Shown piece after piece: positions 1 to 64,000 of a DNA stretch of 64,000 nt. The position numbers were made by a program, and so were the translations under genes. Source of the DNA: Tabrizicola sp. TH137 (lineage in GTDB: Bacteria; Pseudomonadota; Alphaproteobacteria; Rhodobacterales; Rhodobacteraceae); NCBI RefSeq assembly GCF_002855575.1, contig NZ_PKRQ01000006.1, forward strand, positions 186,001-250,000. The letters are read 5' to 3'. The notes below the pieces were generated by a model, which did not search any database, was not told where the DNA came from, and saw only the letters and a list, made by a program, of their open reading frames with translations. Position 1 is the first letter of the stretch; the number at the start of each line of letters is the position of its first letter.

Positions 1-2186
1 CCCGCGCAGAAGGCCTGATGCACGAAATCGAGATGCCGCATCACCAGACCCGCGGCGGCGGTGGTGGTGGTCATCAGGAAGTGATGCTCTCCCAGCCGGG
101 CCGAGGTGCCGTCATCCAGCACATGCCCGTCCTCGCGCAGCATCAGGCCATAGCGCACGCGCCCCACCGGCAGGGTGGAGAAGGTGTTGGTATAGACGAG
201 GTCGAGGAAACGCGCGGCATCCTTGCCCTGAAGGTCGATCTTGCCCAGCGTCGACACATCGGCCACGCCGACGCTGTCGCGCACCATCCGCGTTTCGCGG
301 TTGCAGGCTTCCAGCCAGGTCGTTTCGCCGGGTTTGGGGAAATAGCTGGGGCGATACCAGAGCCCCGCTTCGATCATCGGCGCGCCCCGGTCGCGGCTGG
401 CCTGATCCGATGTCAGGAAGCGCTGCGGGGCGAAGCCCGCACCGCGCCCCCCCGCCCCCATCGCGGCAATCGAGGTGGGCACGTAAGGCGGGCGGAAGGT
501 CGTCGTTCCGGTCTGCGGAATGCCCCGCCCGGTGGCATCGGCCAGCACGGCCAGCGCGGCCACGTTGGAATTCTTGCCCTGATCGGGGGCCATGCCCTGG
601 GTCGTGTAGCGCTTCATATGCTCCACCGACCGGAAGTTTTCCTGCGCCGACAGCTTCACATCCTTCGTCGTCACGTCATTGGCGAAGTCGAGCCATTGCC
701 GCCCCTCCACCCCCGGCGTTTCCCAGAAGGGGGTGATGGCATAGGGCGCGTCTTCGGCCTGCGGCAGAGGCATGTCGGGCGCGACTTTGCCCAGCGCGGC
801 CAGCGCCTTCTGCGCGGCCTCCTGCCCTTCGCGGAAGGAACCGGCGGTGGAGAAGGTGCCGTTGCAGGCCCCGGCAGGTGTCAGGCGCGGCACGGCATCC
901 GGCGCGGGGACGAAGGCGGCGATATCCTCGCGCCACAGGGGGCGGCCGTTCATGTGGCAGGTCAGGTGGACGGTCGGGTTCCAGCCGCCCGACACCGCCA
1001 GCGTGTCCACCTCCAGCGTCGCCGTCCCGCCCGCATGGCGGAAGGTGACGGAGGTCAGGCCAAGGCGGCCCGCCGTGCCGGTGATCTGGGCATTCACATA
1101 GACGGGGCAATCCTCCACCACGCTGGCGTCAGGCCGGGTGTCGAGGATCGCCACCACCTTCACCCCCGCCGCCATCAGGTCGCGCGCCGTGGCGCGGGCG
1201 GCGTCGTTATTGGCGATCAGCGCCACCCGCTTGCCCGGCACCACGCCATAGCGGTGCAGATAGGTGCGCAGCGCCGAGGCGAGCATGATCCCCGGCCGGT
1301 CATTGTCGGGGAAGGCGATGGGGCGTTCCAAGGCCCCTGCCGCCAGCACGGACTGCCCGGCCACGATCCGCCAGAAACATTCGCGCGGCAGATGCGGCGC
1401 GGGGGCGCGGTGCAGGCCCACCCGCTCCAGCGCGCCAAAGGTGCCGTCATCATAGGCCCCGGTGACGGTGGTGCGGGTCATCAGGCGGACATTGGGCATG
1501 GCCTTCAGATCGGCCAGCAACCCCTCCACCCAATCCGCCCCCGGCTGGCCATCGACGCGGATGTTGTCAGACACCAGCCGCCCGCCCATCCGCGCCTCTT
1601 CCTCGGCCAGGATCACATCGGCCCCGGCCTGCGCGGCGGTCCATGCCGCCAACAGCCCCGCAGGCCCCGACCCGATCACCAGCACATCGCAGAAGGCCCA
1701 GGCCTTTTCATATTGCGCCTCGTCATGCCGGCCCGACAGGCTGCCCAAGCCTGCCGCGCGGCGGATGAGCGGCTCATAGAGCTTTTCCCAAAGCGGGCGC
1801 GGCCACATGAAGGTCTTGTAATAGAAGCCTGCCGACAGGAAGGGCGACAGCCGGTCGTTGATCCCCAGAAGGTCGAACTTCAGCGAGGGGAAGCGGTTCT
1901 GGCTGCGCGCCGCCAGCCCGTCGAACACCTCTTGCACCGTCGCGCGGACATTTGGCGTCTGCTGGTTGCCCTCGACGATCTCCACCATCGCGTTCGGCTC
2001 TTCCGACCCGGCAGTCAGGATGCCGCGCGGGCGGTGATACTTGAAGCTGCGCCCGACAAGGCGGACGTCATTGGCCAGAAGGGCCGAGGCCAGCGTATCG
2101 CCCCGGAACCCCTGATAGGTCGTGCCGTCGAAGGTGAAGGTGACGGGCTGGCTGCGGTCGATCAGCCCCTTTCCGGCCAGCCTCAT
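1..2186 (-). CDS. soxA: Sarcosine oxidase alpha subunit, 3' part beyond window edge
   Basis: Alpha subunit of the cytoplasmic heterotetrameric sarcosine oxidase, which demethylates sarcosine to glycine and passes the C1 unit to tetrahydrofolate. 728 codons are visible of a family that usually has about 1000. The N-terminal stretch contains the family segment YHRPRGILTAGSEEPNA (about residues 50-66), a dinucleotide-binding VIGSGPAG lies near residue 170, and the start of the aminomethyltransferase-like C-terminal half (KPGETTWLEACNREVRMV) is close to the window edge. The start ATG overlaps the soxD stop as ATGA, so the two are translationally coupled. soxG is expected just beyond base 1 but cannot be seen. 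Confidence 0.95.
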   Translation of the reverse strand, partial: MRLAGKGLIDRSQPVTFTFDGTTYQGFRGDTLASALLANDVRLVGRSFKYHRPRGILTAGSEEPNAMVEIVEGNQQTPNVRATVQEVFDGLAARSQNRFPSLKFDLLGINDRLSPFLSAGFYYKTFMWPRPLWEKLYEPLIRRAAGLGSLSGRHDEAQYEKAWAFCDVLVIGSGPAGLLAAWTAAQAGADVILAEEEARMGGRLVSDNIRVDGQPGADWVEGLLADLKAMPNVRLMTRTTVTGAYDDGTFGALERVGLHRAPAPHLPRECFWRIVAGQSVLAAGALERPIAFPDNDRPGIMLASALRTYLHRYGVVPGKRVALIANNDAARATARDLMAAGVKVVAILDTRPDASVVEDCPVYVNAQITGTAGRLGLTSVTFRHAGGTATLEVDTLAVSGGWNPTVHLTCHMNGRPLWREDIAAFVPAPDAVPRLTPAGACNGTFSTAGSFREGQEAAQKALAALGKVAPDMPLPQAEDAPYAITPFWETPGVEGRQWLDFANDVTTKDVKLSAQENFRSVEHMKRYTTQGMAPDQGKNSNVAALAVLADATGRGIPQTGTTTFRPPYVPTSIAAMGAGGRGAGFAPQRFLTSDQASRDRGAPMIEAGLWYRPSYFPKPGETTWLEACNRETRMVRDSVGVADVSTLGKIDLQGKDAARFLDLVYTNTFSTLPVGRVRYGLMLREDGHVLDDGTSARLGEHHFLMTTTTAAAGLVMRHLDFVHQAFCA

Positions 2187-2455
2187 GCGGCACCGCCTTT
2201 CCGGTCGGCCACAGCCTCGACGGCCAGAATCTCATGCGTCACGGTGTTGCGGGTGACGACAAGCCAGCTTGAACAGCCCATGTCGTGATACCAGAGGTCG
2301 CGCACCACCCCGGCGGGGTTGTCGCGGTTGTGCAGGTAATCGTCCCAGGCCTGCGGCGGCGCCTCGGGCGCGGGGCGGTTCAGGTAATCCTCGGACCCGT
2401 AGTAATAGAATTCGCGGCGGTCGCGTTCGCCGCAGAGCGGGCAGGTCAGGCGCAT
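2183..2455 (-). CDS. soxD: Sarcosine oxidase delta subunit
   Basis: Small zinc-binding delta subunit (90 residues) of heterotetrameric sarcosine oxidase. It starts MRLTCPLCGERDRREF; the CPLCG pair is part of the zinc site, and the family signature YYGSEDYLNRP and WxxYLHNRDNPAG follow. I chose the ATG at 2455 because it has an AGGGAAAG ribosome site just upstream and gives the usual length; an upstream ATG at 2497 would add 14 unrelated residues. The gene sits between soxB and soxA, the standard soxBDAG order. Confidence 0.95.
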   Translation of the reverse strand: MRLTCPLCGERDRREFYYYGSEDYLNRPAPEAPPQAWDDYLHNRDNPAGVVRDLWYHDMGCSSWLVVTRNTVTHEILAVEAVADRKGGAA

Positions 2456-2527
2456 GGGCGGGTCTTTCCCTGATGGTAAGGGGGATGGGCGGCGCATAGG
2501 GGCGCTGCCCCTCGGCCTGCGGCCTCA

Positions 2528-2593
2528 CCCCGGAGGATTTGGGCCAAGCTGAAGGGGCTGGGCTTCATCTTGGCAAAAATACTCCCGCCGGAG
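2528..2593. repeat. Imperfect inverted repeat, two head-to-head copies of an intergenic element
   Basis: Between soxB and soxD. The left arm (2531-2554, GGATTTGGGCCAAGCTGAAG core) and the right arm (2563-2586, CTTCATCTTGGCAAAAATAC core) are complementary at about 20 of 24 positions with an 8-base loop, and CCGGAG/CCGGAG flanks extend the symmetry. Bases 2563-2584 recur without change at 19408-19429. The structure could be a processing or termination element that sets the SoxB:SoxDA ratio, or a dispersed intergenic repeat family. Function is not shown by the sequence. Confidence 0.7.
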
Positions 2594-2636
2594 GCGCAGG
2601 GGGATGCAGGGCGCAAAGGCTGCGGATCGGTCATGG

Positions 2637-3887
2637 TCAATGCAGGTTATGCTGGCTGCCCGTGCCTTCCTCGTCGAGGATATGGCCCGTGGCAAAGCGG
2701 TTGAGCTTGAAACGCGCGGCGACGGGATGGCTTTCCCCGGTCGCCATCAGATGCGCCATGCAGAAGCCCGAGGCGGGCACTGCCTTGAAACCCCCGTAAT
2801 TCCAGCCGCAATCAATGAACAGCCCGTCGACATGGGTCTTGTCGATGATGGGCGATCCGTCGGGCGACATGTCCATGATCCCGCCCCAGGACCGCAGCAC
2901 CTTGGCCCGCCCGATCATGGGCATGAGCGTCATGCCCGCCTCCATCACATGTTCCACCATCGGCAGGTTCCCGCGGCTGGCATAGGAGGCATAGAAATCA
3001 AGGTCACCGCCGAAGACCAGACCGCCCTTGTCGGACTGGCTGATATAGAAATGCCCCATGCCGAAGCTGACGACATGGTCGATCACGGGTTTCAGCCCTT
3101 CGGTCACGAAGGCCTGAAGGATATGGCTTTCGATGGGCAGGCGCATCCCGGCCATGGCGGCGACCTGGGATGACCGGCCGGCGACCACGATCCCCACCTT
3201 CCTGGCCTTGATCGCGCCGCGCGTCGTCTGCACGCCCACAACCTTGCCATTCTCGATGTCGATCCCCGTCACTTCGCAATTCTGGATCAGGTCCACGCCG
3301 CGCTGATCGGCCCCGCGCGCATAGCCCCAGGCCACGGCATCGTGCCGCGCCGTGCCGCCGCGCGGGTGGTAGAGGCCGCCATAGATGGGGAAGCGCGTCT
3401 GTTCGAAATCGAGATAGGGCAGCATCTCGCGCACCCCCTCGCGGTCCAGAAGGATCGCGTCATCGCCCTGATTGATCATCGAATTGCCGCGCCGGACGAA
3501 GGCATCGCGCTGGCCGTCGGAATGGAACAGGTTGATGAGGCCGCGCTGCGAATGCATCACGTTGTAGTTCAGATCGATCTCCAGCCCTTCCCAGAGCTTC
3601 ATGGAATGGGAATAGAACTCCGAATTCCCCGGCAGGAAGTAGTTGGCCCGCACGATCGTCGTGTTCCGCCCGATATTGCCGGACCCCAGATAGCCCTTTT
3701 CCAGCACGGCGATGTTCGTCATCCCGTGGTTCTTGGCCAGATAATAGGCGGTGGACAGCCCATGCCCGCCGCCCCCGATGATGATGGCGTCATATTCCGC
3801 CTTGGGCGCCGGGTCGCGCCAGGCGGGTTTCCAGCCCTTGTTGCCGAAAAGCCCTTCGGTGATGACCTTTAGCCCGGAGTAGCGCAT
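2637..3887 (-). CDS. soxB: Sarcosine oxidase beta subunit
   Basis: FAD/FMN-carrying beta subunit of heterotetrameric sarcosine oxidase, 416 residues, the usual family length. It begins MRYSGLKVITEGLFGNKGW, as SoxB proteins do. The FAD fold motif IIIGGGGHGLSTAYYLAKNH is at about residues 36-55, followed by LEKGYLGSGNIGRNTTIVRANY, the region around the flavin-binding His/Arg. The C-terminal DGSPIIDKTHVDGLFIDCGW and NYGGFKAVPASG are DAO-family signatures. The start at 3887 has a GGTGGG ribosome site. First sox gene of the minus operon, 178 bases downstream of the glutamate dehydrogenase gene. Confidence 0.95.
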   Translation of the reverse strand: MRYSGLKVITEGLFGNKGWKPAWRDPAPKAEYDAIIIGGGGHGLSTAYYLAKNHGMTNIAVLEKGYLGSGNIGRNTTIVRANYFLPGNSEFYSHSMKLWEGLEIDLNYNVMHSQRGLINLFHSDGQRDAFVRRGNSMINQGDDAILLDREGVREMLPYLDFEQTRFPIYGGLYHPRGGTARHDAVAWGYARGADQRGVDLIQNCEVTGIDIENGKVVGVQTTRGAIKARKVGIVVAGRSSQVAAMAGMRLPIESHILQAFVTEGLKPVIDHVVSFGMGHFYISQSDKGGLVFGGDLDFYASYASRGNLPMVEHVMEAGMTLMPMIGRAKVLRSWGGIMDMSPDGSPIIDKTHVDGLFIDCGWNYGGFKAVPASGFCMAHLMATGESHPVAARFKLNRFATGHILDEEGTGSQHNLH

Positions 3888-4016
3888 CCCACCTGTCCCG
3901 TTCGCGAAGCGCGCCCAGCAAAGCGCCGCGGGGCGGAGGATGCAACCCCCGCCCCGCAAAGCCATTGCCGCCCGCGACAGGAACATGTCGCTTTTCGGAT
4001 CGCCGCCACCGCGTAG

Positions 4017-4058
4017 GGTGGGCGGTTCCGCGCCTTTCCCGGCGCGGGTTCGCCCACC
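4017..4058 (-). terminator. Strong two-part hairpin after the glutamate dehydrogenase gene
   Basis: GGTGGGCG (4017-4024) pairs with CGCCCACC (4051-4058), and CCGCGCC (4028-4034) pairs with GGCGCGG (4041-4047), separated by matched 3-base internal loops. It lies 7 bases past the gdh stop codon on the minus strand. No T-run follows, so if it stops transcription it is not a classic intrinsic terminator; it may protect the 3' end. The outer part (GTAGGGTGGGC) resembles the palindrome at 26918-26945. Confidence 0.6.
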
Positions 4059-4065
4059 ACCGGGG

Positions 4066-5496
4066 TCACAGCCCCTTGGACCGATAGGTCTGCGCCACCC
4101 GTCCGATGGACACGATATAGGCCGCCGTGCGCAGGTCATCGACATCGCCGCGCCCGTGCCAGACCTCGCGCATCGCGGCATAGGCGCTGCGCATCGTGTC
4201 ATCGAGGCCCGAGCGCACCAGCGCCAACTCGTCCGATCCGGTCAGGAATTTCTCCTTGAAATCGGGCGACAGCGTCCAGCCCAGGCCCTTGTCGGCGCTC
4301 AGCCGTTCCAGCTCCTCCACCATCAGGCGCGACCGCGCCTCTTCTGCCCGGCGCTGCATCCGGCCAAAGCGGATATGGGACAGGTTCTTGACCCATTCGA
4401 AATAGCTGACCGTCACGCCGCCCGCATTGGCATACATGTCGGGGATGATGACCGCGCCCTTCTGGCGCAGGATCTCATCCGCGCCGAAGGTGATGGGGCC
4501 ATTGGCCGCCTCGATGATCAGGGGCGCGTTGATCCGTGCGGCATTGCCCTGATGGATCACGCCCTCCATCGCGGCGGGGATGAGGATGTCGCAGGCCTTT
4601 TCCAGAACCTTCGCGCCGTCGGCAACATATTCGGCCCCGGCAAATCCCTTCAGCCCGCCGGTTGCGGTCAGGTGCTGGCGCACCGCCTCCACCTCCAGCC
4701 CCGCATCCGATATCAGCGCGCCGTCGCGTTCGATGATCGCGGTGATGATGACCCCATCCTCTTCCGACAGGAACTTGGCCGCGTGATAGCCCACATTGCC
4801 AAGGCCCTGCACCACGGCGCGCTTGCCCTCCAGCGCGCCGGAGAGGCCGGCGGCGGCCACATCCTCGGGGTGGCGAAAGAATTCGCGCAGGGCGAATTGC
4901 ACCCCGCGCCCCGTCGCCTCCACCCGGCCCTGAATGCCGCCGGCATGGGGCGGCTTGCCGGTCACGCAGGCCTTGGCGTTGATGTCGGTGGTGTTCATCC
5001 GGGCGTATTGGTCGGCGATCCAGGCCATTTCCCGTTCGCCCGTCCCCATGTCGGGGGCCGGCACGTTCTGCGCCGGATGGATCAGGTCGCGCTTGATCAG
5101 TTCATAGGCGAAGCGGCGGGTGATCTGTTCCAGCTCATGCTCGTCCCACTGGCGCGGGTCGATGCAAAGGCCGCCCTTCGATCCGCCGAAGGGCGTTTCG
5201 ACCAGCGCGCATTTATAGGTCATCAGCGCGGCCAGCGCCTCCACCTCGTCCTGGCTGACAGACAGCGCATAGCGGATGCCGCCCTTCACCGGTTCCATAT
5301 GTTCGGAATGGACGGACCGATAGCCCGTGAAGGTTTCGATCTTCCCCCGCAGCCGCACGCCAAAGCGGACGGTATAGGTGGAGTTGCAGACGCGGATCTT
5401 GTTTTCCAGCCCCGGCGACAGGTCCATCAGCCGCACGGCGCGGTTGAACATGAGATCGACAGAGTCGCGGAAACTGGGTTCACCGGCGCGGATCAT
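4066..5496 (-). CDS. Glutamate dehydrogenase family enzyme (Glu/Leu/Phe/Val dehydrogenase)
   Basis: Oxidative deamination of an amino acid, most likely glutamate, to the 2-oxoacid plus ammonia with NAD(P). 476 residues. Substrate-binding and catalytic lysines are seen in EPVKGGIRY (Lys71), TYKCALVE (Lys95) and GGSKGG (Lys107), and the Rossmann motif GLGNVGYHAAKF lies near residue 235. NVPAPDMGTGEREMAW is the family's conserved catalytic Asp segment. It lies upstream of soxBDA on the same strand, which suggests linked nitrogen salvage from methylated amines, but a hairpin between them argues against simple readthrough. Cofactor preference cannot be told from sequence alone. Confidence 0.92.
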   Translation of the reverse strand: MIRAGEPSFRDSVDLMFNRAVRLMDLSPGLENKIRVCNSTYTVRFGVRLRGKIETFTGYRSVHSEHMEPVKGGIRYALSVSQDEVEALAALMTYKCALVETPFGGSKGGLCIDPRQWDEHELEQITRRFAYELIKRDLIHPAQNVPAPDMGTGEREMAWIADQYARMNTTDINAKACVTGKPPHAGGIQGRVEATGRGVQFALREFFRHPEDVAAAGLSGALEGKRAVVQGLGNVGYHAAKFLSEEDGVIITAIIERDGALISDAGLEVEAVRQHLTATGGLKGFAGAEYVADGAKVLEKACDILIPAAMEGVIHQGNAARINAPLIIEAANGPITFGADEILRQKGAVIIPDMYANAGGVTVSYFEWVKNLSHIRFGRMQRRAEEARSRLMVEELERLSADKGLGWTLSPDFKEKFLTGSDELALVRSGLDDTMRSAYAAMREVWHGRGDVDDLRTAAYIVSIGRVAQTYRSKGL

Positions 5497-6049
5497 GGGT
5501 TCCTCCCTTCATGGCTCCTGCGGGTTCGCCCGCTGCGGCGGGCCGGCGAAAGCCTAGCACGCGGCACGGGAGATGCGTGAAAGACTAGAACGGCAAGTGT
5601 TGCCATTTGTTGAAACCGGCCCGATTTCCGCCCTTTTGTCACCGCGCGCGACGCATTCCCCTGCCCAAAGCCGCCCCATTGCTGCCCCAGCCATCAATTA
5701 AACATTTCCCAAGCCGGAGCCTGTTCCGGCACCGGCCGCACGGCCAGACGGGTGAAGATGATGACGAATGCCATAGCCTACAGTCGAACGGATGGGTTGC
5801 GCCCCGAGGAAGGGGTGCGCGAATCATTCGCTTTCGCCGTCGCCAAGGTGGCAAAAGCACTGTCTGCCAGCCTTTCACAATTATGGCGAAACTTTGCCGA
5901 CCGTTTCCCGGGCAAAGGCCAATTCACCCTTCTTTCGCGCATTTCCTTGCCCATGACCGCAAGCCTGTGCAGCTTCTGCGGTCGGGGGCGTCACACTGTT
6001 GCAGACCGGGATACCGGGCTGCGATCTCTTTGGAATGGGACAGACCGTC
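5497..6049. other. Longest stretch without a convincing gene; divergent control region
   Basis: 553 bases between the divergently read gdh and the Tad-like genes. On the minus strand a CTAG-containing box (AGCCTA on plus, 5551-5556) could be part of the gdh promoter, but no good -35 is spaced correctly. AT-rich AATTAAACATTT at 5697-5708 is the only clear base-composition dip. A 101-codon reading frame at 5752-6057 (plus) starts MKMMTNAIAYSRTDGLRP; its codon use is plausible but I see no family, and it overlaps the next gene's start, so I do not call it. Confidence 0.5.
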
Positions 6050-7759
6050 ATGCCTAAGTTCGCCCCCCGGCTTTCCGGCCATCCGTTCCGGCGCTTCGTC
6101 AAGCGCGAGGATGGATCGCTCCTTGTGTTCGGGTTGTTTCTCTTCGCCACCTTCTTCCTCATGGGCGGGATGGCGGTTGACATCATGCGCGCCGAGAACA
6201 AGCGCACTGCCCTCGCGCAGACGCTGGACCGCTGCGCGCTGAACGCCGCCGCGCTGCGCCAGACGCTGGATCCCGAAACGGTGGTCCGCGATTGCGTGGA
6301 TCGCGTCGGTCTGCTGCCGCAACTGACGGATGTGAACGTCACCAACGGCACCGGCCAGCGGTCGGTGGAGGCCATCGGCGATTACGAGCTGGATACCTTC
6401 TTCATGGGCGCCTCGGGCGTGCATGAGATCGACATTCACGGCCGGTCGGTGGCCGAACAGCGCGCGACGAATATCGAGATCGCGATGGTCCTCGACGTGT
6501 CGGGTTCGATGAACAACAACAACCGCCTGTCCGGCCTGAAGACCGCCGCGCGGAACTTCGTCTCCACCGTGCTGGCGAACAACAACAACAAGATTTCCAT
6601 CGCGATGGTGCCTTATAACGGGCAGGTCAACCTCGGCCCGGCCCTTGCGGCGAAGTACAACATCGCCAACGTGCCCGGCCTGACCGCGACGGCGAATGTC
6701 AACTGCGTGGACATGCCGTCCAGCGTCTATAACAACACCGGCATCGACCGCGATCTTCAGATGCAGGCGACGGGCTGGGCCGATGCCTTCTCCACCATGG
6801 CCTTCGAGTACGGCAACAGCATGTCGGACTGGCCGACGACCTATTCCTCGACCAGCCGCGCGCCGAACGCATCCAACGTCTGGTGCCCGCCCTCGACCAC
6901 CAACATCGTGCGGATGCCCGATGACAACATCACCGCACTGCACACCTATATCAACAACCTCACGGCCATCGGCGCGACCTCGATCAACGCGGGCATGAAA
7001 TGGGGCGGCGCCCTGCTCGACCCCGAAGCGCGGTCCGTGGTGAACGAATTCGTGGACGCGAACGTGGTTCCCGTGGAATTCCGCGACCGTCCCTTCGACT
7101 ATTCCAAGCGCGACGCGCTGAAGATCATCCTGCTGCTTTCGGATGGTGAGAACTTCGGCGACGTGCGCATCAACGACAGCTATCGCACCGGCCTGTCGCC
7201 CATCTTCAAGGGCACGGATGGCAACTACTCCATCCGCCACCAGACCGGCCGTCCGGCTTCGGCGGGGACCAACGAATTCTGGGTTCCGCATCGCGACCCC
7301 GACAACAACTCCAACAACGGGCTTCAGGGTCAGTGGCGCGCAACCTCGTGGGGGGGCACGACCTCGACGCAGGGCACGCAGATGACCTGGCAGCAGGTCT
7401 GGCAGGAGATGCGGGTGTCCTATGTCGCCTGGCACTTCTATGCCCGTGCCCTCGGCACCAACTCGACGACCCGGACGACCACTTACAGCCAGTGGTGGAA
7501 CAACTTCCGCACCCAGCGCGGCGACAGCGCCTCCACGCCCGAGATGGATGTCGAACTGGCAAACATCTGCAGTCTCACCAAACAGGAAGGCGTGCTGATC
7601 TATGCCGTGGCCTTCTCGGCCCCGACCCGCGGGGTGGAGGCCCTGCGCAACTGCGCCTCGTCGGATGGGCACTTCTTCCACTCGACCAACAACACGGCGC
7701 TGAACGCGGCCTTCCAGGCCATCGCCACCAACATCACGCAACTCCGTCTGGTGAACTGA
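6050..7759 (+). CDS. TadG-like protein with von Willebrand A domain
   Basis: Envelope-anchored Tad/Flp pilus-associated protein, 569 residues. The N-terminal region FVKREDGSLLVFGLFLFATF is the single membrane anchor with the RxxxG prepilin-like motif of TadE/TadG proteins. The VWA metal site is visible as VLDVSGSMNNNN (about residues 147-158) and a later LLLSDGENFGD. The middle is rich in Asn and Thr, as in other surface-exposed VWA proteins. I start at 6050 (MPKFAPRL) with GGGACAG upstream; ATG 6035 is a possible alternative. It is followed by two TadE-like genes at 1- and 12-base gaps, so the three form an operon. Confidence 0.8.
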   Translation: MPKFAPRLSGHPFRRFVKREDGSLLVFGLFLFATFFLMGGMAVDIMRAENKRTALAQTLDRCALNAAALRQTLDPETVVRDCVDRVGLLPQLTDVNVTNGTGQRSVEAIGDYELDTFFMGASGVHEIDIHGRSVAEQRATNIEIAMVLDVSGSMNNNNRLSGLKTAARNFVSTVLANNNNKISIAMVPYNGQVNLGPALAAKYNIANVPGLTATANVNCVDMPSSVYNNTGIDRDLQMQATGWADAFSTMAFEYGNSMSDWPTTYSSTSRAPNASNVWCPPSTTNIVRMPDDNITALHTYINNLTAIGATSINAGMKWGGALLDPEARSVVNEFVDANVVPVEFRDRPFDYSKRDALKIILLLSDGENFGDVRINDSYRTGLSPIFKGTDGNYSIRHQTGRPASAGTNEFWVPHRDPDNNSNNGLQGQWRATSWGGTTSTQGTQMTWQQVWQEMRVSYVAWHFYARALGTNSTTRTTTYSQWWNNFRTQRGDSASTPEMDVELANICSLTKQEGVLIYAVAFSAPTRGVEALRNCASSDGHFFHSTNNTALNAAFQAIATNITQLRLVN

Positions 7760-7760
7760 C

Positions 7761-8294
7761 ATGCGGTTGTCCCGACTTCTCAAACGCTTCCGGCGTGACG
7801 AACGCGGCAACGCGACGATCGAATTCGTCATCCTCATGCCGCTCTGCTTCACCATCTTCGCCGCTGCACTCGAAAGCGGGTTGATGATGCTGCGCTGGAC
7901 AAGCATCGACCGCGCCTCGGACATCGTGATCCGGTCGCTGCGGCTGGGCCAGTACGAAAATCCCGATGCCCTGATGCTGCGCCGGGAAATCTGCGACCGC
8001 ACCTTCATGATCGAGGATTGCTTCGAGAATACGGTGGTGGATATCCGCGAAATCAACCGCGCCACCTTCCTGATGCCCGACGCGGATGCGCCCTGCGTGA
8101 CCCGCGCCAACGAGATCATCCAGCCGGTTGTCGAAGTCACGCCGGGCCAGCAGAACGACCTGATGCTGATCCGCGTCTGCGTCACCACGGATGCGCTTTT
8201 CGCCGGCTCCACCTTCGCGGTGCCGATCACCTATGACGCCCATGGCGGCTACGCGATCTCGGTCGCCTCCGTCTATGTGAACGAACCGAGCTGA
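7761..8294 (+). CDS. TadE-like pseudopilin
   Basis: 177-residue TadE-family protein. RRDERGNATIEFVILMPLCF (about residues 11-30) holds the hallmark Arg-rich cytoplasmic end, the Gly before the cleavage or anchor region and Glu at +5, followed by a hydrophobic helix. Such proteins are minor pilins or envelope parts of Tad-type adhesive pili. It begins one base after the stop of the VWA gene. The other tad genes (ATPase, secretin, prepilin peptidase) are not in the window, so this is a satellite set. Confidence 0.8.
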   Translation: MRLSRLLKRFRRDERGNATIEFVILMPLCFTIFAAALESGLMMLRWTSIDRASDIVIRSLRLGQYENPDALMLRREICDRTFMIEDCFENTVVDIREINRATFLMPDADAPCVTRANEIIQPVVEVTPGQQNDLMLIRVCVTTDALFAGSTFAVPITYDAHGGYAISVASVYVNEPS

Positions 8295-8306
8295 GGGAGG
8301 GACGCG

Positions 8307-8870
8307 ATGACCCGAATGATCCGCAGCCTTCTTCGCCGCTTCCGCGACCGCAGCGCCGGCTCTGTCACCGTCGAGGCCGCCTTCGTCCTGCCGATGCTGG
8401 CCATGGGCCTGTTCGGCTTCTTCGCCTTCTGGGATGTCTATCGCACCCAGAACATGGTGCAGAAGGGGACCTATGCCGTGGCCGACATGCTGTCGCGCGA
8501 AATGATCCCGGCCACCCCCGCCTTCATCGACGGGCTGGAGGATACGCTGGAATTCCTGATCCAGGCCGAGGCGCGCATCCGCGTGACAAGCGTGCGCCGC
8601 GTGTCGGATGGCCCGGCCGGCGCCCAGGGGATCGACGTTCTGTGGTCCTATTCCCCCGGCAACGTCATGGAGCCCATCACCGAGGCGACCCTGTCGCTGG
8701 TAGAGCCGGACATTCCGATGATGGCCATCGGGTCCAACATGGTGATCTTCGAGGCGGTTGTGCCCTATGCCCCGGTGACGGACCTGCTGGAGGTGGACTC
8801 GCTGGAAGAGATCGTGGCGATGCGCCCCCGCTTCCTGCCCACGCTCTGCCTTCAGGGAACGATCTGCTGA
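8307..8870 (+). CDS. TadE-family pilus assembly protein
   Basis: 187 residues. RDRSAGSVTVEAAFVLPMLA (about residues 13-32) is the same G-x4-E anchor signature as in the preceding gene, followed by FGFFAFWDVYRTQNMVQKGT. A GAGGGAGGGACGCG ribosome site precedes the ATG. It closes the three-gene Tad-like operon; a strong hairpin at 8884-8920 follows. Whether it corresponds to TadE or TadF is not decided by what I can see. Confidence 0.78.
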   Translation: MTRMIRSLLRRFRDRSAGSVTVEAAFVLPMLAMGLFGFFAFWDVYRTQNMVQKGTYAVADMLSREMIPATPAFIDGLEDTLEFLIQAEARIRVTSVRRVSDGPAGAQGIDVLWSYSPGNVMEPITEATLSLVEPDIPMMAIGSNMVIFEAVVPYAPVTDLLEVDSLEEIVAMRPRFLPTLCLQGTIC

Positions 8871-8883
8871 CACGCGCCTTCGC

Positions 8884-8920
8884 GGGCTGTGCAGGGTGGC
8901 ACGATCACCCTGCACGGCCC
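8884..8920 (+). terminator. 15-bp stem hairpin after the Tad-like operon
   Basis: GGGCTGTGCAGGGTG (8884-8898) pairs with CACCCTGCACGGCCC (8906-8920), one T-G wobble, 7-base loop, 14 bases past the last stop codon. There is no T-run, so it is a candidate 3'-end or terminator structure rather than a textbook intrinsic terminator. Confidence 0.65.
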
Positions 8921-8924
8921 CGCC

Positions 8925-8952
8925 TTGCCCCGGCGGCCCCGCGGTCCTAGCT
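8925..8952 (+). promoter_or_regulatory. Candidate sigma-70 promoter of the pirin gene
   Basis: TTGCCC (8925-8930), 16-base spacer, CTAGCT (8947-8952), 31 bases ahead of the pirin ATG. It follows the CTAG-type -10 pattern repeated in this window. Confidence 0.4.
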
Positions 8953-8983
8953 TTCCGCCTGTCCGCAGCCAGGAGCAGGCCCC

Positions 8984-9895
8984 ATGTCCATCCGCCCCGT
9001 GATCCAGGAAAACCGCGCCCAGCCCACCTATGAAGGGGCGGGGGTGCATCTGCACCGCGCCTTCGGCTTTGGCGACCCCAAGCGGATGGACCCGTTCCTC
9101 CTGTTCGACGATTTCCGCAACGAAGACCCGCGCGATTACCTGCGCGGCTTTCCCTGGCACCCGCATCGGGGGATCGAGACGATCACCTATGTGCTGGCGG
9201 GCGCCGTGGAACATGGCGACAGCCTCGGCAATCACGGCCTGCTCAAGGGCGGCGATGTGCAATGGATGACCGCCGGGTCGGGCATCCTGCATCAGGAAAT
9301 GCCGCGCGGAAATGCCAGGGGGCAGATGCATGGCTTTCAGCTCTGGGCGAACCTGCCCTCCAGCCTGAAGATGACCGCGCCGCGCTATCAGGACGTGAAG
9401 GGCAAGGACATCCCCGAGATCATGGATGATGACGGGACGGTGGTGAAGGTCATCGTCGGCAGCTTCTGGGGCAAGACCGGCCCGGTGGACGGCATCGCCG
9501 CCGATCCGCAATATCTCGATATCTATGTGCCGCCGAACCGGAAGAAGACCTTCAAGGTCGATACCTACCGCCGCGCCTTCGCCTATGTCTTCGAGGGCCG
9601 GGGGAATTTCCGCGATGCCGCCCCGCCCAAGGGTGTGTTGCTGGAAAAGGAAGTGCGCGGGCAGGAGGTGAACATCCGCGACATGTCGGGCGACCGCACG
9701 CTGATCCAGTTCGGCACGGGCGACGAGGTGACGGTAACGGCAGGGCCGGACGGCATCCGCTTCCTCCTCATCTCGGGCGCGCCGATCCAGGAACCGGTGG
9801 CCTGGCACGGGCCCATCGTGATGAACACCGATGCCGAAATCCGGCAGGCCATGGCCGAGCTGAAGAACGGCACCTTCATCCGCCCGGCGCATTGA
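8984..9895 (+). CDS. Pirin family protein
   Basis: Bicupin of the pirin family, 303 residues, cytoplasmic. The metal-binding cupin motif is FPWHPHRGIETITYVLAGAV (about residues 57-76) with further ligands in GSGILHQEM; the C-terminal domain follows (GAPIQEPVAWHGPIVMNT). Related proteins have quercetinase-like dioxygenase or regulatory roles; the substrate is unknown here. AGGAGCAGGCCCC precedes the ATG. The gene is not obviously part of a pathway with its neighbours. Confidence 0.9.
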   Translation: MSIRPVIQENRAQPTYEGAGVHLHRAFGFGDPKRMDPFLLFDDFRNEDPRDYLRGFPWHPHRGIETITYVLAGAVEHGDSLGNHGLLKGGDVQWMTAGSGILHQEMPRGNARGQMHGFQLWANLPSSLKMTAPRYQDVKGKDIPEIMDDDGTVVKVIVGSFWGKTGPVDGIAADPQYLDIYVPPNRKKTFKVDTYRRAFAYVFEGRGNFRDAAPPKGVLLEKEVRGQEVNIRDMSGDRTLIQFGTGDEVTVTAGPDGIRFLLISGAPIQEPVAWHGPIVMNTDAEIRQAMAELKNGTFIRPAH

Positions 9896-9912
9896 CGCGG
9901 CGCGAAGCGGCG

Positions 9913-9941
9913 TTTCCTTCCGCGCCGGGCGCGGCTAGGAT
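9913..9941 (+). promoter_or_regulatory. Candidate promoter of the small lipoprotein gene
   Basis: TTTCCT (9913-9918), 17-base spacer, TAGGAT (9936-9941) within GGCTAGGAT, 29 bases before the ATG at 9970. Confidence 0.4.
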
Positions 9942-9969
9942 GCCGCCGACACCGTTCCGGGATGCCCGC

Positions 9970-10215
9970 ATGTTCCGCCTCTTGCCTGCCCTGTCGGCTC
10001 TGATCCTGATCGCGGGATGCAGCCAGCCCGGATTCATCGAGACCGGAGAGGTCGGACCGGCACCCCCGCTTCTGCCAGTGGAAGAGATCCTTGCCGAAGG
10101 CAGCCCGCATCTCGACGCCGAGGCGACGGCCGCCCTGGAGGCCCGCGCCGCCGCCCTGCGCGACCGGGCCGGACTGCCGGCCGCAGAAGTGGCTGGCAGC
10201 GGCAGCGGCGGCTAG
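9970..10215 (+). CDS. Small lipoprotein, unknown function
   Basis: 81 residues. MFRLLPALSALILIAGCSQP is a clear lipoprotein signal with lipobox LIAG|C, so the mature protein starts at Cys17 and should be lipid-anchored. The rest is short, Ala/Glu-rich and probably one helix (DAEATAALEARAAALRDRAG) with a Gly/Ser tail. An upstream ATG at 9892 would place unrelated sequence before the signal peptide and I reject it. I do not recognise a family. It has its own promoter candidate and lies upstream of hom. Confidence 0.7.
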   Translation: MFRLLPALSALILIAGCSQPGFIETGEVGPAPPLLPVEEILAEGSPHLDAEATAALEARAAALRDRAGLPAAEVAGSGSGG

Positions 10216-10281
10216 GCCTGCGTTGCACCGCCCGCGCCGACGGGATAACAGGGCGGGGTCGCCCTGATGATGGAGTCTCCC

Positions 10282-11577
10282 ATGCCCGCGCCCCTTCGCC
10301 TCGGTCTTGCCGGTCTGGGAACCGTCGGCATCGGCGTGGTGAAGATCGTGCAGCGCCATGCCGATCTGATCGCCGCCCGCGCGGGCCGCCCGGTGACGAT
10401 CACCGCCGTCTCGGCCCGCGACCGGGCCAAGACCCGCGACGCCGACCTGTCGGGCTATGCCTGGGAAACCGATCCCGTCGCGCTGGCCCGCCGCGACGAT
10501 GTGGATGTCTTCGTCGAGGTGATGGGGGGCCATGACGGCCCTGCCAAGGCCGCGACCGAAGCGGCCCTCGCCGCAGGCAAGGACGTGGTCACCGCCAACA
10601 AGGCCCTTCTTGCCCATCACGGGCAGGCGCTGGCCGAAGCGGCCGAGGCGACAGGCCGCGCGATCCGCTTCGAGGCCGCCGTGGCCGGCGGCATTCCGGT
10701 CATCAAGGCCCTGACCGAAGGGCTGGCGGCAAACCAGATGCGCCGGGTGATGGGCGTGATGAACGGCACCTGCAACTATATCCTCACCCGGATGCAGAAC
10801 GCCGGCCTGCCCTATGAAACGGTCTTCGAAGAGGCGCGGCAACTCGGCTATCTGGAGGCCGACCCCAATCTCGATGTGGGCGGCATCGATGCGGGCCACA
10901 AGCTTTCCCTCCTTGCCGCCATCGCCTTCGGCACGAAGGTCAGCTTCGACAAGGTGGAACTCGAAGGCATCGGCAATGTGTCCATCGAGGACATCCGCAT
11001 GGCCGACGACATGGGCTATCACATCAAGCTTCTCGGCGTGGCCCAGATGACGGGCCGGGGGCTGGAACAGCGCATGACCCCCTGCCTCGTCCCCGCCGAA
11101 AGCCCGCTCGGCCAGTTGCAGGGCGGGACCAATATGGTGGTGCTGGAAGGCGACAGCGTGGGCCAGATCGTGCTGCGCGGCCCCGGCGCGGGCGAAGGCC
11201 CGACGGCAAGCGCGGTGATGGCCGATGTGATCGACCTCGCCCGCGGCTTCCGACTCCCGACCTTCGGGCGTCCGGCCGCCACCCTGGTCGATCCGGTTGC
11301 GGCGAAATCCGCCACCCCGGCCCCCTATTACATCCGGATGACCCTGCTCGACAAACCCGGCGCGCTGGCCAAGGTCGCCACCTGCATCGGCGAGGCGGGC
11401 ATCTCCATCGACCAGATGCGCCAGATCAACCAGCCCGGCGAGCAGGATGACAAGGCCACGGTCCTGATCGTCACCCACAAGGCCGCGCCCGCCGATATCG
11501 GCTGGGCCCTGTCGCGCATCCCGGAAACCGGGGTGCTGGTCGGCGCACCCGTGGCCATCCGCATCGAAGAGGTCTGA
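10282..11577 (+). CDS. hom: Homoserine dehydrogenase
   Basis: NAD(P)-dependent reduction of aspartate semialdehyde to homoserine on the way to threonine and methionine. 431 residues with the three expected parts: Rossmann domain (GLAGLGTVGIGVVK, about residues 7-20), catalytic domain with GVMNGTCNYILTRM and LSLLAAIAFGT, and a C-terminal ACT regulatory domain (MTLLDKPGALAKVATCIGEA). The start at 10282 has GGAG seven bases upstream; the ATG at 10267 adds five residues and no better site. The ACT domain implies feedback control by an amino acid, usually threonine. Confidence 0.96.
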   Translation: MPAPLRLGLAGLGTVGIGVVKIVQRHADLIAARAGRPVTITAVSARDRAKTRDADLSGYAWETDPVALARRDDVDVFVEVMGGHDGPAKAATEAALAAGKDVVTANKALLAHHGQALAEAAEATGRAIRFEAAVAGGIPVIKALTEGLAANQMRRVMGVMNGTCNYILTRMQNAGLPYETVFEEARQLGYLEADPNLDVGGIDAGHKLSLLAAIAFGTKVSFDKVELEGIGNVSIEDIRMADDMGYHIKLLGVAQMTGRGLEQRMTPCLVPAESPLGQLQGGTNMVVLEGDSVGQIVLRGPGAGEGPTASAVMADVIDLARGFRLPTFGRPAATLVDPVAAKSATPAPYYIRMTLLDKPGALAKVATCIGEAGISIDQMRQINQPGEQDDKATVLIVTHKAAPADIGWALSRIPETGVLVGAPVAIRIEEV

Positions 11578-11584
11578 CCGGGGC

Positions 11585-11692
11585 CGAAAACTTTTCATCC
11601 GAAAAGTTTTCGCAGAAGCAAATTTTTCGACGAAAAATTTGCGCCCCGCCCGGAGGGCGGGGGTGCGAAAATTCTTCGTCGAAGAATTTTCG
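11585..11692. repeat. Array of four hairpins between hom and glpX
   Basis: Four back-to-back palindromes fill the intergenic space: 11585-11612 (CGAAAACTTTTC arms, 4-base loop), 11618-11642 (GCAAATTTTTCG arms around one base), 11644-11662 (CCCCGCCC arms, 3-base loop) and 11666-11692 (CGAAAATTCTTCG arms around one base). Three are AT-rich in otherwise GC-rich DNA and share the plan of CGAAAA-type outer or inner ends. The first lies 7 bases past the hom stop and could end transcription in either direction; the rest look like a dispersed repeat unit. Confidence 0.8.
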
Positions 11693-11796
11693 TCCACGGC
11701 CTCCACGCAACCGCCGCAGGGGCCGTTAGCGCCATCACGCTTGCCGCGCCCGCCGCCCGGCGATATGCGGGCGGAAACGGCAGGGAAGAGGGACAG

Positions 11797-12762
11797 ATGG
11801 CCGACAAGCAGGAATTCGAGGATCGCCTCCTCTCGCTGGGCCTTGCCCGCGTCTCCGAGGCGGCGGCGCTGGCCTCGGCGGCGCTGATCGGGCGGGGCGA
11901 CGAAAAGGCCGCCGATCAGGCCGCCGTCAATGCCATGCGCGACCAGCTCAACCTTCTCGACATCGCCGGTGTGGTGGTGATCGGCGAGGGGGAGCGGGAC
12001 GAGGCCCCGATGCTCTATATCGGCGAAGAGGTGGGCACCGGCAACGGCCCCGCCGTGGACATCGCGCTCGATCCGCTGGAAGGCACCACGCTGACGGCCA
12101 AGGACATGCCCAATGCGCTGACCGTCATCGCCATGGCGCCGCGCGGCACGCTGCTGCATGCCCCCGATGTCTATATGGACAAGCTCGCCATCGGACCGGG
12201 CTTCCGTCCCGGCACCGTGACCATGAGCATGAGCCCGGCAGAGCGCGTCTCGGCGCTGGCCGCCGCCAAGGGCTGCTCGACGGAGGATATCACCGTCTGC
12301 GTGCTGGAACGGCCCCGGCACGAGGAGATGATCAAGGAGATCCGCTCCACCGGCGCGGCGATCCGGCTGATCACCGATGGCGATGTGGCGGGTGTCATGC
12401 ATTGCGCCGAACCCGAGGTGACGGGGATCGACATGTATATGGGATCGGGCGGCGCGCCCGAGGGCGTGCTGGCCGCCGCCGCGCTGAAATGCATGGGCGG
12501 GCAGTTCTTCGGCAAGCTGCTCTTCCGCAACGAGGATGAACGCGCCCGCGCCCGCAAGGCCGGGATCACCAATTTCGACCGCGTCTATACCCGCGACGAT
12601 CTGGTGCGGGGCGATGTGATCTTCGCGGCGACGGGGGTGACCAACGGCTCGCTCCTTGCCGGGATCAAGCGCGAGCCGAAGATGGTGACGACCGAGACGA
12701 TCCTGATGCGGTCGAAGACCGGCTCGGTGCGCCGCGTGCTCTATCGCAGCCCGCTGAAATAG
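11797..12762 (+). CDS. glpX: Class II fructose-1,6-bisphosphatase
   Basis: Hydrolyses fructose-1,6-bisphosphate to fructose-6-phosphate in gluconeogenesis; 321 residues, cytoplasmic, metal-dependent. GlpX signatures are GRGDEKAADQAAVNAMR (about residues 32-48), VVIGEGERDEAPML (about 61-74, metal ligands) and DPLEGTTLTA (about 92-101, the DPLEGT site shared by the inositol-phosphatase superfamily). GGAAGAGGGACAG precedes the start. The pairing hom-glpX-recJ is common in this bacterial group and need not be functional. Confidence 0.95.
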   Translation: MADKQEFEDRLLSLGLARVSEAAALASAALIGRGDEKAADQAAVNAMRDQLNLLDIAGVVVIGEGERDEAPMLYIGEEVGTGNGPAVDIALDPLEGTTLTAKDMPNALTVIAMAPRGTLLHAPDVYMDKLAIGPGFRPGTVTMSMSPAERVSALAAAKGCSTEDITVCVLERPRHEEMIKEIRSTGAAIRLITDGDVAGVMHCAEPEVTGIDMYMGSGGAPEGVLAAAALKCMGGQFFGKLLFRNEDERARARKAGITNFDRVYTRDDLVRGDVIFAATGVTNGSLLAGIKREPKMVTTETILMRSKTGSVRRVLYRSPLK

Positions 12763-12776
12763 GGCACGCCGGCGCG

Positions 12777-12794
12777 GATGCGGCCCTCCGCATC
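12777..12794 (+). terminator. Small hairpin after glpX
   Basis: GATGCGG and CCGCATC arms around a 4-base loop, 14 bases past the glpX stop and followed by TTCCC. A modest stem; a possible terminator only. Confidence 0.35.
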
Positions 12795-12846
12795 TTCCCG
12801 GCATCGGCTCTTGCACCAAAGCGGGCTTTGCGGCACTCCCTGAGCC

Positions 12847-14598
12847 ATGACCCTGCGCGCCTTCCTGAATGTCGATGCCTCGCTGACCGGCCGCCGCTGG
12901 GTCGGCCCGACCGCCGAGGAAGACCGTCTGGCCGAGGCGATGGCACAGCAGACGCGGCTGCCGCTGGCGCTCTGCCATACGCTGGTGCGCCGCGGCGTCG
13001 CGCCAGAGGCGGCGGCGGCCTTCCTCGCCCCTGCCCTGCGCGACCTGCTGCCCGATCCGCTCTCCCTGCGCGACATGGGCCCCGCCGCCGCCCGGGTGCT
13101 GCGGGCGGTTGCGGCCCACGAACCCATCGCCGTCTTTGCCGATTATGACGTGGATGGCGGCAGTTCTGCCGCGCTTCTCATCACCTGGCTGCGGGCCATG
13201 GGGCATCAGGCCACGCTCTATATCCCTGACCGGATCGACGAAGGCTATGGCCCCAACGTCCCCGCCATGGAGGCCCTTGCCGACCGCCACCGCCTGATCC
13301 TCTGCGTCGATTGCGGGACGCTGTCGCATGACCCGATCGCCGCCGCCGTCAGCAGGGGGGCGGATGTCGTCGTGCTCGACCACCATCTGGGGGCCGAGAC
13401 GCTGCCGCCTGCGCTGGCCGTGGTGAACCCCAACCGGCAGGACGAGGACGGCGCCCTCGGCCATCTTTGCGCGGCCTCCGTCGTCTTCCTCATGCTGGTG
13501 GAGGCGAACCGCCAGCTCCGTGGGCAGGGCGTGCAAGGGCCGGACCTGATGGCGATGCTGGATCTGGTGGCGCTGGCCACGGTGGCCGATGTCGCGCCGC
13601 TGATCGGCGTGAACCGCGCGCTGGTGCGGCAGGGGCTGAAGGTGATGGCGCGGCGCGAACGGATCGGCCTGCGCGCCCTGGCCGATGTGGCGCGGATGGA
13701 TCAGGCGCCGAACAGCTATGCCCTGGGTTTCCTTCTCGGCCCGCGGGTCAATGCGGGCGGGCGGATCGGCGCGGCCGATCTGGGCGCGCGGCTTCTGTGC
13801 TGCGAGAACGAGGCCGAGGCGCAGGCGCTGGCCGCCCAGCTGGACGAATTGAACAGCGAGCGGCGCGAGATCGAGATGCGCGTCCGCGACGCCGCCCTGG
13901 CCCAGGCCGAGGCGCGGGGTCTTGACGGCCCGCTCGTCTGGGCGGCGGGCGAAGGCTGGCATCCCGGTGTGGTGGGCATCGTCGCCAGCCGGTTGAAAGA
14001 GGCGACCAACCGCCCCGCCGTGGTGATCGGGCTGGAGGGCGGCATGGGCAAGGGATCGGGGCGCTCTGTCAGTGGCGTCGATCTGGGGGCCTCGGTCCAC
14101 CGGCTGGCCGCCGAAGGGCTGCTGGTCAAAGGCGGCGGGCATCGCATGGCGGCGGGCCTGACCGTCGAGGAAGGCAAGCTGGAGGCGGCGATGGCGCGGC
14201 TGTCCGACCTGCTCGCCCGGCAGGGCGCGGGGGCCACGGGACCGGCGGACCTGAAGCTGGACGGGCTGCTGATGCCGTCCGCCGCCGACCGCGCGCTGGT
14301 GGAACGGCTGGAAGAGGCGGGGCCCTTCGGCGCCTCCGCCCCCGCGCCACGCTTCGCCTTTGCGGCGATGTCCGTCCGCGCCCGCCGTGTGGGCGAAACC
14401 CATCTGCGCCTGAGCTTCGGCGATGGCGCGGGGCCGACGCTCGAGGCGATGGCCTTCGGCGCCTTCGACGGCCCGCTCGGCCCTGCGCTGATGGAGGCGG
14501 GGCATCAGCGGTTCCATCTGGCGGGGCGGCTGGAACTCAACACCTGGAATGGCAGCACGAAGGTCCAGTTGCGCCTTGAAGACGCCGCGCGGGCCTGA
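12847..14598 (+). CDS. recJ: Single-stranded-DNA-specific exonuclease RecJ
   Basis: 5'-3' single-strand exonuclease of recombination and mismatch repair, DHH phosphoesterase family, 583 residues. Metal-site motifs run in order: VFADYDVDGGSSAALL (about residues 97-112), LCVDCGT, VVLDHHLGAE (the DHH motif) and, in the DHHA1 domain, GGGHRMAAGLTV. A C-terminal OB-like region ends the protein with ELNTWNGSTKVQLRLED. The ATG at 12847 gives the normal family start and length. It follows glpX by 84 bases. Confidence 0.95.
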   Translation: MTLRAFLNVDASLTGRRWVGPTAEEDRLAEAMAQQTRLPLALCHTLVRRGVAPEAAAAFLAPALRDLLPDPLSLRDMGPAAARVLRAVAAHEPIAVFADYDVDGGSSAALLITWLRAMGHQATLYIPDRIDEGYGPNVPAMEALADRHRLILCVDCGTLSHDPIAAAVSRGADVVVLDHHLGAETLPPALAVVNPNRQDEDGALGHLCAASVVFLMLVEANRQLRGQGVQGPDLMAMLDLVALATVADVAPLIGVNRALVRQGLKVMARRERIGLRALADVARMDQAPNSYALGFLLGPRVNAGGRIGAADLGARLLCCENEAEAQALAAQLDELNSERREIEMRVRDAALAQAEARGLDGPLVWAAGEGWHPGVVGIVASRLKEATNRPAVVIGLEGGMGKGSGRSVSGVDLGASVHRLAAEGLLVKGGGHRMAAGLTVEEGKLEAAMARLSDLLARQGAGATGPADLKLDGLLMPSAADRALVERLEEAGPFGASAPAPRFAFAAMSVRARRVGETHLRLSFGDGAGPTLEAMAFGAFDGPLGPALMEAGHQRFHLAGRLELNTWNGSTKVQLRLEDAARA

Positions 14599-14636
14599 AC
14601 CGCCCGGCTTGCGTCGCGGCAGCTTCATTTTCCCTC

Positions 14637-14664
14637 TTGCACCCGCCCGGCCCCGCCATTAGAC
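14637..14664 (+). promoter_or_regulatory. Promoter of the tRNA-Glu gene
   Basis: TTGCAC (14637-14642), 16-base spacer, TTAGAC (14659-14664), placed 17 bases before the first tRNA base, which is what a short-leader tRNA promoter should look like. Confidence 0.55.
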
Positions 14665-14681
14665 ACCGCCGCACTGATCGT

Positions 14682-14756
14682 GGCCCGTTCGTCTATCGGT
14701 TAGGACACCAGGTTTTCAACCTGGGAAGAGGGGTTCGACTCCCCTACGGGCTGCCA
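14682..14756 (+). tRNA. tRNA-Glu (anticodon TTC)
   Basis: 75 bases including an encoded CCA. The acceptor arms GGCCCGT and ACGGGCT pair with a terminal G-U; the anticodon stem CCAGG/CCTGG encloses TTTTCAA with anticodon TTC at 14715-14717; the T arm reads GGGG-TTCGACT-CCCC. No intron or variable-arm oddity. Confidence 0.96.
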
Positions 14757-14839
14757 CCTCCCCTGATCGCACCACCCGAGGCACCCCCGCATCCCGCCGG
14801 GGTTCTGCGCTGTTCCCGGTCTGCCCCGCCCGGTCGGGC

Positions 14840-14868
14840 TTGACCTGCCCCGCCGGGCCGGACTAGCA
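14840..14868 (+). promoter_or_regulatory. Candidate promoter of the sulfotransferase gene
   Basis: TTGACC (14840-14845), 17-base spacer, CTAGCA (14863-14868), 54 bases before the chosen GTG. The best -35 hexamer among the CTAG-type promoters here. Confidence 0.5.
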
Positions 14869-14922
14869 CTTCCGGACAGGGGCCTTGTGCGGCCCGACCT
14901 TTTGTCCTGTGTGGAGTATCGA

Positions 14923-15654
14923 GTGACCCTTGTCCAAGCCCCCCGGCGCTTTGTCATCCTCAGCGGATCGCGCTCCGGCACCTCGCTTCTGTCGGAAACG
15001 CTGAACGTCCATCCCGAAATCCTCTGCCATGGCGAGTTGTTCCATCCGACGCCCGCCTCGCATATCAAGCGGCAGGAGGGCGACCTTTCGGTCGAAGAGG
15101 CGGTGGCCCTGCGCGACCGTGATCCGATCGGCTATCTCGACTGGGCGCTGACTCGGCCCGGCGTCGCCGCTGCCGGCTTCAAGATGTGGCGGTCGCAGCA
15201 GGACGCCGTCTGCGACCGGCTGCTGGCGGACGAAGCCACGTTGAAGATCATCTATGAACGCGAGAACGTGCTGGCCCGCTTTTCCTCCAGTCGGCTGGTG
15301 AAGGCGACGGGCATCTACAACATCAACAGCGAAAGGGCGCGTCCCGGCAAGCTGAACACCCTCGTCGATTTCAACCGCAAGGCCTTTCTCGGCTATTTCG
15401 ACGCGCATCGCGCCCTGTTCGCCGGGTATCGCGCAAGGGCGCGTGGCCCGGTGCTGGACCTGACCTATCGCGACGTCATCGAGACGGGTTTCAGCCGGGT
15501 CCTGGCTTTTCTGGGCGTGGCCGAACAGGCCCTTCCACCGCAGAAACAGCGGCTGCACAGCAACGAGATCCTGTCGCGCTTCGCCGAAGCGGACCGGGAC
15601 GCTATCCGCAAGACCCTTGCCGAGATCGGCCATCCCGAATGGGTTTCGGAATAG
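14923..15654 (+). CDS. Sulfotransferase family protein
   Basis: 243 residues. FVILSGSRSGTSLLSETLNV (about residues 9-28) is the 5'-PSB loop that binds the sulfate donor PAPS, and LKIIYERENVLARFSSSRL matches the 3'-phosphate-binding Arg/Ser segment of the family. YRDVIETGFSRVLAFLGV is the usual C-terminal segment. I choose GTG 14923 because GGAG lies six bases upstream; GTG 14887 would add 12 residues. The acceptor is unknown; the adjacent convergent polysaccharide pyruvyl transferase-like gene hints at surface glycan modification. Confidence 0.75.
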   Translation: MTLVQAPRRFVILSGSRSGTSLLSETLNVHPEILCHGELFHPTPASHIKRQEGDLSVEEAVALRDRDPIGYLDWALTRPGVAAAGFKMWRSQQDAVCDRLLADEATLKIIYERENVLARFSSSRLVKATGIYNINSERARPGKLNTLVDFNRKAFLGYFDAHRALFAGYRARARGPVLDLTYRDVIETGFSRVLAFLGVAEQALPPQKQRLHSNEILSRFAEADRDAIRKTLAEIGHPEWVSE

Positions 15655-15699
15655 CACGGCGGCGCCCCCGGCAGGGATGGGGCGGCCGCCGCGCGGCCG

Positions 15700-16872
15700 T
15701 CATTCCGCCGCCACAGTGACCGGGGGCGCCAGCCGATGCGCCACGCCGTGCCGCGTCAGATAGGCGTGAAAGCGGGCATAGTTTTCGGGATAACGCCGAT
15801 GGAAGGCGGAGGTGTCGAAGTTTTCCTCCACCAGTTGCGCCAGCGGCTTGCCTGCCTGCACCTCGGGCAGGCGCACATTGGGCAGACCCATCAGATCGCA
15901 GAATTCGCGCGTGCGCATGTCATGCACGACCCAAAGCGCCGGTATCCCCGCCTGGACCGATGTCATGTTGCCATGAAAGCGCGTGCCGATGGTGAAATCG
16001 AAACCCTGCGAAAGAAAGGCAAACCAGTCCTCCATCCGGTAGAACTGGTGAAAGCGCGCCTTGATCCAGTCCTGATAGGCGGGCAGCGACAGATGCCCCT
16101 TTCGCAACAACCCCTGCATCCCGGCAGATATCAGGGCGCAGGTCTCCTCGGGCAGGTCCTCCGTGCTTTCGACCGGGGGGTGGCGCTTCAGCTCATATTC
16201 GAAATGCGAGGACTGGCCGATGACCGTGGCCCCGGCCGCCAGGGAGGCCTGCAACAGGGGCAGTTCTTGCGATGGCCTGGTGAAATTGACGATGCTGCGC
16301 GCCAGTTCCGGGACGCCGGACAGGGCCGGAAAACGGAAGTCTGGCCGGCAGCTCAGAAAGCAGGACTGGCAGCCGATCACCTCGACATTGCGGATGCCAA
16401 GATGCTGGCAGAGGTCGGCCGTGAATTCGCCGCGCACCGCGATGCTGGGCGAATGGTCCGACAGAACCCGCAGCAGATGCAGCGTGGACGGGGCGACGAC
16501 TGCCTCCTTCACCGTCTGGCGCAGCGAGGCCTGCGCTCCCAGGCCGAAGACAACGACGGGCAGGCCAAGCCGCTGGATGATCGAGGCCAGGTGATCATGC
16601 TTGGACCCGCCTTCGCGATTGACCGCGATGGTGGTCGCTACCACGACTGCAAGATGGGTAAAGCTCGCGCGGATGCGTTCGACATCCGCCTCGCCAAGGT
16701 CCCCTGTCACGGCATCGGAATAGGACCCCAGAATATGCCGGGCGGCATAACCGTGCAGGAAGTTTCCGGTGTTCTCGCGGGCCCCCTCGCGGCCCTGCGC
16801 CCGGATGCCGATGAAGCCGACCGTTCCCCCGCTTGTCGGCAAGGGTCCATAGGCGGGCAAATTGCTTGTCAC
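15700..16872 (-). CDS. Polysaccharide pyruvyl transferase family protein
   Basis: 390 residues of the family that transfers pyruvate ketals, or acts as related glycosyl-type transferases, on polysaccharides. Recognisable parts are the N-terminal NTGNFLHGYAARHIL, the central VVVFGLGAQASLRQTV with PSIAVRGEFTADLC, and near the C-terminus DFTIGTRFHGNMTSVQAGIP, the family's GTRFHG motif, followed by VVHDMRTREFCDLMGLPNV. Convergent with the sulfotransferase gene 45 bases away. The substrate is not predictable from sequence. Confidence 0.75.
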   Translation of the reverse strand: MTSNLPAYGPLPTSGGTVGFIGIRAQGREGARENTGNFLHGYAARHILGSYSDAVTGDLGEADVERIRASFTHLAVVVATTIAVNREGGSKHDHLASIIQRLGLPVVVFGLGAQASLRQTVKEAVVAPSTLHLLRVLSDHSPSIAVRGEFTADLCQHLGIRNVEVIGCQSCFLSCRPDFRFPALSGVPELARSIVNFTRPSQELPLLQASLAAGATVIGQSSHFEYELKRHPPVESTEDLPEETCALISAGMQGLLRKGHLSLPAYQDWIKARFHQFYRMEDWFAFLSQGFDFTIGTRFHGNMTSVQAGIPALWVVHDMRTREFCDLMGLPNVRLPEVQAGKPLAQLVEENFDTSAFHRRYPENYARFHAYLTRHGVAHRLAPPVTVAAE

Positions 16873-16956
16873 TGTGCTACTCCGTCACTCGTTACCGGCG
16901 CGAAGAAAGGCACAGCCTCCCCGACCCGTCAAGCCGGATGCCCGGCCCGCCCGGCA

Positions 16957-17364
16957 TCAGGCTGGGATCACCGCCGTCGCCTCGATCTCCACCTTGGCGC
17001 GGTCCTCGACCAGCGCCACCACCTGCACCAGGGCCATGGCCGGGTAATGCCGCCCGATCACCGCCTTGTAGGCCCGCCCCAGGTCCTTCAGCGAGGCGAG
17101 GTATTCCCGCTTGTCCGTCACATACCAGGTCAGCCGCACCAGATGCTCCGGCCCCGCCCCGGCGCAGGCCAGCACCTCGACGATGGACCGCAGCGCCTGC
17201 TCCGCCTGCCCCACGAAATCATCCGTCTCGAAGACCTGATCGGCATTCCAGCCGATGATCCCCCCGGTGAACACCATCCGCCCGGTGGCGGCCACCCCGT
17301 TGGAATAGCCGATGGCGGGTTTCCAATGCGACGGGTGCAGGAATTGCAGCGTGCTGTCGGTCAT
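16957..17364 (-). CDS. Rid/YjgF-family protein, atypical active site
   Basis: 135-residue Rid-superfamily protein, last gene of the 2-aminobenzoyl-CoA-type operon. Family features include YSNGVAATGRMVFTGG and the C-terminal KVEIEATAVIPA. Classic RidA enamine/imine deaminases have an Arg in the PARS-type segment before that end; here the segment reads HYPAMALVQV, with Met, so the classic deaminase residue seems absent. In this operon a protein that handles enamine intermediates would make sense, because the aminobenzoyl-CoA product is an enamine, but this is inference. Its ATG overlaps the upstream thioesterase stop (ATGA). Confidence 0.8.
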   Translation of the reverse strand: MTDSTLQFLHPSHWKPAIGYSNGVAATGRMVFTGGIIGWNADQVFETDDFVGQAEQALRSIVEVLACAGAGPEHLVRLTWYVTDKREYLASLKDLGRAYKAVIGRHYPAMALVQVVALVEDRAKVEIEATAVIPA

Positions 17365-17768
17365 GCGGTCTTCTCCTCATGCGCGGCCAGCACCGCGCGA
17401 ATGCGTTCGGGCCAGCGCGCGGGCCGCCCCTCCGGCGACAGCCAGACCAGCACCAGCCGCGCGACAAGGCGCAGCGCGCCGCCACAGCGCGCCTCCAGCC
17501 GGAACCCGGCGGAACTGCCGCCCAGCTTTTCCACCACCAGCCCCCAGTCCAGCACCTCGCCCAGCCGCGACGGCGCGTGGAAATCCGTCTCCACCCGCGC
17601 CGTCGGCACGCCGATGCCATCCGCCATCATGGCGGCATAGGAATAGCCCACGATCTCGCGGAAGAAATTCTCCATGACCGAATTCGTCATCTCGAAATAG
17701 CGGGGATAGAAGACGATCCCCGCCGGATCGCAATGGTTGAACTCGACGCGGATCGCGCGCTGATACAT
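17361..17768 (-). CDS. 4-hydroxybenzoyl-CoA thioesterase-like hot-dog protein
   Basis: Acyl-CoA thioesterase of the YbgC/4-hydroxybenzoyl-CoA type, 135 residues, cytoplasmic. FNHCDPAGIVFYPRYFEM (about residues 10-27) carries the catalytic Asp14 of this subfamily. I start at MYQRAIRVEF (17768). It probably releases or proof-reads aromatic or alicyclic CoA thioesters formed by the neighbouring enzymes. Translationally coupled to the Rid gene and 22 bases from the cupin gene. Confidence 0.82.
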   Translation of the reverse strand: MYQRAIRVEFNHCDPAGIVFYPRYFEMTNSVMENFFREIVGYSYAAMMADGIGVPTARVETDFHAPSRLGEVLDWGLVVEKLGGSSAGFRLEARCGGALRLVARLVLVWLSPEGRPARWPERIRAVLAAHEEKTA

Positions 17769-17790
17769 GGGCCCCTGTCTCCTGCGCCGC

Positions 17791-18243
17791 TCAGTCGTTG
17801 GCTTCGGGCGGCAGGAAATCCACGTCATGCGCGGCCGAGGCGGCGATGATGGCGGGGATATCCGTCATGTCGTGCAACTGGTCGAACAGCGCCTCGAGCT
17901 TGCCCGCCGGCGATACCCAGAACAGCGCCCGGCAGGGCTTGTCGGACTTGTTGAAATAGCCATGCGGCACCCCGCGCGGCATCCGCACCAGATCGCCCGC
18001 CCGCGCCGTATGCCAGACCCCGTCCAGCTTCAGCTCCAGCTGACCTTCCTGCACGAGGATGAATTCATCCTGCGTCGGATGCACATGCACCGGCACATAT
18101 TGCCCCGGCTCGCTGTTGGTCTCGAAGGCAAAGGTCGCCTCGCAGCTTGCCTTCGGGAAATAGCGCTGCCCGAGGATGTTGAGTTCGCGCCCGTGATAGG
18201 CGCTGCCGTCCTTCGTGATGCCGCCGTCCAGTGTCTTGGTCAT
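17791..18243 (-). CDS. Cupin-domain protein
   Basis: Single-domain cupin, 150 residues. The two cupin motifs are seen as VPVHVHPTQDEFILVQEGQL (about residues 50-69, His-x-His...Glu metal ligands) and GDLVRMPRGVPHGYFN (about 83-98, last His ligand). Proteins of this kind accompany anthraniloyl-CoA/salicylyl-CoA hydroxylase genes and may be dioxygenases, isomerases or ligand sensors; the sequence does not decide. Located between the acyl-CoA dehydrogenase and the thioesterase in one operon. Confidence 0.78.
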   Translation of the reverse strand: MTKTLDGGITKDGSAYHGRELNILGQRYFPKASCEATFAFETNSEPGQYVPVHVHPTQDEFILVQEGQLELKLDGVWHTARAGDLVRMPRGVPHGYFNKSDKPCRALFWVSPAGKLEALFDQLHDMTDIPAIIAASAAHDVDFLPPEAND

Positions 18244-18265
18244 GTCCCTCTCCCCTGTTGTGCCG

Positions 18266-19402
18266 TCAGCCCAGGATGCTGCGGGCGATCACCACCCGCT
18301 GCACATCCGACGCCCCCTCATAGATCCGCAACGCGCGGATTTCACGATAGAGGCTTTCCACCACCGACCCGTGCCGCACGCCGTCGCCGCCATGCAACTG
18401 CACCGCCATGTCGATCACCTCCTGCGCGGCCTCGGTGGCGTAAAGCTTCGCCATCGCCGCCTCGCGCGTCACCCGCGCCGCGCCATTGTCCTTGGTCCAG
18501 GCCGCCCGATAGACCAACAGCGCCGCCGCGTCGATCTTCAGCGCCATGTCGGCCAGATGGCCCTGCACCATCTGCAACCCCGCCAGCGGCTCGCCCTGTA
18601 TCCGCCGCGCCTTCACCCGCGCCAGCGCCTCGTCCAGCGCCCGCCGCGCAAAGCCCAGCGCCGCCGCCCCGACGGTGGACCGGAACACGTCCAGCACCGA
18701 CATGGCCAGCTTGAACCCCTCGCCGGGACGGCCGATCAGCGCCTCTTCCGGCAGCACAACGCCCCGCATCCGCAGGCTGGCCAGCGGATGCGGCGCGATC
18801 ACCTCCAGCCGCTCCACCACCTCCAGCCCCGCCACATCGGCGGGCATCAGGAAGGCCGACAGGCCCTTCGCCCCCGGCGCCTCGCCCGTGCGGGCGAAAA
18901 GGACATAGAGATCGGCAATCCCGCCATTGGAAATCCAGGTCTTCTCGCCCTCGATCAGCCAGCCGCCCTGCACCCGGCTTGCCGTCGTGGCCGTCGCCGC
19001 CACGTCGGACCCCGATCCCGGTTCCGTCAGGGCAAAGGCGGCGATGGCCTCCCCCGCCCGCGTCCGCTCCAGCCACCGCTTCTGTTCCGCCGTCCCGAAC
19101 AGGCTGACCGCCCCCATGCCCAGCCCCTGCATGGCAAAGGCGAAATCCGCCAGCCCGTCATGCCGCGCCAGCGTCTCGCGGATCAGGCAGAGCGTGCGGA
19201 CATCCAGCCGCTCCCCCTCGCCCGCGCCGGAATGCGTCAGCCAACCGCCCTGCCCCAGCATCCGCACCAGCGCACGGCAGGCGGCATCCACATCACCATG
19301 CGCCACCGGCAGATGCGCGGCACACCACGCCTCCAGCGCCGCCGCCAGATCGCGATGCCGCGCCTCGAAAAAGGGCCAGTCCAGAAAGCTTTGATCGCTC
19401 AT
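18266..19402 (-). CDS. Acyl-CoA dehydrogenase
   Basis: FAD-dependent alpha,beta-desaturation of an acyl-CoA, electrons passing to ETF; 378 residues. Signatures are [15 protein letters not shown] (about residues 124-138), [37 protein letters not shown] and [11 protein letters not shown], whose Glu is the catalytic base. In this operon a cyclic or dicarboxylic CoA thioester from the dearomatised ring is the likely substrate. The start codon sits just after the copy of the 22-base repeat; GAAGACGAG is the ribosome site and overlaps it. Confidence 0.9.
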
Positions 19403-19481
19403 CTCGTCTTCATCTTGGCAAAAATACTCTCAGGGGGTGAGGAGCGAAGCGACGAGGGGGCGGAACGCCCCCTGCAACGCC
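19403..19481 (-). repeat. Intercistronic hairpin plus 22-base dispersed repeat
   Basis: Between the enoyl-CoA hydratase stop and the acyl-CoA dehydrogenase start. AGGGGGC/GCCCCCT arms form a GC hairpin near 19454-19473, and bases 19408-19429 are identical to 2563-2584 between soxB and soxD. It may separate expression of the two halves of the operon. Confidence 0.65.
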
Positions 19482-20294
19482 TCAATCCCCGCGAAACAGC
19501 GGGGTCTCCTTGGCAACAAAGGCGTGATAGGCCCGTTCGAAATCGCGGGTCTGCATGCAGATCGCCTGCGCCTGCGCCTCGGCCTCGATGGCCTGATCGA
19601 GCCCCATGTTCCATTCCTGATTGAGCTGGGTCTTCGTCATCCCATGCGCGAAGGTCGGCCCGGCCGCCAAGGCACGCGCAAGGTCCATCGCCGCCGCGTC
19701 CAAGGCTTCCGGGGCATGCAGCGCGTTCCAGAATCCCCAGCGTTCCCCCTCCTCGGCCCGCATCACCCGGCCGGTATAGAGCAGTTCCGCCGCCCGCCCC
19801 TGCCCGATGATCCGCGGCAGCATCGCGCAGGCCCCCATGTCGCAACCCGCCAGCCCGACGCGGGTGAACAGGAAGGCGCATTTCGCCCCCGGTGTCGCCA
19901 GCCGCAGGTCGGCGGCCATCGCCATGATCGCCCCCGCCCCCACGCAGATGCCATCCACCGCGGCGATGACAGGCTTGCCGCAGCCGATCATGGCCTTGAC
20001 CAGATCGCCGGTCATCCGGGTGAAGGCGAGAAGCTCCTTCATCTCCATCCCGACCAGCGGGCCGATGATGTCATGCACATCCCCGCCCGAACAGAAATTG
20101 CCCCCGTTCGAGGCGATCACCACCACATCCACATCGCTGGCATAGGGCAGCGCACGGAAGGTGTCGCGCAATTCGGCATAGGAGTCGAAGGTCAGCGGGT
20201 TCTTCCGCTCCGGGCGGTTCAGCCGGATCACCGCCACGCGGTCCGTCACCTCCCACAGGAAATGCTGCGGTTGCAGCCCGGCCATGGCCCCCAT
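19482..20294 (-). CDS. Enoyl-CoA hydratase/isomerase family protein
   Basis: Crotonase-fold enzyme, 270 residues, for hydration (or ring hydrolysis) of an unsaturated CoA thioester. The oxyanion-hole segment is [20 protein letters not shown] (about residues 61-80), and the second one is [20 protein letters not shown]. The catalytic-Glu region reads [20 protein letters not shown]: the usual Glu at the end of the G(L/A)xG helix is not obvious, so a reaction other than simple hydration is possible. ATG 20294 overlaps the MarR stop (TGATG); GTG 20297 and ATG 20285 are alternatives. Confidence 0.85.
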
Positions 20295-20728
20295 CACGCC
20301 TCTCCCATCCGCTTCAGGATATCGGTCAGCGCGTCCAGATCGGCCTCCGAAAGCCCCCCGAACATCCGCGCCACTTCCGCCTCATGCCCTGCCGCCAGCA
20401 CTTCGAACTGCGCCAGCCCCTCGGGCGTCAGCGCGACAAAGACCGTGCGCCGGTCGGTTTCCGACGGCATCCGCCGCACCAGCCCGTCTTTCTCCAACCG
20501 GTCCACCACCGTCGTCGCATTGCCATTCGACACCAGCAGCATCCGGGAAAGCTCGCTCATCGTCACGCAATCCCGGCGCCGATAGAGCGCGGCCATGACG
20601 TCGAAACGCGGCAGGGTCGTCTCGTGCCGCACCCGCAGGAATTCGCGCAGCTCGCTCTCCGCCGCGCGGGTCACGCCCAGCAGCCGGATCCACATCTTCA
20701 GGCGCCGCTTGGACAGGGAATCGCTCAC
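20294..20728 (-). CDS. MarR-family transcriptional regulator
   Basis: 144 residues, winged helix. [20 protein letters not shown] (about residues 56-75) is the recognition helix region, and [20 protein letters not shown] is the wing with the family's DRR motif. It starts at GTG, overlapping the SDR stop by GTGA. Embedded in the operon, it probably senses an aromatic CoA thioester or acid and represses this operon and the divergent one; the inverted repeat at 23815-23845 is a candidate site. Confidence 0.88.
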
Positions 20729-21468
20729 ACCTCACCCCCGGAAATCACGATGCCCTGCCCGTTCACCCCCGCCGCCCCGTCGGAACAAAGCCAGAGCGCC
20801 GCCGATGTCACCTCGTCGGGCCGGTAAAGCCGCCCCTGCGGCGACATCCCCTCCAGCGCCGCCCGCGCCTGTTCGGGGGTCTTTCCCGTCTTCTCCGATA
20901 TCACCCGGATCGACTGCTCCGTCATCTCGGTATCCAGAAACCCCGGACAGATCGCATTTGCCGTCACCGGCCCTCTTGCCACTTCCAGCGCGACCGACCG
21001 CACCAGCCCCATCACCCCGTGCTTCGCCGCCGCATAGGGCGCCACCTTGGCATAGCCCTTCACGCCCGCCGTCGAGGCGATGGCGATCAACCGCCCCCAG
21101 CCGTCGAACTGCCGCAGCCCTTCGCGGAAGGTCAGGAAGACCCCCGTCAGGTTCACCGCGATCATCGCATTCCACTGCGCGAGGCTCGTCTTCGCCAGAA
21201 CCGCACTATCCGCCGCCCCGGCATTGGCAATCACCACATCCACCCTGCCCGCAGCGGCAAACAGCGCCTGGACCGACCCTTCCTCCGTCACGTCGCAGGG
21301 CAGCGCCCGGATCGCCCCATGCTGCGCCGCGACCGCGGCCAGCGCCTCGACCCGCCGCCCGCAGATGACAACCTCGGCCGCCCCCGCACGGGCGAAGCCC
21401 AGCGCAAGGTCCGCCCCCGCGCCCGACCCGCCGCCCGTGACCAGAACCCGCCGCCCCGCTACGCTCAT
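20725..21468 (-). CDS. SDR-family oxidoreductase, 3-hydroxyacyl-CoA dehydrogenase type
   Basis: 247-residue short-chain dehydrogenase. Cofactor motif [18 protein letters not shown] (about residues 9-26), NAG in [10 protein letters not shown], catalytic Ser in [10 protein letters not shown] and Tyr-x3-Lys in YAAAKHG. Start chosen at MSVAGRRVL, where ATG overlaps the stop of the fusion monooxygenase. Position right behind the dearomatising enzyme suggests it reduces or oxidises a ring keto/hydroxy group of the CoA thioester product. Confidence 0.85.
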
Positions 21469-23750
21469 GCCCGGATCACCTCGACCGCCTTCTGCTGCAA
21501 ACGCCGCATCTGGTCGCGCCCTGCCAGATAGGGCAGCGGCCAGTCGGTCGCAGCATCGCCCATGGCGACGGCGGCGTGAAGGGTCCAATAGGGATTGGCC
21601 AGATGCAGCCGCGCAAGGCAGACAAGATCGGCCCGCCCGGCCAGCAGGATGGAATTCACATGATCGGGTTCGGTGATGTTGCCCACCGCCATCGTGGCGA
21701 TCCCCGCCTCGTTGCGGATACGGTCGCTGAAGGGCGTCTGGAACATCCGCCCATAGACAGGCCGCGCCTCCACCGAGGTCTGCCCCGCCGAAACGTCGAT
21801 GATATCCGCCCCCGCACCCGCGAACATCCGCGCGATCTGCACCGCCTCATCCGGCGTCACGCCTTCGTCACCGACCCAATCCGTTGCAGAGATACGCACC
21901 GCCAGCGGCTTCTCCTCGCCCCAGGCCGCGCGCATCGCCCGCAACACCTCCAGCGGCCAGCGCATCCGGTTCTCCAGACTGCCGCCATAGGCATCCGCCC
22001 GCCGGTTCGATTTCGGGCTGATGAAGGAGGACAGCAGATAGCCATGCGCCGCATGCAGTTCGATCATGTCGAACCCTGCCCGCTTCGCCATTTCGGTGGC
22101 CGCGACGAATTCCGCCGTCACCGCCTCCATATCGGCCCGCGTCATCTCGCGCGGGACCGCGTTCCGGGCCGACCACGGCACCGGCGACGGCGCGATGATT
22201 TCCCAATTCCCCGCAGGCAGGGGCGCATCCCCCTCTTCCCAGCCGACCTGGGTAGAGGCCTTCCGCCCCGCATGGCCGATCTGGCAGCAGATCTTCGCCT
22301 CCGTCTCGGCATGGACGAAATCCACGATCCGCTTCCAGGCCGCCTCATGCTCCGGCGCATAAAGCCCCGGACAGCCCGGCGTGATCCGCCCCTGCGCGCT
22401 GGTGCAGGTCATTTCCGTATAGACCAGCCCCGCCCCGCCCTTGGCGCGTTCGCCGTAATGCACCAGATGCCAGTCGGTCGGGCATCCCTCCACCGCCTTG
22501 TACTGCGCCATGGGCGACACCACGACACGGTTCCGCAACGCCATGTCGCGCAGCCGGAAGGGCGCGAACATGGGCTTGCGCCCCTTCTGCCCGCCCGCCT
22601 GTTCCTGGAACCAGTCCTCCGCCCGGCCCAGCCATGCCGGATCGCGCAGGCGCAGGTTCTCATGCGAAATCCGCTGACTGCGCGTCAGCAGCGAATAGGC
22701 GAACTGTTCCGGCGGCAGGTCCAGATAGCGCTCCACCTGCTCGAACCATTCCAGGCTGTTCCGCGCCGCCGATTGCAGGCGCAGCACCTCCACCCGCCGC
22801 TCGTCCTGATAACGCTGGAAGGCCGCCTGCATATCCGCTTCGGAATGCAGGAATTCCGCCAGGGCGATGGCGCTGTCGAAGGCCAGCCGCGTGCCGGACC
22901 CGATGGAGAAATGCCCCGTCGCCGCCGCATCGCCCATCAGCACCACATTCTCGTGATACCAGGTCCCGCAGATCACGCGGGGGAAGTTCATCCACACCGC
23001 CGACCCGCGCAGATGCGCCGCGTTGGAAATCAGCGCGTGACCGCCCAGATGCCGCTCGAAGATCCGGCGGCAGGTCTCCACCGTCTCCTCCTTGGACAGG
23101 TCGGCAAAACCCCATCTGTCCCAGGTCTCCTGCGCCATCTCGACGATGAAGGTCGCGGTCTTGTCATCGAACTGATAGGCATGAGCCCAGACCCAGCCAT
23201 GCTCCGTCTTCTCGAAGATGAAGGTGAAGGCATCGTCGAATTTCTGATGCGTCCCCAGCCAGACGAACTTGCACAGGCGCATGTCGATATCGGGCTGGAA
23301 CACCTCGGCATATTCCTTGCGCACGGCCGAATTGATGCCATCCGAGGCGACGACGAGGTCATAGTCCTTGCGGTATTCCTCCGCCGTCCGGAATTCCGTC
23401 TCGAATTGCAGATCGACACCCAGTTCCCGCGCCCGCGCCTGCAACAGGATCAGCATCTGCTTGCGCCCGATGCCCGCGAAACCATGCCCCCCGGAAACCG
23501 TCCGCACGCCGTCATGCACCACGGCGATATCGTCCCAATAGGCGAAATGGTCACGGATCGCCTGCGTGGAAACAGGGTCATTCTTCTGCATCCGCCCCAG
23601 CGCATCATCCGACAGCACCACGCCCCAGCCGAAGGTATCATTGGCCCGGTTGCGTTCCAGCACCGTCACCTGATGCGACGGATCGCGCAGCTTCATCGAG
23701 ATGGCAAAGTAAAGTCCGGCAGGACCGCCGCCGAGGCAGAGAATCTTCAT
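21465..23750 (-). CDS. Bifunctional FAD monooxygenase/OYE reductase, 2-aminobenzoyl-CoA or salicylyl-CoA 5-hydroxylase type
   Basis: 761-residue fusion that hydroxylates and reduces an ortho-substituted benzoyl-CoA. Residues 1-390 are a class A flavin monooxygenase: [16 protein letters not shown] (FAD), [13 protein letters not shown] (DG motif, about 136) and [18 protein letters not shown] (GD motif, about 273). Residues from about 393 are an Old Yellow Enzyme domain with [20 protein letters not shown] (about 563-582) and [12 protein letters not shown]. This architecture is that of 2-aminobenzoyl-CoA monooxygenase/reductase (anthranilate degradation in Azoarcus) and salicylyl-CoA 5-hydroxylase. 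The Rid gene and the absence of gentisate genes favour an amino substrate here. Start at MKILCLGG, with inframe residues upstream rejected as promoter DNA. First gene of the operon. Confidence 0.88.
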
Positions 23751-23814
23751 CGACCCAAATCCCAGTTGCGGCGCGGAATGCGCCCTGATCCGAAGCTGGC
23801 ACCAAGAGGCATTC

Positions 23815-23845
23815 ATTTCAAGTTCAAAATTTTCGGGCTTGAAAT
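23815..23845. promoter_or_regulatory. Inverted-repeat operator candidate between divergent catabolic operons
   Basis: ATTTCAAG (23815-23822) and CTTGAAAT (23838-23845) are perfect 8-base arms 15 bases apart, in an AT-rich island within the 122-base divergent region. It overlaps TTCAAGTTCAAAAT (23817-23830), one of four copies of a shared motif. Likely site for the MarR regulator of this operon or for the winged-helix regulator at 30536-31090. Confidence 0.5.
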
Positions 23846-23872
23846 TTTTCGGCAAGCCGCGAAGATGCCGTC

Positions 23873-24640
23873 ATGGAACTGCTGATCGACCGCATGGACG
23901 GGTGGGCGCGGCTCACCCTCAACCGCCCGGCGCAGAAGAATGCGCTGAACACCGCCCTTCTCGGGGCGGTGGCCGGGGCGCTGACGGAATTTGCCGCCGA
24001 TCCGGCGATCCGCGCCGTGGTTCTTGCGGGGGCAGAGGGCAATTTCGCCGCCGGGGCCGATATCGGCGAGATCGAACACAAGACCGCCACCGAAGGCGCC
24101 GCCGACCCGCGCAAGGCGCATTGGGCCGCGATCCGCGCCTTCCCCAAGCCGCTCATCGCGGCGGTCGAGGGATTCGCCCTTGGCGGCGGCTTCGAACTGG
24201 CGCTGATGGCCGATCTGATGGTGCTTGGCCCCACGGCCCGTCTCGGCCTGCCGGAAACCAATCTCGGCCTTATCCCCGGCGCGGGCGGAGGGCAGCGACT
24301 GATGGCGCTGGCGGGCCGGGCGCGGGCGATGCGCATGGTCCTCACCGGCGAGGTGATCGACGCCGCGACGGCCCATGACTGGGGCATCGCCTCTTACCGG
24401 ATCGTTGAGGATGCGCCCGATGCGTGCCCACAGTTTGCGGCACAACTTGCGGCACGGATTGCGGCACGCGCGCCGCTGGCCCTGATGGCCGCAAAATCCG
24501 CCCTCATCGCAGGGGAAGAGCGCGCGCTTGCCCTGGCCGAGGAACGCGCCGCCTTCGAAAACCTGCTCGACAGCGCCGATAAATCCATCGGCATCCGCGC
24601 CTTCCGCAGCCGCGAGAAACCGGAGTTTCTGGGAAAATGA
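23873..24640 (+). CDS. Enoyl-CoA hydratase (PaaF/crotonase-like)
   Basis: 255-residue crotonase for beta-oxidation of the ring-opened CoA thioester. First oxyanion segment LAGAEGNFAAGADIGEIE (about residues 51-68), second AAVEGFALGGGFELALMADL (about 97-116), and catalytic-Glu region GLPETNLGLIPGAGGGQRL with Glu present, as in typical hydratases. First gene of a tightly coupled operon: its stop overlaps the next ATG (ATGA). Bases 24428-24467 within it (PQFAAQLAARIAA region) recur almost unchanged in noncoding DNA at 30483-30522. Confidence 0.9.
   Translation: MELLIDRMDGWARLTLNRPAQKNALNTALLGAVAGALTEFAADPAIRAVVLAGAEGNFAAGADIGEIEHKTATEGAADPRKAHWAAIRAFPKPLIAAVEGFALGGGFELALMADLMVLGPTARLGLPETNLGLIPGAGGGQRLMALAGRARAMRMVLTGEVIDAATAHDWGIASYRIVEDAPDACPQFAAQLAARIAARAPLALMAAKSALIAGEERALALAEERAAFENLLDSADKSIGIRAFRSREKPEFLGK
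24428..24467 (+). repeat. 40-base segment duplicated at 30483-30522 (copy inside the hydratase gene)
   Basis: Built from 12-base-like units of the form TTTGCGGCAC. It matches 30483-30522 at 36 of 40 bases. Here it codes for a helix that fits the hydratase family normally. Confidence 0.7.
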
Positions 24641-25749
24641 CCATCGGAATCATCGGCTTGGGCGCCATGGGCCTGGGCATCGCGCAGGTCTTTGCCATGG
24701 CGGGCCACCCTGTCCGCGCCACCGATGCCAACCCGGAAACCCGCGCCACCGCCCCGGCCCGCCTGTCGGACACCCTCTCTGCCCGTGTTGCGAAAGGCAG
24801 TCTGACAGAGGATGAAAAAACCGCGATCCTGCAAAGGCTTGTGGTCACCGAACGGGTCGAGGATATCGCCCCCGCCGATCTGGTGATCGAGGCGGTGGTG
24901 GAACGCCTCGCCGTCAAGCAATCGGTCTTTTCCCTGCTGGAACAGTATCTTGCACCGGGTGCCGTTCTGGCGACCAACACCTCTTCGCTGTCGGTCGGGG
25001 CCATCGCGCAGGGGCTGCACCGCCCGGATCGGGTGGTCGGTTTACACTTCTTCAACCCCGCCCCGGTAATGCGTCTGGTGGAACTGATCCCCCATGCCGG
25101 AACCGCAACCGATGCCGTGACCATCGCCCGCAGCCTGACGGAAAGCGCCGGAAAGACCGTCATCCAATGCGCCGACCGCCCCGGTTTCATCGTCAACCGC
25201 TGCGCCCGCCCCTATTACGGCGAGGCGCTGGCCATGCTGGAAGAAGGCCGCGATCCGGGCGAGATCGACGCCGCGATGATGGCGGCGGGCTATCGGCTTG
25301 GGCCTTTCGCGCTGATCGACCTGATCGGGGCCGACATCAACCTTGCCGCGACCGAAGGGCTGGCCGCAGCGATGGGACATCACCCGCGCTATCACGTCTT
25401 CACGGCGCTGAAACGGCAGGTGGAAAGCGGGCATATTGGCCGTAAGTCACTGAAAGGCTTTGTATTTCCAGACAATCCGCCACCCCCGCCCGCCGATGCC
25501 GCAACCATCGCCCTGCGCATCGAGGCGACGCTGGCCAACGAGGCGGCCTGGCTTTTGTCCGAAGGCGGAACGACGGCAGAAGGCATCGACACCGCGCTGA
25601 AGCTGGGCCTGAACTTCCCGCGCGGCCCGTTCGAGGCGCTGGCCCGCCACGGGCGCGGAACGGTCCTGCAAACCCTTGCCAGACTTGAAGAAAACGCCCC
25701 GCCCCATCTGAAATCCCGCTACCTTCCCGCCCCCGGACTGGCCCCATGA
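24637..25749 (+). CDS. 3-hydroxyacyl-CoA dehydrogenase (PaaH-like)
   Basis: NAD-dependent oxidation of a 3-hydroxyacyl-CoA, 370 residues. Rossmann motif GIIGLGAMGLGIAQVFAMAG (about residues 4-23), NTSSLSVGAIAQ, and catalytic His in VVGLHFFNPAPVMRLVELIP, followed by FIVNRCARPYYGEAL of the C-terminal domain. The C-terminal extension with a second small helical domain fits the PaaH/3-hydroxyadipyl-CoA group better than the 280-residue butyryl form. Coupled by overlaps to both neighbours. Confidence 0.92.
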   Translation: MTIGIIGLGAMGLGIAQVFAMAGHPVRATDANPETRATAPARLSDTLSARVAKGSLTEDEKTAILQRLVVTERVEDIAPADLVIEAVVERLAVKQSVFSLLEQYLAPGAVLATNTSSLSVGAIAQGLHRPDRVVGLHFFNPAPVMRLVELIPHAGTATDAVTIARSLTESAGKTVIQCADRPGFIVNRCARPYYGEALAMLEEGRDPGEIDAAMMAAGYRLGPFALIDLIGADINLAATEGLAAAMGHHPRYHVFTALKRQVESGHIGRKSLKGFVFPDNPPPPPADAATIALRIEATLANEAAWLLSEGGTTAEGIDTALKLGLNFPRGPFEALARHGRGTVLQTLARLEENAPPHLKSRYLPAPGLAP

Positions 25750-26921
25750 CCGACGTCTTCCTCTGCGCCCACCGCCGCACCCCGATCGGCCGCCATGGCG
25801 GCGCCCTGGCCATGATCCGCCCTGACGACATGGCCGCCCATGTGATCGACGGCCTGCTCGACCTGCATCCCGGGCTGGCGGTGGACGAGGTCATCTTCGG
25901 CTGCGCCAACCAGGCCGGAGAAGACAACCGCAACGTCGCCCGCATGGCCGTGCTGCTCTCCCGCCTGCCCGAAACCGTGCCGGCCCTGACGGTGAACCGC
26001 CTCTGCGCCTCGGGCCTCGACGCCGTGATCGCAGGCGCGCGGGCCATTCGCGACGGGGCCGATGTGGTGATCGCGGGCGGGGTGGAAAGCATGACCCGCG
26101 CCCCCTTCGTCCTGGGCAAGGCCGAGGCCGCCTTTTCCCGCCAGGCGGAAATCCACGACACGACAATAGGTTGGCGCTTCATCAACGACCGCATCGCCCG
26201 CGCCTATGGCACCGACTCGATGCCCGAAACGGCCGAGAACGTGGCGGCAGACCATGCCATCCCGAGGCAGGATCAGGATGCCTTCGCCTTCCGGTCGCAA
26301 TCGCGCTACAGCGCAGACTGGCACGCGCCCGACATCCTTCCCGTCACGATCCGATCGCGCAAGGGCGACACGGTGGTCGCCACCGACGAACACCCCCGCG
26401 CCACGACCCTTGAAAAACTCGCCGCCCTCCCCGCCCCCTTCCGCAGCGGCGGAACCGTCACGGCGGGCAATGCGGCGGGGATCAATGACGGGGCGGCGGC
26501 CCTGATCCTTGCCTCGGCGGCAGGGGTCAGGCGGCACGGCCTCACCCCCCTCGCCCGGATCGGCGCGGCAGCCTCGGCCGGGGTCGCCCCGCGCGTGATG
26601 GGCCTCGGCCCCGTCGCCGCCGCCGAACGGCTCACCCTTCGCACGGGACGAAACCCCCGCGATTACAGCCTGTTGGAGGTGAATGAAGCCTTCGCCGCGC
26701 AGGTCCTGGCCTGCCTCAGGTCCTGGGGCATCGCGGAGGACGCCCCGCAGGTGAACGCCCATGGCGGCGGGATCAGCATGGGCCATCCCCTGGGCATGTC
26801 CGGCGCGCGGATCGCCGGGACGGCGGCGCGGCGGCTGGCGGAAACGGGGGGCAGCGCGGCCCTCGTCACGCTCTGCGTGGGCGTGGGGCAAGGCGTGGCA
26901 CTGGAACTGCTTGCCCCGTAG
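25746..26921 (+). CDS. Thiolase, beta-ketoadipyl-CoA thiolase (PcaF/PaaJ) type
   Basis: Cleaves a 3-oxoacyl-CoA with CoA; by resemblance to PcaF/PaaJ the products would be succinyl-CoA and acetyl-CoA. 391 residues. Nucleophile Cys in NRLCASGLDAVIAGARAI (about residue 90); FGCANQAGEDNRNVARM and IHDTTIGWRFINDRI are typical of the ketoadipyl group; base His in GHPLGMSGARIAG and second Cys in LVTLCVGVGQG. Its sequence NAHGGGISMGHPLG differs slightly from the usual GGAIALGHPLG. Last gene of the operon; its TAG stop lies inside a 28-base palindrome. Confidence 0.92.
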   Translation: MTDVFLCAHRRTPIGRHGGALAMIRPDDMAAHVIDGLLDLHPGLAVDEVIFGCANQAGEDNRNVARMAVLLSRLPETVPALTVNRLCASGLDAVIAGARAIRDGADVVIAGGVESMTRAPFVLGKAEAAFSRQAEIHDTTIGWRFINDRIARAYGTDSMPETAENVAADHAIPRQDQDAFAFRSQSRYSADWHAPDILPVTIRSRKGDTVVATDEHPRATTLEKLAALPAPFRSGGTVTAGNAAGINDGAAALILASAAGVRRHGLTPLARIGAAASAGVAPRVMGLGPVAAAERLTLRTGRNPRDYSLLEVNEAFAAQVLACLRSWGIAEDAPQVNAHGGGISMGHPLGMSGARIAGTAARRLAETGGSAALVTLCVGVGQGVALELLAP

Positions 26922-26945
26922 GATGGGCAATATTGCCCATCCTAC
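26918..26945. terminator. Perfect 28-base palindrome containing both convergent stop codons
   Basis: Half-site GTAGGATGGGCAAT followed directly by its complement, without loop. The thiolase stop (TAG, 26919-26921) and the AraC-gene stop on the minus strand (26942-26944) are both inside it. Symmetric placement at a tail-to-tail junction suggests a bidirectional terminator or a REP-like element whose ends supply the stop codons. Confidence 0.75.
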
Positions 26946-27910
26946 CGGCGCAGCGCATCGCGCGGGCAAAGCCCATAGCGCGCCCGGTAAAGCTCGGAAA
27001 ACCGCCCGAAATGGGTGAATCCCCAGCGCAGGGCGATATCCGTCACCCGCGTTCCGGGCGGGGCGGAGAGAAGGTCCGCATGGGCGCGGGCCAGCCGCGC
27101 CTCGCGCCAGAAACCCAGAGGCGAGGTGCCCCGGTGTTCGCGGAAGGCCATCTGCAACCCGCGCGGCGAGATGCCGGCCGCCTGCGCCACTTCCTCGATG
27201 GTGATCGGCTGATCGAGATGCGCCTCGATATAGCCTTCGGCCAACCGCAGATGGCGCGGCCGCGGCGCAGCGCGGACCCGGGCCAGTTGCGCCGCATGGT
27301 CATGCCGCGCCTCCAGCAGGCCCGACAGGACGGTGCTTTCGATCTGCCGCGCCATCAGCCCCGGCCCGATGGGGGGGCTGCCCGCATCCGCCTCGGCCAC
27401 AAGCCACATCACCAGCCGCCGCAGCGCCGCCCCCGGCCCCGCCGACAGGTCCAGTGGGCCGTCAAAGGTCAGCGGTCGGTCGGACGGCCCGCCCAGCAGG
27501 CCGGCCAGATGATCCTGCATCGCCCGGCGCGACACCTGCACCAGCACCTGCCGCGTGCCTTCCTCCCAGGTCATGCGGGTGGGCAGATGCGGGTTCAGGA
27601 TCGCCGCGCGGTCGGGGGTGGAAAGATAGGTCTCGCGCCCATTGGTGATCTCGGCCCCGCCTTCCAGCGGGATCTGGAGCAGGTAGAACCCGCCCAGTTC
27701 CCCCGGCGCAATCAGCGTCTTCGCCCCGTATTCGATGTAGTTGAGCGAAAGCTTCTGCCCCGGCAGATGGTGATGGCAGGCATCGAAAAGACTGCGCGCC
27801 CCCAGCGTTTCAAGCCGGTGCGGACAGAACACCGCCGCCACCCGTTCGCGCGCCTCATCAAGGTCGCAGGACCGGAACAGGGCATGATCCTTCAGCAGGG
27901 GCCGCGCCAT
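26942..27910 (-). CDS. AraC-family transcriptional regulator
   Basis: 322 residues. N-terminal cupin-like AraC ligand domain (YIEYGAKTLIAPGELGGFYL, about residues 58-77) and C-terminal double helix-turn-helix: TIEEVAQAAGISPRGLQMAF and VTDIALRWGFTHFGRFSELY, the usual AraC/XylS pattern. Proteins of this build often activate aromatic-acid pathways such as anthranilate or benzoate dioxygenases. It is divergent from the SDR/monooxygenase pair starting at 28080, its probable target. TTTTTTCGTTTTTCGG at 27982-27997 in the shared promoter could hold its direct-repeat site. Confidence 0.88.
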   Translation of the reverse strand: MARPLLKDHALFRSCDLDEARERVAAVFCPHRLETLGARSLFDACHHHLPGQKLSLNYIEYGAKTLIAPGELGGFYLLQIPLEGGAEITNGRETYLSTPDRAAILNPHLPTRMTWEEGTRQVLVQVSRRAMQDHLAGLLGGPSDRPLTFDGPLDLSAGPGAALRRLVMWLVAEADAGSPPIGPGLMARQIESTVLSGLLEARHDHAAQLARVRAAPRPRHLRLAEGYIEAHLDQPITIEEVAQAAGISPRGLQMAFREHRGTSPLGFWREARLARAHADLLSAPPGTRVTDIALRWGFTHFGRFSELYRARYGLCPRDALRR

Positions 27911-28048
27911 CGCCTTGCCTTCGCTTGTTGCCCGGTCAGCCTAGCACGGGCTGCGGCAATTCGGCCCGGCCCCTGAACGTTTTTTTCGTTTTTCGGATAA
28001 TGGGCGCGCCCGGCGGATAGAACGCGGCGCGGCGATGGTCACAATTCC

Positions 28049-28062
28049 TTCAAATTCAAAGA
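28049..28062 (+). promoter_or_regulatory. Shared motif copy upstream of the SDR gene
   Basis: TTCAAATTCAAAGA, 17 bases ahead of the ATG at 28080. Matches TTCAAGTTCAAAAT (23817), TTCAAACTCAAAAT (31074-31061, minus) and TTCAAACATAAAAT (31163). Confidence 0.45.
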
Positions 28063-28079
28063 AAACAGGAGGGGTTGGG

Positions 28080-28847
28080 ATGCGCGGACTTGCCGGCAAG
28101 GTTGCCATCGTTCCGGGCGGCTGCACGAAGATCGGGCGCGCGGTGGTCGATGCTTTCGTCGCAGCCGGGGCAAAGGTCATGGTCGCCGACATCGTGCCGG
28201 GCGAGGGATTCGGCGACGCCGTGGCCTTTCACCCCTGCGACCTGCGCGACGATGCCCAGATTGCCGCCCTCGTCGCGGCCACCAAGGCAAAGTTCGGCCG
28301 CATCGACTTCCTCGTGAATGTGGCCTGTTCCTATCTGGACAATGGCGCCGCCTCCACCCGCGCCGAATGGCTGGAAAGCCTGAACGTCAATATCGTGGGC
28401 TCGGTCATGCTCATGCAGGCGGCGGAAGAGGAGCTTGCCCGCAATCGCGGCGCCATCGTCAATTTCGGCTCCATCTCGTCGCGCGTGGCGCAGACGGGGC
28501 GCTGGCTCTATCCGGTGTCCAAGGCCGCGATCCTGCAACTGACCCGCAATCAGGCGATGGACCTGGCACCCAAGGGCATCCGCGTGAACGCGGTCAGCCC
28601 CGGCTGGACATGGTCGAACATCATGGATCAACTGACCGGCGGCAACCGCGCCAAGACCGATGCCGTCGCCGCGCCCTTCCACCTGCTGGGCCGCGTGGCG
28701 AATCCGGAAGAGGTGGCCTCGGCCGTCCTTTTCCTGTGCTCGGACGAGGCCTCCTTCATCACCGGAACCGATATCCGCGTCGATGGCGGCTATACGGCGA
28801 TGGGGCCCGAAAGGGCCGAACCGGCCATCCCGCTGCTGATGTCCTGA
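28080..28847 (+). CDS. SDR-family oxidoreductase
   Basis: 255-residue short-chain dehydrogenase. Catalytic Ser in FGSISSRVA and Tyr-x3-Lys in YPVSKAAI are intact, and FITGTDIRVDGGYTAM is the standard C-terminal signature. The cofactor loop is unusual: IVPGGCTKIGRAVV in place of TGGxxGIG, and NNAG is replaced by NVACSY. I start at 28080 behind AGGAGGGG. The next gene, a flavin monooxygenase, starts 56 bases downstream, so the pair may act in sequence (oxygenation then oxidation of an alcohol), comparable to the SDR genes in indole oxygenase operons. Substrate unknown. Confidence 0.85.
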   Translation: MRGLAGKVAIVPGGCTKIGRAVVDAFVAAGAKVMVADIVPGEGFGDAVAFHPCDLRDDAQIAALVAATKAKFGRIDFLVNVACSYLDNGAASTRAEWLESLNVNIVGSVMLMQAAEEELARNRGAIVNFGSISSRVAQTGRWLYPVSKAAILQLTRNQAMDLAPKGIRVNAVSPGWTWSNIMDQLTGGNRAKTDAVAAPFHLLGRVANPEEVASAVLFLCSDEASFITGTDIRVDGGYTAMGPERAEPAIPLLMS

Positions 28848-28903
28848 TCTTTCCGGCGCGGGGCGCGCAGAAGGCCCCCGCCTCACTCCAACGGGGAATG
28901 CAC

Positions 28904-30415
28904 ATGAAGATTGCCATCATCGGGGCCGGCTTTGCCGGCCTGACCACCGCGCGCCATCTGCGCGACTTCGGCCATGACGTGACCGTCTTCGAAAAGGTCC
29001 ATGACGTGGGCGGGGTCTGGTCCACGACGCGCCTTTATCCGGGCGTCTCTACCCAGAACGGCAAGGACACCTATTGCCTGTCCGATTTTCCGATGCCGAA
29101 GCACTATCCCGAATGGCCCTCGGGCCAACAGGTGCAGGCCTATCTCAACGCCTATGCCGATCAGTTCGGGCTGAAGCCGCTGATCCGCCTGTCCACCCCC
29201 GTCACCCATGCCGCACAGGGGCCTGACGGGCGCTGGACCGTGACCTTCCAGCCGCCCGAGGGCGAAGCAAGCAGCGAAGGCTTTGACTTCCTGACCATCT
29301 GCAACGGCATCTTCTCGGCCCCCGCCATCCCCGATTTTCCCGGCGCGGCCGAGTTCCGGGCCGCAGGCGGCACGCTCTGCCATTCCTCGGAATTCCTTGA
29401 TGCCGACGCCGCGCGCGGCAAGCATGTGGTGGTGATCGGCTATGGCAAATCCTCCTGCGACGTGGCGGTAGGTCTGGTCGATGCGGCGGCGTCGATGACC
29501 GTGGTCGCGCGGGAACTGATCTGGAAGATGCCGAAAAAGCTGGCAGGCGTGCTGAACTACAAATACCTGTTCCTCACCCGCATGGGCGAAGGGCTCTTCC
29601 CCTATATCCATCTCAAGGGGTTCGAGAAATTCCTGCATGGCGCAGGCAAGCCCGTCCGCAACTCCATGCTGGGCTCCGTCCAGTCGGTCATCACGAAACA
29701 GTTGAAGCTCAAGAAGCTGAACGCCCTGCCGCGCGGGTCTTTCGAGCGCATCGCGCGGTCCACCGTCAGCCTCGTCACCGACGGCTTCTTCGGGCTGGTG
29801 GATCAGGGGCGCATCGCGATCAAGCGCGACACGGCCATCGCGCAATTGCTGGTCGAGGGGGGGCGGCGCTTCGCCCTGCTGAAGACGGGCGAGAAGATCC
29901 CCGCCGATATCGTGATCTGCGGCACGGGCTGGCGGCAGGAGGTGCCCTTCCTCGACCCCGCCCTTCAGGCCCGTCTTCTGGATGACCGGGGCAATTTCCG
30001 CCTCTATCGCTGCATCCTCCCGACCGGCGTCCGGAACCTGGCCTTCAACGGCTACAACTCCTCCTTCTTCTCGCCCCTCTCGGCCGAGATGGGCGCGCTC
30101 TGGATCGCGGCGCTGCTGGGCGGGGCGCTGACCCTGCCCTCGGAAAGCGCACAGCTTGACGTCACCGACCGCCGCCTGCGCTGGATGGAGGCGCGCACCG
30201 AAGGCAAACATGCGCGCGGCACCAACATCATCCCCTTCTCCATGCACCAGATCGACGAATTGCTGGAGGACATGGGGCTTGGCATCGGGGCGATGCAGCG
30301 GTTCATGGAATGGCAGATGCCGGTGAAACCGGGCAACTATGCCCGCGTGGCCAAGTCCCTGCACCGCAGGCTGGACAAGCCGCAACCCGCCCTTGGCAAG
30401 CCGGCGATGGCCTGA
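28904..30415 (+). CDS. Flavin-containing monooxygenase (FMO/class B type)
   Basis: 503 residues. FAD motif IAIIGAGFAGLTTARHLRDF (about residues 3-22), NADPH motif VVVIGYGKSSCDVAV (about 174-188), and an FMO-like linker LCHSSEFLDADAARGKH between them. ICGTGWRQEVPFL is the usual ATG-like C-terminal motif. Members N-, S- or C-oxygenate soft nucleophiles or act as Baeyer-Villiger enzymes; an indole-type substrate is possible in this setting but not shown. ATG 28904 has GGGG seven bases upstream; ATG 28898 adds two residues. Confidence 0.82.
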   Translation: MKIAIIGAGFAGLTTARHLRDFGHDVTVFEKVHDVGGVWSTTRLYPGVSTQNGKDTYCLSDFPMPKHYPEWPSGQQVQAYLNAYADQFGLKPLIRLSTPVTHAAQGPDGRWTVTFQPPEGEASSEGFDFLTICNGIFSAPAIPDFPGAAEFRAAGGTLCHSSEFLDADAARGKHVVVIGYGKSSCDVAVGLVDAAASMTVVARELIWKMPKKLAGVLNYKYLFLTRMGEGLFPYIHLKGFEKFLHGAGKPVRNSMLGSVQSVITKQLKLKKLNALPRGSFERIARSTVSLVTDGFFGLVDQGRIAIKRDTAIAQLLVEGGRRFALLKTGEKIPADIVICGTGWRQEVPFLDPALQARLLDDRGNFRLYRCILPTGVRNLAFNGYNSSFFSPLSAEMGALWIAALLGGALTLPSESAQLDVTDRRLRWMEARTEGKHARGTNIIPFSMHQIDELLEDMGLGIGAMQRFMEWQMPVKPGNYARVAKSLHRRLDKPQPALGKPAMA

Positions 30416-30482
30416 GGCCGAAAGGGCCGTCCGCGCGCCGCCTGCCGCGCTGCGCCAGACCGCGGCAGCCTGCGCTGCGTGG

Positions 30483-30522
30483 CCACAGTTTGCTGCACAG
30501 TTTGCGGCACGGATCGCGGCAC
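30483..30522 (+). repeat. 40-base segment duplicated from 24428-24467 (noncoding copy)
   Basis: Matches the coding copy at 36 of 40 bases and is made of TTTGCGGCAC-like units. It lies between the monooxygenase stop and the 3' end of the convergent winged-helix gene, where it could act as a spacer or termination region. Confidence 0.7.
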
Positions 30523-30535
30523 AGCCGTCCCGACG

Positions 30536-31090
30536 CTATCCCCGCCGATGCGTCGCCGCGACGCGGGAAATCTCTTCATAGATGCCCGAGAGAAGGTTCA
30601 GCGTCCGCGTCGCCTCGGCCAAGCGGTCGCTGAACCCCGGCACATTCACCACCGCCTGAATCAGCAGCCGCCGCCGGACCGCACCGTAATCATCCGTCAC
30701 GCGGCGGCCTTCCTCCGTCACCTCATAGGTCACACCCGACCGCCCGGCCCCCTTGCGCAGCACCAGCCCCGCACCGATCAGCTTGCGCAGGGAATACTGG
30801 ATGTTCGGCACATCGTCGCGGTTGGTCAGCCGCGCGAGATCCTTGATCGTCTTGGGACGGTCGTTCATCCGGATGATGTGCAACAGCGCATTCTCCGGCC
30901 CCGTCGCCGCCAGATCGCAGACCGAAGCCAGACATTCCGACTGCCAGCGACCGAATCCCTCGAAGGTCCGCATCAGGGCGAATTCAAGCTCGGTCGTGTC
31001 CACCTCCACCGGCCCCTCGGCCAGATGCCAATGCCAGTCGAGCCCGCGTGTCACGCCATCATTTTGAGTTTGAACATTTTTCCGCGCCAT
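30536..31090 (-). CDS. Winged-helix transcriptional regulator (MarR-like)
   Basis: 184 residues. The DNA-binding part is TIKDLARLTNRDDVPNIQYS (about residues 81-100) followed by the wing GAGRSGVTYEVTEEGRRV. N- and C-terminal helices would form the dimer. It is divergent from the luciferase-like monooxygenase gene; its own first codons and the opposite promoter both contain the TTCAAAC(T/A)(C/T)AAAAT motif, so autoregulation and control of the oxygenase are likely. AGGGGACAAAGGCG precedes the ATG. Confidence 0.8.
   Translation of the reverse strand: MARKNVQTQNDGVTRGLDWHWHLAEGPVEVDTTELEFALMRTFEGFGRWQSECLASVCDLAATGPENALLHIIRMNDRPKTIKDLARLTNRDDVPNIQYSLRKLIGAGLVLRKGAGRSGVTYEVTEEGRRVTDDYGAVRRRLLIQAVVNVPGFSDRLAEATRTLNLLSGIYEEISRVAATHRRG
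31061..31074 (-). promoter_or_regulatory. Shared motif copy at the 5' end of the winged-helix gene
   Basis: TTCAAACTCAAAAT on the minus strand, about 16 bases inside the reading frame as called. If the true start were further downstream it would lie in the leader. Confidence 0.4.
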
Positions 31091-31134
31091 CGCCTTTGTC
31101 CCCTTCCGGCCTTGACCATCACCGCAGCGGACCG

Positions 31135-31176
31135 TTGACGCAATTGGATTTTACGATAGACTTTCAAACATAAAAT
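31135..31176 (+). promoter_or_regulatory. Promoter and shared motif upstream of the luciferase-like monooxygenase
   Basis: TTGACG (31135-31140), 16-base spacer, TAGACT (31157-31162), immediately followed by TTCAAACATAAAAT (31163-31176), the shared motif. A repressor bound there would block the start of transcription. Confidence 0.5.
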
Positions 31177-31206
31177 ACCACCAAAACTTCAACAGGGACA
31201 TCCGAC

Positions 31207-32298
31207 ATGCCGCAACACCCGATGCTCTCGGGCGATCGCTTTCGCCTTGGCACCTTCTCCACCAACTGCTCATCCGGGATGACCCCGACGAAAGCGCCCG
31301 AACGGTGGAACAACTCATGGGACAACAACCTGAAACTGGCCAAAATGCTGGATGAGGCGGGCATCGACTTCATGCTGCCCATCGCGCGCTGGATCGGTTA
31401 CGGCGGCGAGACGGATTTCCACGGCGGCGTGCTGGAGACGATGACCTGGGCGGCGGGCCTTCTGGCGGCCACGAAGAACATCGCCGTCTTCGCCACGATC
31501 CACACCGCCGCCAATCATACCGTGGTGGTGGCCAAGCAGATGGCCACCATCGACCATATCAGCCATGGCCGCGCCGGGCTGAACATCGTGGCGGGCTGGA
31601 ACAAGCCGGAATACGAGGCATTGGGCCTGACCCTGCCGGACGATCACGAAACCCGCTACGGCTATGCCCAGGAATGGTTCGACCTGATCCGCAAGCTCTG
31701 GACATCGGACGAACATTTCGACTGGGACGGCACCTATTTCAAGGCAAAGCGGGTGAAGGGCGACCCGAAACCGCTGCGCGGGACGGTCCCGATCATCAAC
31801 GCGGCCGGCAGCCCGCAGGGCCGCGAATTCGCCACCGACAACGCGAATTTCCTGTTCACCCCCGCCATCGACCTTGACCGGTCCAAGGCCGAGATCGCGG
31901 ACCTCAAGGCGCAGGCCCGCGCCAAGGGGCGCGAGGTGAACGTGTTGACCTTTGCCCATGTCATCTGTCGCCCGACGGAGGCGGAGGCGAAGGCCTATGC
32001 AGAGTACACCGCCGTCCAGAATGCCGATACCGACGCGGTGGACAATCTGGTGCGCCTGCAATTCGCCCATGCCCACAGCTTTCCGCATGACCTGCTGGCG
32101 CAAATCAAGCATCTCTTCGCGCTGGGTCATGGCGGGTTTCCCCTCATCGGGACTCCGGATCAGGTGGCCGAAGGCATCCTGAAGCTGCACGCGGCGGGCT
32201 TTGCGGGAACCACCCTCTCCTTCGTCGATTATGTCGAGGAATTCCCCTATTTCCGCGATACCGTCCTGCCAAAGCTGGCAGCGGCAGGGATCAGGTAA
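31207..32298 (+). CDS. LLM-class flavin-dependent monooxygenase
   Basis: 363-residue bacterial luciferase-like, FMNH2-dependent oxygenase. IGYGGETDFHGGVLETMTWA, IHTAANHTVVVAKQMATIDH and GRAGLNIVAGWNKPEYEALG (about residues 120-139) are typical of the RutA/SfnG/alkanesulfonate-monooxygenase branch. The reductase gene follows at once (8-base gap), giving a complete two-component system. The substrate cannot be told; C-S, C-N or ring cleavage are all known in the family. In this island a heteroaromatic ring is a reasonable guess only. Confidence 0.87.
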   Translation: MPQHPMLSGDRFRLGTFSTNCSSGMTPTKAPERWNNSWDNNLKLAKMLDEAGIDFMLPIARWIGYGGETDFHGGVLETMTWAAGLLAATKNIAVFATIHTAANHTVVVAKQMATIDHISHGRAGLNIVAGWNKPEYEALGLTLPDDHETRYGYAQEWFDLIRKLWTSDEHFDWDGTYFKAKRVKGDPKPLRGTVPIINAAGSPQGREFATDNANFLFTPAIDLDRSKAEIADLKAQARAKGREVNVLTFAHVICRPTEAEAKAYAEYTAVQNADTDAVDNLVRLQFAHAHSFPHDLLAQIKHLFALGHGGFPLIGTPDQVAEGILKLHAAGFAGTTLSFVDYVEEFPYFRDTVLPKLAAAGIR

Positions 32299-32306
32299 GG
32301 GGCGGG

Positions 32307-32801
32307 ATGATGGCCGAGGAACCGACGGGAAAAGACTTCCGCGATGCGATGCGCGCCTTCGTGGGCAATTGCAGCATCCTGACCGTGGGGGATGGCGCGG
32401 AAGCCTCGGGTCTTGTCGTGACCTCGGCCATCTCGCTTTCGGCTGATCCGCCGCTGCTGCTGGCCTGCGTGAACCGCACCGCCTCCAGCCATCCGCTTCT
32501 GGTTCGCTATGGCCGCTTCGGCTGGTCCTCGCTGGGGGCCGCGCATCAGGCGGTGGCGGAGCGGTTTTCGGGCTTTGGCGGGGTGAAGGGGGCGGCCCGC
32601 TATGACGGGGCGGAATGGGAAACCGCCATCACCGGCGCGAGGCTTCTCAAGGGCGCGCCCGCCGCCTTTGACTGCACGGTGGAAGAGATGATCGACCGCG
32701 CCACCCATTCCATCCTGATCGGCCGGGTTCGCGCCATCCGCACCACGCCCGATGCGGGCGCGCTGATCTATTGGAACGGCGGCTACCGCGCCCTGACCTG
32801 A
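32307..32801 (+). CDS. Flavin reductase
   Basis: 164-residue FMN-binding split-barrel flavin reductase that supplies reduced FMN to the preceding oxygenase. Recognisable are GNCSILTVGDGAEASGLVVT (about residues 19-38), SLSADPPLLLACVNRTASSH and the C-terminal ALIYWNGGYRAL. AAGGGGCGGG precedes the double ATG. Convergent with iorB; the 31 bases between hold alternative GGGGC/GCCCC hairpins (32806-32830). Confidence 0.9.
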   Translation: MMAEEPTGKDFRDAMRAFVGNCSILTVGDGAEASGLVVTSAISLSADPPLLLACVNRTASSHPLLVRYGRFGWSSLGAAHQAVAERFSGFGGVKGAARYDGAEWETAITGARLLKGAPAAFDCTVEEMIDRATHSILIGRVRAIRTTPDAGALIYWNGGYRALT

Positions 32802-32805
32802 CGAG

Positions 32806-32830
32806 GGGGCTTCCGCCCCAAGAAAGGGGC
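32806..32830. terminator. Alternative GC hairpins between flavin reductase and iorB
   Basis: GGGGC-TTCC-GCCCC (32806-32819) competes with GCCCC-AAGAAA-GGGGC (32815-32830) at a tail-to-tail junction. Plausible shared terminator region, short stems. Confidence 0.4.
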
Positions 32831-32832
32831 CG

Positions 32833-34395
32833 TCAGGCGAAGCTGTCGATCGTCCGGATCGCGCCCTCCAGCGCCGTGCCCTCCTCATCCTTCAGCGCCG
32901 CTTCGCGCAGACGACGGCACCAATCGGCAGCGTCGTCGCGGCTGGCGATGCGGGATGTCGCCGCCAGCACGCGGTCGAACTTCGAATGGCCCCGCGCATG
33001 GGTATCGGAATAGCCCTTGATCAGGCGGCGGCAGCGGATCAGCTCCACCGCCAGATCGTAATTCCGCCCCGCTTCGGCCAGCGCCGTCTCCAGCCAGCGG
33101 TCCAGATGCGCCTGTTCCTGCGCATGGCGCAGGGTGCGCCGCCGCCAGCCCTTCATCCCTCCCAGCAGATGCAGGGTCAGGAAGGCGGGCAGCCTGTCGG
33201 TCCTGAGCCGCCGCCCCTTGTTGAACCAGCGATCCAGCCGCGCCATCCAGGCCGGATCGGCCGCGATCCGCGCGCCCAGTCGCGCCGGCAGCATCCCGGC
33301 GATCTCTTCGGCGCGGGGATGGAAGAACTCGGTCAGATGCATCAGGGTGCCGTCCTTAACCCGCATTTCCCTGCGGATGCGGTCAAAGCGCTGCGCCCGC
33401 GTCTTCAGGTCGGCCACGCGGATGATGTCATCATAGGCCATGGCATTGGCGATGTACTTCGCCGCCTCGCGCGACAGGGTCCAGCCCCGCGCCGCCACAT
33501 CCCGCGCCATCACGCCCGCCAGACGGTCAAGGTATTCCGCCCCATAGCGAAGGTCCTGGAACTCCACCACCTTGCGCAGCCCAGGCAGGGCCATTTCGGC
33601 GACGGGGCCGGGCAGGGCGGCGACACGCGCCGCCAGCCTGTCCCATTCCGCAACAAGCCGTGCCGGACCCTGCGCCTTCGGCACAGGCTTCGCCGCCGGG
33701 ACCGGGGGCGCTTCTGCCACAGGATTGGCCGCCACCTCATAGGCCGCCGCGAAAGCGCGGAGCGAGCCTTCCACCCCCTTGCCGCCCGCCCTGATCGCCG
33801 CCTCGAAAGCCTCGCGCGCAAAGGGCAGCGCCCCCGAGCCGGCCAGCGCGCCGAAGAGCGAGGCCGAAATCACCGACCCTTTCGCCACCGCCAAGGCGTC
33901 GAAATCCGCCGCGATCACCCGCCGCGCCGCGACCTCCGCCGCCGCCAGCACCTCTTCGGACGAGGCGATTCCATCGCCCGGCACCATCTTTTCCGACACC
34001 GCCAGCGCGCGATGGGTAGAGGTGATCAGCACCGTCCGGTCCGGGGTGACAAAGCCGCGCAGGATGGCGCGACCCGCCTCCATCATCTCGGCCGTCACCA
34101 TGATGTCCACATCGCCCGCTGCGGGCATCAGCGAAAAGACCGGCACCGCTTCGCCCGCGCGATGCGGGGCCATTTCGACGTAATAGACCGTCGCCCCCGT
34201 GCGCTGCGCCACACCCGCGACCGATGTCGCCTGCGCCGCATAGCCATTGGCGCGGGCCAGATCCTCGATCCAGCCGGTCAGCACGCCGCCGCCCTGCCCG
34301 CCCACCGCAAGGATCGCCAGCTTGATGATCCCCGACAGCCGGGGATCGACGGGATGTGTCCCGGCCCTGTTGCCCAGCGTTTCCTGCACCGTCAT
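32833..34395 (-). CDS. iorB: Indolepyruvate ferredoxin oxidoreductase beta subunit, long form
   Basis: 520 residues. The N-terminal 200 residues are the 2-oxoacid oxidoreductase gamma/beta domain (AILAVGGQGGGVLTGWIEDL, about residues 27-46; VSGVAQRTGATVYY-like SVAGVAQRTGATVYYVEM). The remaining about 300 residues are the DUF6537-type extension of long IorB proteins (HLTEFFHPRAEEIAG, LLGGMKGWRRRTLRHA). With IorA it oxidatively decarboxylates an aryl-2-oxoacid to the acyl-CoA. The ATG at 34395 overlaps the iorA stop; upstream frame is rejected. Last gene of the operon. Confidence 0.88.
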   Translation of the reverse strand: MTVQETLGNRAGTHPVDPRLSGIIKLAILAVGGQGGGVLTGWIEDLARANGYAAQATSVAGVAQRTGATVYYVEMAPHRAGEAVPVFSLMPAAGDVDIMVTAEMMEAGRAILRGFVTPDRTVLITSTHRALAVSEKMVPGDGIASSEEVLAAAEVAARRVIAADFDALAVAKGSVISASLFGALAGSGALPFAREAFEAAIRAGGKGVEGSLRAFAAAYEVAANPVAEAPPVPAAKPVPKAQGPARLVAEWDRLAARVAALPGPVAEMALPGLRKVVEFQDLRYGAEYLDRLAGVMARDVAARGWTLSREAAKYIANAMAYDDIIRVADLKTRAQRFDRIRREMRVKDGTLMHLTEFFHPRAEEIAGMLPARLGARIAADPAWMARLDRWFNKGRRLRTDRLPAFLTLHLLGGMKGWRRRTLRHAQEQAHLDRWLETALAEAGRNYDLAVELIRCRRLIKGYSDTHARGHSKFDRVLAATSRIASRDDAADWCRRLREAALKDEEGTALEGAIRTIDSFA

Positions 34396-36539
34396 GCGGC
34401 CCCCTCGAATGTCAGACGCCGCGCGGCGCGGCGGGATTGCAGCCAGCCGATCACGCGGTCGCGCAGGCGCGCGCGCTTCACCTCGGCGGGTGCGGGATTG
34501 TGCACCACATCGGCGCGGTAGAAGGACGGGCAAAGCACGGCCGCATCCGCCACCTCGCCGCAATTGCCGCAGCCGACGCAGCTCTGGTCGATGCTCGCCA
34601 CCGGATCGTCGCGCAGGGGATCGTCCAGCTTCTTCAAGGACAGCGACGGGCAGCCCGACAGGCGGATGCAGGCATGATCGCCGGTGCAGACATCCTCATC
34701 CACGCCAAAGCGGGGGGCTTCCACGCGCCGCCCGTCCTTGATCGCCTTCTGCGTCAGGGGCTTTTCCCGCCGCTGCCTGTTCAGCATGCATTCAGACGAG
34801 GCGACGATGACCTTCGGCCCCGGCGCATCGGTGGTCAGCGCCTCGCGCAGCACATCGCGCATGCGGCCCACGTCATAGGTGCGGTCCACCTGACGGACCC
34901 AGTCGATGCCGATGCCCTTCAACGCCTTGGTGATGGGATGCTTCGTCGCCTTCGTGGGGTTGTCGGCGCGCGAGGACATGATGTCCTGCCCCCCCGTGGC
35001 CGCGGAATAGTAGTTGTCCACGATCACCGCCACGCCATCGGACTTGTTGAAGGCCATGTTTGTAAAGCTGGAAGACAGCCCGTTATGCCAGAACCCGCCA
35101 TCCCCGATGATGCTGACAGGCCGCCGTTCCCCCCCGCCATCAAAGGCGGCATTGGCGGCAGGGCCAAGACCATAGCCCATGGTCGCACCGCCGATTTCGA
35201 ACGGGGGCAGCGCGGCAAAGAGATGGCAGCCGATATCGGCGCTGATCTGAAGCTTTCCGGTTTCCTTCTGCACCAGCTTCATCGCGGCGAAGATGGGCCG
35301 CTCCGGGCAGCCCGTGCAGAACCCCGGCGGCCGGATCGGCACCGTCTTCGAAAGGTCAGGGATCTGCGGCTTGTCCTCATTGGGCGCGCGCACCAGCGCA
35401 GGCAGCATCTGGGGGGCGGCCTCCTTGAGAAAGGCGGTGATCCCGTCCAGCATCACCTGCCCCGTATATTCCCCCGCCATCGGCAACAGGCCCTTGCCGC
35501 GCAGTTTTACCGTGGACCCGGCGCGATAGAGGAAGGTGGTCAACTGCTGTTCGATGAATTCCGGCTGTCCTTCCTCGATCACCAGCACCTGGTCCTTGCC
35601 CTCGCAGAAGTCCAGAAACTCGGAGGCCAGCAGGGGATAGGTCACGTTCAGCACATAAAGCGGAACCTGCGAGTTTCCCCAGATATCCGCGAGCCCAAGC
35701 CGTTGCAGCGCGCGAATGACGCCATTGTACATCCCCCCCTGCAACACCAGCCCGACGGGGGCCGTCTTGGGACCGAAGACCTCGTTCAGGCCCCGCTCCC
35801 GGATGAACTTTTCCGCATTGGGCCAGCGGTTGCGGATCTTGTCCTGCTCATGCGCATAGGACATGGGCGGCAGCACGACGCGGGCGAAATCCGATTGCGG
35901 ATTGGACAGCGCCTCGCGCACCGTCAGTTTCGGGCGCTGGTTGTCGCGGGTCTGGAAAGACCCCGTCACATGGCAGGACCGGATGCGCACCATCAGCATG
36001 ACAGGGGTATTCGACGCCTCCGAAAGCTCGAACCCGTCCTTTACCGCCTTGGTGATGCAGGGCAGGTTGGGGCGCGGGTCCAGCAGCCAGAACTGCGATT
36101 TCATGGCAAAGGCATGCGACCGCTCCTGCATGATCGAGGAACCTTCGCCGTAGTCCTCGCCCACAATGATCAGCGCGCCGCCATTCACGCCCGAAGAGGC
36201 GAGGTTGGCCAGGGCATCCGAGGCGACGTTCACCCCCACAGACCCCTTGAAGGTTACCGCCCCCCGGATCGGGTAATGGACCGATGCCGCCAGCATCGCC
36301 GCCGCCGCTGCCTCGTTGGCATTCGCCTCGAAGCGGATACCCAGTTCGGACAGCAATTCCTCGGCATCGGCCAGAACGTCCATGAGATGGGATATCGGCG
36401 CCCCCTGATAGCCGCCAACATAGCCCACGCCATTTTCCAGAAGCGCCTTGGTGATGGCCAGAATGCCCTCGCCGGTGAAGGTTTCCCCCGCGCCCAGACG
36501 CAGATGTTCCACCTCTGCCTTGAAGGACCGTTCCGCCAT
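34392..36539 (-). CDS. iorA: Indolepyruvate ferredoxin oxidoreductase alpha subunit
   Basis: 715-residue catalytic subunit: aryl-2-oxoacid + CoA to aryl-acyl-CoA + CO2, electrons to ferredoxin. Domains in order: pyrimidine-binding half (GYQGAPISHLMDVLADA, about residues 43-59), transketolase-like GFCTGCPERPIFAAM (about 418), TPP motif IIGDGGFWHNG...VDNYYSAATGGQD (about 485-525), and a C-terminal ferredoxin domain with CTGDHACIRLSGC and CVGCGNCGEVADAAVLC for Fe-S clusters. Family substrates are indolepyruvate, phenylpyruvate or phenylglyoxylate. In this operon, 2-aminophenylglyoxylate from isatin is an attractive alternative. Confidence 0.9.
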   Translation of the reverse strand: MAERSFKAEVEHLRLGAGETFTGEGILAITKALLENGVGYVGGYQGAPISHLMDVLADAEELLSELGIRFEANANEAAAAAMLAASVHYPIRGAVTFKGSVGVNVASDALANLASSGVNGGALIIVGEDYGEGSSIMQERSHAFAMKSQFWLLDPRPNLPCITKAVKDGFELSEASNTPVMLMVRIRSCHVTGSFQTRDNQRPKLTVREALSNPQSDFARVVLPPMSYAHEQDKIRNRWPNAEKFIRERGLNEVFGPKTAPVGLVLQGGMYNGVIRALQRLGLADIWGNSQVPLYVLNVTYPLLASEFLDFCEGKDQVLVIEEGQPEFIEQQLTTFLYRAGSTVKLRGKGLLPMAGEYTGQVMLDGITAFLKEAAPQMLPALVRAPNEDKPQIPDLSKTVPIRPPGFCTGCPERPIFAAMKLVQKETGKLQISADIGCHLFAALPPFEIGGATMGYGLGPAANAAFDGGGERRPVSIIGDGGFWHNGLSSSFTNMAFNKSDGVAVIVDNYYSAATGGQDIMSSRADNPTKATKHPITKALKGIGIDWVRQVDRTYDVGRMRDVLREALTTDAPGPKVIVASSECMLNRQRREKPLTQKAIKDGRRVEAPRFGVDEDVCTGDHACIRLSGCPSLSLKKLDDPLRDDPVASIDQSCVGCGNCGEVADAAVLCPSFYRADVVHNPAPAEVKRARLRDRVIGWLQSRRAARRLTFEGAA

Positions 36540-36551
36540 CTGCCGCCTCCC

Positions 36552-37142
36552 TCAGTTCGCCGGGGCGATGTTGGACCACAGCACCGGGCCGCCGTCCTTT
36601 TCATAGGCCATGCCTTGCGGGAAGCTGATCGCCTCCATCTGCAATCCCCAGGGCGCGAAGAAATAGAGGATCGACTGGCCTGCTGCGGGCCCTTCGCTGA
36701 CGGGAATCGGGCCCATCAGGCTGCGGATGCCCTTCTCCTTCAGATAGGCGGCGGCGGCGTTGATATCCTCGACATAGAAGGCGATGTGATGGCCGCCGAT
36801 GTCGCTGTTGCGCGGGGTCACCGTCTTCTGGTCCGGGGCGGTGTATTTGAAGAGTTCGATGTTCGACCCGAAACCGCACCGCATCAGCGTGATCTGTTCG
36901 ATCACCGCGCGGGGGTCCACGTCCAGCACATCCTGCATGAAGCTGCCCGCATCATCGCGGAAGGGGCCGAAGGCGGTGGCCTTCTGGCATCCCAGAACAT
37001 CGGTGAAGAAGGCTTCCGCCTCGGCCAGATCCGGCACGGTTATGCCGATATGGTTGACACCCTTGATGCCGGGCATCGGATCGGCCATGGCCGGGCTGAT
37101 GATGGCCAGGGCAGAGCAGGTCAGGACGAAAAGACGGTGCAT
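36552..37142 (-). CDS. Exported VOC (glyoxalase-fold) protein
   Basis: 196 residues. MHRLFVLTCSALAIISPAMA is a clear signal peptide with cleavage after AMA, so the protein should be periplasmic; this start (37142) is supported by GGGAG upstream. The mature part is a two-module VOC fold: VNHIGITVPDLAEAEAFFTD (about residues 30-49) with metal-ligand His, GHHIAFYVEDINAAAAYLKE, and LYFFAPWGLQMEAISFP with the last ligand Glu. VOC enzymes include ring-cleaving dioxygenases and lyases; a secreted one is unusual. Lies 12 bases ahead of iorA. Confidence 0.82.
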   Translation of the reverse strand: MHRLFVLTCSALAIISPAMADPMPGIKGVNHIGITVPDLAEAEAFFTDVLGCQKATAFGPFRDDAGSFMQDVLDVDPRAVIEQITLMRCGFGSNIELFKYTAPDQKTVTPRNSDIGGHHIAFYVEDINAAAAYLKEKGIRSLMGPIPVSEGPAAGQSILYFFAPWGLQMEAISFPQGMAYEKDGGPVLWSNIAPAN

Positions 37143-37197
37143 GGTGGAACTCCCTCGTTCGGCTATGTCCGGTGTCTGCGCGTGGCCGAAAATCGCG

Positions 37198-37686
37198 TCA
37201 GATCTCATGCTTGCGGATATTGGTCAGCATCTTCTGCAACGTGCCGACGAAGGCGCGCCTCTCATCTTCGGATATGCCGCGGAACATGCGGGCATGCGCC
37301 TCGGCCATCCGGGGCCAGAGCGTCTCGAAGGCCGTTCTCCCCGCCTCGGTGATGAAGACGCGGGTGGCGCGGCTGTCGGTGGTGTCGGCCTCGCGCCGGA
37401 TCAGCCCCTCGCCCGCCAACTGGTCCAGCGCGCGGGACAGGGTTGATTGCTCCACCACCGAATAGACGGCCAATTCGCGGATCAGCGGCCCTTCGATCAC
37501 CGAAAGCACCGCCAGCGCCCGCATCTTGGGCGTGGTCAGACCCAGCCCCGCCATTTCGTCCCTGAGACTGGCGTTGTAGCGCCCCATGATGCGGTTCATC
37601 AGATAGGGCGCGTAATTCGTCAGTCCGATCTCTCCCAGCCGGGGCAGGGTTTCGGGGGGTTTTTCCGGGGGGGATTGGTCCGTCAT
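37198..37686 (-). CDS. MarR-family transcriptional regulator
   Basis: 162 residues. Helix-turn-helix around LIRELAVYSVVEQSTLSRAL (about residues 68-87) and wing LIRREADTTDSRATRVFITE with the DSR variant of the family's DxR motif. Start ATG overlaps the flavoprotein stop. As the third gene of the six-gene operon it probably represses its own operon and the divergent one by binding the nested palindromes at 40125-40144. Ligand unknown. Confidence 0.87.
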   Translation of the reverse strand: MTDQSPPEKPPETLPRLGEIGLTNYAPYLMNRIMGRYNASLRDEMAGLGLTTPKMRALAVLSVIEGPLIRELAVYSVVEQSTLSRALDQLAGEGLIRREADTTDSRATRVFITEAGRTAFETLWPRMAEAHARMFRGISEDERRAFVGTLQKMLTNIRKHEI

Positions 37687-39248
37687 GCGCCCAGACCCTT
37701 TGCCGCAAGGAAGCCCGATCCGCCGCCCAGACCCGGGCCGGGATGGGTGGAGGCCCCGATGTGCCGAAGGCCCCGCACCAGCCCCGTGCCATTGGTGGAA
37801 TGGGCATAGGGACGGAAGATGAAGAACTGGTCGATGGTGCAAAGCCCGCCATAGGGATCACCGCCGACGAGGTTGACATTCATCGCCGCCAGATCGGCCG
37901 GGCTATAGGCCCTGCGCGCCAGCTTGATGGCATCGAAGTCCTTGATGTGGCGTTTCAGGATCGCTTCGATCCGGTCGGCAAAGGCTTCGCGGGTTGCTTC
38001 GGACCACGTCCCATCGGTGGCAATCTGGCCCGCCGCATCGCCCTTCACCACGCGCGGCGCATCGGGGATCTGCAACCACAGCACCGCCTTGCCTTCCGGC
38101 ACCCGCGACGGGTCCAGTCGATGCGGTTGCCCGACGCAGATCGTGGGAATGGCCGGCAGCATCCCCCTTTCGGCTTCGTTGGCGGATTTGGAAACGCTGT
38201 CGATCCCATCCGCCAGATGGATCAGCGCCACATCGTCCAGCCCCGGCGAAAGCCAGTCGGGATGGCGGTCCAGTGCGTAATGCAACTGGAAATTCCCCCG
38301 CCCGTGGCGGAAGGACTTTGCCGCATCGCGATCCTCCGGAAGGTTCACCTCGCGCAGAAGACGCCCCTGCAACTGCCCCGGCGCGACCGAGGCAAGCACT
38401 GATGCACAGGCGATCTCTTCGCCCGAGGCCAGGGCCACGCCGCGCACCTTTCCATCCTTCACGATGATCCGGTCCACATCCGCACCGCAGCGAATCTCGC
38501 CGCCCTTCTCTGCGATCAGCGCGCGGAAGGCGGCCACCCCTGCCCCCGATCCGCCCTTGACGACAGGCGCCCCCGCCGCCTCCAGGGCGAAGGCGATGAC
38601 CTTGCCCATCTGACCCGAATAGGTGCTTTCGGGCGTCAGCCCGCAATGCAGCACCCAGGGCGCGTAAAGCGCCTGCACATCGGGCGAGGTATAGGTCGTT
38701 TCCAACCACCCCCGCGCCGGCACCAGCGCGCGCCCGAACCATGCCGCAAGCCCGCGCAAGCCGCGCTTGCGCATCTGCCCCCAAAGGAGTTTCGCCGTAG
38801 GCCAGGACCACAACGCCCCGCCCAGCAGCGCGAAAAGGAAAGGCGCATCCGCCTCCACCCCGCCCACATCGCGGGCATGGGCATCGCCGTCGCCGGGCGA
38901 CAGCGCGTTGAACGCCGCGACATTCTTCGCCCGGTCCGTCGTCAGCACCAGCGCCTGCCCGTCCGGCCGCAGCACGGCCGTAGGGTGGGGCGTGTGGCAA
39001 TAGTCGAAGCCATGCCGCGCCAGGTGGGGGCCAAGCACGGCCCCCGCCGGAGAGGTCATGAACAGGACCCAGGTCGCCGCCATCACGTCATGCCGGAAGC
39101 CGGGAAGCGAGATCTCCTCGGTCCGCAGGCAACCGCCTGGCACCGCCTCGCGCTCCAGCAGAAGCACGCGGTCGCCCTTCAGCGCCAGCATGGCGCCCGC
39201 GACCAGCGCATTGATCCCGCTTCCGATGATGACGTGATCCGGCGTCAT
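37683..39248 (-). CDS. PYROXD2/phytoene-desaturase-like FAD oxidoreductase (copy A)
   Basis: 521 residues, COG1233-type flavoprotein. N-terminal FAD motif VIIGSGINALVAGAMLALKG (about residues 5-24), then LLEREAVPGGCLRTEEISLP, and C-terminal GLCTIDQFFIFRP with GLRHIGASTHPGPGLGGGSG, the second FAD-contact region. The family oxidises or isomerises hydrophobic polyunsaturated or amine substrates; here the role is unknown. It starts 3 bases after the cyclase gene and shares its fold with the divergent copy at 40173-41741, so the two may act on successive intermediates or form one enzyme. Confidence 0.8.
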   Translation of the reverse strand: MTPDHVIIGSGINALVAGAMLALKGDRVLLLEREAVPGGCLRTEEISLPGFRHDVMAATWVLFMTSPAGAVLGPHLARHGFDYCHTPHPTAVLRPDGQALVLTTDRAKNVAAFNALSPGDGDAHARDVGGVEADAPFLFALLGGALWSWPTAKLLWGQMRKRGLRGLAAWFGRALVPARGWLETTYTSPDVQALYAPWVLHCGLTPESTYSGQMGKVIAFALEAAGAPVVKGGSGAGVAAFRALIAEKGGEIRCGADVDRIIVKDGKVRGVALASGEEIACASVLASVAPGQLQGRLLREVNLPEDRDAAKSFRHGRGNFQLHYALDRHPDWLSPGLDDVALIHLADGIDSVSKSANEAERGMLPAIPTICVGQPHRLDPSRVPEGKAVLWLQIPDAPRVVKGDAAGQIATDGTWSEATREAFADRIEAILKRHIKDFDAIKLARRAYSPADLAAMNVNLVGGDPYGGLCTIDQFFIFRPYAHSTNGTGLVRGLRHIGASTHPGPGLGGGSGFLAAKGLGA

Positions 39249-39251
39249 GGA

Positions 39252-40046
39252 TCAGCCCTTCGGCACAAGGGCCAGCGCCCGGATGGGCGAGCCGGTCCCC
39301 TGTTTGATCTTCAGCGGCGCGGCAATCAGGATCGCCCCCTTGGCCGGCAGCTTGTCGAGGTTGGCAAGCGAGGCGAGGCCGAAACAGTTGTGCTTGTGCA
39401 AAAGGTTATGCGCCGGGAAGGGCGGGGTCATGCCGCCCGCCTGCCCTGCATCGGTGCCGATGCACTGGCTGCCCCAACCCACGATGCCCTTCGACAGCAG
39501 GTATTCGATCACCTCGGCGGTCGGCCCCGGCGTATGCGGCCCCGTCTCGTTCGCGTTCAGGAACAGCGCCTCGTCATGCGCGCGCTTGTCCCAGTCGGAC
39601 CGCAGCACGACCCATTCGCCCTTGCCGATCGCGCCATGCTTTGCCTCCCAGGCCTTCACATGGTCGATGGTCAGCAGGAAGTCGGGGTTCGCGGCGCATT
39701 CGGCACTGTAATCCAGCACATTCACCGGCGCCACCAGACGCTGCACGTCCAGCGTATCGGTATAGCCGTCGGCGTAATCCTTGCCGGTGATCCAGTGATG
39801 CGGCGCGTCGAAATGGGTGCCGCTATGTTCGCCCAGTTCCAGCCAGTTCCAGGCCCAGAACGGCCCATCCTTGTCATACTCGCTGATGCGATGGATCTTG
39901 ATCGGCGGCGTGTCCTTGGCGAAATCCGGGGGCAGCTTCAGCAGCGGCGTTTCCGGGCCGAGCACGCCCGAACAATCCACCACCTCGATCCCGCCCGAGG
40001 CGAGCATTCCCGCCAAGGATGAAAGAACGCTTGCAGAGGTCATCAT
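39252..40046 (-). CDS. Cyclase-family amidohydrolase (isatin hydrolase / kynurenine formamidase-like)
   Basis: 264-residue metal-dependent hydrolase of the cyclase family. The signature HxGTHxDxPxH is complete in GEHSGTHFDAPHHW (His74, His78, Asp80, His84), the Mn/Zn site. VLGPETPLLKLPPDFAKDTP, ISEYDKDGPFWAWNW and NANETGPHTPGPTAEVIEYL resemble what I remember of isatin hydrolases from marine alphaproteobacteria more than of kynurenine formamidase, which is shorter; this needs a phylogeny. Isatin hydrolase opens isatin to isatinate. No tryptophan dioxygenase or kynureninase gene is in the window. First gene of the operon ending in iorAB. Confidence 0.72.
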   Translation of the reverse strand: MMTSASVLSSLAGMLASGGIEVVDCSGVLGPETPLLKLPPDFAKDTPPIKIHRISEYDKDGPFWAWNWLELGEHSGTHFDAPHHWITGKDYADGYTDTLDVQRLVAPVNVLDYSAECAANPDFLLTIDHVKAWEAKHGAIGKGEWVVLRSDWDKRAHDEALFLNANETGPHTPGPTAEVIEYLLSKGIVGWGSQCIGTDAGQAGGMTPPFPAHNLLHKHNCFGLASLANLDKLPAKGAILIAAPLKIKQGTGSPIRALALVPKG

Positions 40047-40113
40047 CGTCTCCCTGTTGGCCGGACCCGCCCGGCAGTCACGCGAACCGGTTGCCTCCGG
40101 CCGTCATGGAATC

Positions 40114-40144
40114 ATGCTAGACAGATTTAAATGCATTTGCAAAT
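40114..40144 (-). promoter_or_regulatory. Promoter of the cyclase-iorAB operon with nested palindromes
   Basis: On the minus strand TTGCAA (40142-40137), 17-base spacer, TAGCAT (40119-40114). The -35 and spacer are covered by three overlapping perfect palindromes: ATTTAAAT (40125-40132), AAATGCATTT (40129-40138) and ATTTGCAAAT (40135-40144). Likely MarR operator in the 126-base divergent region. Confidence 0.6.
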
Positions 40145-40172
40145 ATCCCAGCGTCAATCCGGCGGGGAGAAA

Positions 40173-41741
40173 ATGGCCGACACCTTCGACGCAGTCCTGA
40201 TCGGCGCGGGCCACAACACCCTGGCCGCCGCCCTGCACCTGTCGGCCAAGGGCTGGCGCGTGGGCGTGTTTGAACAGGCCTCCGTCGCAGGCGGGGCGGT
40301 CAAGACGGGTGCCTATACCCTGCCCGGCTTTCGCCATGACTGGGCGGCGATGAACCTGTCCCTCTTTGCCGGAAGCCCTTTTTTCAAGGCCCATGGCGCG
40401 GAACTTGCGAGGCATGGCTGCGACTTCATCCCGGTGAACCGCCCCTTCGCCTCGTCCTTTCCCGATGGCGCCTGGGCGGGTGTCTCCACCGACATGGGGG
40501 AAACGCTGGCCGCCTTCCGCGCGCTTTCACGCCGCGATGCAGAAACATGGGAAAGTCTCGTCGCGCGATTCGGGGCAGAGGCGCCGCATCTCTTCGGGCT
40601 GCTCGGCTCCGAGATGAAATTCCGTGCGCTTGCATATTTCATGTTCAAAACATACCGCGCCAAAGGGGCGGGCGGGTCGCTCGACTTCGCGCGCTTCCTG
40701 CTCTCCTCGCCGCGGGCCTGGCTGGAAGAGACCTTCGAACATCCCCATATCCGCGCGCTGCTGGCCGCCTGGGGGATGCATCTGGATTTTGCGCCCGATG
40801 TCGCCGGGGGCGCGATGTTTCCCTATCTGGAGGGCATGGCGGGGCAGGCCTTCGGCATGGCGCTCGGCAAGGGCGGGGCGGATGTCATCGTCAAGGCGCT
40901 GGTCGCCGCCATCACGGCGCGCGGCGGGGTGGTGGAAACCGGCACGCGCGTCGCCCGCATCCTGCATGAGGGCGGGCGTGCCTCGGGCATCGAACTGGAG
41001 GGCGGCCGCCGGATCACCGCCACCCGTGCCGTGATCGCAGGCGTCGCCCCCCGCGCCCTCACCCGCCTTACGGGCGGGACGACCCCGGCCTTCGACCGCA
41101 GCATGGCCGGCTTCCGCCACGCCCCCGGCACGATGATGATCCATCTGGCGATGAGCGCCCTGCCCGACTGGCGCGCGGGGGCCGATCTGCAACGATTTGC
41201 CTATGTCCATCTTGCCCCCAGCCTTGACCAGATGGCACGCACCTATGCGCAGGCCCAGGCGGGGCTGCTGCCCGACGAACCGATCCTTGTTGTCGGCCAG
41301 CCCACGGTGTTTGACCCGTCCCGCGCACCGGACGGCAAGCATGTGCTCTGGGTGCAGGTCCGCATGGCCCCCGGCGCCATCACGGGCGATGCCAAGGGTG
41401 AAATCGCGGCACGGGACTGGGGCGAGGCCGCCGAACCCTTCGCCGACCGTGCGCTGGCGATCCTCGAAGCCCATGCCCCCGGCACGCGGGCAAAGATCCT
41501 CGGCCATCGGATCGTCACGCCTCTCGAACTGGAGGCCGACAACCCCAACCTGATCGGCGGCGATCAGGTCTGCGGCAGTCACCACCTGTCGCAGAACTTC
41601 CTGTTCCGCCCGGCGCGCGGCCATGCCGACGGGTCCACGCCCATCGCCAAGCTGCATCTCACCGGGGCCGCCGTCTGGCCCGGTGCAGGCACAGGGGCGG
41701 GGCCGGGATATCTGCTTGCCCGGAAACTCGCCGGAGCCTGA
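40173..41741 (+). CDS. PYROXD2/phytoene-desaturase-like FAD oxidoreductase (copy B)
   Basis: 522 residues. FAD motif VLIGAGHNTLAAALHLSAKG (about residues 8-27), VFEQASVAGGAVKTGAYTLP, and C-terminal NLIGGDQVCGSHHLSQNFLF with LTGAAVWPGAGTGAGPGYLL. Same family as the divergent copy A but clearly diverged. Start at MADTFDAV behind GGGGAGA; an earlier ATG at 40131 lies in the operator palindromes and is rejected. Followed after 49 bases by the ABC transporter genes, so import and oxidation of the substrate are probably co-expressed. Confidence 0.8.
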   Translation: MADTFDAVLIGAGHNTLAAALHLSAKGWRVGVFEQASVAGGAVKTGAYTLPGFRHDWAAMNLSLFAGSPFFKAHGAELARHGCDFIPVNRPFASSFPDGAWAGVSTDMGETLAAFRALSRRDAETWESLVARFGAEAPHLFGLLGSEMKFRALAYFMFKTYRAKGAGGSLDFARFLLSSPRAWLEETFEHPHIRALLAAWGMHLDFAPDVAGGAMFPYLEGMAGQAFGMALGKGGADVIVKALVAAITARGGVVETGTRVARILHEGGRASGIELEGGRRITATRAVIAGVAPRALTRLTGGTTPAFDRSMAGFRHAPGTMMIHLAMSALPDWRAGADLQRFAYVHLAPSLDQMARTYAQAQAGLLPDEPILVVGQPTVFDPSRAPDGKHVLWVQVRMAPGAITGDAKGEIAARDWGEAAEPFADRALAILEAHAPGTRAKILGHRIVTPLELEADNPNLIGGDQVCGSHHLSQNFLFRPARGHADGSTPIAKLHLTGAAVWPGAGTGAGPGYLLARKLAGA

Positions 41742-41790
41742 GACGAGACCAGACAAAGACCAAAGAAAACCACCAACAGGGAAAACGACC

Positions 41791-43314
41791 ATGAACCTCA
41801 ACCGCCGGAGCCTACTGAAGCTCTCCGCCGCCACGATGGCCGCAGGCAGCCTTGGCCTGCCAAGCTTTGCACAGGCGATAGACGAGCTTGTCATCGCCTA
41901 TAACGTCAACCTCCCCTCCTGGGACCCGACCGTCGGCCCCAGCGCGGTGAACCCGACGATCCAGGGCCTGTATCAATCGGTCTTCGACCAGTACATCCTG
42001 CAACAGCCCGACCTGTCGCCCGCCCCCGGCCTGCTGACGGAATGGGGTTGGAACGAGGATCGCACGCAGGTCTGGATGACAGTGCGCGAAGGCGTGACCT
42101 GGCATGACGGATCGCCCTTCACCGCCGAGGATGTGGCCTGGAACCTGGCCCGCGTGGCCAATCCCGACACTGGCAGCCCGATCCAGTTCGTCTGGGGAAC
42201 GCTGGCCAACCACCGGGTCGAGGGCAACAAGGTAATCGCCGATGTGGCGCAGTTCGACCCGACGATCTTCAAATGGATGTATTTCCTGACCGGCTATGTC
42301 CTGCCCAAGGCCTAATACGAAAAGGTCGGCCCCGAAGGCTTCGAGGCTGCCCCCATCGGCACCGGCCCCTATATGGTCGAGAAGTTCGAACGCAACGCCT
42401 TCGTCCGCCTCAAGGCCAATGCCAATTACTGGGGCGGGAAGCCGGACTTCGACACGGTCACCATCAAGTTCGTCCCCGATGCCGCCGCGCGGGTGGCCGA
42501 GGTGGAGAGCGGCAACAGCCATGTCACGCTGGAAATGCCCTATGAGGAATACGACCGTCTGAAAGGCGGTCCGCTGGCCGGCGTGGCCGCGCCCATCTCG
42601 GATATCGGGATGATCTTCCTCAACGACATCGAGGTGATGACCGATCCCAATGTCCGCATGGCCGCAGCCCATGCCATCGACAAGCAGGCCATCATCGACC
42701 GCCTGCTCTCGGGCTATGGGGTAAAGATCGACACGCTCCAGACCCCGGAATATGACGCCTACGATGCCTCGGTCAGCGTGCCCTATGACGAGGCGAAGGC
42801 GGTGGAACTTCTGGCCGCCTCGGGCTTTGGCCCCGACAACCCCGTGAAGTTCAAGATCCAGACGACCAAGGGCTTCAAGCCCAAGGATTACGAGATGATC
42901 CAGGCCATCGTCGGCCTGTGGCGCAAGGTCGGGATCGAGGCCGAGATCGAGGTTTACGAAATCGCCAAACATTACGAGTTGCGCGCTGCGGACCAGCTTG
43001 CCCCGGCCGCCTTCTACAATTGGGGCAACTCGGTGGGCGATCCGACCACCTCGACCGGTTTCGCGATGTTCGGCCCCTCGCCGCATTCCGTCTGGGATGG
43101 CGAGGATCTGATTGGCATGATCGGGCCGCTCTGGGGCGAGGCGGATGAGGCGAAACGGATCGAAGGCTGGAAGGCAGTTGACAAATACATCGCCGAGAAC
43201 GCGCTGGTGATCCCGCTGCTGCAATATGTGCAGCCCATCCTGCACGCGCCGGGCGTCGTGGTGACACCGCACGCCTCGGGTGCGCTGCTGCCGCATCTGA
43301 TGAAGCGGGCCTGA
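41791..43314 (+). pseudogene. Dpp/Opp-type ABC substrate-binding protein gene with an in-frame stop
   Basis: 508 codons of a peptide/nickel-type (family 5) solute-binding protein, interrupted by TAA at 42313-42315. The first 174 residues include a twin-arginine-like signal (NRRSLLKLSAAT...SFAQA) and GVTWHDGSPFTAEDVAWNLA; after the stop the frame resumes at once with YEKVGPEGFEAAPIGTGPYM and runs to MKRA. Homologues usually read PKxYYEKVG here, so one base change (a Tyr codon to TAA) explains it. No ribosome site precedes an internal ATG. Could be a real loss, a sequencing error or readthrough; the other transporter genes are intact. Confidence 0.85.
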
Positions 43315-43320
43315 TCCCTT

Positions 43321-43358
43321 GCGCCCGGGCCGGGGGGCATCACCCTCCGGCCCGGCGC
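43321..43358 (+). terminator. Hairpin between binding-protein and permease genes
   Basis: CGGGCCGG (43326-43333) and CCGGCCCG (43347-43354), with GGG/CCC continuing inside. Hairpins at this place often keep binding-protein mRNA more abundant than permease mRNA; that role is inferred. Confidence 0.5.
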
Positions 43359-43446
43359 GGATCGACGACTGAACAGGACATGAAGGGGCATGATCCCCGG
43401 CGGTGCCGCGAAGCAAGACATGCGGCACCGAGTGACAGGCACGGGC

Positions 43447-44457
43447 ATGGTGATCCTACGAACCCTCCTCACGCGGCTTCTGACGACCGTCATCACCCTG
43501 GCGGGTGTGGCCGTGATCGTTTTCTTCGTGATCCGCGTCGTCCCCGGCAATCCGATCGCCATGATGCTGCCCCCAGGCGCGACGGAGGAAGACATCGCCC
43601 GCCTCTCCGCGCTTTACGGGCTGGACAAGCCGCTGGTGACCCAGTTCGGCATCTGGGTCGCCGGTGTGCTGCAAGGCGATTTCGGCACCTCGATCACGAC
43701 CCGCCAACCGGTGCTGGACCTTGTGCTCGGGCGGCTTCCGGCAACGCTGGAACTGTCGATCATGGCCCTGGTCATGGCGGTGATCCTGGGCGGGACGGCG
43801 GCGCTGATCGGCACGCGGTACCGGGGCGGACGGCGCGAAGGGGCGATCGACGTGGCCAATGGCATGGCGCTTTCCGTCCCCGATTTCCTCTGGGGTCTGG
43901 TGCTGATCCTGCTGTTCGGGGTGCTCTGGCCGGTGTTTCACATCTCCGGGCGGGTGACGCCCTCGCTCGAGCTGCCCTTCACCACCGATTTCTATCTGTT
44001 CGAAAGCCTGATCCGCCTGCGCTTCGACCTCTGGGCCGATATCGTGGCGCATATGTTCATGCCGGCGCTGGCCCTTGCGATCCCGCTGGCGGCGATCATC
44101 GGGCAATTGCTGAAGCAGAGCCTCAAGGAAACCATGAACCTCGATTACGTCACCCTCGCCCGGACCAAGGGCTATGGCGAAGCCCGCGTCATCCTGCGCG
44201 AGGCGCTGCGGAACGCCGCCCTGCCGACGCTGACCCTTGTGGGCGTGCAGTTCACCTTCCTGATCGGCGGAACCGTCATCATCGAACGGCTCTTTTCCTA
44301 TGAGGGCCTCGGCAACATGGCCATCGACGCCGTGGTCAACCGCGACCTGCCGCTGATCCAGGGGATCGTGCTGCTCTTCGCGCTGATCTTCACCGCGGTG
44401 AACCTGATCGTTGACCTGCTCTATGCCGTGCTGAACCCGAGGCTGCGCCATGCTTGA
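43447..44457 (+). CDS. ABC transporter permease, DppB type
   Basis: 336-residue inner-membrane permease. MVILRTLLTRLLTTVITLAG opens the first membrane helix, RVVPGNPIAMMLPPGATEED is the periplasmic start typical of DppB/OppB, and the EAA loop that docks the ATPase is DYVTLARTKGYGEARVILRE (about residues 236-255). The chosen start gives the standard length; in-frame ATGs at 43420 and 43390 are possible. Overlaps the next permease gene by 8 bases. Confidence 0.9.
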   Translation: MVILRTLLTRLLTTVITLAGVAVIVFFVIRVVPGNPIAMMLPPGATEEDIARLSALYGLDKPLVTQFGIWVAGVLQGDFGTSITTRQPVLDLVLGRLPATLELSIMALVMAVILGGTAALIGTRYRGGRREGAIDVANGMALSVPDFLWGLVLILLFGVLWPVFHISGRVTPSLELPFTTDFYLFESLIRLRFDLWADIVAHMFMPALALAIPLAAIIGQLLKQSLKETMNLDYVTLARTKGYGEARVILREALRNAALPTLTLVGVQFTFLIGGTVIIERLFSYEGLGNMAIDAVVNRDLPLIQGIVLLFALIFTAVNLIVDLLYAVLNPRLRHA

Positions 44458-45316
44458 GGCCAGAGGAATGGATGGGCGGTCCCTGATCCGCCGCCGTGCG
44501 GGGCTGCGTTTGTGGCTTTCGGCGGGGTGGCTGATGCTGCTCGGCATCGCAGCCCTGCTGGCGCCATGGATCGCGCCGAAAGACCCGCTGGCACAGGACC
44601 TGTTCCTCGGCCGCCTGCCGCCCTTCTGGATGGCGGGGGCGGAACCGGGCTATTGGCTGGGAACCGACAGTCTGGGCCGCGATGTCCTGTCGCGCATCCT
44701 GCACGGCGCACGGGTCGCGCTGCTGGTCGCGCTGGTCGCAGGCACGATCACCTGCCTGATCGGGGCAACGCTGGGCCTGCTTGCAGGGTTCCTGCGCGGC
44801 TGGGTGGACATGGTCATCTCGCGCCTGATCGACATCTGGATGGCCTTTCCGCCCGTCCTCTTTTCCATCCTGCTGATCGCCGTCCTCGGCCCCGGCCTGA
44901 CCTCCATCATCATCGCCATCGTGGTGATCGACTGGACACGCTTCGCCCGCGTGGTGCGGGCCGAGGCCATGGCACAGGGGGCGATGGACTATGTGGCTTC
45001 GGCCCGTGTCGCCGGGCGCGGGCGTATCGGCACCATGGTCAGGGAAATCCTGCCCAATGTCCTGCCCACCGTCGTCGTCCTCCTGACACTGGAAATGGGC
45101 ATCGCCGTTATCGTCGAGGCGATCCTGTCCTTCGTGAACCTCTCCATCTCGACCGATGATCCCACCTGGGGCGGGATGATCGCCGAAGGCCGCACCTCCA
45201 TCCATCAGGCCTGGTGGGTGCTGGTCTTCCCCCTGATCACCCTCTTCCTCACCGTCCTGTCCTTCAGCCAGTTGGGCGAGGGGTTGAAGGACCGTTTCGA
45301 TCCGGTGCTGAGATGA
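44450..45316 (+). CDS. ABC transporter permease, DppC type
   Basis: 288-residue second permease of the importer. Family features are WIAPKDPLAQDLFLGRLPPF, WLGTDSLGRDVLSRILHGAR (about residues 67-86) and the EAA loop DYVASARVAGRGRIGTMVRE (about 181-200). Ends ERLKDRFDPVLR-like LKDRFDPVLR, the usual DppC tail. ATG of the first ATPase gene overlaps its stop. Confidence 0.92.
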   Translation: MLEARGMDGRSLIRRRAGLRLWLSAGWLMLLGIAALLAPWIAPKDPLAQDLFLGRLPPFWMAGAEPGYWLGTDSLGRDVLSRILHGARVALLVALVAGTITCLIGATLGLLAGFLRGWVDMVISRLIDIWMAFPPVLFSILLIAVLGPGLTSIIIAIVVIDWTRFARVVRAEAMAQGAMDYVASARVAGRGRIGTMVREILPNVLPTVVVLLTLEMGIAVIVEAILSFVNLSISTDDPTWGGMIAEGRTSIHQAWWVLVFPLITLFLTVLSFSQLGEGLKDRFDPVLR

Positions 45317-46179
45317 GCTTCCTGTCCATCCGCAACCTTTCGGTCCGGCTGAAGGGTGGCCCGCCCTTGCTGCGCCGCGTGTCGCTGGACGTGGCGCCGG
45401 GCGAGGTGCGGGGGCTGGTCGGGGAATCCGGCGCGGGCAAGTCGATGATCGGCAAGGCCGTCCTGGGCATCCTGCCCCCGTCGGTCGAAGTTACCGCAGG
45501 TGAAATCCTTCTCGATGGCACCGACCTCCTGACCCTTTCCGCGAAGGACCGCCGCCGCCGCATCGGGGCCAGCTGCGCGCTGATCCCGCAGGACCCGCTG
45601 ACCGCGCTGAACCCCAGCCACCGGATCGGCCCGCAGATCACCGACCGCCTTGTCGATATCCTGGGCTGGGGGCGGACAGAGGCCGAGGCCCGCGCCAAGG
45701 CCTTGCTGGCCGAAGTGCAGATCGCAGACCCGGACCGGGTGCTGCGATCCTATCCGCATGAACTGTCAGGCGGGATGCGCCAGCGCATCCTGATCGCCTC
45801 GGCCTTCGCGGCAGAGCCCAGGCTGATCGTCGCGGATGAGCCCACCACGGCGCTGGATGTGACGGTGCAGAAGCAGATCCTCAGCCTGATCCGCGACATG
45901 CAGGCCCGCCATGGCACCGCGCTTCTGTTCGTGACCCATGACCTCGGGGTCGTGTCCAAGGTCTGTCAGCGCCTGTCGGTCCTCTATGCCGGGATGGTGG
46001 TGGAGGATGCGGCAGTGACCGATTTCTTCGCCGCCCCGCACCATGCCTATTCCGCCGCCCTGCTGGCAGCGACGCCGAAATACACGGATCCGAAGGCCGG
46101 GTTGAACCCCGTGCCCGAAGCGGTGATCGAGGCTGTCCGTGCCGAAGTCGCAGCTTTCGACCGGGAGAGCGCCCGATGA
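45313..46179 (+). CDS. ABC transporter ATP-binding protein, DppD type
   Basis: 288 residues, cytoplasmic. Walker A GESGAGKSMIGKAVLG (about residues 37-52), signature ELSGGMRQRILIASA, Walker B RLIVADEPTTALDVT and switch His in FVTHDLG. The C-terminal oligopeptide extension is short (YTDPKAGLNPVPEAV). Overlaps both neighbours by four bases (ATGA), so the two ATPases are co-translated. Confidence 0.93.
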   Translation: MSFLSIRNLSVRLKGGPPLLRRVSLDVAPGEVRGLVGESGAGKSMIGKAVLGILPPSVEVTAGEILLDGTDLLTLSAKDRRRRIGASCALIPQDPLTALNPSHRIGPQITDRLVDILGWGRTEAEARAKALLAEVQIADPDRVLRSYPHELSGGMRQRILIASAFAAEPRLIVADEPTTALDVTVQKQILSLIRDMQARHGTALLFVTHDLGVVSKVCQRLSVLYAGMVVEDAAVTDFFAAPHHAYSAALLAATPKYTDPKAGLNPVPEAVIEAVRAEVAAFDRESAR

Positions 46180-46973
46180 ACCTCTACCGCGTCGAGAACC
46201 TCCGCCTGTCGCTGGCCGACATGACGGCAAAGCCGCTCTTCGGGGCCGCGCCACGGATCGAAATCCTCAAGGGCCTGTCCTTCGTGATCCCGAAAGGGGC
46301 CGTGGTCGGAATCGTGGGCGGCTCCGGTTCCGGCAAATCCACGCTGGGCCGCGCATTGGTCCGCCTGCTGGAACCTTCGGGCGGTTCGATCCGCTTCGAC
46401 GGAACCGACATCGCGCATCTGCCCGAGACCGCGCTGCGGCCACTGCGGCAGCGGTTCCAGATGATCTTCCAGGACCCGATGTCCTCGCTCAACCCGCGGC
46501 ACCGCGTCGGCACGATCATCGCCGAACCGCTGCGCCTGCATGGCATGGATTCGGTGCAGGATCGCGTCGCCCGCGCGCTGGATCATGTCGGCCTGCCGCA
46601 GCATTTCGCCACCCGCTACCCGCACGAACTTTCCGGCGGCCAGCGTCAGCGCGTCGGCATCGCCCGTGCCATCGCGCTGGAACCCGATTTCATCCTGGCC
46701 GATGAGATCGTCTCGGGTCTCGACGTGTCCTCGCAGGCGCAGGTCCTGAACCTGCTGGAACGGCTCGTGGCCGATCTGGGCCTGACACTGGCCTTCATCA
46801 GCCATGACCTTTCGGTCATCCGTCGCCTCTGCCAGCGCACCATCGTCCTGCACCGGGGCGAGATCGTGGAGGATCGCCCCACCGCCGACCTCTTCGCCGC
46901 ACCGCAGGCCGCCTATACCCGCGACCTGCTGGACGCGATCCCCCTGCCCGACCCGGCTCAGCCCTGGGTCTGA
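46176..46973 (+). CDS. ABC transporter ATP-binding protein, DppF type
   Basis: 265 residues. Walker A GGSGSGKSTLGRALVR (about residues 48-63), Q-loop region MIFQDPMSSLNPRHRVG, signature ELSGGQRQRVGIARA, Walker B FILADEIVSGLDVS (Glu-Ile in place of the usual Glu-Pro) and FISHDLS. Last transporter gene. Its 3' end overlaps the convergent thioesterase gene by 16 bases, and its stop codon lies in a 13-base sequence that is tandemly duplicated (46963-46975 and 46978-46990). Confidence 0.92.
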   Translation: MNLYRVENLRLSLADMTAKPLFGAAPRIEILKGLSFVIPKGAVVGIVGGSGSGKSTLGRALVRLLEPSGGSIRFDGTDIAHLPETALRPLRQRFQMIFQDPMSSLNPRHRVGTIIAEPLRLHGMDSVQDRVARALDHVGLPQHFATRYPHELSGGQRQRVGIARAIALEPDFILADEIVSGLDVSSQAQVLNLLERLVADLGLTLAFISHDLSVIRRLCQRTIVLHRGEIVEDRPTADLFAAPQAAYTRDLLDAIPLPDPAQPWV

Positions 46974-47431
46974 GGGGCCTGGGTCTGAGGCGCCGCCACG
47001 GGGCGACGCTCCGGGGGCTCGGGCGTCATCAGGCTTTCCAGTTTGGCCTTCACATCCTCGGGCCAGGGCATCGACGTATGACTGTCCAGCCAGCTTGCCG
47101 CCAGCACCTGTTCCACTGACCAGCGGTGTTCCTCGCCGCAATGGATCGTATGCTTCAACCGGACCGAGGATTTGCCCACCTTCAGGATGGTCAGCCGAAA
47201 GGTCAGCCGGTCGCCGAAGAACGACGGTTTGGAAAAATCGCAGGACAGATGCACCGTCGGCGTTCCCCAGCGTTCCTTCCAGATGATCTCGTGCCAGGGC
47301 CAGCCGATATGGGCCCAGAATTCCTCCACCACACCGTTCAGCATGTTCATATAGGCCGGGTAATAGGCGGTGCCGGAAATGTCGCAATCGCCGAAATGCA
47401 GCATCCGGTCGGTCGTGAAGCAGACGGTCAT
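46958..47431 (-). CDS. Acyl-CoA thioesterase, 4-hydroxybenzoyl-CoA thioesterase-like
   Basis: 157-residue hot-dog protein. HFGDCDISGTAYYPAYMNML (about residues 12-31) carries the acidic active-site residue (Asp17) at the place used by 4HBT enzymes. FSKPSFFGDRLTFRLTILKV follows as in the family. Start at MTVCFTTDRM, 47431. The last residues APQTQAPQTQG are a five-residue repeat created by the DNA duplication that overlaps the ATPase gene end. It may hydrolyse aromatic CoA esters of this island; convergent orientation gives no operon support. Confidence 0.8.
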   Translation of the reverse strand: MTVCFTTDRMLHFGDCDISGTAYYPAYMNMLNGVVEEFWAHIGWPWHEIIWKERWGTPTVHLSCDFSKPSFFGDRLTFRLTILKVGKSSVRLKHTIHCGEEHRWSVEQVLAASWLDSHTSMPWPEDVKAKLESLMTPEPPERRPVAAPQTQAPQTQG

Positions 47432-47477
47432 GATGTCCTCCCCTGTTGCGCCGACCGTCCCATATCGGCGCCGAAGG

Positions 47478-48383
47478 TCAAGCCCCGGCACGCTGCGCCA
47501 GCCCTGCCGCGCGCACCACTTCGGCCACCTGCATCAGTTGCTTTGACAAAGGCGAGGTCCGCCGCCAGACCATCCCGATCCGCCGCGACGGCTGCGTCCC
47601 GTTGAACCGCGCGATGGCGACATGGGCTGACCGCGTTTCCACCGCCACCGCCATTTCGGGGATCAGCGTCACCCCGATCCCCGCCCCCACCATCTGCACC
47701 AGCGTCGAAAGGCTGCTGCCATCCAGCAATTCACGCGGCGCGGCCTGCCCGGCATAGCAGAAGGACAGCGCCTGATCGCGGAAGCAATGCCCTTCCTCCA
47801 GCAGCAGCAGCCGCATCTCGCGCAGCTTTTCGGGCTGCGGCACCGGCTTTTCCGCATCCGCCCCGGGGCGGACCAGCACGAAATCCTCGGTGAAAAGATC
47901 GACTTCGGTCAGGAACGGCTCCGACACTGGCAGCGCCACGATGGCCGTATCCAGCCGCCCCTCCTCCAGCTCGCGGATCAGCTTGGGCGTCACCGTTTCG
48001 CGCAGATGGATGTCCAATCCCTCATTCGCCTCGGTCAGCCGGGCGATGATGGCGGGCAGAAGATAAGGCGCGATGGTCGGGATCACCCCGATCCGCAATC
48101 GCCCGGACAGGCTTCCCCGCGCCGCCCGCGCGATATCGGCCAGTTCATCCACTTCGCGCAGGATTTCGCGCGCCCGCAGCAGCACATCCTCACCGAACCC
48201 GGTCAGCCTCACCTGCCGCGCGCCCCGTTCGAAAAGCTCGGATCCAAGCACCGCCTCCATCTCGCGGATCTGCATGGAAAGCGCAGGCTGGGAAATGGCG
48301 CAGGTCTCGGCCGCACGGCCGAAATGGCCATGCCGGGCCAGAGCCTCGAAATAGCGGAGCTGTTTCAGGGTCAGGTTCAACAT
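47478..48383 (-). CDS. oxyR: Hydrogen peroxide-sensing LysR regulator OxyR
   Basis: 301 residues. N-terminal helix-turn-helix RAAETCAISQPALSMQIREM (about residues 23-42). The redox pair is Cys200 and Cys209 in LLEEGHCFRDQALSFC, the OxyR-specific disulfide. Divergent from katG, its classic target. An ATAAG-N5-CTTAT box at 48382-48396 overlaps its own start codon, consistent with autorepression. Confidence 0.95.
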   Translation of the reverse strand: MLNLTLKQLRYFEALARHGHFGRAAETCAISQPALSMQIREMEAVLGSELFERGARQVRLTGFGEDVLLRAREILREVDELADIARAARGSLSGRLRIGVIPTIAPYLLPAIIARLTEANEGLDIHLRETVTPKLIRELEEGRLDTAIVALPVSEPFLTEVDLFTEDFVLVRPGADAEKPVPQPEKLREMRLLLLEEGHCFRDQALSFCYAGQAAPRELLDGSSLSTLVQMVGAGIGVTLIPEMAVAVETRSAHVAIARFNGTQPSRRIGMVWRRTSPLSKQLMQVAEVVRAAGLAQRAGA

Positions 48384-48396
48384 AAGTTCATCTTAT
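48382..48396. promoter_or_regulatory. OxyR-type binding box
   Basis: ATAAG-TTCAT-CTTAT, a T-N11-A LysR box with perfect 5-base arms, at the oxyR side of the 138-base oxyR-katG divergent region. Confidence 0.55.
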
Positions 48397-48422
48397 CGTT
48401 GCAATCAGAAAATCCAACTTAA

Positions 48423-50687
<2,265 letters not shown>

Positions 50688-50705
50688 TCACGGCTCATCA
50701 CGGGA

Positions 50706-50737
50706 AAGGGGCGTCCCGGGAAACCGGGGCGCCCCTT
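50706..50737 (+). terminator. Terminator hairpin after katG
   Basis: AAGGGGCGTCCCGG and CCGGGGCGCCCCTT arms (14 pairs, one G-T) around GAAA, 19 bases past the stop and followed by CTGCTGTCC. Strong stem with a weak T tract. Confidence 0.75.
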
Positions 50738-50754
50738 CTGCTGTCCGCGCGGCA

Positions 50755-51351
50755 TCAGCTCGAAAGATCCGCTCCCGCCTGCACCAGAACCGAAACCCAG
50801 CGCGCGGGGTTCTTCGGGTCCTGCATCCGCAGGAAGGCATAGCCCGTCTTCTGCCACGGCAGGACGCGGCGGGTCATGTTGTCCAGCACGAAATCGCCCA
50901 GATCGCTGCGCAGGACCAGAACCGCATGGGGCTGGCGTTTCCGGTCAAGGACCACGGCAATCAGCAATCGGTTGGGCGCAATCCCCTGTGCAACCAGCGC
51001 CCGCTTCTTGTAGAGCGCGTAATCCTCGCAATCGCCGCCCCGCGCGGTGGGCAAGGACCAATGTTCGACAACCGCGAACTGGCGCTGATCAGAGATCGGG
51101 CGGATGGCCGCATTCGCGGCACTGTTCACCTGTGCGGCAATCTTCAGGACATCGGCGCCGGCCGGGGTCAACGGCCCCCTGGCACAGGCCCAGTCGTAGT
51201 CGCGGCACAGGCCGGCCGCCCCCGGAGGCGCGGGCGCCGCCTGCTGCACCGGCAGAAAGGCATCCTTCCCCACGGCCTCGATCGCCAGCGCAGGGCCGGT
51301 GAAGGACAGGAGAGTGGCTGCGGCAGCAATCAGGGTCAGGATGGGGCGCAT
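50755..51351 (-). CDS. Transglutaminase-like cysteine peptidase (BTLCP family), exported
   Basis: 198 residues. MRPILTLIAAAATLLSFTGP with ALA before residue 24 is a signal peptide. The catalytic triad is visible as Cys108 in GGDCEDYALYKK, His142 in PHAVLVLRS and Asp157 in FVLDNMT, the LapG-like arrangement. LapG proteins cut surface adhesins under c-di-GMP control; this family also has members with no LapD partner, and no lapD is present here, but a c-di-GMP synthase gene lies next to it on the same strand. Role therefore open. Confidence 0.85.
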   Translation of the reverse strand: MRPILTLIAAAATLLSFTGPALAIEAVGKDAFLPVQQAAPAPPGAAGLCRDYDWACARGPLTPAGADVLKIAAQVNSAANAAIRPISDQRQFAVVEHWSLPTARGGDCEDYALYKKRALVAQGIAPNRLLIAVVLDRKRQPHAVLVLRSDLGDFVLDNMTRRVLPWQKTGYAFLRMQDPKNPARWVSVLVQAGADLSS

Positions 51352-51509
51352 GTGACGATCCTCGAAACTCCGTGACTCGGGGATACGGCCGCACGACACA
51401 GATCGTCAGTTTGGCATCGGTCTTGCAGGGGGGAAAAGCGTATGGACAGCCACCCTGCGGATGGGCCGGTCCATGCCCGCCCCCCATCCTTTCCGCTGGC
51501 AGCCAGACA

Positions 51510-52496
51510 CTAGCCTTGCCCCTCGACCGACCACAGGTCGGGGGACCAGAGCCGTACCCGGCCGCGCCCGGCGCGTTTGGCGGCATAGAGCGCGGCATCC
51601 GCACGGGCCAGCAGCACGGCCACGGGCGCCTCCGGCGACGTCGCCGAAAGGACCATTCCCGCGCTGGCCCCGACAGACAGTCCCATGCCCTGCCACGGGA
51701 TCGGCTCGCTCAGCGCGGACAGGATCGCCTCCATCCGCGCCAGCGCCGCTTCGGCCCGGTCCATCCCCGGCATCAGCAGCACGAATTCATCCCCGCCAAT
51801 GCGGGCCACCAGATCATCCCTGCGGCTGGCCGCCAGAAGGCGGCGGCCCACCTCGGCCAGAACGTGATCCCCCGCCGCATGGCCCAGCGCATCATTCACC
51901 TGCTTGAACCGGTCAAGGTCAAGATGCACCACGGCCACGTTCCGCCCCGGCTGCTCCAGCGCGAGGTCCAGCGCGCGGCGGTTGCGCAGCCCGGTCAGCG
52001 GATCGGTCAGCGCCTGTTCCTCGGCCACCACCTTGTCGCCCTGCAACCGGTCGTTCAGGGCGCGCAACTCTTCCAGAACCGCGGTCTTGGCTTCATACAG
52101 ATAGAGCAGTTCCACCGTCAGGTCGGTGGGTGCGAAATCCGCTTCGGTCAAGGCGTGGCGTTGCACCGCCTCCACCACCCCGATCCCGAAGGAGAGGTTG
52201 ATCAGCGCGCCATCCTTGGCCGGAACCGCGATGCCGCGGAAGGAAAGGTCGCTGCTTCCCCGCCGCTCGACGAAAAGCCGCCCTTGCCCTGCCAGAAGAT
52301 CGGCCACCCCGACCAGCGCAGGACCGTGACGCAGGGTGAAAAGCTGAGAGAAAGGCCGATCCACCGGATCATCGGCCCCCAGCAGGCGCCGCAGGGTCGG
52401 CCCGCAGGACCGGATCACCGCCGCCCCGTCCAGGACCAGATGCATCGGCATCAGCCGCGCCAGCGCGACCGCGCCGATCCAGACCCCGCCGGTCAT
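51510..52496 (-). CDS. H-NOX-associated diguanylate cyclase
   Basis: 328 residues, makes cyclic di-GMP. Residues 17-130 form an HNOBA-type sensor-linked domain (MHLVLDGAAVIRSCGPTLRR; DLTVELLYLYEAKTAVLEEL), then a short coiled coil and the GGDEF domain: DPLTGLRNRRALD and active site RIGGDEFVLL (Gly234-Phe238). The inhibitory RxxD site is present (Arg225-Asp228), so product feedback is expected. The start overlaps the stop of the H-NOX-like gene (ATGA), so the two proteins are made together and should interact. Confidence 0.9.
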   Translation of the reverse strand: MTGGVWIGAVALARLMPMHLVLDGAAVIRSCGPTLRRLLGADDPVDRPFSQLFTLRHGPALVGVADLLAGQGRLFVERRGSSDLSFRGIAVPAKDGALINLSFGIGVVEAVQRHALTEADFAPTDLTVELLYLYEAKTAVLEELRALNDRLQGDKVVAEEQALTDPLTGLRNRRALDLALEQPGRNVAVVHLDLDRFKQVNDALGHAAGDHVLAEVGRRLLAASRRDDLVARIGGDEFVLLMPGMDRAEAALARMEAILSALSEPIPWQGMGLSVGASAGMVLSATSPEAPVAVLLARADAALYAAKRAGRGRVRLWSPDLWSVEGQG

Positions 52497-53080
52497 TCCA
52501 CGCGACCCAGCGAGAAGGCCCGCCCCATGCCATGGGCCTGATCCAGAAGGCGGATCGCGAGGATGGCCGCGCCATCCGGCGACACCGACTCCAGCCGCAT
52601 GGTGACCAGAGCCCCGTAATCATCCGCCATCGCGCGCAGAAGGCCCAACGTCACCTCGGCCAGACCGGGCCGCCCCGCGCCGATCTCAAGCCGGAAATCA
52701 TCCGGCGCCTCTTCCCGCAGCCGCAGGGCAGGCAGCACCAGATCGGGCAGGGCCAGCCGCGCCCGCGCGGGCAGGTCTTCCAGCGATTGCAGGAAGTCGC
52801 GGAAATCCGATCCGCCGAACCGCAGCAGCCGCCGCACCGCCGCACGGGCCGGATGCGACACGATATAGGTTCCCATATCCTCCAGCAGGCAGGCACTGTC
52901 GCGGTTCAGGCGGGTGGCGGCCGCCGCGAGTAGACGATCCGTGACCTCAGGCGGATAGGGCAGCAGCGGCTCGAACCCCTGCGGCGGCACACCCGCCGCC
53001 CGCGCCGCATCATCCCAGACACCAGACCCCCAACCATCGCGCAGAAAGCACTGGATGGATCGGTTTATCAGCCCGTTCAT
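52493..53080 (-). CDS. H-NOX-like (HNOB) protein lacking the haem-ligand His
   Basis: 195 residues, same fold family as haem nitric-oxide/oxygen sensors, starting MNGLINRSIQCFLRDGWGSG. By my alignment the position of the proximal haem His (DxxH in known H-NOX) is Pro104 in SLEDLPARARLAL, and the YxSxR haem-propionate motif reads IGAGR (133-137), keeping only the Arg. Haem binding in the usual way is therefore doubtful. Translationally coupled to the diguanylate cyclase, so it probably still modulates it, sensing something else or acting as a scaffold. Confidence 0.82.
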   Translation of the reverse strand: MNGLINRSIQCFLRDGWGSGVWDDAARAAGVPPQGFEPLLPYPPEVTDRLLAAAATRLNRDSACLLEDMGTYIVSHPARAAVRRLLRFGGSDFRDFLQSLEDLPARARLALPDLVLPALRLREEAPDDFRLEIGAGRPGLAEVTLGLLRAMADDYGALVTMRLESVSPDGAAILAIRLLDQAHGMGRAFSLGRVE

Positions 53081-53135
53081 CGCCCTTCCCCAGAAAATCC
53101 CGAAGGAAGACTGCGCGATTCGGATGAATGAAGAT

Positions 53136-54884
53136 TTACGGCAAGAGCAGCAACCCGCCCGCCACCCCCAGCATGTTCAACGGGGCCGGGGTCAGCGCAG
53201 CAGGCGTATCCTGCAACGCAGCGATCAGCGCCTCGCCTTCGGCCCGGTCGGGCAGCATCCCGGACAGGGCCCCGACCGACAGGCGATGCACCTTCCCCTC
53301 CATCATCCCCAGACCTTCGTAACGCACAAAGCCCGAAGGTTCGCGCAGAAGGATCATCCCCTCTTCGCCCGGCTCCGCCGTCCAGAACTCGCCCACCACA
53401 AAGACGCAGCCCGCCCGCTCGGTTCCTGGCAGGGGCGTGCGGCAGGCGTCGATCCAGCTTTGCAGTTCCACCGGCGGAATGGCCGTCAGCAGCAGGTCCC
53501 GCGTGGCCGTCGCCCCCGGCGGCTGCAAGGGCATCACCGCGCGAAGATCGGACAGCAACGCCTCGGCATCCTCTTCCATCACCAGAACCTCGGCTTCGCC
53601 CCCGGCCGCCCGCGCCGCAAGCCGCTGCGCCAAAGCGGCCTGATCCGGCAGGGCGGCAAGCGAAGCCAGCCGCTCCAGCACCCGATCACCCGGCAGACCC
53701 CAGCGATCCAGCGCATCAAGATCAAGATCGGCCGGAGGGATGCCCCCTGCCTCATAGCGCGCGAGTTGCGAGCGCGACGAGATGGCCTCGGCATTGATCA
53801 CCGGCGTCAGCCACAGCATGGCCAAGCCCGCCACCATCGGCGCCAGCAGGCGGTTGGCCTGCCGCAGATGGCCGGTCCAACCGGACCCGCGCAGCACCGC
53901 CGCCAGATAGGCCAGCCCATATCCCGCCCCTGCCACCACCGCCAGCGCGGCAAACACACGCTCCGGCGTCCAGCCATGCTGTCCAACCCGCTCGGCCAGC
54001 GCAAACCCGGCCAGCGCCACGGGCAGCGGCAGAAGCCCGGCCATCACCCGCGCCGCTATGCGCAGCGCGGGGCTGCGGCTTTCCTCGTCTTCGGACTGGT
54101 CGATCACCACGGCGATCAGCCCGGCAGCCGCCATGGCAAGGGCCAGCAGCACAGCCGTCGCCGACACCCCACCGGGAAGCTGCGACAGCCCGCGCACCGG
54201 CAAGGCCACGAGGAAAAGGATCATCACCGTCAGAACCGGCAGCGTCAGAAGGCGCAGCAGGCGCAGGATCACCAGCGGCGACAGCAGGTCCGAAAGCTCA
54301 TGCGCCACGGCCAGCCCCACCCCCAGCATAGCCCCCGTGGCCATGCCCGGCAGCGGACCGCCCTCCGTCATCACCCAGTCGAGAAAGCCCAGCCCCACCA
54401 ACGCCAGCGCCGCATCCGCAAGCCAGATCACCCCCCAGACAAGCCCGGCGAAGATCCAGCCTGCCGCCGCCCGCACCACCAGTTGCCAGCTTGCCGTGAA
54501 CAGCGCCGGATAGGCCGTGCCGCCCGTCATGCCGAAGGCAATCAGATAGGGCAGTGGCAGGCTGGCAATCAGGAAGCCTGCGATCCAGTGCAGGCCCTGC
54601 TGGCGGAACTCGGCCGCGCTGCCATAGCGCGTCGCCGCCACCGCCATGAGCACGGCCACCACAAGGCCGAGGGGCAGCGCCGCAAGCGCCGCCGGGCGCA
54701 GGCGCAGCGGTCCGGTCATCGCCATCAGCGCCCCGAAGAAGACCAGAACGAAGGTGGTCAGCGGCAGCGTAAGGGGCTCGGCCACTGCGCCGCGAAGGGC
54801 GGCATCCTCCAGCAGCCACAGGGCCAGTCCTGCGACGACCCCCGTCAGCGCGAGAATCCCGCGCCTCAGCGTCTGGATATCCAT
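53136..54884 (-). CDS. DUF4153-type membrane protein
   Basis: 582 residues. About ten hydrophobic helices occupy residues 8-400 (for example GILALTGVVAGLALWLLEDA, TTFVLVFFGALMAMTG, VLLALAMAAAGLIAVVI), then a soluble domain of about 180 residues (LDALDRWGLPGDRVLERLAS; MILLREPSGFVRYEGLG). This matches DUF4153 proteins of Rhodobacteraceae; function is unknown. Start at MDIQTLRRG (54884). It has a CTAG-type promoter candidate 70 bases upstream and stands alone. Confidence 0.78.
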   Translation of the reverse strand: MDIQTLRRGILALTGVVAGLALWLLEDAALRGAVAEPLTLPLTTFVLVFFGALMAMTGPLRLRPAALAALPLGLVVAVLMAVAATRYGSAAEFRQQGLHWIAGFLIASLPLPYLIAFGMTGGTAYPALFTASWQLVVRAAAGWIFAGLVWGVIWLADAALALVGLGFLDWVMTEGGPLPGMATGAMLGVGLAVAHELSDLLSPLVILRLLRLLTLPVLTVMILFLVALPVRGLSQLPGGVSATAVLLALAMAAAGLIAVVIDQSEDEESRSPALRIAARVMAGLLPLPVALAGFALAERVGQHGWTPERVFAALAVVAGAGYGLAYLAAVLRGSGWTGHLRQANRLLAPMVAGLAMLWLTPVINAEAISSRSQLARYEAGGIPPADLDLDALDRWGLPGDRVLERLASLAALPDQAALAQRLAARAAGGEAEVLVMEEDAEALLSDLRAVMPLQPPGATATRDLLLTAIPPVELQSWIDACRTPLPGTERAGCVFVVGEFWTAEPGEEGMILLREPSGFVRYEGLGMMEGKVHRLSVGALSGMLPDRAEGEALIAALQDTPAALTPAPLNMLGVAGGLLLLP

Positions 54885-54956
54885 GCCCCCTCCGTCCCGC
54901 CACCGGCGGGTGTCCCCTGTCACGGTCCGGCTGTCGCGGACCTTTCCCCAAGGGTC

Positions 54957-54985
54957 AGGCTAGCCTCTACGGCGCGGCAGGCAAA
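54957..54985 (-). promoter_or_regulatory. Candidate promoter of the DUF4153 gene
   Basis: Minus strand TTTGCC (54985-54980), 17-base spacer, TAGCCT (54962-54957). Confidence 0.4.
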
Positions 54986-55030
54986 GGGAAAACCCGCACC
55001 CTATACCGAAGACTGGTCCAGGGCGCCCGA

Positions 55031-56584
55031 TCAGAAATCGGTCGGTGCGCCGCCTTCCTGCTTGCGGCGGGCGACGAAGCGGCGCAGCTCTTCCTGATGG
55101 TCGCCATTCATCGCCGGGGCCTCGAATTCCGCCAGGATCTGCTTGTAGATCCGATGCGCGCGTTCCGGCGTCCAGACCGACCCGTCGATCTGCCAGGCCT
55201 CGTAATTCCGCCAGTCGCTGACGAAGGGCGCATAGAAGGCGGTGGTATAACGTTCCTGCGTGTGCTGGCAGCCGAAGTAATGCCCGTTCGGCCCCACTTC
55301 CTTGATCGCGTCAAAGGCGATGTCATCCTCCGTCGTGGCGAAGGTCGCCTCCTCGAAATAGCGCTGGATCATCTGCAAGACTTCGCAATCCATCACGAAT
55401 TTCTCGGGGCTTGCGATCAGCCCGCCCTCCAGCCAGCCCGCCGCGTGATAGACCATGTTGGTCCCCGACTGCACCGCCGCCCAGAGGCTGTTCGACGTCT
55501 CCCACATCGCCTGCCCGTCCGGCACATTCGCCGCACAGACCCCCGAAGACCGCATCGGCAGCTTGTAATGGCGGACGAGTTGCCCCGTCATCTGCGTGGC
55601 GCGCATGTATTCCGGCGTGCCGAAGGCGGGCGCGCCCGACTTCATGTCCACGTTGGAGGTGAAGGTGCCGATCGCCACCGGACAACCCGGCGCGATGTAT
55701 TGCAGCAGGGCAATCGCCGCCAGCGCCTCGGCCAGCGACAGCGCCACCGCCCCCGCCATCGTCACGGGTGCCATCGCGCCCGCCAGCGTGAAGGGCGTCA
55801 CCACCACCGGCTGCCCGCGCTTGGCCAGCCGCATCGCACCGTCCAGCATCGGGAAGTCATGCTTCAGAGGGCTGACCGAGTTGATGTTGGTGTACATCCG
55901 CGGCTTGGCCTGAAACTCCTCTTCCGTCAGGCCGCCCGCGATGCGGGCCATCTCCATCACATCCTCGACCCGCTCGGCACCCAGGGAATAGGCATGCACG
56001 ACCTTGTCGGTCAGGGTCAGCTTTTCATACAGGCAATCGAGGTGCCGCACCGACGGGTGAATGTCGATCGGCTCCACCGGATAGCCGCCCGCGATATGGA
56101 TGCAGTTGAAATACTGCGTCAGCTTCATGAATTCCTTGAAGGTCTCGAAATCCCCCGACCGCTTGCCGCGCTCAAGGTCCCAGGCATTGGGCGGGGACGA
56201 GACATTGACGAAGACCATATGCTTGCCGCCGATGATCAGTTCCCGGTCCGGGTTGCGCGGGGTGATGGTGAATTCGGACGGCGCATGCGACAGCATCTCC
56301 ATCACGAAGGCTTCGTCCATCTTCACATTGGTGCCCGTCACCTTGCAGCCCGCGCGCTTCAGATGCGCCACGGCGTCGGGGTTCAGGAATTCGATGCCGA
56401 TCTCGCTGAGGATCCGCATCGCGCCCTTGTGGATGCGTTGCACGCCCTCGGCATCCAGCGGCTCCACCGGGGCATCCGGATTGACCGGAATGCGCCAGGG
56501 CATCTGGTCGATGACCGCCGTGCCCGCACGCTGCTGGTTGCCAGCCCGTCCCCCGGCGCGGCGCTTGCGTGGCTCTTCGTTCAT
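55031..56584 (-). CDS. MttB-family (non-pyrrolysine) corrinoid methyltransferase
   Basis: 517 residues of the trimethylamine methyltransferase superfamily, which move methyl groups from quaternary amines to a corrinoid protein. Features: GAMRILSEIGIEFLNPDAVA (about residues 54-73), PPNAWDLERGKRSGDFETFK, AGAMAPVTMAGAVALSLAEA and YFEEATFATTEDDIAFDAIK. The frame is open throughout with no in-frame amber codon, so it is the MtgB-like type acting on betaines rather than the pyrrolysine enzyme. No corrinoid protein or reactivator gene is adjacent. Links in theme to sarcosine oxidase at the window start (betaine to sarcosine to glycine). Confidence 0.88.
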   Translation of the reverse strand: MNEEPRKRRAGGRAGNQQRAGTAVIDQMPWRIPVNPDAPVEPLDAEGVQRIHKGAMRILSEIGIEFLNPDAVAHLKRAGCKVTGTNVKMDEAFVMEMLSHAPSEFTITPRNPDRELIIGGKHMVFVNVSSPPNAWDLERGKRSGDFETFKEFMKLTQYFNCIHIAGGYPVEPIDIHPSVRHLDCLYEKLTLTDKVVHAYSLGAERVEDVMEMARIAGGLTEEEFQAKPRMYTNINSVSPLKHDFPMLDGAMRLAKRGQPVVVTPFTLAGAMAPVTMAGAVALSLAEALAAIALLQYIAPGCPVAIGTFTSNVDMKSGAPAFGTPEYMRATQMTGQLVRHYKLPMRSSGVCAANVPDGQAMWETSNSLWAAVQSGTNMVYHAAGWLEGGLIASPEKFVMDCEVLQMIQRYFEEATFATTEDDIAFDAIKEVGPNGHYFGCQHTQERYTTAFYAPFVSDWRNYEAWQIDGSVWTPERAHRIYKQILAEFEAPAMNGDHQEELRRFVARRKQEGGAPTDF

Positions 56585-56701
56585 CGCGTCCTCCGTCCGG
56601 CGCCATCCGCGCCCCTAGGCCACAAGGATGACGAAGGCGGGGGGCAAATGACACTCTGCCCACGACGCGTTCATGTCGTTTTTCGCAGGCGACCGCGCCG
56701 C

Positions 56702-57397
56702 TCAGGCCGCCAGACTGTCGATCCACGCGCCCAGATGGGCGATATCGGGCAAGACGGCATCGGCATGGGGGGCCAGTTCTGCCGCCCCCGCGATGCCCGT
56801 CAGCACGGCCACCGCGCGCATCCCCGCTGCCCGCCCGGCTTCCAGGTCGTGGCGGCTGTCGCCCACCATCACCACCCGCGCCGGATCAAGCCCGTGCTGG
56901 CGCGCGAAGGCCGCGCACATGCCCGGCCCCGGCTTCGGCCCGTGCCCGCTGTCATAGCCCGCTATGTAATCGAACAGCCCGGTGATCCCATGCGCCGCCA
57001 GATGCGCCCGCGCCGCCTCTTCATTGTCATTGGTGGCCAATCCGATCCGCAGGCCCCGGTCGCGCAGCGCCCCCAGAACGGCGGCAAGGTCCACCGCGGG
57101 CAGCATCGGCGCGCCTTCTGCAAGCCGGTTCAGCCGCTCTTCAAGCAGATCGGCCGACGCGCCCGGCAAGGCCGCCGCCAGGTCGCGCGCGATTTCGGTC
57201 GGCGTGCCGGCGATCACCACGCTGTCGGGAACAAAGCGCCGGGTAACGGGATCAAAGCCGATGGCCGCCCCAAGGACCGAGGCCGAAAGCCCGCTTTCCG
57301 CGGCCAGCATCTCCACCAGCCGCGCCGCCCAGGCGCCCCAACTGGCCCGGAAGTCGAACAGCGTCCCGTCCTTGTCGAAGATCACGCCGTCGATCAT
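56702..57397 (-). CDS. HAD-family phosphatase, phosphoglycolate-phosphatase-like
   Basis: 231 residues. HAD motif I FDKDGTLFDFRAS (nucleophile Asp8), motif II in IGLATNDNEEAARAHL, Lys in GPKPGPGMC and motif IV MVGDSRHDLEAGRAAG, with a helical cap after motif I. Start at MIDGVIFDKDG. The substrate is not predictable; phosphoglycolate or another small phosphate is usual. Confidence 0.88.
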   Translation of the reverse strand: MIDGVIFDKDGTLFDFRASWGAWAARLVEMLAAESGLSASVLGAAIGFDPVTRRFVPDSVVIAGTPTEIARDLAAALPGASADLLEERLNRLAEGAPMLPAVDLAAVLGALRDRGLRIGLATNDNEEAARAHLAAHGITGLFDYIAGYDSGHGPKPGPGMCAAFARQHGLDPARVVMVGDSRHDLEAGRAAGMRAVAVLTGIAGAAELAPHADAVLPDIAHLGAWIDSLAA

Positions 57398-57481
57398 GCC
57401 GTCACTCCCTGTTGCGCACCGCTCCCGGACTGTGGCCACAGCCGCGCGGGAATGCAATCAACTCTGCGTCATTGCATGCCC

Positions 57482-57760
57482 TCAGGTCCAATGCGGCAGC
57501 GCCCCGCCCGGCAACGCTGCCCGCGCCTGCATCGGCACGGTATAGGCCAGCCCGGCCGCATCGCAGAAACCGATCACCCAGGCATCATCCTGAAGCAGGA
57601 AATCCAGCACGGCCGCCAGAAATCCCGGCTCGGCCGCCGCTGCCGCGACCTGCGACGCCGAGGCGCCCGTCGCCCCCAGAAACAGAGGGAAAAGCTCTTC
57701 CTGACCCGCCAGCCAGCCCAGCGCCTGCAACGCCACGGTTTCCGCCATCTCACCCGTCAT
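57482..57760 (-). CDS. DUF3572-family protein
   Basis: 92 residues, starting MTGEMAETVALQALGWLAGQ, with FLGATGASASQVAAAAAEPG and VLDFLLQDDAWVIGFCDAAG, which is the pattern of the alphaproteobacterial DUF3572 family. Small, soluble, helical; function unknown. It is divergent from PleD, an arrangement I believe is common in this group. Confidence 0.8.
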   Translation of the reverse strand: MTGEMAETVALQALGWLAGQEELFPLFLGATGASASQVAAAAAEPGFLAAVLDFLLQDDAWVIGFCDAAGLAYTVPMQARAALPGGALPHWT

Positions 57761-57828
57761 CCCGCCCTCCGTTTCGCATCCCGCGATCACAAGATCATGA
57801 AACTTGCCCGCAGTCTGGAAAGCATTCG

Positions 57829-57843
57829 TTAACGGATTGGTAA
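57829..57843 (+). promoter_or_regulatory. Possible CtrA site upstream of pleD
   Basis: TTAA-N7-GTAA, one mismatch from the CtrA consensus TTAA-N7-TTAA, about 54 bases before the pleD start. c-di-GMP genes of related bacteria are often in the CtrA regulon. Confidence 0.35.
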
Positions 57844-57896
57844 GACTTCCTCCACCACAGTGGAACGGCTTCGGGCAAGCGGTGGTCTGACGGAAT

Positions 57897-59270
57897 ATGG
57901 CGGCGCGGATTCTGATCGTTGACGATGTGGCGACCAACCGGATCGTCCTGAAGGTGCGGCTTGCCTCGGTCTGCCATGACACGATCCTTGCCGGGGACGG
58001 CAAGACCGCGCTGCGCATGGTGCAGGACCGCAAGCCCGATCTGGTGCTGCTGGACCTCAACCTTCCCGACATGGACGGCTGCGCCGTGCTGCGGGTGCTG
58101 CGTGCCGATCCGGCCACGCGTGACATACCGGTGATCGTCCATACCGCCTCCACCTCCGTCGCGGCCCGCTTTGCCGCCTTCGAGGCCGGGGCGGATGACG
58201 TGCTGACTAAACCGCTGGACGACCTGCTTCTCCTCGCCCGCATCCGCAGCCTGTTGCGGCGCAGGGAACCCGGCGATGCCACCACTCCGCCCGAATTCAC
58301 CCTGCAAGAGGCCTCCACCCCTTATGACTGGCCCGGCCTGATCGCCTTGACGGCGTTTCCCCCTGCCGACGGCCTTCGCCTGAAATCCGGCCTTGCCGGG
58401 CTGATGCCGCATCAACTCGCGCTCTGGGACGGCGAGACGGCGCTTGGGCGCGGCGCCCCGGTCCCTGCGGGTGCCGCGCCGGATGCCTTCCTCATCGACG
58501 CAGGCGACGGCGGCGCCGACGAGGCACGCACCGCCAGCGCCCTGCGCCTGCTGTCGGAACTGCGCGCCACGCCCGCCCATCGCCATGCCGGGCTGGCGCT
58601 GCTCGCCCCCAGCCCCTCGGCCGCCGCCCTCGCCTATGACCTTGGCGCGGACGAAGCCATCGTCCTGGGCAGCACCGAGGCCGAAATCGCCCATCGGCTG
58701 CATGGGCTTATCGCCCGTGGCCGCGCCGCCACCTTCCGCCGCAACGCGCTGCGCGACAATATCCGCCTCGCCCTGACCGATCCGCTGACCGGCCTCTTCA
58801 ACCGCCGCTACGCGCTGCGGCGGATGGGCGAGATGGCGGTGGATGCCGCCCTGCGCGGCGCGGGGCTGGCAGTCATGATCGTGGATATCGACCGTTTCAA
58901 GACGATCAATGACAGGCATGGCCACGCCACGGGCGATGCCGTCCTGATCGAGGTTTCGGCCCGCCTGTCCGCCCGTCTGGGACAAGGCGATCTGCTGGCG
59001 CGGATCGGCGGTGAAGAGTTCCTCATCGCCCTTGCCCGCCACCCCGCAGCCGAAGCTCAGGCCTTGGCGCAACGACTCTGCACGGCGATCAGCGGCCACC
59101 CCGTCACCCTTCCGGGACTGGGCGAGGTGGCGGTCTCCATCTCCATCGGGCTGGCCATGGCCCCGCCCGGCACCCTCCCGGACGAGGCGATGGACAGCGC
59201 CGACCGGGCCCTCATGGCCGCCAAGACGCAGGGCCGCAACCGCGTCATCATGGGCAGTTCGGCAGCGTGA
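57897..59270 (+). CDS. pleD: PleD-type response regulator diguanylate cyclase
   Basis: 457 residues: receiver domain (Asp9/Asp10, phospho-acceptor Asp53 in LVLLDLNLPDMDG, Lys105 in LTKPLDD), a second degenerate receiver-like domain (about 140-275) and a GGDEF domain with DPLTGLFNRRYAL and active site RIGGEEFLIAL (Gly371-Phe375). The RxxD inhibitory site is not intact (GQGD at 362-365), so product inhibition may be weak. Phosphorylation-dependent c-di-GMP synthesis, typically at the cell pole in swarmer-to-sessile change. Confidence 0.93.
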   Translation: MAARILIVDDVATNRIVLKVRLASVCHDTILAGDGKTALRMVQDRKPDLVLLDLNLPDMDGCAVLRVLRADPATRDIPVIVHTASTSVAARFAAFEAGADDVLTKPLDDLLLLARIRSLLRRREPGDATTPPEFTLQEASTPYDWPGLIALTAFPPADGLRLKSGLAGLMPHQLALWDGETALGRGAPVPAGAAPDAFLIDAGDGGADEARTASALRLLSELRATPAHRHAGLALLAPSPSAAALAYDLGADEAIVLGSTEAEIAHRLHGLIARGRAATFRRNALRDNIRLALTDPLTGLFNRRYALRRMGEMAVDAALRGAGLAVMIVDIDRFKTINDRHGHATGDAVLIEVSARLSARLGQGDLLARIGGEEFLIALARHPAAEAQALAQRLCTAISGHPVTLPGLGEVAVSISIGLAMAPPGTLPDEAMDSADRALMAAKTQGRNRVIMGSSAA

Positions 59271-59303
59271 AAGGATGGGGCGGACGCCCGCCTCCCGCCC
59301 GGC

Positions 59304-59693
59304 TCAGGCGCGCAGCAGGGCCGCCAGCGCCGTCCTGACGTCTTCGTCCAGAACGGTCTCGCGGGCCAGCAGCTCTGCCGCTGCCTGCAAGATGGCGGCT
59401 GTTCCCGGGGGGCTGACCCGCGCCAGCGCCGCAAAGCGCTGATGCAACGCCTCCCGCGCCCTTGCGATGGCGCCGGGTTCGCCAAGCTCGGGCGAGATGC
59501 GGTCGGGAATGATGAAACCGGCCAGCCGCTCTTCCAGCGTTTCCCGCCGCAGGATCGCATCCAGCGGGCGCTGTTCGGGCAGGAACGGAACCCGCGGCCG
59601 CTGGCCCGGCGGCAGATGCACCTCATCGCTTTCGCGCCAGCGCCGGATATCGGCCAGACCGCTGTTCAGGGGACCGATGCGACCGCTCTGCAT
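59304..59693 (-). CDS. Small protein of the SctD-like gene set, unknown function
   Basis: 129 residues, soluble, largely helical after residue 50 (ETLEERLAGFIIPDRISPEL; AREALHQRFAALARVSPPGT). I recognise no family. It starts 3 bases after the stop of the TPR-like gene, so it belongs to the three-gene operon led by the SctD-like gene, where small chaperone or stalk proteins of type III secretion are usually found. That is context only. Confidence 0.6.
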   Translation of the reverse strand: MQSGRIGPLNSGLADIRRWRESDEVHLPPGQRPRVPFLPEQRPLDAILRRETLEERLAGFIIPDRISPELGEPGAIARAREALHQRFAALARVSPPGTAAILQAAAELLARETVLDEDVRTALAALLRA

Positions 59694-59696
59694 GGG

Positions 59697-60302
59697 TCAG
59701 CCGTTGAACTGATGGACCAGCAGCACATGCTGCGTGAAATGCAGGATGCTGCGGTTCGACACCATCCCCCGCGACGTCAGCGCCGCCTTGGCCAAAGAGC
59801 GGCGGCCGATATCCACCTCGCCATTCTGCAACGCCAGATAGCCCTTCAGCGCCAGGATTGCCGGATGCTGCACGGTCGGCCCATCCATCAGGCACAGGAT
59901 GGCATAGGCTTCGGCACTCCGGCCCAACGTGGCCAGTGCAAGACCGATCCGATACAGAAGGCGTCGGTCCGCCCCTTTGCGCGCGACCATGGTCGCGATC
60001 ATCCGCCCCAGCGCCTCCGGCAGATTGCCCGAGCCGGCATCGACACCCGCATCCTCCATCGCCTGGAAAGGAGGCTGCGGCACATCCGCCAGCGCGGCGA
60101 TACCCGCCAGCGGCACGACAGAGCGTCCCGCCCGCAGGGCAAGGCCCGATATCAGGTGCAGCGCCGTCTCATGCTCCCCCTGCCGTTCCGGATCATCGCC
60201 GTCAATCACGGCCACCGGCCCATCGCCTTCGGCGGGCTCGATGTCCCGCGGCAGCAATTCCAAGGCGACCGTCGCGCCGCTGAGATGCCCGGACCTGCCC
60301 AT
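59697..60302 (-). CDS. TPR-like protein, possible secretion chaperone
   Basis: 201 residues. The second half has helix-turn-helix pairs like tetratricopeptide repeats: RLLYRIGLALATLGRSAEAY and ALKGYLALQNGEVDIGRRSL (about residues 110-170). Type III secretion systems use small TPR chaperones, which fits its place directly after the SctD-like gene (ATGA overlap), but no family-specific motif proves it. Confidence 0.55.
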   Translation of the reverse strand: MGRSGHLSGATVALELLPRDIEPAEGDGPVAVIDGDDPERQGEHETALHLISGLALRAGRSVVPLAGIAALADVPQPPFQAMEDAGVDAGSGNLPEALGRMIATMVARKGADRRLLYRIGLALATLGRSAEAYAILCLMDGPTVQHPAILALKGYLALQNGEVDIGRRSLAKAALTSRGMVSNRSILHFTQHVLLVHQFNG

Positions 60303-63300
60303 CAGTTCATCCCGCAGCCATCTGCGGGGCAGGATTCCGCCACGCGCCAGCCCAACGCATTTCCATAAAGCTGGACACGCGTGCCCTCCGCCGTGCGCAG
60401 AAGAATGCCCAGATCGCCGATCGAGGTGATGCGGCTCGTGATGTCCGGCGCGGCCCCTTCGCCCAGCTTTCGCCCATCGCCAAGTTCCACATAGCGATCC
60501 GCCACCAGATTCGCCCCGGCCAGCGGAAGCGTGGCCCTCGGCACGTTGCGGAACAGGAACTCCACGAAATCGGGATTGCGCTCCGTCTCGGTCAGGAAGG
60601 TGGAACTGCCGCCGACCATCTCGCCAAAGGCGGTGCCGGTCTGCCGCAGACAGGCCCGCACCCGTTCGGGCGAAAGGGCGGTTTCCATCACCACCTCCCG
60701 CACATCCGGGGTCAGGCCCGTGACATCGCTGTTGTTCGACACGCTCAGCGCATCCAGCAGAAGCAGAGCGGTCGGCAGCATTCCGGGCGTCAGGCGGGCC
60801 CCCTCCCAGCAGGCGACCGACTGATCCACCGGATAGGGCAGGGCCGAAAGCGGCTGCGGCAGGCGCATCAGGGTCTTGCCGAACTGAAGCTGCTCGTTCT
60901 GCATCGCGACCAGCGCCAGCAGATTGGGCGAAATCGCCGGATTGCCACCCTCCGCCGCGCCCTCTTCGCGGGCCATCACCTCGTTCGCGGCATCTATCAT
61001 GGGCTGCACGGAGACCATCTCGCCCTGCGGCAGGGCAAAGAGCGGCAGGGTCATCGCCGGTTCCCCCGCCGATGGCGCGGGCAGAGAGGCCGTGCCCTCG
61101 GCCCCCGCCACCCCGCCCGCCAGCACCGGCGCAGAGCCGAGACCGAGCACAACGGGACCGGGCGCAGGGGCACCGCCGTCCTCGCCCGCCCCCGCCTGCT
61201 GGGCTAGGATCAGCCGGATCTCATCCGTCAACTCCTCCAGCGCGCCGGAAAGACCCAGATCCGCGATGACGATCCGGGGATTTTCCGCAGCAGCGTTTGC
61301 CGATGCGTCCGTTGCCGCAGACGCGCCCGGCAGCACCGTCCCGCCCAGAATGCCGACCGCCTCGCGCATCAGCGCCGGATCGGGCACCTGCCCGGCTGTG
61401 ATGGTCGCAACCAGCCGGTCATGCACATCGGGGTTGGCCTGTTCCAGCCGATCCAGCGCGGCAGTCAGGCCTGCGGCCCGCACCGCCGATGGGCTTGCAG
61501 GCACAACCGCAAGCCCCGGCATGCCCTGCCCGGCCACATCATTAGCCGCGATACCTGACCCACCCGCCACATCTGCCATGGGCGAGATCGTCCCGGCGGC
61601 TTCAGGCGCCGCCGCCCCGGACAGCCCGTCGAGCCCGGCTTCCGCGGGCGGCATCCCGGCCCCCTCCGCCGCGGCGCGCCGCTGCTGCACCACAAGGGCC
61701 ATCCCCTCGGGTAGCGCGGCGAGCGTTCCGATATCGCCCAGTCCCGGCACCGCGATCCCGGCCTGCGGATCAGCCTCGGGCGGGACACTGCCGCCCAGCG
61801 CTTCCACCACTTCCTGCACCACAGGCCGTTCCAGCCCGCGCCCGGCGTCAAGCTCGGTCACAACCTCCGCGTAGAGACCCGGATTGCGCTCCTCCAGCAG
61901 GTCGAGGGCCAGCGACAGGGCCGCGAACCGCGCCTGTTCGCCGGGGCCAAGGGCCTCCCCCTCCGGCAACAGCACCGGGCCGCTCCCCTCCGCCACCCCG
62001 GACAACCCCGCCGCCGAAACCGCCACGCCCGGCCTCGCGGCGGCAGCTTGAACCGCGACCGGGGCCGCGCCCCCCTCCTCCACCGATCCGATCCGGAACT
62101 GCATCGGCAGCGCCGGTTGCGGCACGGGCAAAGCCGTCACCGCCGCCCCGTCCAGTGGCGCCACCGGCGCCGCGCTCTCTGGACGCGACAGCAGGTTCCG
62201 CAGGTCGGCCGCCAGCCCGTCCAGCGATCCGATGGGGCCCAGACCCTCGACCACGACCTGCGCCGTGCCATCCCCACCGGCAGGCGCAGGCTCAATCCGC
62301 CCGCCGATAACCTCCAGCACCTCCTGCAAGAGGCCCGTTTCGGGGGCTCGGCCCGCCGCAACATCCGCGACGACCTGATCGTAAAGCGCAGGGCTTCTCT
62401 CGCGCAGACGATCCAGCGCAAGCGCAAGGGTGCCCGGCCCTCCGTCCAGTTGCGGCGCTGCGCCTTCGGTCGGCGGCACCGCAGGCGGCTGCCCGGCAAA
62501 AAGCGACTGCGCATCCAGCTCGTTGGGTTCCGTCAGGGTTTCCGGGGCCACCACCCGGCCCGGCTCGGCGGCGGCAACCGGCCCCGTCCCGATGATCACC
62601 GGCGCCGTGTCCACCTCGGCAGGCTGGTCCAGCGTCACGAAGCTGCGCAGCGGAATCTCCTGCGCGAAGCGCCGCGAATAGACGCCGATCAGCCCAACCC
62701 AATTGTCCATCTTGTCGCGCGGCACGATCCCCGTCGCCTCGACAACCAGCCCGTCGAGGCGAAAGATCACCAGATCGGCCAGACCGGCATCCCCGGCAAT
62801 GCTGCGCAATTCGGCCAGGATCGAGTCGGCCGTGCGGATTTCGCTGCGCAGCGAAGCAAGGCCGAAAACGCCGGTCTCGATGCTCTCGACCAGCCGCTCC
62901 GCCGTCGCCGGATCAAGGATGGTCCCCGACAGCGTCAGGTTTCCGGCCTCGTCCAGCACGAAGCGCACCGGAAGCTGCAGGCTGTCGATCGTGCCCTGCA
63001 CATCGGCCCGCAGGTTCTCGCGCACATAGACGCGCAGCGTCGCGGGCAGGCCGCTTGCATCCAGGCTGTTCTGGATGGCGCGCCGCTCCACCTGCTCTTC
63101 GACATAGCCTTCGATGGCGATGGTCCCGTCCGCCCGCTGAACCACCGTCACCTTACCGGCAAAGGGCATCGCGGCGATCTCCTCGCGCAGGGTCGCAAGG
63201 GCCTGCACCGTCACATCCGCAGCCGATCGCTGCGCGGCATCACTGCCGAAACTGCCAAGGACGCCCACCACGGCAACGATCGCCAGAACGGAACCCGCAG

Positions 63301-63730
63301 CATAGATCGCGCGCTTCGGCACGGTTGCGATCAGGTCCTGCAAGGCCGCCGATGCCGCAGCCCGGCGCGGCGGCGCCGCCGGACTGGCCGGACCGAAGGC
63401 CGACCAGTTGGCATTCGGCCCGGCGATGACAAACTTCGACAAACCGGCCGAAATCGCATCCATCTGCGCGATCTCGCGCCAGGTTTCATCCCCGCGCGGG
63501 ACGGTCATGCCCGAAGCCGTGACCAGATCGCCCTGCCCCGCCCGCAATTCGACCTTGCCGTCCCGCAACCGGACATAGCCATGGATCGGCTGCAAGGCGA
63601 CATCGTCAAGCTGGATGTCGGCCTCCCCCCCGGAGCCGAAGCTGTAGGTCCCGTCGGACAGAAAGACCTCCGCCCCGAACTGGTTCCCGCTCAGGACCTT
63701 GAAGACGTTATCGCCGGTCAGTTCCGCCAT
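60302..63730 (-). CDS. SctD-like type III secretion inner-ring protein with triplicated insert
   Basis: 1142 residues, much longer than the usual 400-residue SctD. Residues 1-105 are an FHA-like cytoplasmic domain (VLSGNQFGAEVFLSDGTYSF; LQPIHGYVRL), 141-160 is the single membrane helix (AIYAAGSVLAIVAVVGVLGS), and 185-370 are periplasmic ring/BON-like modules (ADGTIAIEGYVEEQVERRAI). Residues 400-850 carry three repeats of about 80 residues in Ala/Pro/Gly-rich linkers, and 930-1142 form a further domain. I start at MAELTGDNVFKV (63730) with GGAAGAGGG upstream. It could also be a non-T3SS FHA membrane protein. Confidence 0.6.
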   Translation of the reverse strand: MAELTGDNVFKVLSGNQFGAEVFLSDGTYSFGSGGEADIQLDDVALQPIHGYVRLRDGKVELRAGQGDLVTASGMTVPRGDETWREIAQMDAISAGLSKFVIAGPNANWSAFGPASPAAPPRRAAASAALQDLIATVPKRAIYAAGSVLAIVAVVGVLGSFGSDAAQRSAADVTVQALATLREEIAAMPFAGKVTVVQRADGTIAIEGYVEEQVERRAIQNSLDASGLPATLRVYVRENLRADVQGTIDSLQLPVRFVLDEAGNLTLSGTILDPATAERLVESIETGVFGLASLRSEIRTADSILAELRSIAGDAGLADLVIFRLDGLVVEATGIVPRDKMDNWVGLIGVYSRRFAQEIPLRSFVTLDQPAEVDTAPVIIGTGPVAAAEPGRVVAPETLTEPNELDAQSLFAGQPPAVPPTEGAAPQLDGGPGTLALALDRLRERSPALYDQVVADVAAGRAPETGLLQEVLEVIGGRIEPAPAGGDGTAQVVVEGLGPIGSLDGLAADLRNLLSRPESAAPVAPLDGAAVTALPVPQPALPMQFRIGSVEEGGAAPVAVQAAAARPGVAVSAAGLSGVAEGSGPVLLPEGEALGPGEQARFAALSLALDLLEERNPGLYAEVVTELDAGRGLERPVVQEVVEALGGSVPPEADPQAGIAVPGLGDIGTLAALPEGMALVVQQRRAAAEGAGMPPAEAGLDGLSGAAAPEAAGTISPMADVAGGSGIAANDVAGQGMPGLAVVPASPSAVRAAGLTAALDRLEQANPDVHDRLVATITAGQVPDPALMREAVGILGGTVLPGASAATDASANAAAENPRIVIADLGLSGALEELTDEIRLILAQQAGAGEDGGAPAPGPVVLGLGSAPVLAGGVAGAEGTASLPAPSAGEPAMTLPLFALPQGEMVSVQPMIDAANEVMAREEGAAEGGNPAISPNLLALVAMQNEQLQFGKTLMRLPQPLSALPYPVDQSVACWEGARLTPGMLPTALLLLDALSVSNNSDVTGLTPDVREVVMETALSPERVRACLRQTGTAFGEMVGGSSTFLTETERNPDFVEFLFRNVPRATLPLAGANLVADRYVELGDGRKLGEGAAPDITSRITSIGDLGILLRTAEGTRVQLYGNALGWRVAESCPADGCGMN
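61193..62428 (-). repeat. Three protein-level repeats within the SctD-like gene
   Basis: Repeat cores at residues 435-479, 604-649 and 755-799 follow the pattern L-ALD-L-ER-P-LYD-VVA-aaG-pe--l-eV--iGG; each is followed after a short gap by a second conserved strip (VEGLGPIGSLDGL, VPGLGDIGTLAAL, IADLGLSGALEEL). Spacing is about 150-170 residues. Confidence 0.8.
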
Positions 63731-63992
63731 CACCCTCTTCCGGTGCTTGTCCCATCGCGCCATCCGATAGGGCCCCGCTGCCGGCAGGAACTGCTCCGGC
63801 GAGGGGGCTTGCAAACGGCCTGCACAACCTTGGGTGTCAGCCTAGCGCGCCAGACGCGGCGCAAACGTGTCATACGGCACTCTCCGCGCGCGGGTTTCAT
63901 GGTTGAACCTTCGTCAACGAAACGCGGGTCCTTGCGAGAGTGCGCTGAAACGTCAGGCAAGGGGCAATCGCTGGGATCGGGCGGGGAAGAAG
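63731..63992. other. Divergent control region at the window end
   Basis: 262 bases between the SctD-like gene and a plus-strand start at 63993. On the minus strand a TAGGCT box (63844-63839) could be a -10 with TTTGCG upstream at short spacing. GGTTGAACCTTCGTCAACG at 63904-63922 is a weak dyad. Nothing else is evident. Confidence 0.35.
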
Positions 63993-64000
63993 ATGGCAGA
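63993..64000 (+). CDS. Possible start of a plus-strand gene cut by the window
   Basis: ATG at 63993 preceded by GGGGAAGAAG, an excellent ribosome site; only MA and part of a third codon are visible. Product unknown. Confidence 0.35.

Follow-up and report, generated by a model that had tools for sequence, protein, structure and literature searches.

An island in the window (the whole stretch of DNA analysed, 64,000 nucleotides) probably serves the catabolism of indole-type compounds via isatin to 2-aminobenzoyl-CoA, with IorAB predicted from sequence to replace anthranilate and an ATP-using ligase. Its genes and their neighbours are as follows.

16957-17364 (-) Rid-family deaminase/imine hydrolase of the ACMR block (PF01042, 74 bits; again adjoins ACMR in other loci)
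17361-17828 (-) 4HBT thioesterase-like protein (PF13279)
17791-18243 (-) cupin (PF07883)
18266-19402 (-) acyl-CoA dehydrogenase, beta-oxidation-like step (matches NCBIfam models of acyl-CoA dehydrogenases under their equivalog cut-offs; recurs with ACMR)
19482-20297 (-) enoyl-CoA hydratase family protein (PRK08258, 482 bits, cut-off 330)
20294-20728 (-) MarR regulator 1 (MarR1) of the ACMR block; recurs with ACMR
20725-21468 (-) SDR dehydrogenase after ACMR (start re-set)
21465-23750 (-) ACMR, 2-aminobenzoyl-CoA monooxygenase/reductase-type fusion; start near 23750
23873-24640 (+) second enoyl-CoA hydratase
24637-25749 (+) 3-hydroxyacyl-CoA dehydrogenase
25746-26921 (+) 3-oxoadipyl-CoA-type thiolase (acetyl-CoA acyltransferase subfamily above cut-off; pcaF 534 bits, below cut-off 597)
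26942-27910 (-) AraC-family regulator, AndR/IifR-like (AndR model 154 bits, cut-off 350; relatives adjoin SDR2 and indole/styrene monooxygenase)
28080-28847 (+) SDR2, presumed front-end dehydrogenase for indole, placed like IifB (74-92% homologues adjoin StyA/StyB-type monooxygenase)
28904-30415 (+) FMO, flavin-containing monooxygenase at the site of StyAB in relatives (PF00743, 142 bits; 87% to locus L144)
30536-31090 (-) HTH regulator, partner of the luciferase-like gene (PF13463; travels with LLM)
31207-32298 (+) LLM, luciferase-like FMN-dependent monooxygenase, accessory
32307-32801 (+) flavin reductase, partner of LLM
32833-34395 (-) IorB (POR gamma and DUF6537, Pfam), proposed isatinate oxidoreductase subunit (PRK08312, 689 bits, cut-off 348; start set by the overlap with iorA)
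34392-36539 (-) IorA (thiamine diphosphate, Fe-S; TPP domain), proposed to be the CoA-acylating isatinate:acceptor oxidoreductase
36552-37208 (-) VOC-fold protein (PF13669; near 15/80 loci, position varies)
37198-37686 (-) MarR2, core regulator (192 bits to 3CJN; in 68/80 loci)
37683-39248 (-) PYX1, FAD oxidoreductase, candidate for the dehydrogenation of dioxindole to isatin (predicted fold of the carotenoid desaturase/amine oxidase kind, pLDDT 90)
39252-40046 (-) isatin hydrolase, B type
40131-41741 (+) PYX2, paralogue of PYX1 (37% identical)
41791-43314 (+) family-5 solute-binding protein (SBP) gene with an in-frame TAA at 42313-42315; single open frame in relatives (cluster c18)
43390-44457 (+) OppB-type permease
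44450-45316 (+) OppC-type permease
45214-46179 (+) OppD-type ATPase
46176-46973 (+) OppF-type ATPase
46958-47491 (-) 4HBT thioesterase adjoining OppF (same neighbour in L142, L143, L147, L157, L159)

Gene content and edges of the island

Every part named in the initial annotation was found where it had been placed and the island is real, with four regulators as counted there (MarR1, the AndR-like protein, the HTH protein and MarR2). ACMR had rightly been called a fusion of 2-aminobenzoyl-CoA monooxygenase/reductase type: its 796-aa ORF joins, by domain matches, a flavin monooxygenase part (~36-397) to an old-yellow-enzyme part (~429-773), and it exceeded the PRK08255 cut-off (1280 against 1078 bits), though that model's own name is salicylyl-CoA. 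The "flavin monooxygenase with SDR" of the same annotation is present as two genes, FMO and SDR2; fusion holds for ACMR. The genes of the span 16957-41741 are all there, but its right edge was set too early, because in relatives the Opp-type importer (SBP and OppBCDF, 41791-46973) is present or absent together with PYX1/PYX2. The PYX1/PYX2/Opp genes also occur apart from isatin hydrolase, on an S. indolifex plasmid (~65 kb away, adjoining hydroxyproline genes) and on a plasmid of M. loti NZP2037.

In a locus comparison, the site between the HTH gene and SDR2 held FMO in the window and StyAB in relatives; the window thus has no StyA-type indole oxygenase with flavin reductase at this site. Both SDR2 and the AndR-like regulator match genes adjoining StyA-type oxygenases. 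SDR2 matches at 60% the SDR of an Azospirillum operon with the order AraC-SDR-indole/styrene monooxygenase-flavin reductase-transporter-PYX1-cyclase, and a PYX1 homologue (60.5%) lies within an indole/styrene-monooxygenase operon. The indole/styrene monooxygenase of relatives, standing where the window has FMO, points to indole as the first substrate, which is the less certain part of our reading. FMO and LLM are accessory, because a survey of 80 loci placed the former near 1 and the latter near 10.

The iorB and iorA ORFs overlap by 4 bp. Membership of the 2-oxoacid:ferredoxin oxidoreductase superfamily is supported by PF02775 (TPP), PF01558 (POR gamma) and a CxxCxxC motif at 654 of IorA; the nearest fold match of IorA was also a 2-oxoacid:ferredoxin oxidoreductase, on a weak predicted model (pLDDT 66). 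IorA did not reach the cut-off of TIGR03336, the indolepyruvate ferredoxin oxidoreductase alpha equivalog (283 against 651 bits), so family alone does not reveal its substrate.

Isatin hydrolase and its co-inheritance with IorB and ACMR

By its sequence, the window cyclase is isatin hydrolase B. It matched the crystallised isatin hydrolases 4J0N (497 bits over residues 2-263), 5NMP (282 bits) and 5NNA (271 bits), against ~30 bits for kynurenine formamidases. The manganese ligands of the His-x3-His-x-Asp motif (H74, H78, D80) are invariant, and the GLAS motif described in PMC6117287 lies near 223-226. The initial annotation had called the cyclase isatin hydrolase-like and had named grouping away from isatin hydrolases as grounds for doubt; it groups with them.

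Among 390 genomes of the host's order, 52 of the 53 with isatin hydrolase also had IorB, and in 47 of the 53 IorB lay <20 kb from the hydrolase gene, so the linkage exceeds chance. ACMR was found in all 53, five of the matches being weak relatives (G002, G199, G228, G314, G338; 48-50% where identity is given), against 100 of the 337 genomes that have no isatin hydrolase. It lay at most 25 kb from isatin hydrolase in 14/53 and farther away or on another contig in 39/53, and it joins the core at positions that differ by lineage (L147; L191/L192; many of L204-L220; L190/L195; the window). The blocks also stand together in other lineages (L175, G223, G412). In G412, Mesorhizobium sp. WSM4313, they form one run, IorB-IorA-MarR2-PYX1-IH / PYX2-SBP-OppBCDF-VOC-ACMR-SDR-MarR1-ECH-ACAD-Rid, and the 40 kb examined there contain no ligase homologue. 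The blocks first described as one island are, however, not always joined.

No aminobenzoate-CoA ligase was found among the scanned island genes, which therefore do not hold the Azoarcus-type pairing of ligase with ACMR. The host keeps a ligase on another contig (G000:C22:87688-89295), so a bypass is not forced there. With a ligase scored as absent when searches at E 1e-100 or 1e-150 (and 1e-60 as well for G412-G414) gave no homologue, 49 of 273 ACMR genomes from two orders were ligase-free (kinship ignored), and all 49 had isatin hydrolase and IorB. They make up 49 of the 177 genomes with both ACMR and isatin hydrolase, namely 3/53 in the host's order and 46/124 in the genus of WSM4313, with IorB in 3/3 and 46/46. 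ACMR genomes without isatin hydrolase had a ligase in 96/96 cases (12 + 80 + 4; kinship ignored), the ACMR of the four such controls from the Mesorhizobium genus being divergent (55-56% identical). Of 40 chosen unlinked loci, 39 had the ligase in the ~14-19 kb surrounding ACMR and the fortieth had it ~11 kb off; of the 14 isatin-hydrolase-linked loci, only 7 had it near ACMR. Most isatin hydrolase genomes keep it (50/53; 78/124; 32/37 genomes behind named loci). The "ligase-free" genomes could hold an unrelated ligase or a CoA-transferase, and may represent few loss events (one genus and one small group in the host's order).

Proposed route and alternatives

FMO here, or StyAB in relatives, would act with SDR2 to oxidise the substrate towards dioxindole, a related substrate may enter through the Opp importer, and PYX1, perhaps with PYX2, would convert dioxindole to isatin. 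Isatin hydrolase B would open the ring to give isatinate. Because isatinate is a 2-oxo acid, we propose that IorAB couples its oxidative decarboxylation to transfer onto CoA (isatinate + CoA + 2 oxidised ferredoxin -> 2-aminobenzoyl-CoA + CO2 + 2 reduced ferredoxin), which would bypass anthranilate, ATP and ligase alike. ACMR would then dearomatise 2-aminobenzoyl-CoA, and the Rid, hydratase, dehydrogenase and thiolase set would cleave the product, with an ending in succinyl-CoA and acetyl-CoA suggested by gene families. We infer each reaction, above all those of IorAB, the PYX proteins and the front end; what the sequences supply are gene identities, co-inheritance and ligase-free genomes that carry ACMR together with isatin hydrolase and IorB. 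The isatin intermediate, its opening to isatinate and the 2-aminobenzoyl-CoA end point, all in the initial annotation, are supported by the grouping of the cyclase and by the lineages in which the blocks stand together; iorAB, listed there without a role, would be the link between the last two. Against this reading, IorAB-type enzymes are often oxygen-sensitive, whereas ACMR needs oxygen.

Alternatively, isatinate may pass to free anthranilate, enzymatically or spontaneously, and a CoA ligase may then form 2-aminobenzoyl-CoA while IorAB serves a different substrate, such as indolepyruvate or some other aryl-pyruvate. Anthranilate is the end product reported for the Bradyrhizobium and Variovorax iad pathways in the available text of PMC9613470 and PMC12633357, IorA and IorB bear indolepyruvate family names, and the host and most isatin hydrolase genomes searched have a ligase elsewhere. 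The Variovorax region iadC-K2, whose gene list in the available text of PMC12633357 includes neither iadA nor iadB, yields anthranilate; isatinate can therefore reach anthranilate without IorAB in Variovorax, which counts against our explanation. The main text of that 2025 dissection of the Variovorax pathway does not mention iadA/iadB. We nevertheless consider this classical route unlikely, given the 49 ligase-free genomes set against the 96/96 without isatin hydrolase, the score of IorA below the TIGR03336 cut-off, and the absence among the scanned genes of an aminotransferase to supply indolepyruvate.

Separate functions lying side by side (anthranilate, isatin, a sulfone-type luciferase oxygenase) would fit the distance of ACMR in 39/53 genomes and the rarity of LLM and FMO as neighbours, but appear very unlikely when ACMR is present in 53/53 (five weak matches), joins the core in varied positions across lineages and lies in a contiguous run in WSM4313. 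It is still harder to credit that the island degrades tryptophan/kynurenine-type compounds, with the cyclase a kynurenine formamidase partnered by a kynureninase-like protein (c23) and the oxygenases serving other compounds. A second cyclase type, ~70% identical, does adjoin a kynureninase-like gene in L186, L197-L200, L206 and L208, c23 also lies near several core loci, and the Opp importer could carry peptides; however, the window cyclase scores 270-497 bits to isatin hydrolases and keeps their B-type GLAS motif, and neither a kynureninase-like gene nor tryptophan dioxygenase was found among the genes scanned (~14.9-51.4 kb).

The preferred route through isatinate and IorAB offers a candidate function for iorA/iorB, hitherto recognised chiefly as markers of clusters for plant-hormone (auxin) degradation. 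If correct, it would account for the fate of isatinate in aerobes and for ACMR in isatin hydrolase genomes, and the aromatic ring would enter a CoA pathway gaining electrons instead of spending ATP. It bears on bacterial clearance of auxin and indole signals.

Comparison with known systems

A chemical precedent for the proposed IorAB reaction is phenylglyoxylate:acceptor oxidoreductase, which converts an aryl-glyoxylate and CoA to an aroyl-CoA and CO2; that enzyme is anaerobic and differs from IorAB in subunit make-up. The Labrenzia aggregata isatin hydrolase B (4J0N) is a near full-length match to the window cyclase but was studied as an isolated enzyme; the main text of PMC6117287 uses neither "operon" nor "gene cluster". 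The aerobic 2-aminobenzoyl-CoA pathway of Azoarcus evansii, as the available text of PMC4539516 describes it, likewise has an ACMR-type fusion with beta-oxidation-type steps, but there an AMP-forming ligase activates anthranilate.

The iif/ind clusters of Acinetobacter, Cupriavidus and Providencia GS share with the window a PF04199 cyclase and perhaps the pairing of an AraC regulator with an IifB-like SDR and, with its relatives, a StyA-type oxygenase and flavin reductase. The available text on the Providencia cluster (PMC9871250) lists an oxidoreductase gene of 1613 bp, about PYX length. The window differs in having FMO in place of the StyA-type oxygenase and in the true isatin hydrolase and IorAB that follow. 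In the accessible parts of a review (PMC6221969), IifA is reported to give anthranilate directly and an aminobenzoyl-CoA cluster is credited with anthranilate breakdown in indole degradation. The initial claim that no described pathway joins these parts was therefore half right; iad-like loci already join IadI to iorAB.

Those loci (Variovorax, Achromobacter, Bradyrhizobium) are the closest likeness. As set out in the available text of PMC9613470 and PMC12633357, they have an isatin-hydrolase-like IadI, iorAB as iadA/iadB, a second MarR, and isatin and isatinic acid as intermediates; the former calls iorA/iorB exclusive markers of the iad-like type. The window, too, has both iorAB and an isatin-hydrolase-type gene, but differs in the presence of PYX1/PYX2, Opp and ACMR and in an isatin hydrolase with the B-type GLAS motif in place of the A-type GLQC. 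The IadF ligase, IadG thiolase and IadH were not found among the scanned genes of the window locus, nor was the Rieske IadDE among those at 14.9-51.4 kb; three PF00848 matches lie elsewhere in the host genome. In an IorA tree, iad-locus sequences fell in three places among the IorA of PYX-type and bare loci, although the iad label was more clustered than in shuffles (10/500 as low). The element shared by these routes is isatin/isatinate. On balance we lean slightly towards IorAB and IadA/IadB being the same enzyme, which as an isatinate:acceptor oxidoreductase would convert isatinate (2-aminophenylglyoxylate) to 2-aminobenzoyl-CoA and provide a ligase- and ATP-free entry into the aerobic CoA pathway common to indole and indoleacetate, with the anthranilate of iad pathways as overflow.

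Layout of the island and identity of its cyclase

The window lies on contig C35 of the 4.66-Mb host genome (G000). Codon-position gene calling and family searches recovered every part named in the initial annotation, and the island they form falls into three blocks.

Blocks of the island (positions within the window)
16957-26921: block A; Rid, thioesterase, cupin, acyl-CoA dehydrogenase, hydratase, MarR1, SDR1 and the 2-aminobenzoyl-CoA monooxygenase/reductase-type (ACMR) fusion, then divergent hydratase, dehydrogenase and thiolase
26942-32801: block B; AraC-type regulator, SDR2, flavin-containing monooxygenase (FMO), HTH gene, luciferase-like oxygenase, flavin reductase
32833-46973: block C; IorB, IorA, VOC, MarR2, PYX1 (an FAD oxidoreductase), isatin hydrolase; divergently its paralog PYX2, a solute-binding protein gene and the importer genes OppBCDF

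The initial annotation ended the island at PYX2 and left the Opp importer outside. This span was dropped as the entire unit because the neighbourhoods of relatives place the importer within it. The solute-binding protein gene, a single open frame in relatives (cluster c18), has an in-frame TAA at 42313-42315, which may reflect either a genuine loss or an error in sequencing. A tRNA-Glu (14682-14756) and a polysaccharide pyruvyl transferase gene (15700-16872) lie just beyond the island edge. Past a LysR gene there is a large haem peroxidase (PF00141) gene (48486-50687), for which no link to the island was seen.

Over residues 2 to 263, the window cyclase scored 497 bits against isatin hydrolase B of Labrenzia (4J0N). 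Three further isatin hydrolase sequences gave 270-282 bits and kynurenine formamidases only ~30 bits, and a kynurenine formamidase identity was dropped on these scores. In an alignment, the cyclase keeps the metal motif and has GLAS at the B-type motif position, while all three aligned homologs from indoleacetate-degradation (iad)-type loci (G167, G199, G241) have GLQC. GLAS is described as the motif of B-type isatin hydrolases and GLQC as that of others (PMC6117287). Scores and motifs thus place the cyclase with the isatin hydrolases; a grouping away from them would, by the initial annotation, have refuted its isatin pathway. A second cyclase type, ~70% identical to the window enzyme and possibly with a different substrate, adjoins a kynureninase-like PLP enzyme (c23) at seven loci (L186, L197-L200, L206, L208), where no IorAB was seen in the stretch beside it.

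Co-inheritance with ACMR and the distribution of the ligase

We surveyed 390 genomes of the host's order (E 1e-40 for isatin hydrolase and IorB, 1e-150 for ACMR) and found isatin hydrolase in 53, IorB in 61 and ACMR in 153. The hydrolase match was B-type (at least 65% identical) in 39 of the 53 and only 44-51% identical in the other 14. IorB was present in 52 of the 53, within 20 kb of the hydrolase in 47. ACMR accompanied isatin hydrolase in all 53 genomes, five of these matches being weak (G002, G199, G228, G314, G338; E 1e-221 to 1e-235, 48-50% identical where shown), as against 100 of the 337 others, and lay within 25 kb of it in 14.

Isatin hydrolase, MarR2, IorA and IorB formed the core shared by thirty neighbourhoods of 32-40 kb chosen from 28 genomes, rather than all matches (IorA in 28 of the 30), and by the best 80 of at least 582 named loci, whose flanks extended up to 10 kb and in several cases stopped at contig ends. 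Among these best 80, MarR2 was found in 68, IorA in 67 and IorB in 63; PYX1, PYX2 and OppB occurred together in 44, were missing altogether from 23 and showed a mixed pattern in 13. Close by were ACMR (19), the luciferase-like gene (10), StyA (7), SDR2 (6) and FMO (1), and the luciferase-like pair and FMO, as rare neighbours (10/80 and 1/80), were dropped as core members. The closest named isatin hydrolase loci are from Rhodobacteraceae. The core occurs in Rhodobacteraceae, Mesorhizobium, Hoeflea and Labrenzia, and is plasmid-borne in Tritonibacter mobilis. In Mesorhizobium sp. WSM4313 (G412), a contiguous run reads IorB-IorA-MarR2-PYX1-isatin hydrolase / PYX2-SBP-OppBCDF-VOC-ACMR-SDR1-MarR1-ECH1-ACAD-Rid, and no ligase homolog was found within the 40 kb fetched around it.

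In the known aerobic pathway, an AMP-forming ligase activates anthranilate ahead of ACMR (PMC4539516). The ligase gene followed here belongs to the benzoate-CoA-ligase family (TIGR02262, 370 bits, just below the cut-off of 375). Forty fetched stretches had ACMR unlinked to isatin hydrolase (20 of them in genomes lacking the hydrolase and 20 in genomes that carry it at another place); 39 contained the ligase, which in the fortieth lay ~11 kb away, beyond the stretch. At the 14 loci with ACMR close to isatin hydrolase, neighbourhoods and a genome-wide search placed the ligase nearby in 7, elsewhere in the genome in 4 (the window host, G199, G223, G241) and nowhere at E 1e-100 in 3 (G084, G157, G303). 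An earlier count, with the ligase absent from 8 of 12 linked stretches that had been truncated, was revised when the genome-wide search put it near ACMR in G243, G068 and G139. Genome-wide, the ligase was found in 50 of the 53 isatin hydrolase genomes of the order and in all 92 searched (12 + 80) of the 100 with ACMR and no isatin hydrolase. ACMR in G084, G157, G303 and G223 forms a distinct lineage (63-66% identical). Its neighbours include cupin and fumarylacetoacetate hydrolase-family genes of its own, and the stretches fetched lack the block A acyl-CoA dehydrogenase and hydratase.

The 146 genomes of the WSM4313 genus (ACMR at 1e-200, ligase at 1e-150) contained isatin hydrolase in 125, ACMR in 128 and ligase in 82. 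ACMR was found in 124 of the 125 isatin hydrolase genomes, the exception (G400) being a metagenome bin; 78 of these 124 had the ligase and 46 did not. All 46 had IorB, and ACMR lay less than 20 kb from isatin hydrolase in 43 and on a different contig in 3. The four genomes with ACMR and no isatin hydrolase all had the ligase, a divergent ACMR (55-56% identical) and no IorB, which was also absent from the 14 searched of the 17 genomes with neither isatin hydrolase nor ACMR. From the order and genus counts together, none of the 273 ACMR genomes surveyed lacks both ligase and isatin hydrolase, and 49 would, as far as homology shows, depend on isatin hydrolase together with IorAB. For the combined counts, Fisher's test gave 6e-11, uncorrected for relatedness of the genomes. 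At E 1e-60, 32 of the 37 genomes behind named loci had the ligase; it was missing in G400, G412-G414 and G422, of which the metagenome bins G400 and G422 are outside the 49. In G414 and G403, genes distantly similar to the ligase (23-26% identical) are found roughly 17 kb from ACMR.

The proposed IorAB step and the front end

We propose that IorAB converts isatinate and CoA to 2-aminobenzoyl-CoA, bypassing anthranilate and the ligase. Isatinate (2-aminophenylglyoxylate, C8H7NO3) is a 2-oxo acid, and by domains and motif IorAB is built like the 2-oxoacid:ferredoxin oxidoreductases, which makes isatinate its likely substrate. A classical indolepyruvate oxidoreductase is kept as a rival identity, but IorA, the alpha subunit, scores well below that family's cut-off. 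Isatinate is also favoured by the IorA tree, in which loci with different front ends mix. The iad-type loci of our survey carry Rieske subunits, a reductase, an AMP-ligase, a thiolase and an A-type hydrolase, a front end quite different from that of the window, and what they share with PYX-type and bare loci is the step from isatin to isatinate. Among the 29 rows of the tree, the five iad-linked ones require at least three label changes and are interspersed with PYX-linked and bare rows, although the label is still clustered beyond what shuffling gives, with 10 of 500 shuffles reaching so low a value. A PDB sequence search with IorA gave no match at the limits used, and its structure model is poor (pLDDT 66), so its fold matches are consistent with a 2-oxoacid:ferredoxin oxidoreductase and not evidence for one.

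In Variovorax, one report describes strong build-up of C8H7NO3, the isatinate formula, only in strains overexpressing iadC-K2, a region whose gene list is without iadA and iadB (PMC12633357). This fits a missing isatinate consumer. According to the same report, these strains also produce anthranilate (PMC12633357), so another isatinate route exists in Variovorax, which counts against the proposal.

The front end varies among relatives. L157, L163 and a stretch of G293 share the order IorB, luciferase-like gene, HTH gene, StyB, StyA, SDR2, which L159 follows through StyA, where its stretch ends. FMO occupies the position of StyAB, the indole/styrene monooxygenase pair, in the window and, as far as FMO, in L144. 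One StyA, that of G098, contains PF17885, the substrate domain of styrene monooxygenases, and its StyA score of 221 bits falls short of the cut-off of 550. G223 and L175 carry AraC-SDR2-StyAB, ACMR, isatin hydrolase, PYX1, IorAB, PYX2 and importer genes within one stretch. An Azospirillum plasmid row contains AraC (37%), an SDR (60% to SDR2), an indole/styrene monooxygenase, a flavin reductase, a transporter, a PYX1 homolog (60.5%) and a cyclase 50% identical to that of the window. Indole-degradation (iif) clusters are described as comprising AraC, an SDR, a StyA-type oxygenase, a flavin reductase and a PF04199 cyclase (PMC9871250, PMC12538310). Because of these StyAB-bearing relatives, the Azospirillum row and the likeness to iif clusters, the island most likely acts on indole or a closely related compound, and PYX1 may convert dioxindole to isatin. 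The PYX1 model has a carotenoid desaturase/amine oxidase fold, and the fold search gave this class without a substrate. For the regulator at 30536-31090, a PDB sequence search gave no match at the limits used.

The importer substrate need not be indole itself, because the PYX1/PYX2/Opp module is also found apart from isatin hydrolase; on a Sulfitobacter indolifex plasmid (L222) it adjoins proline racemase and 4-hydroxyproline epimerase genes, ~65 kb from that plasmid's isatin hydrolase. On a plasmid of Mesorhizobium loti NZP2037 (L223), PYX2-importer-VOC and a PYX1-like gene surround (2Fe-2S), FAD-binding, Rid and fumarylacetoacetate hydrolase-family genes.

Relation to known pathways

A literature search, with most subscription papers beyond its reach, found no proposal that IorAB converts isatinate to 2-aminobenzoyl-CoA. 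Each enzyme family is already known, as are isatin as an intermediate of indoleacetate breakdown and ACMR downstream of anthranilate; what appears to be new is the proposed IorAB enzyme step within an otherwise known kind of pathway.
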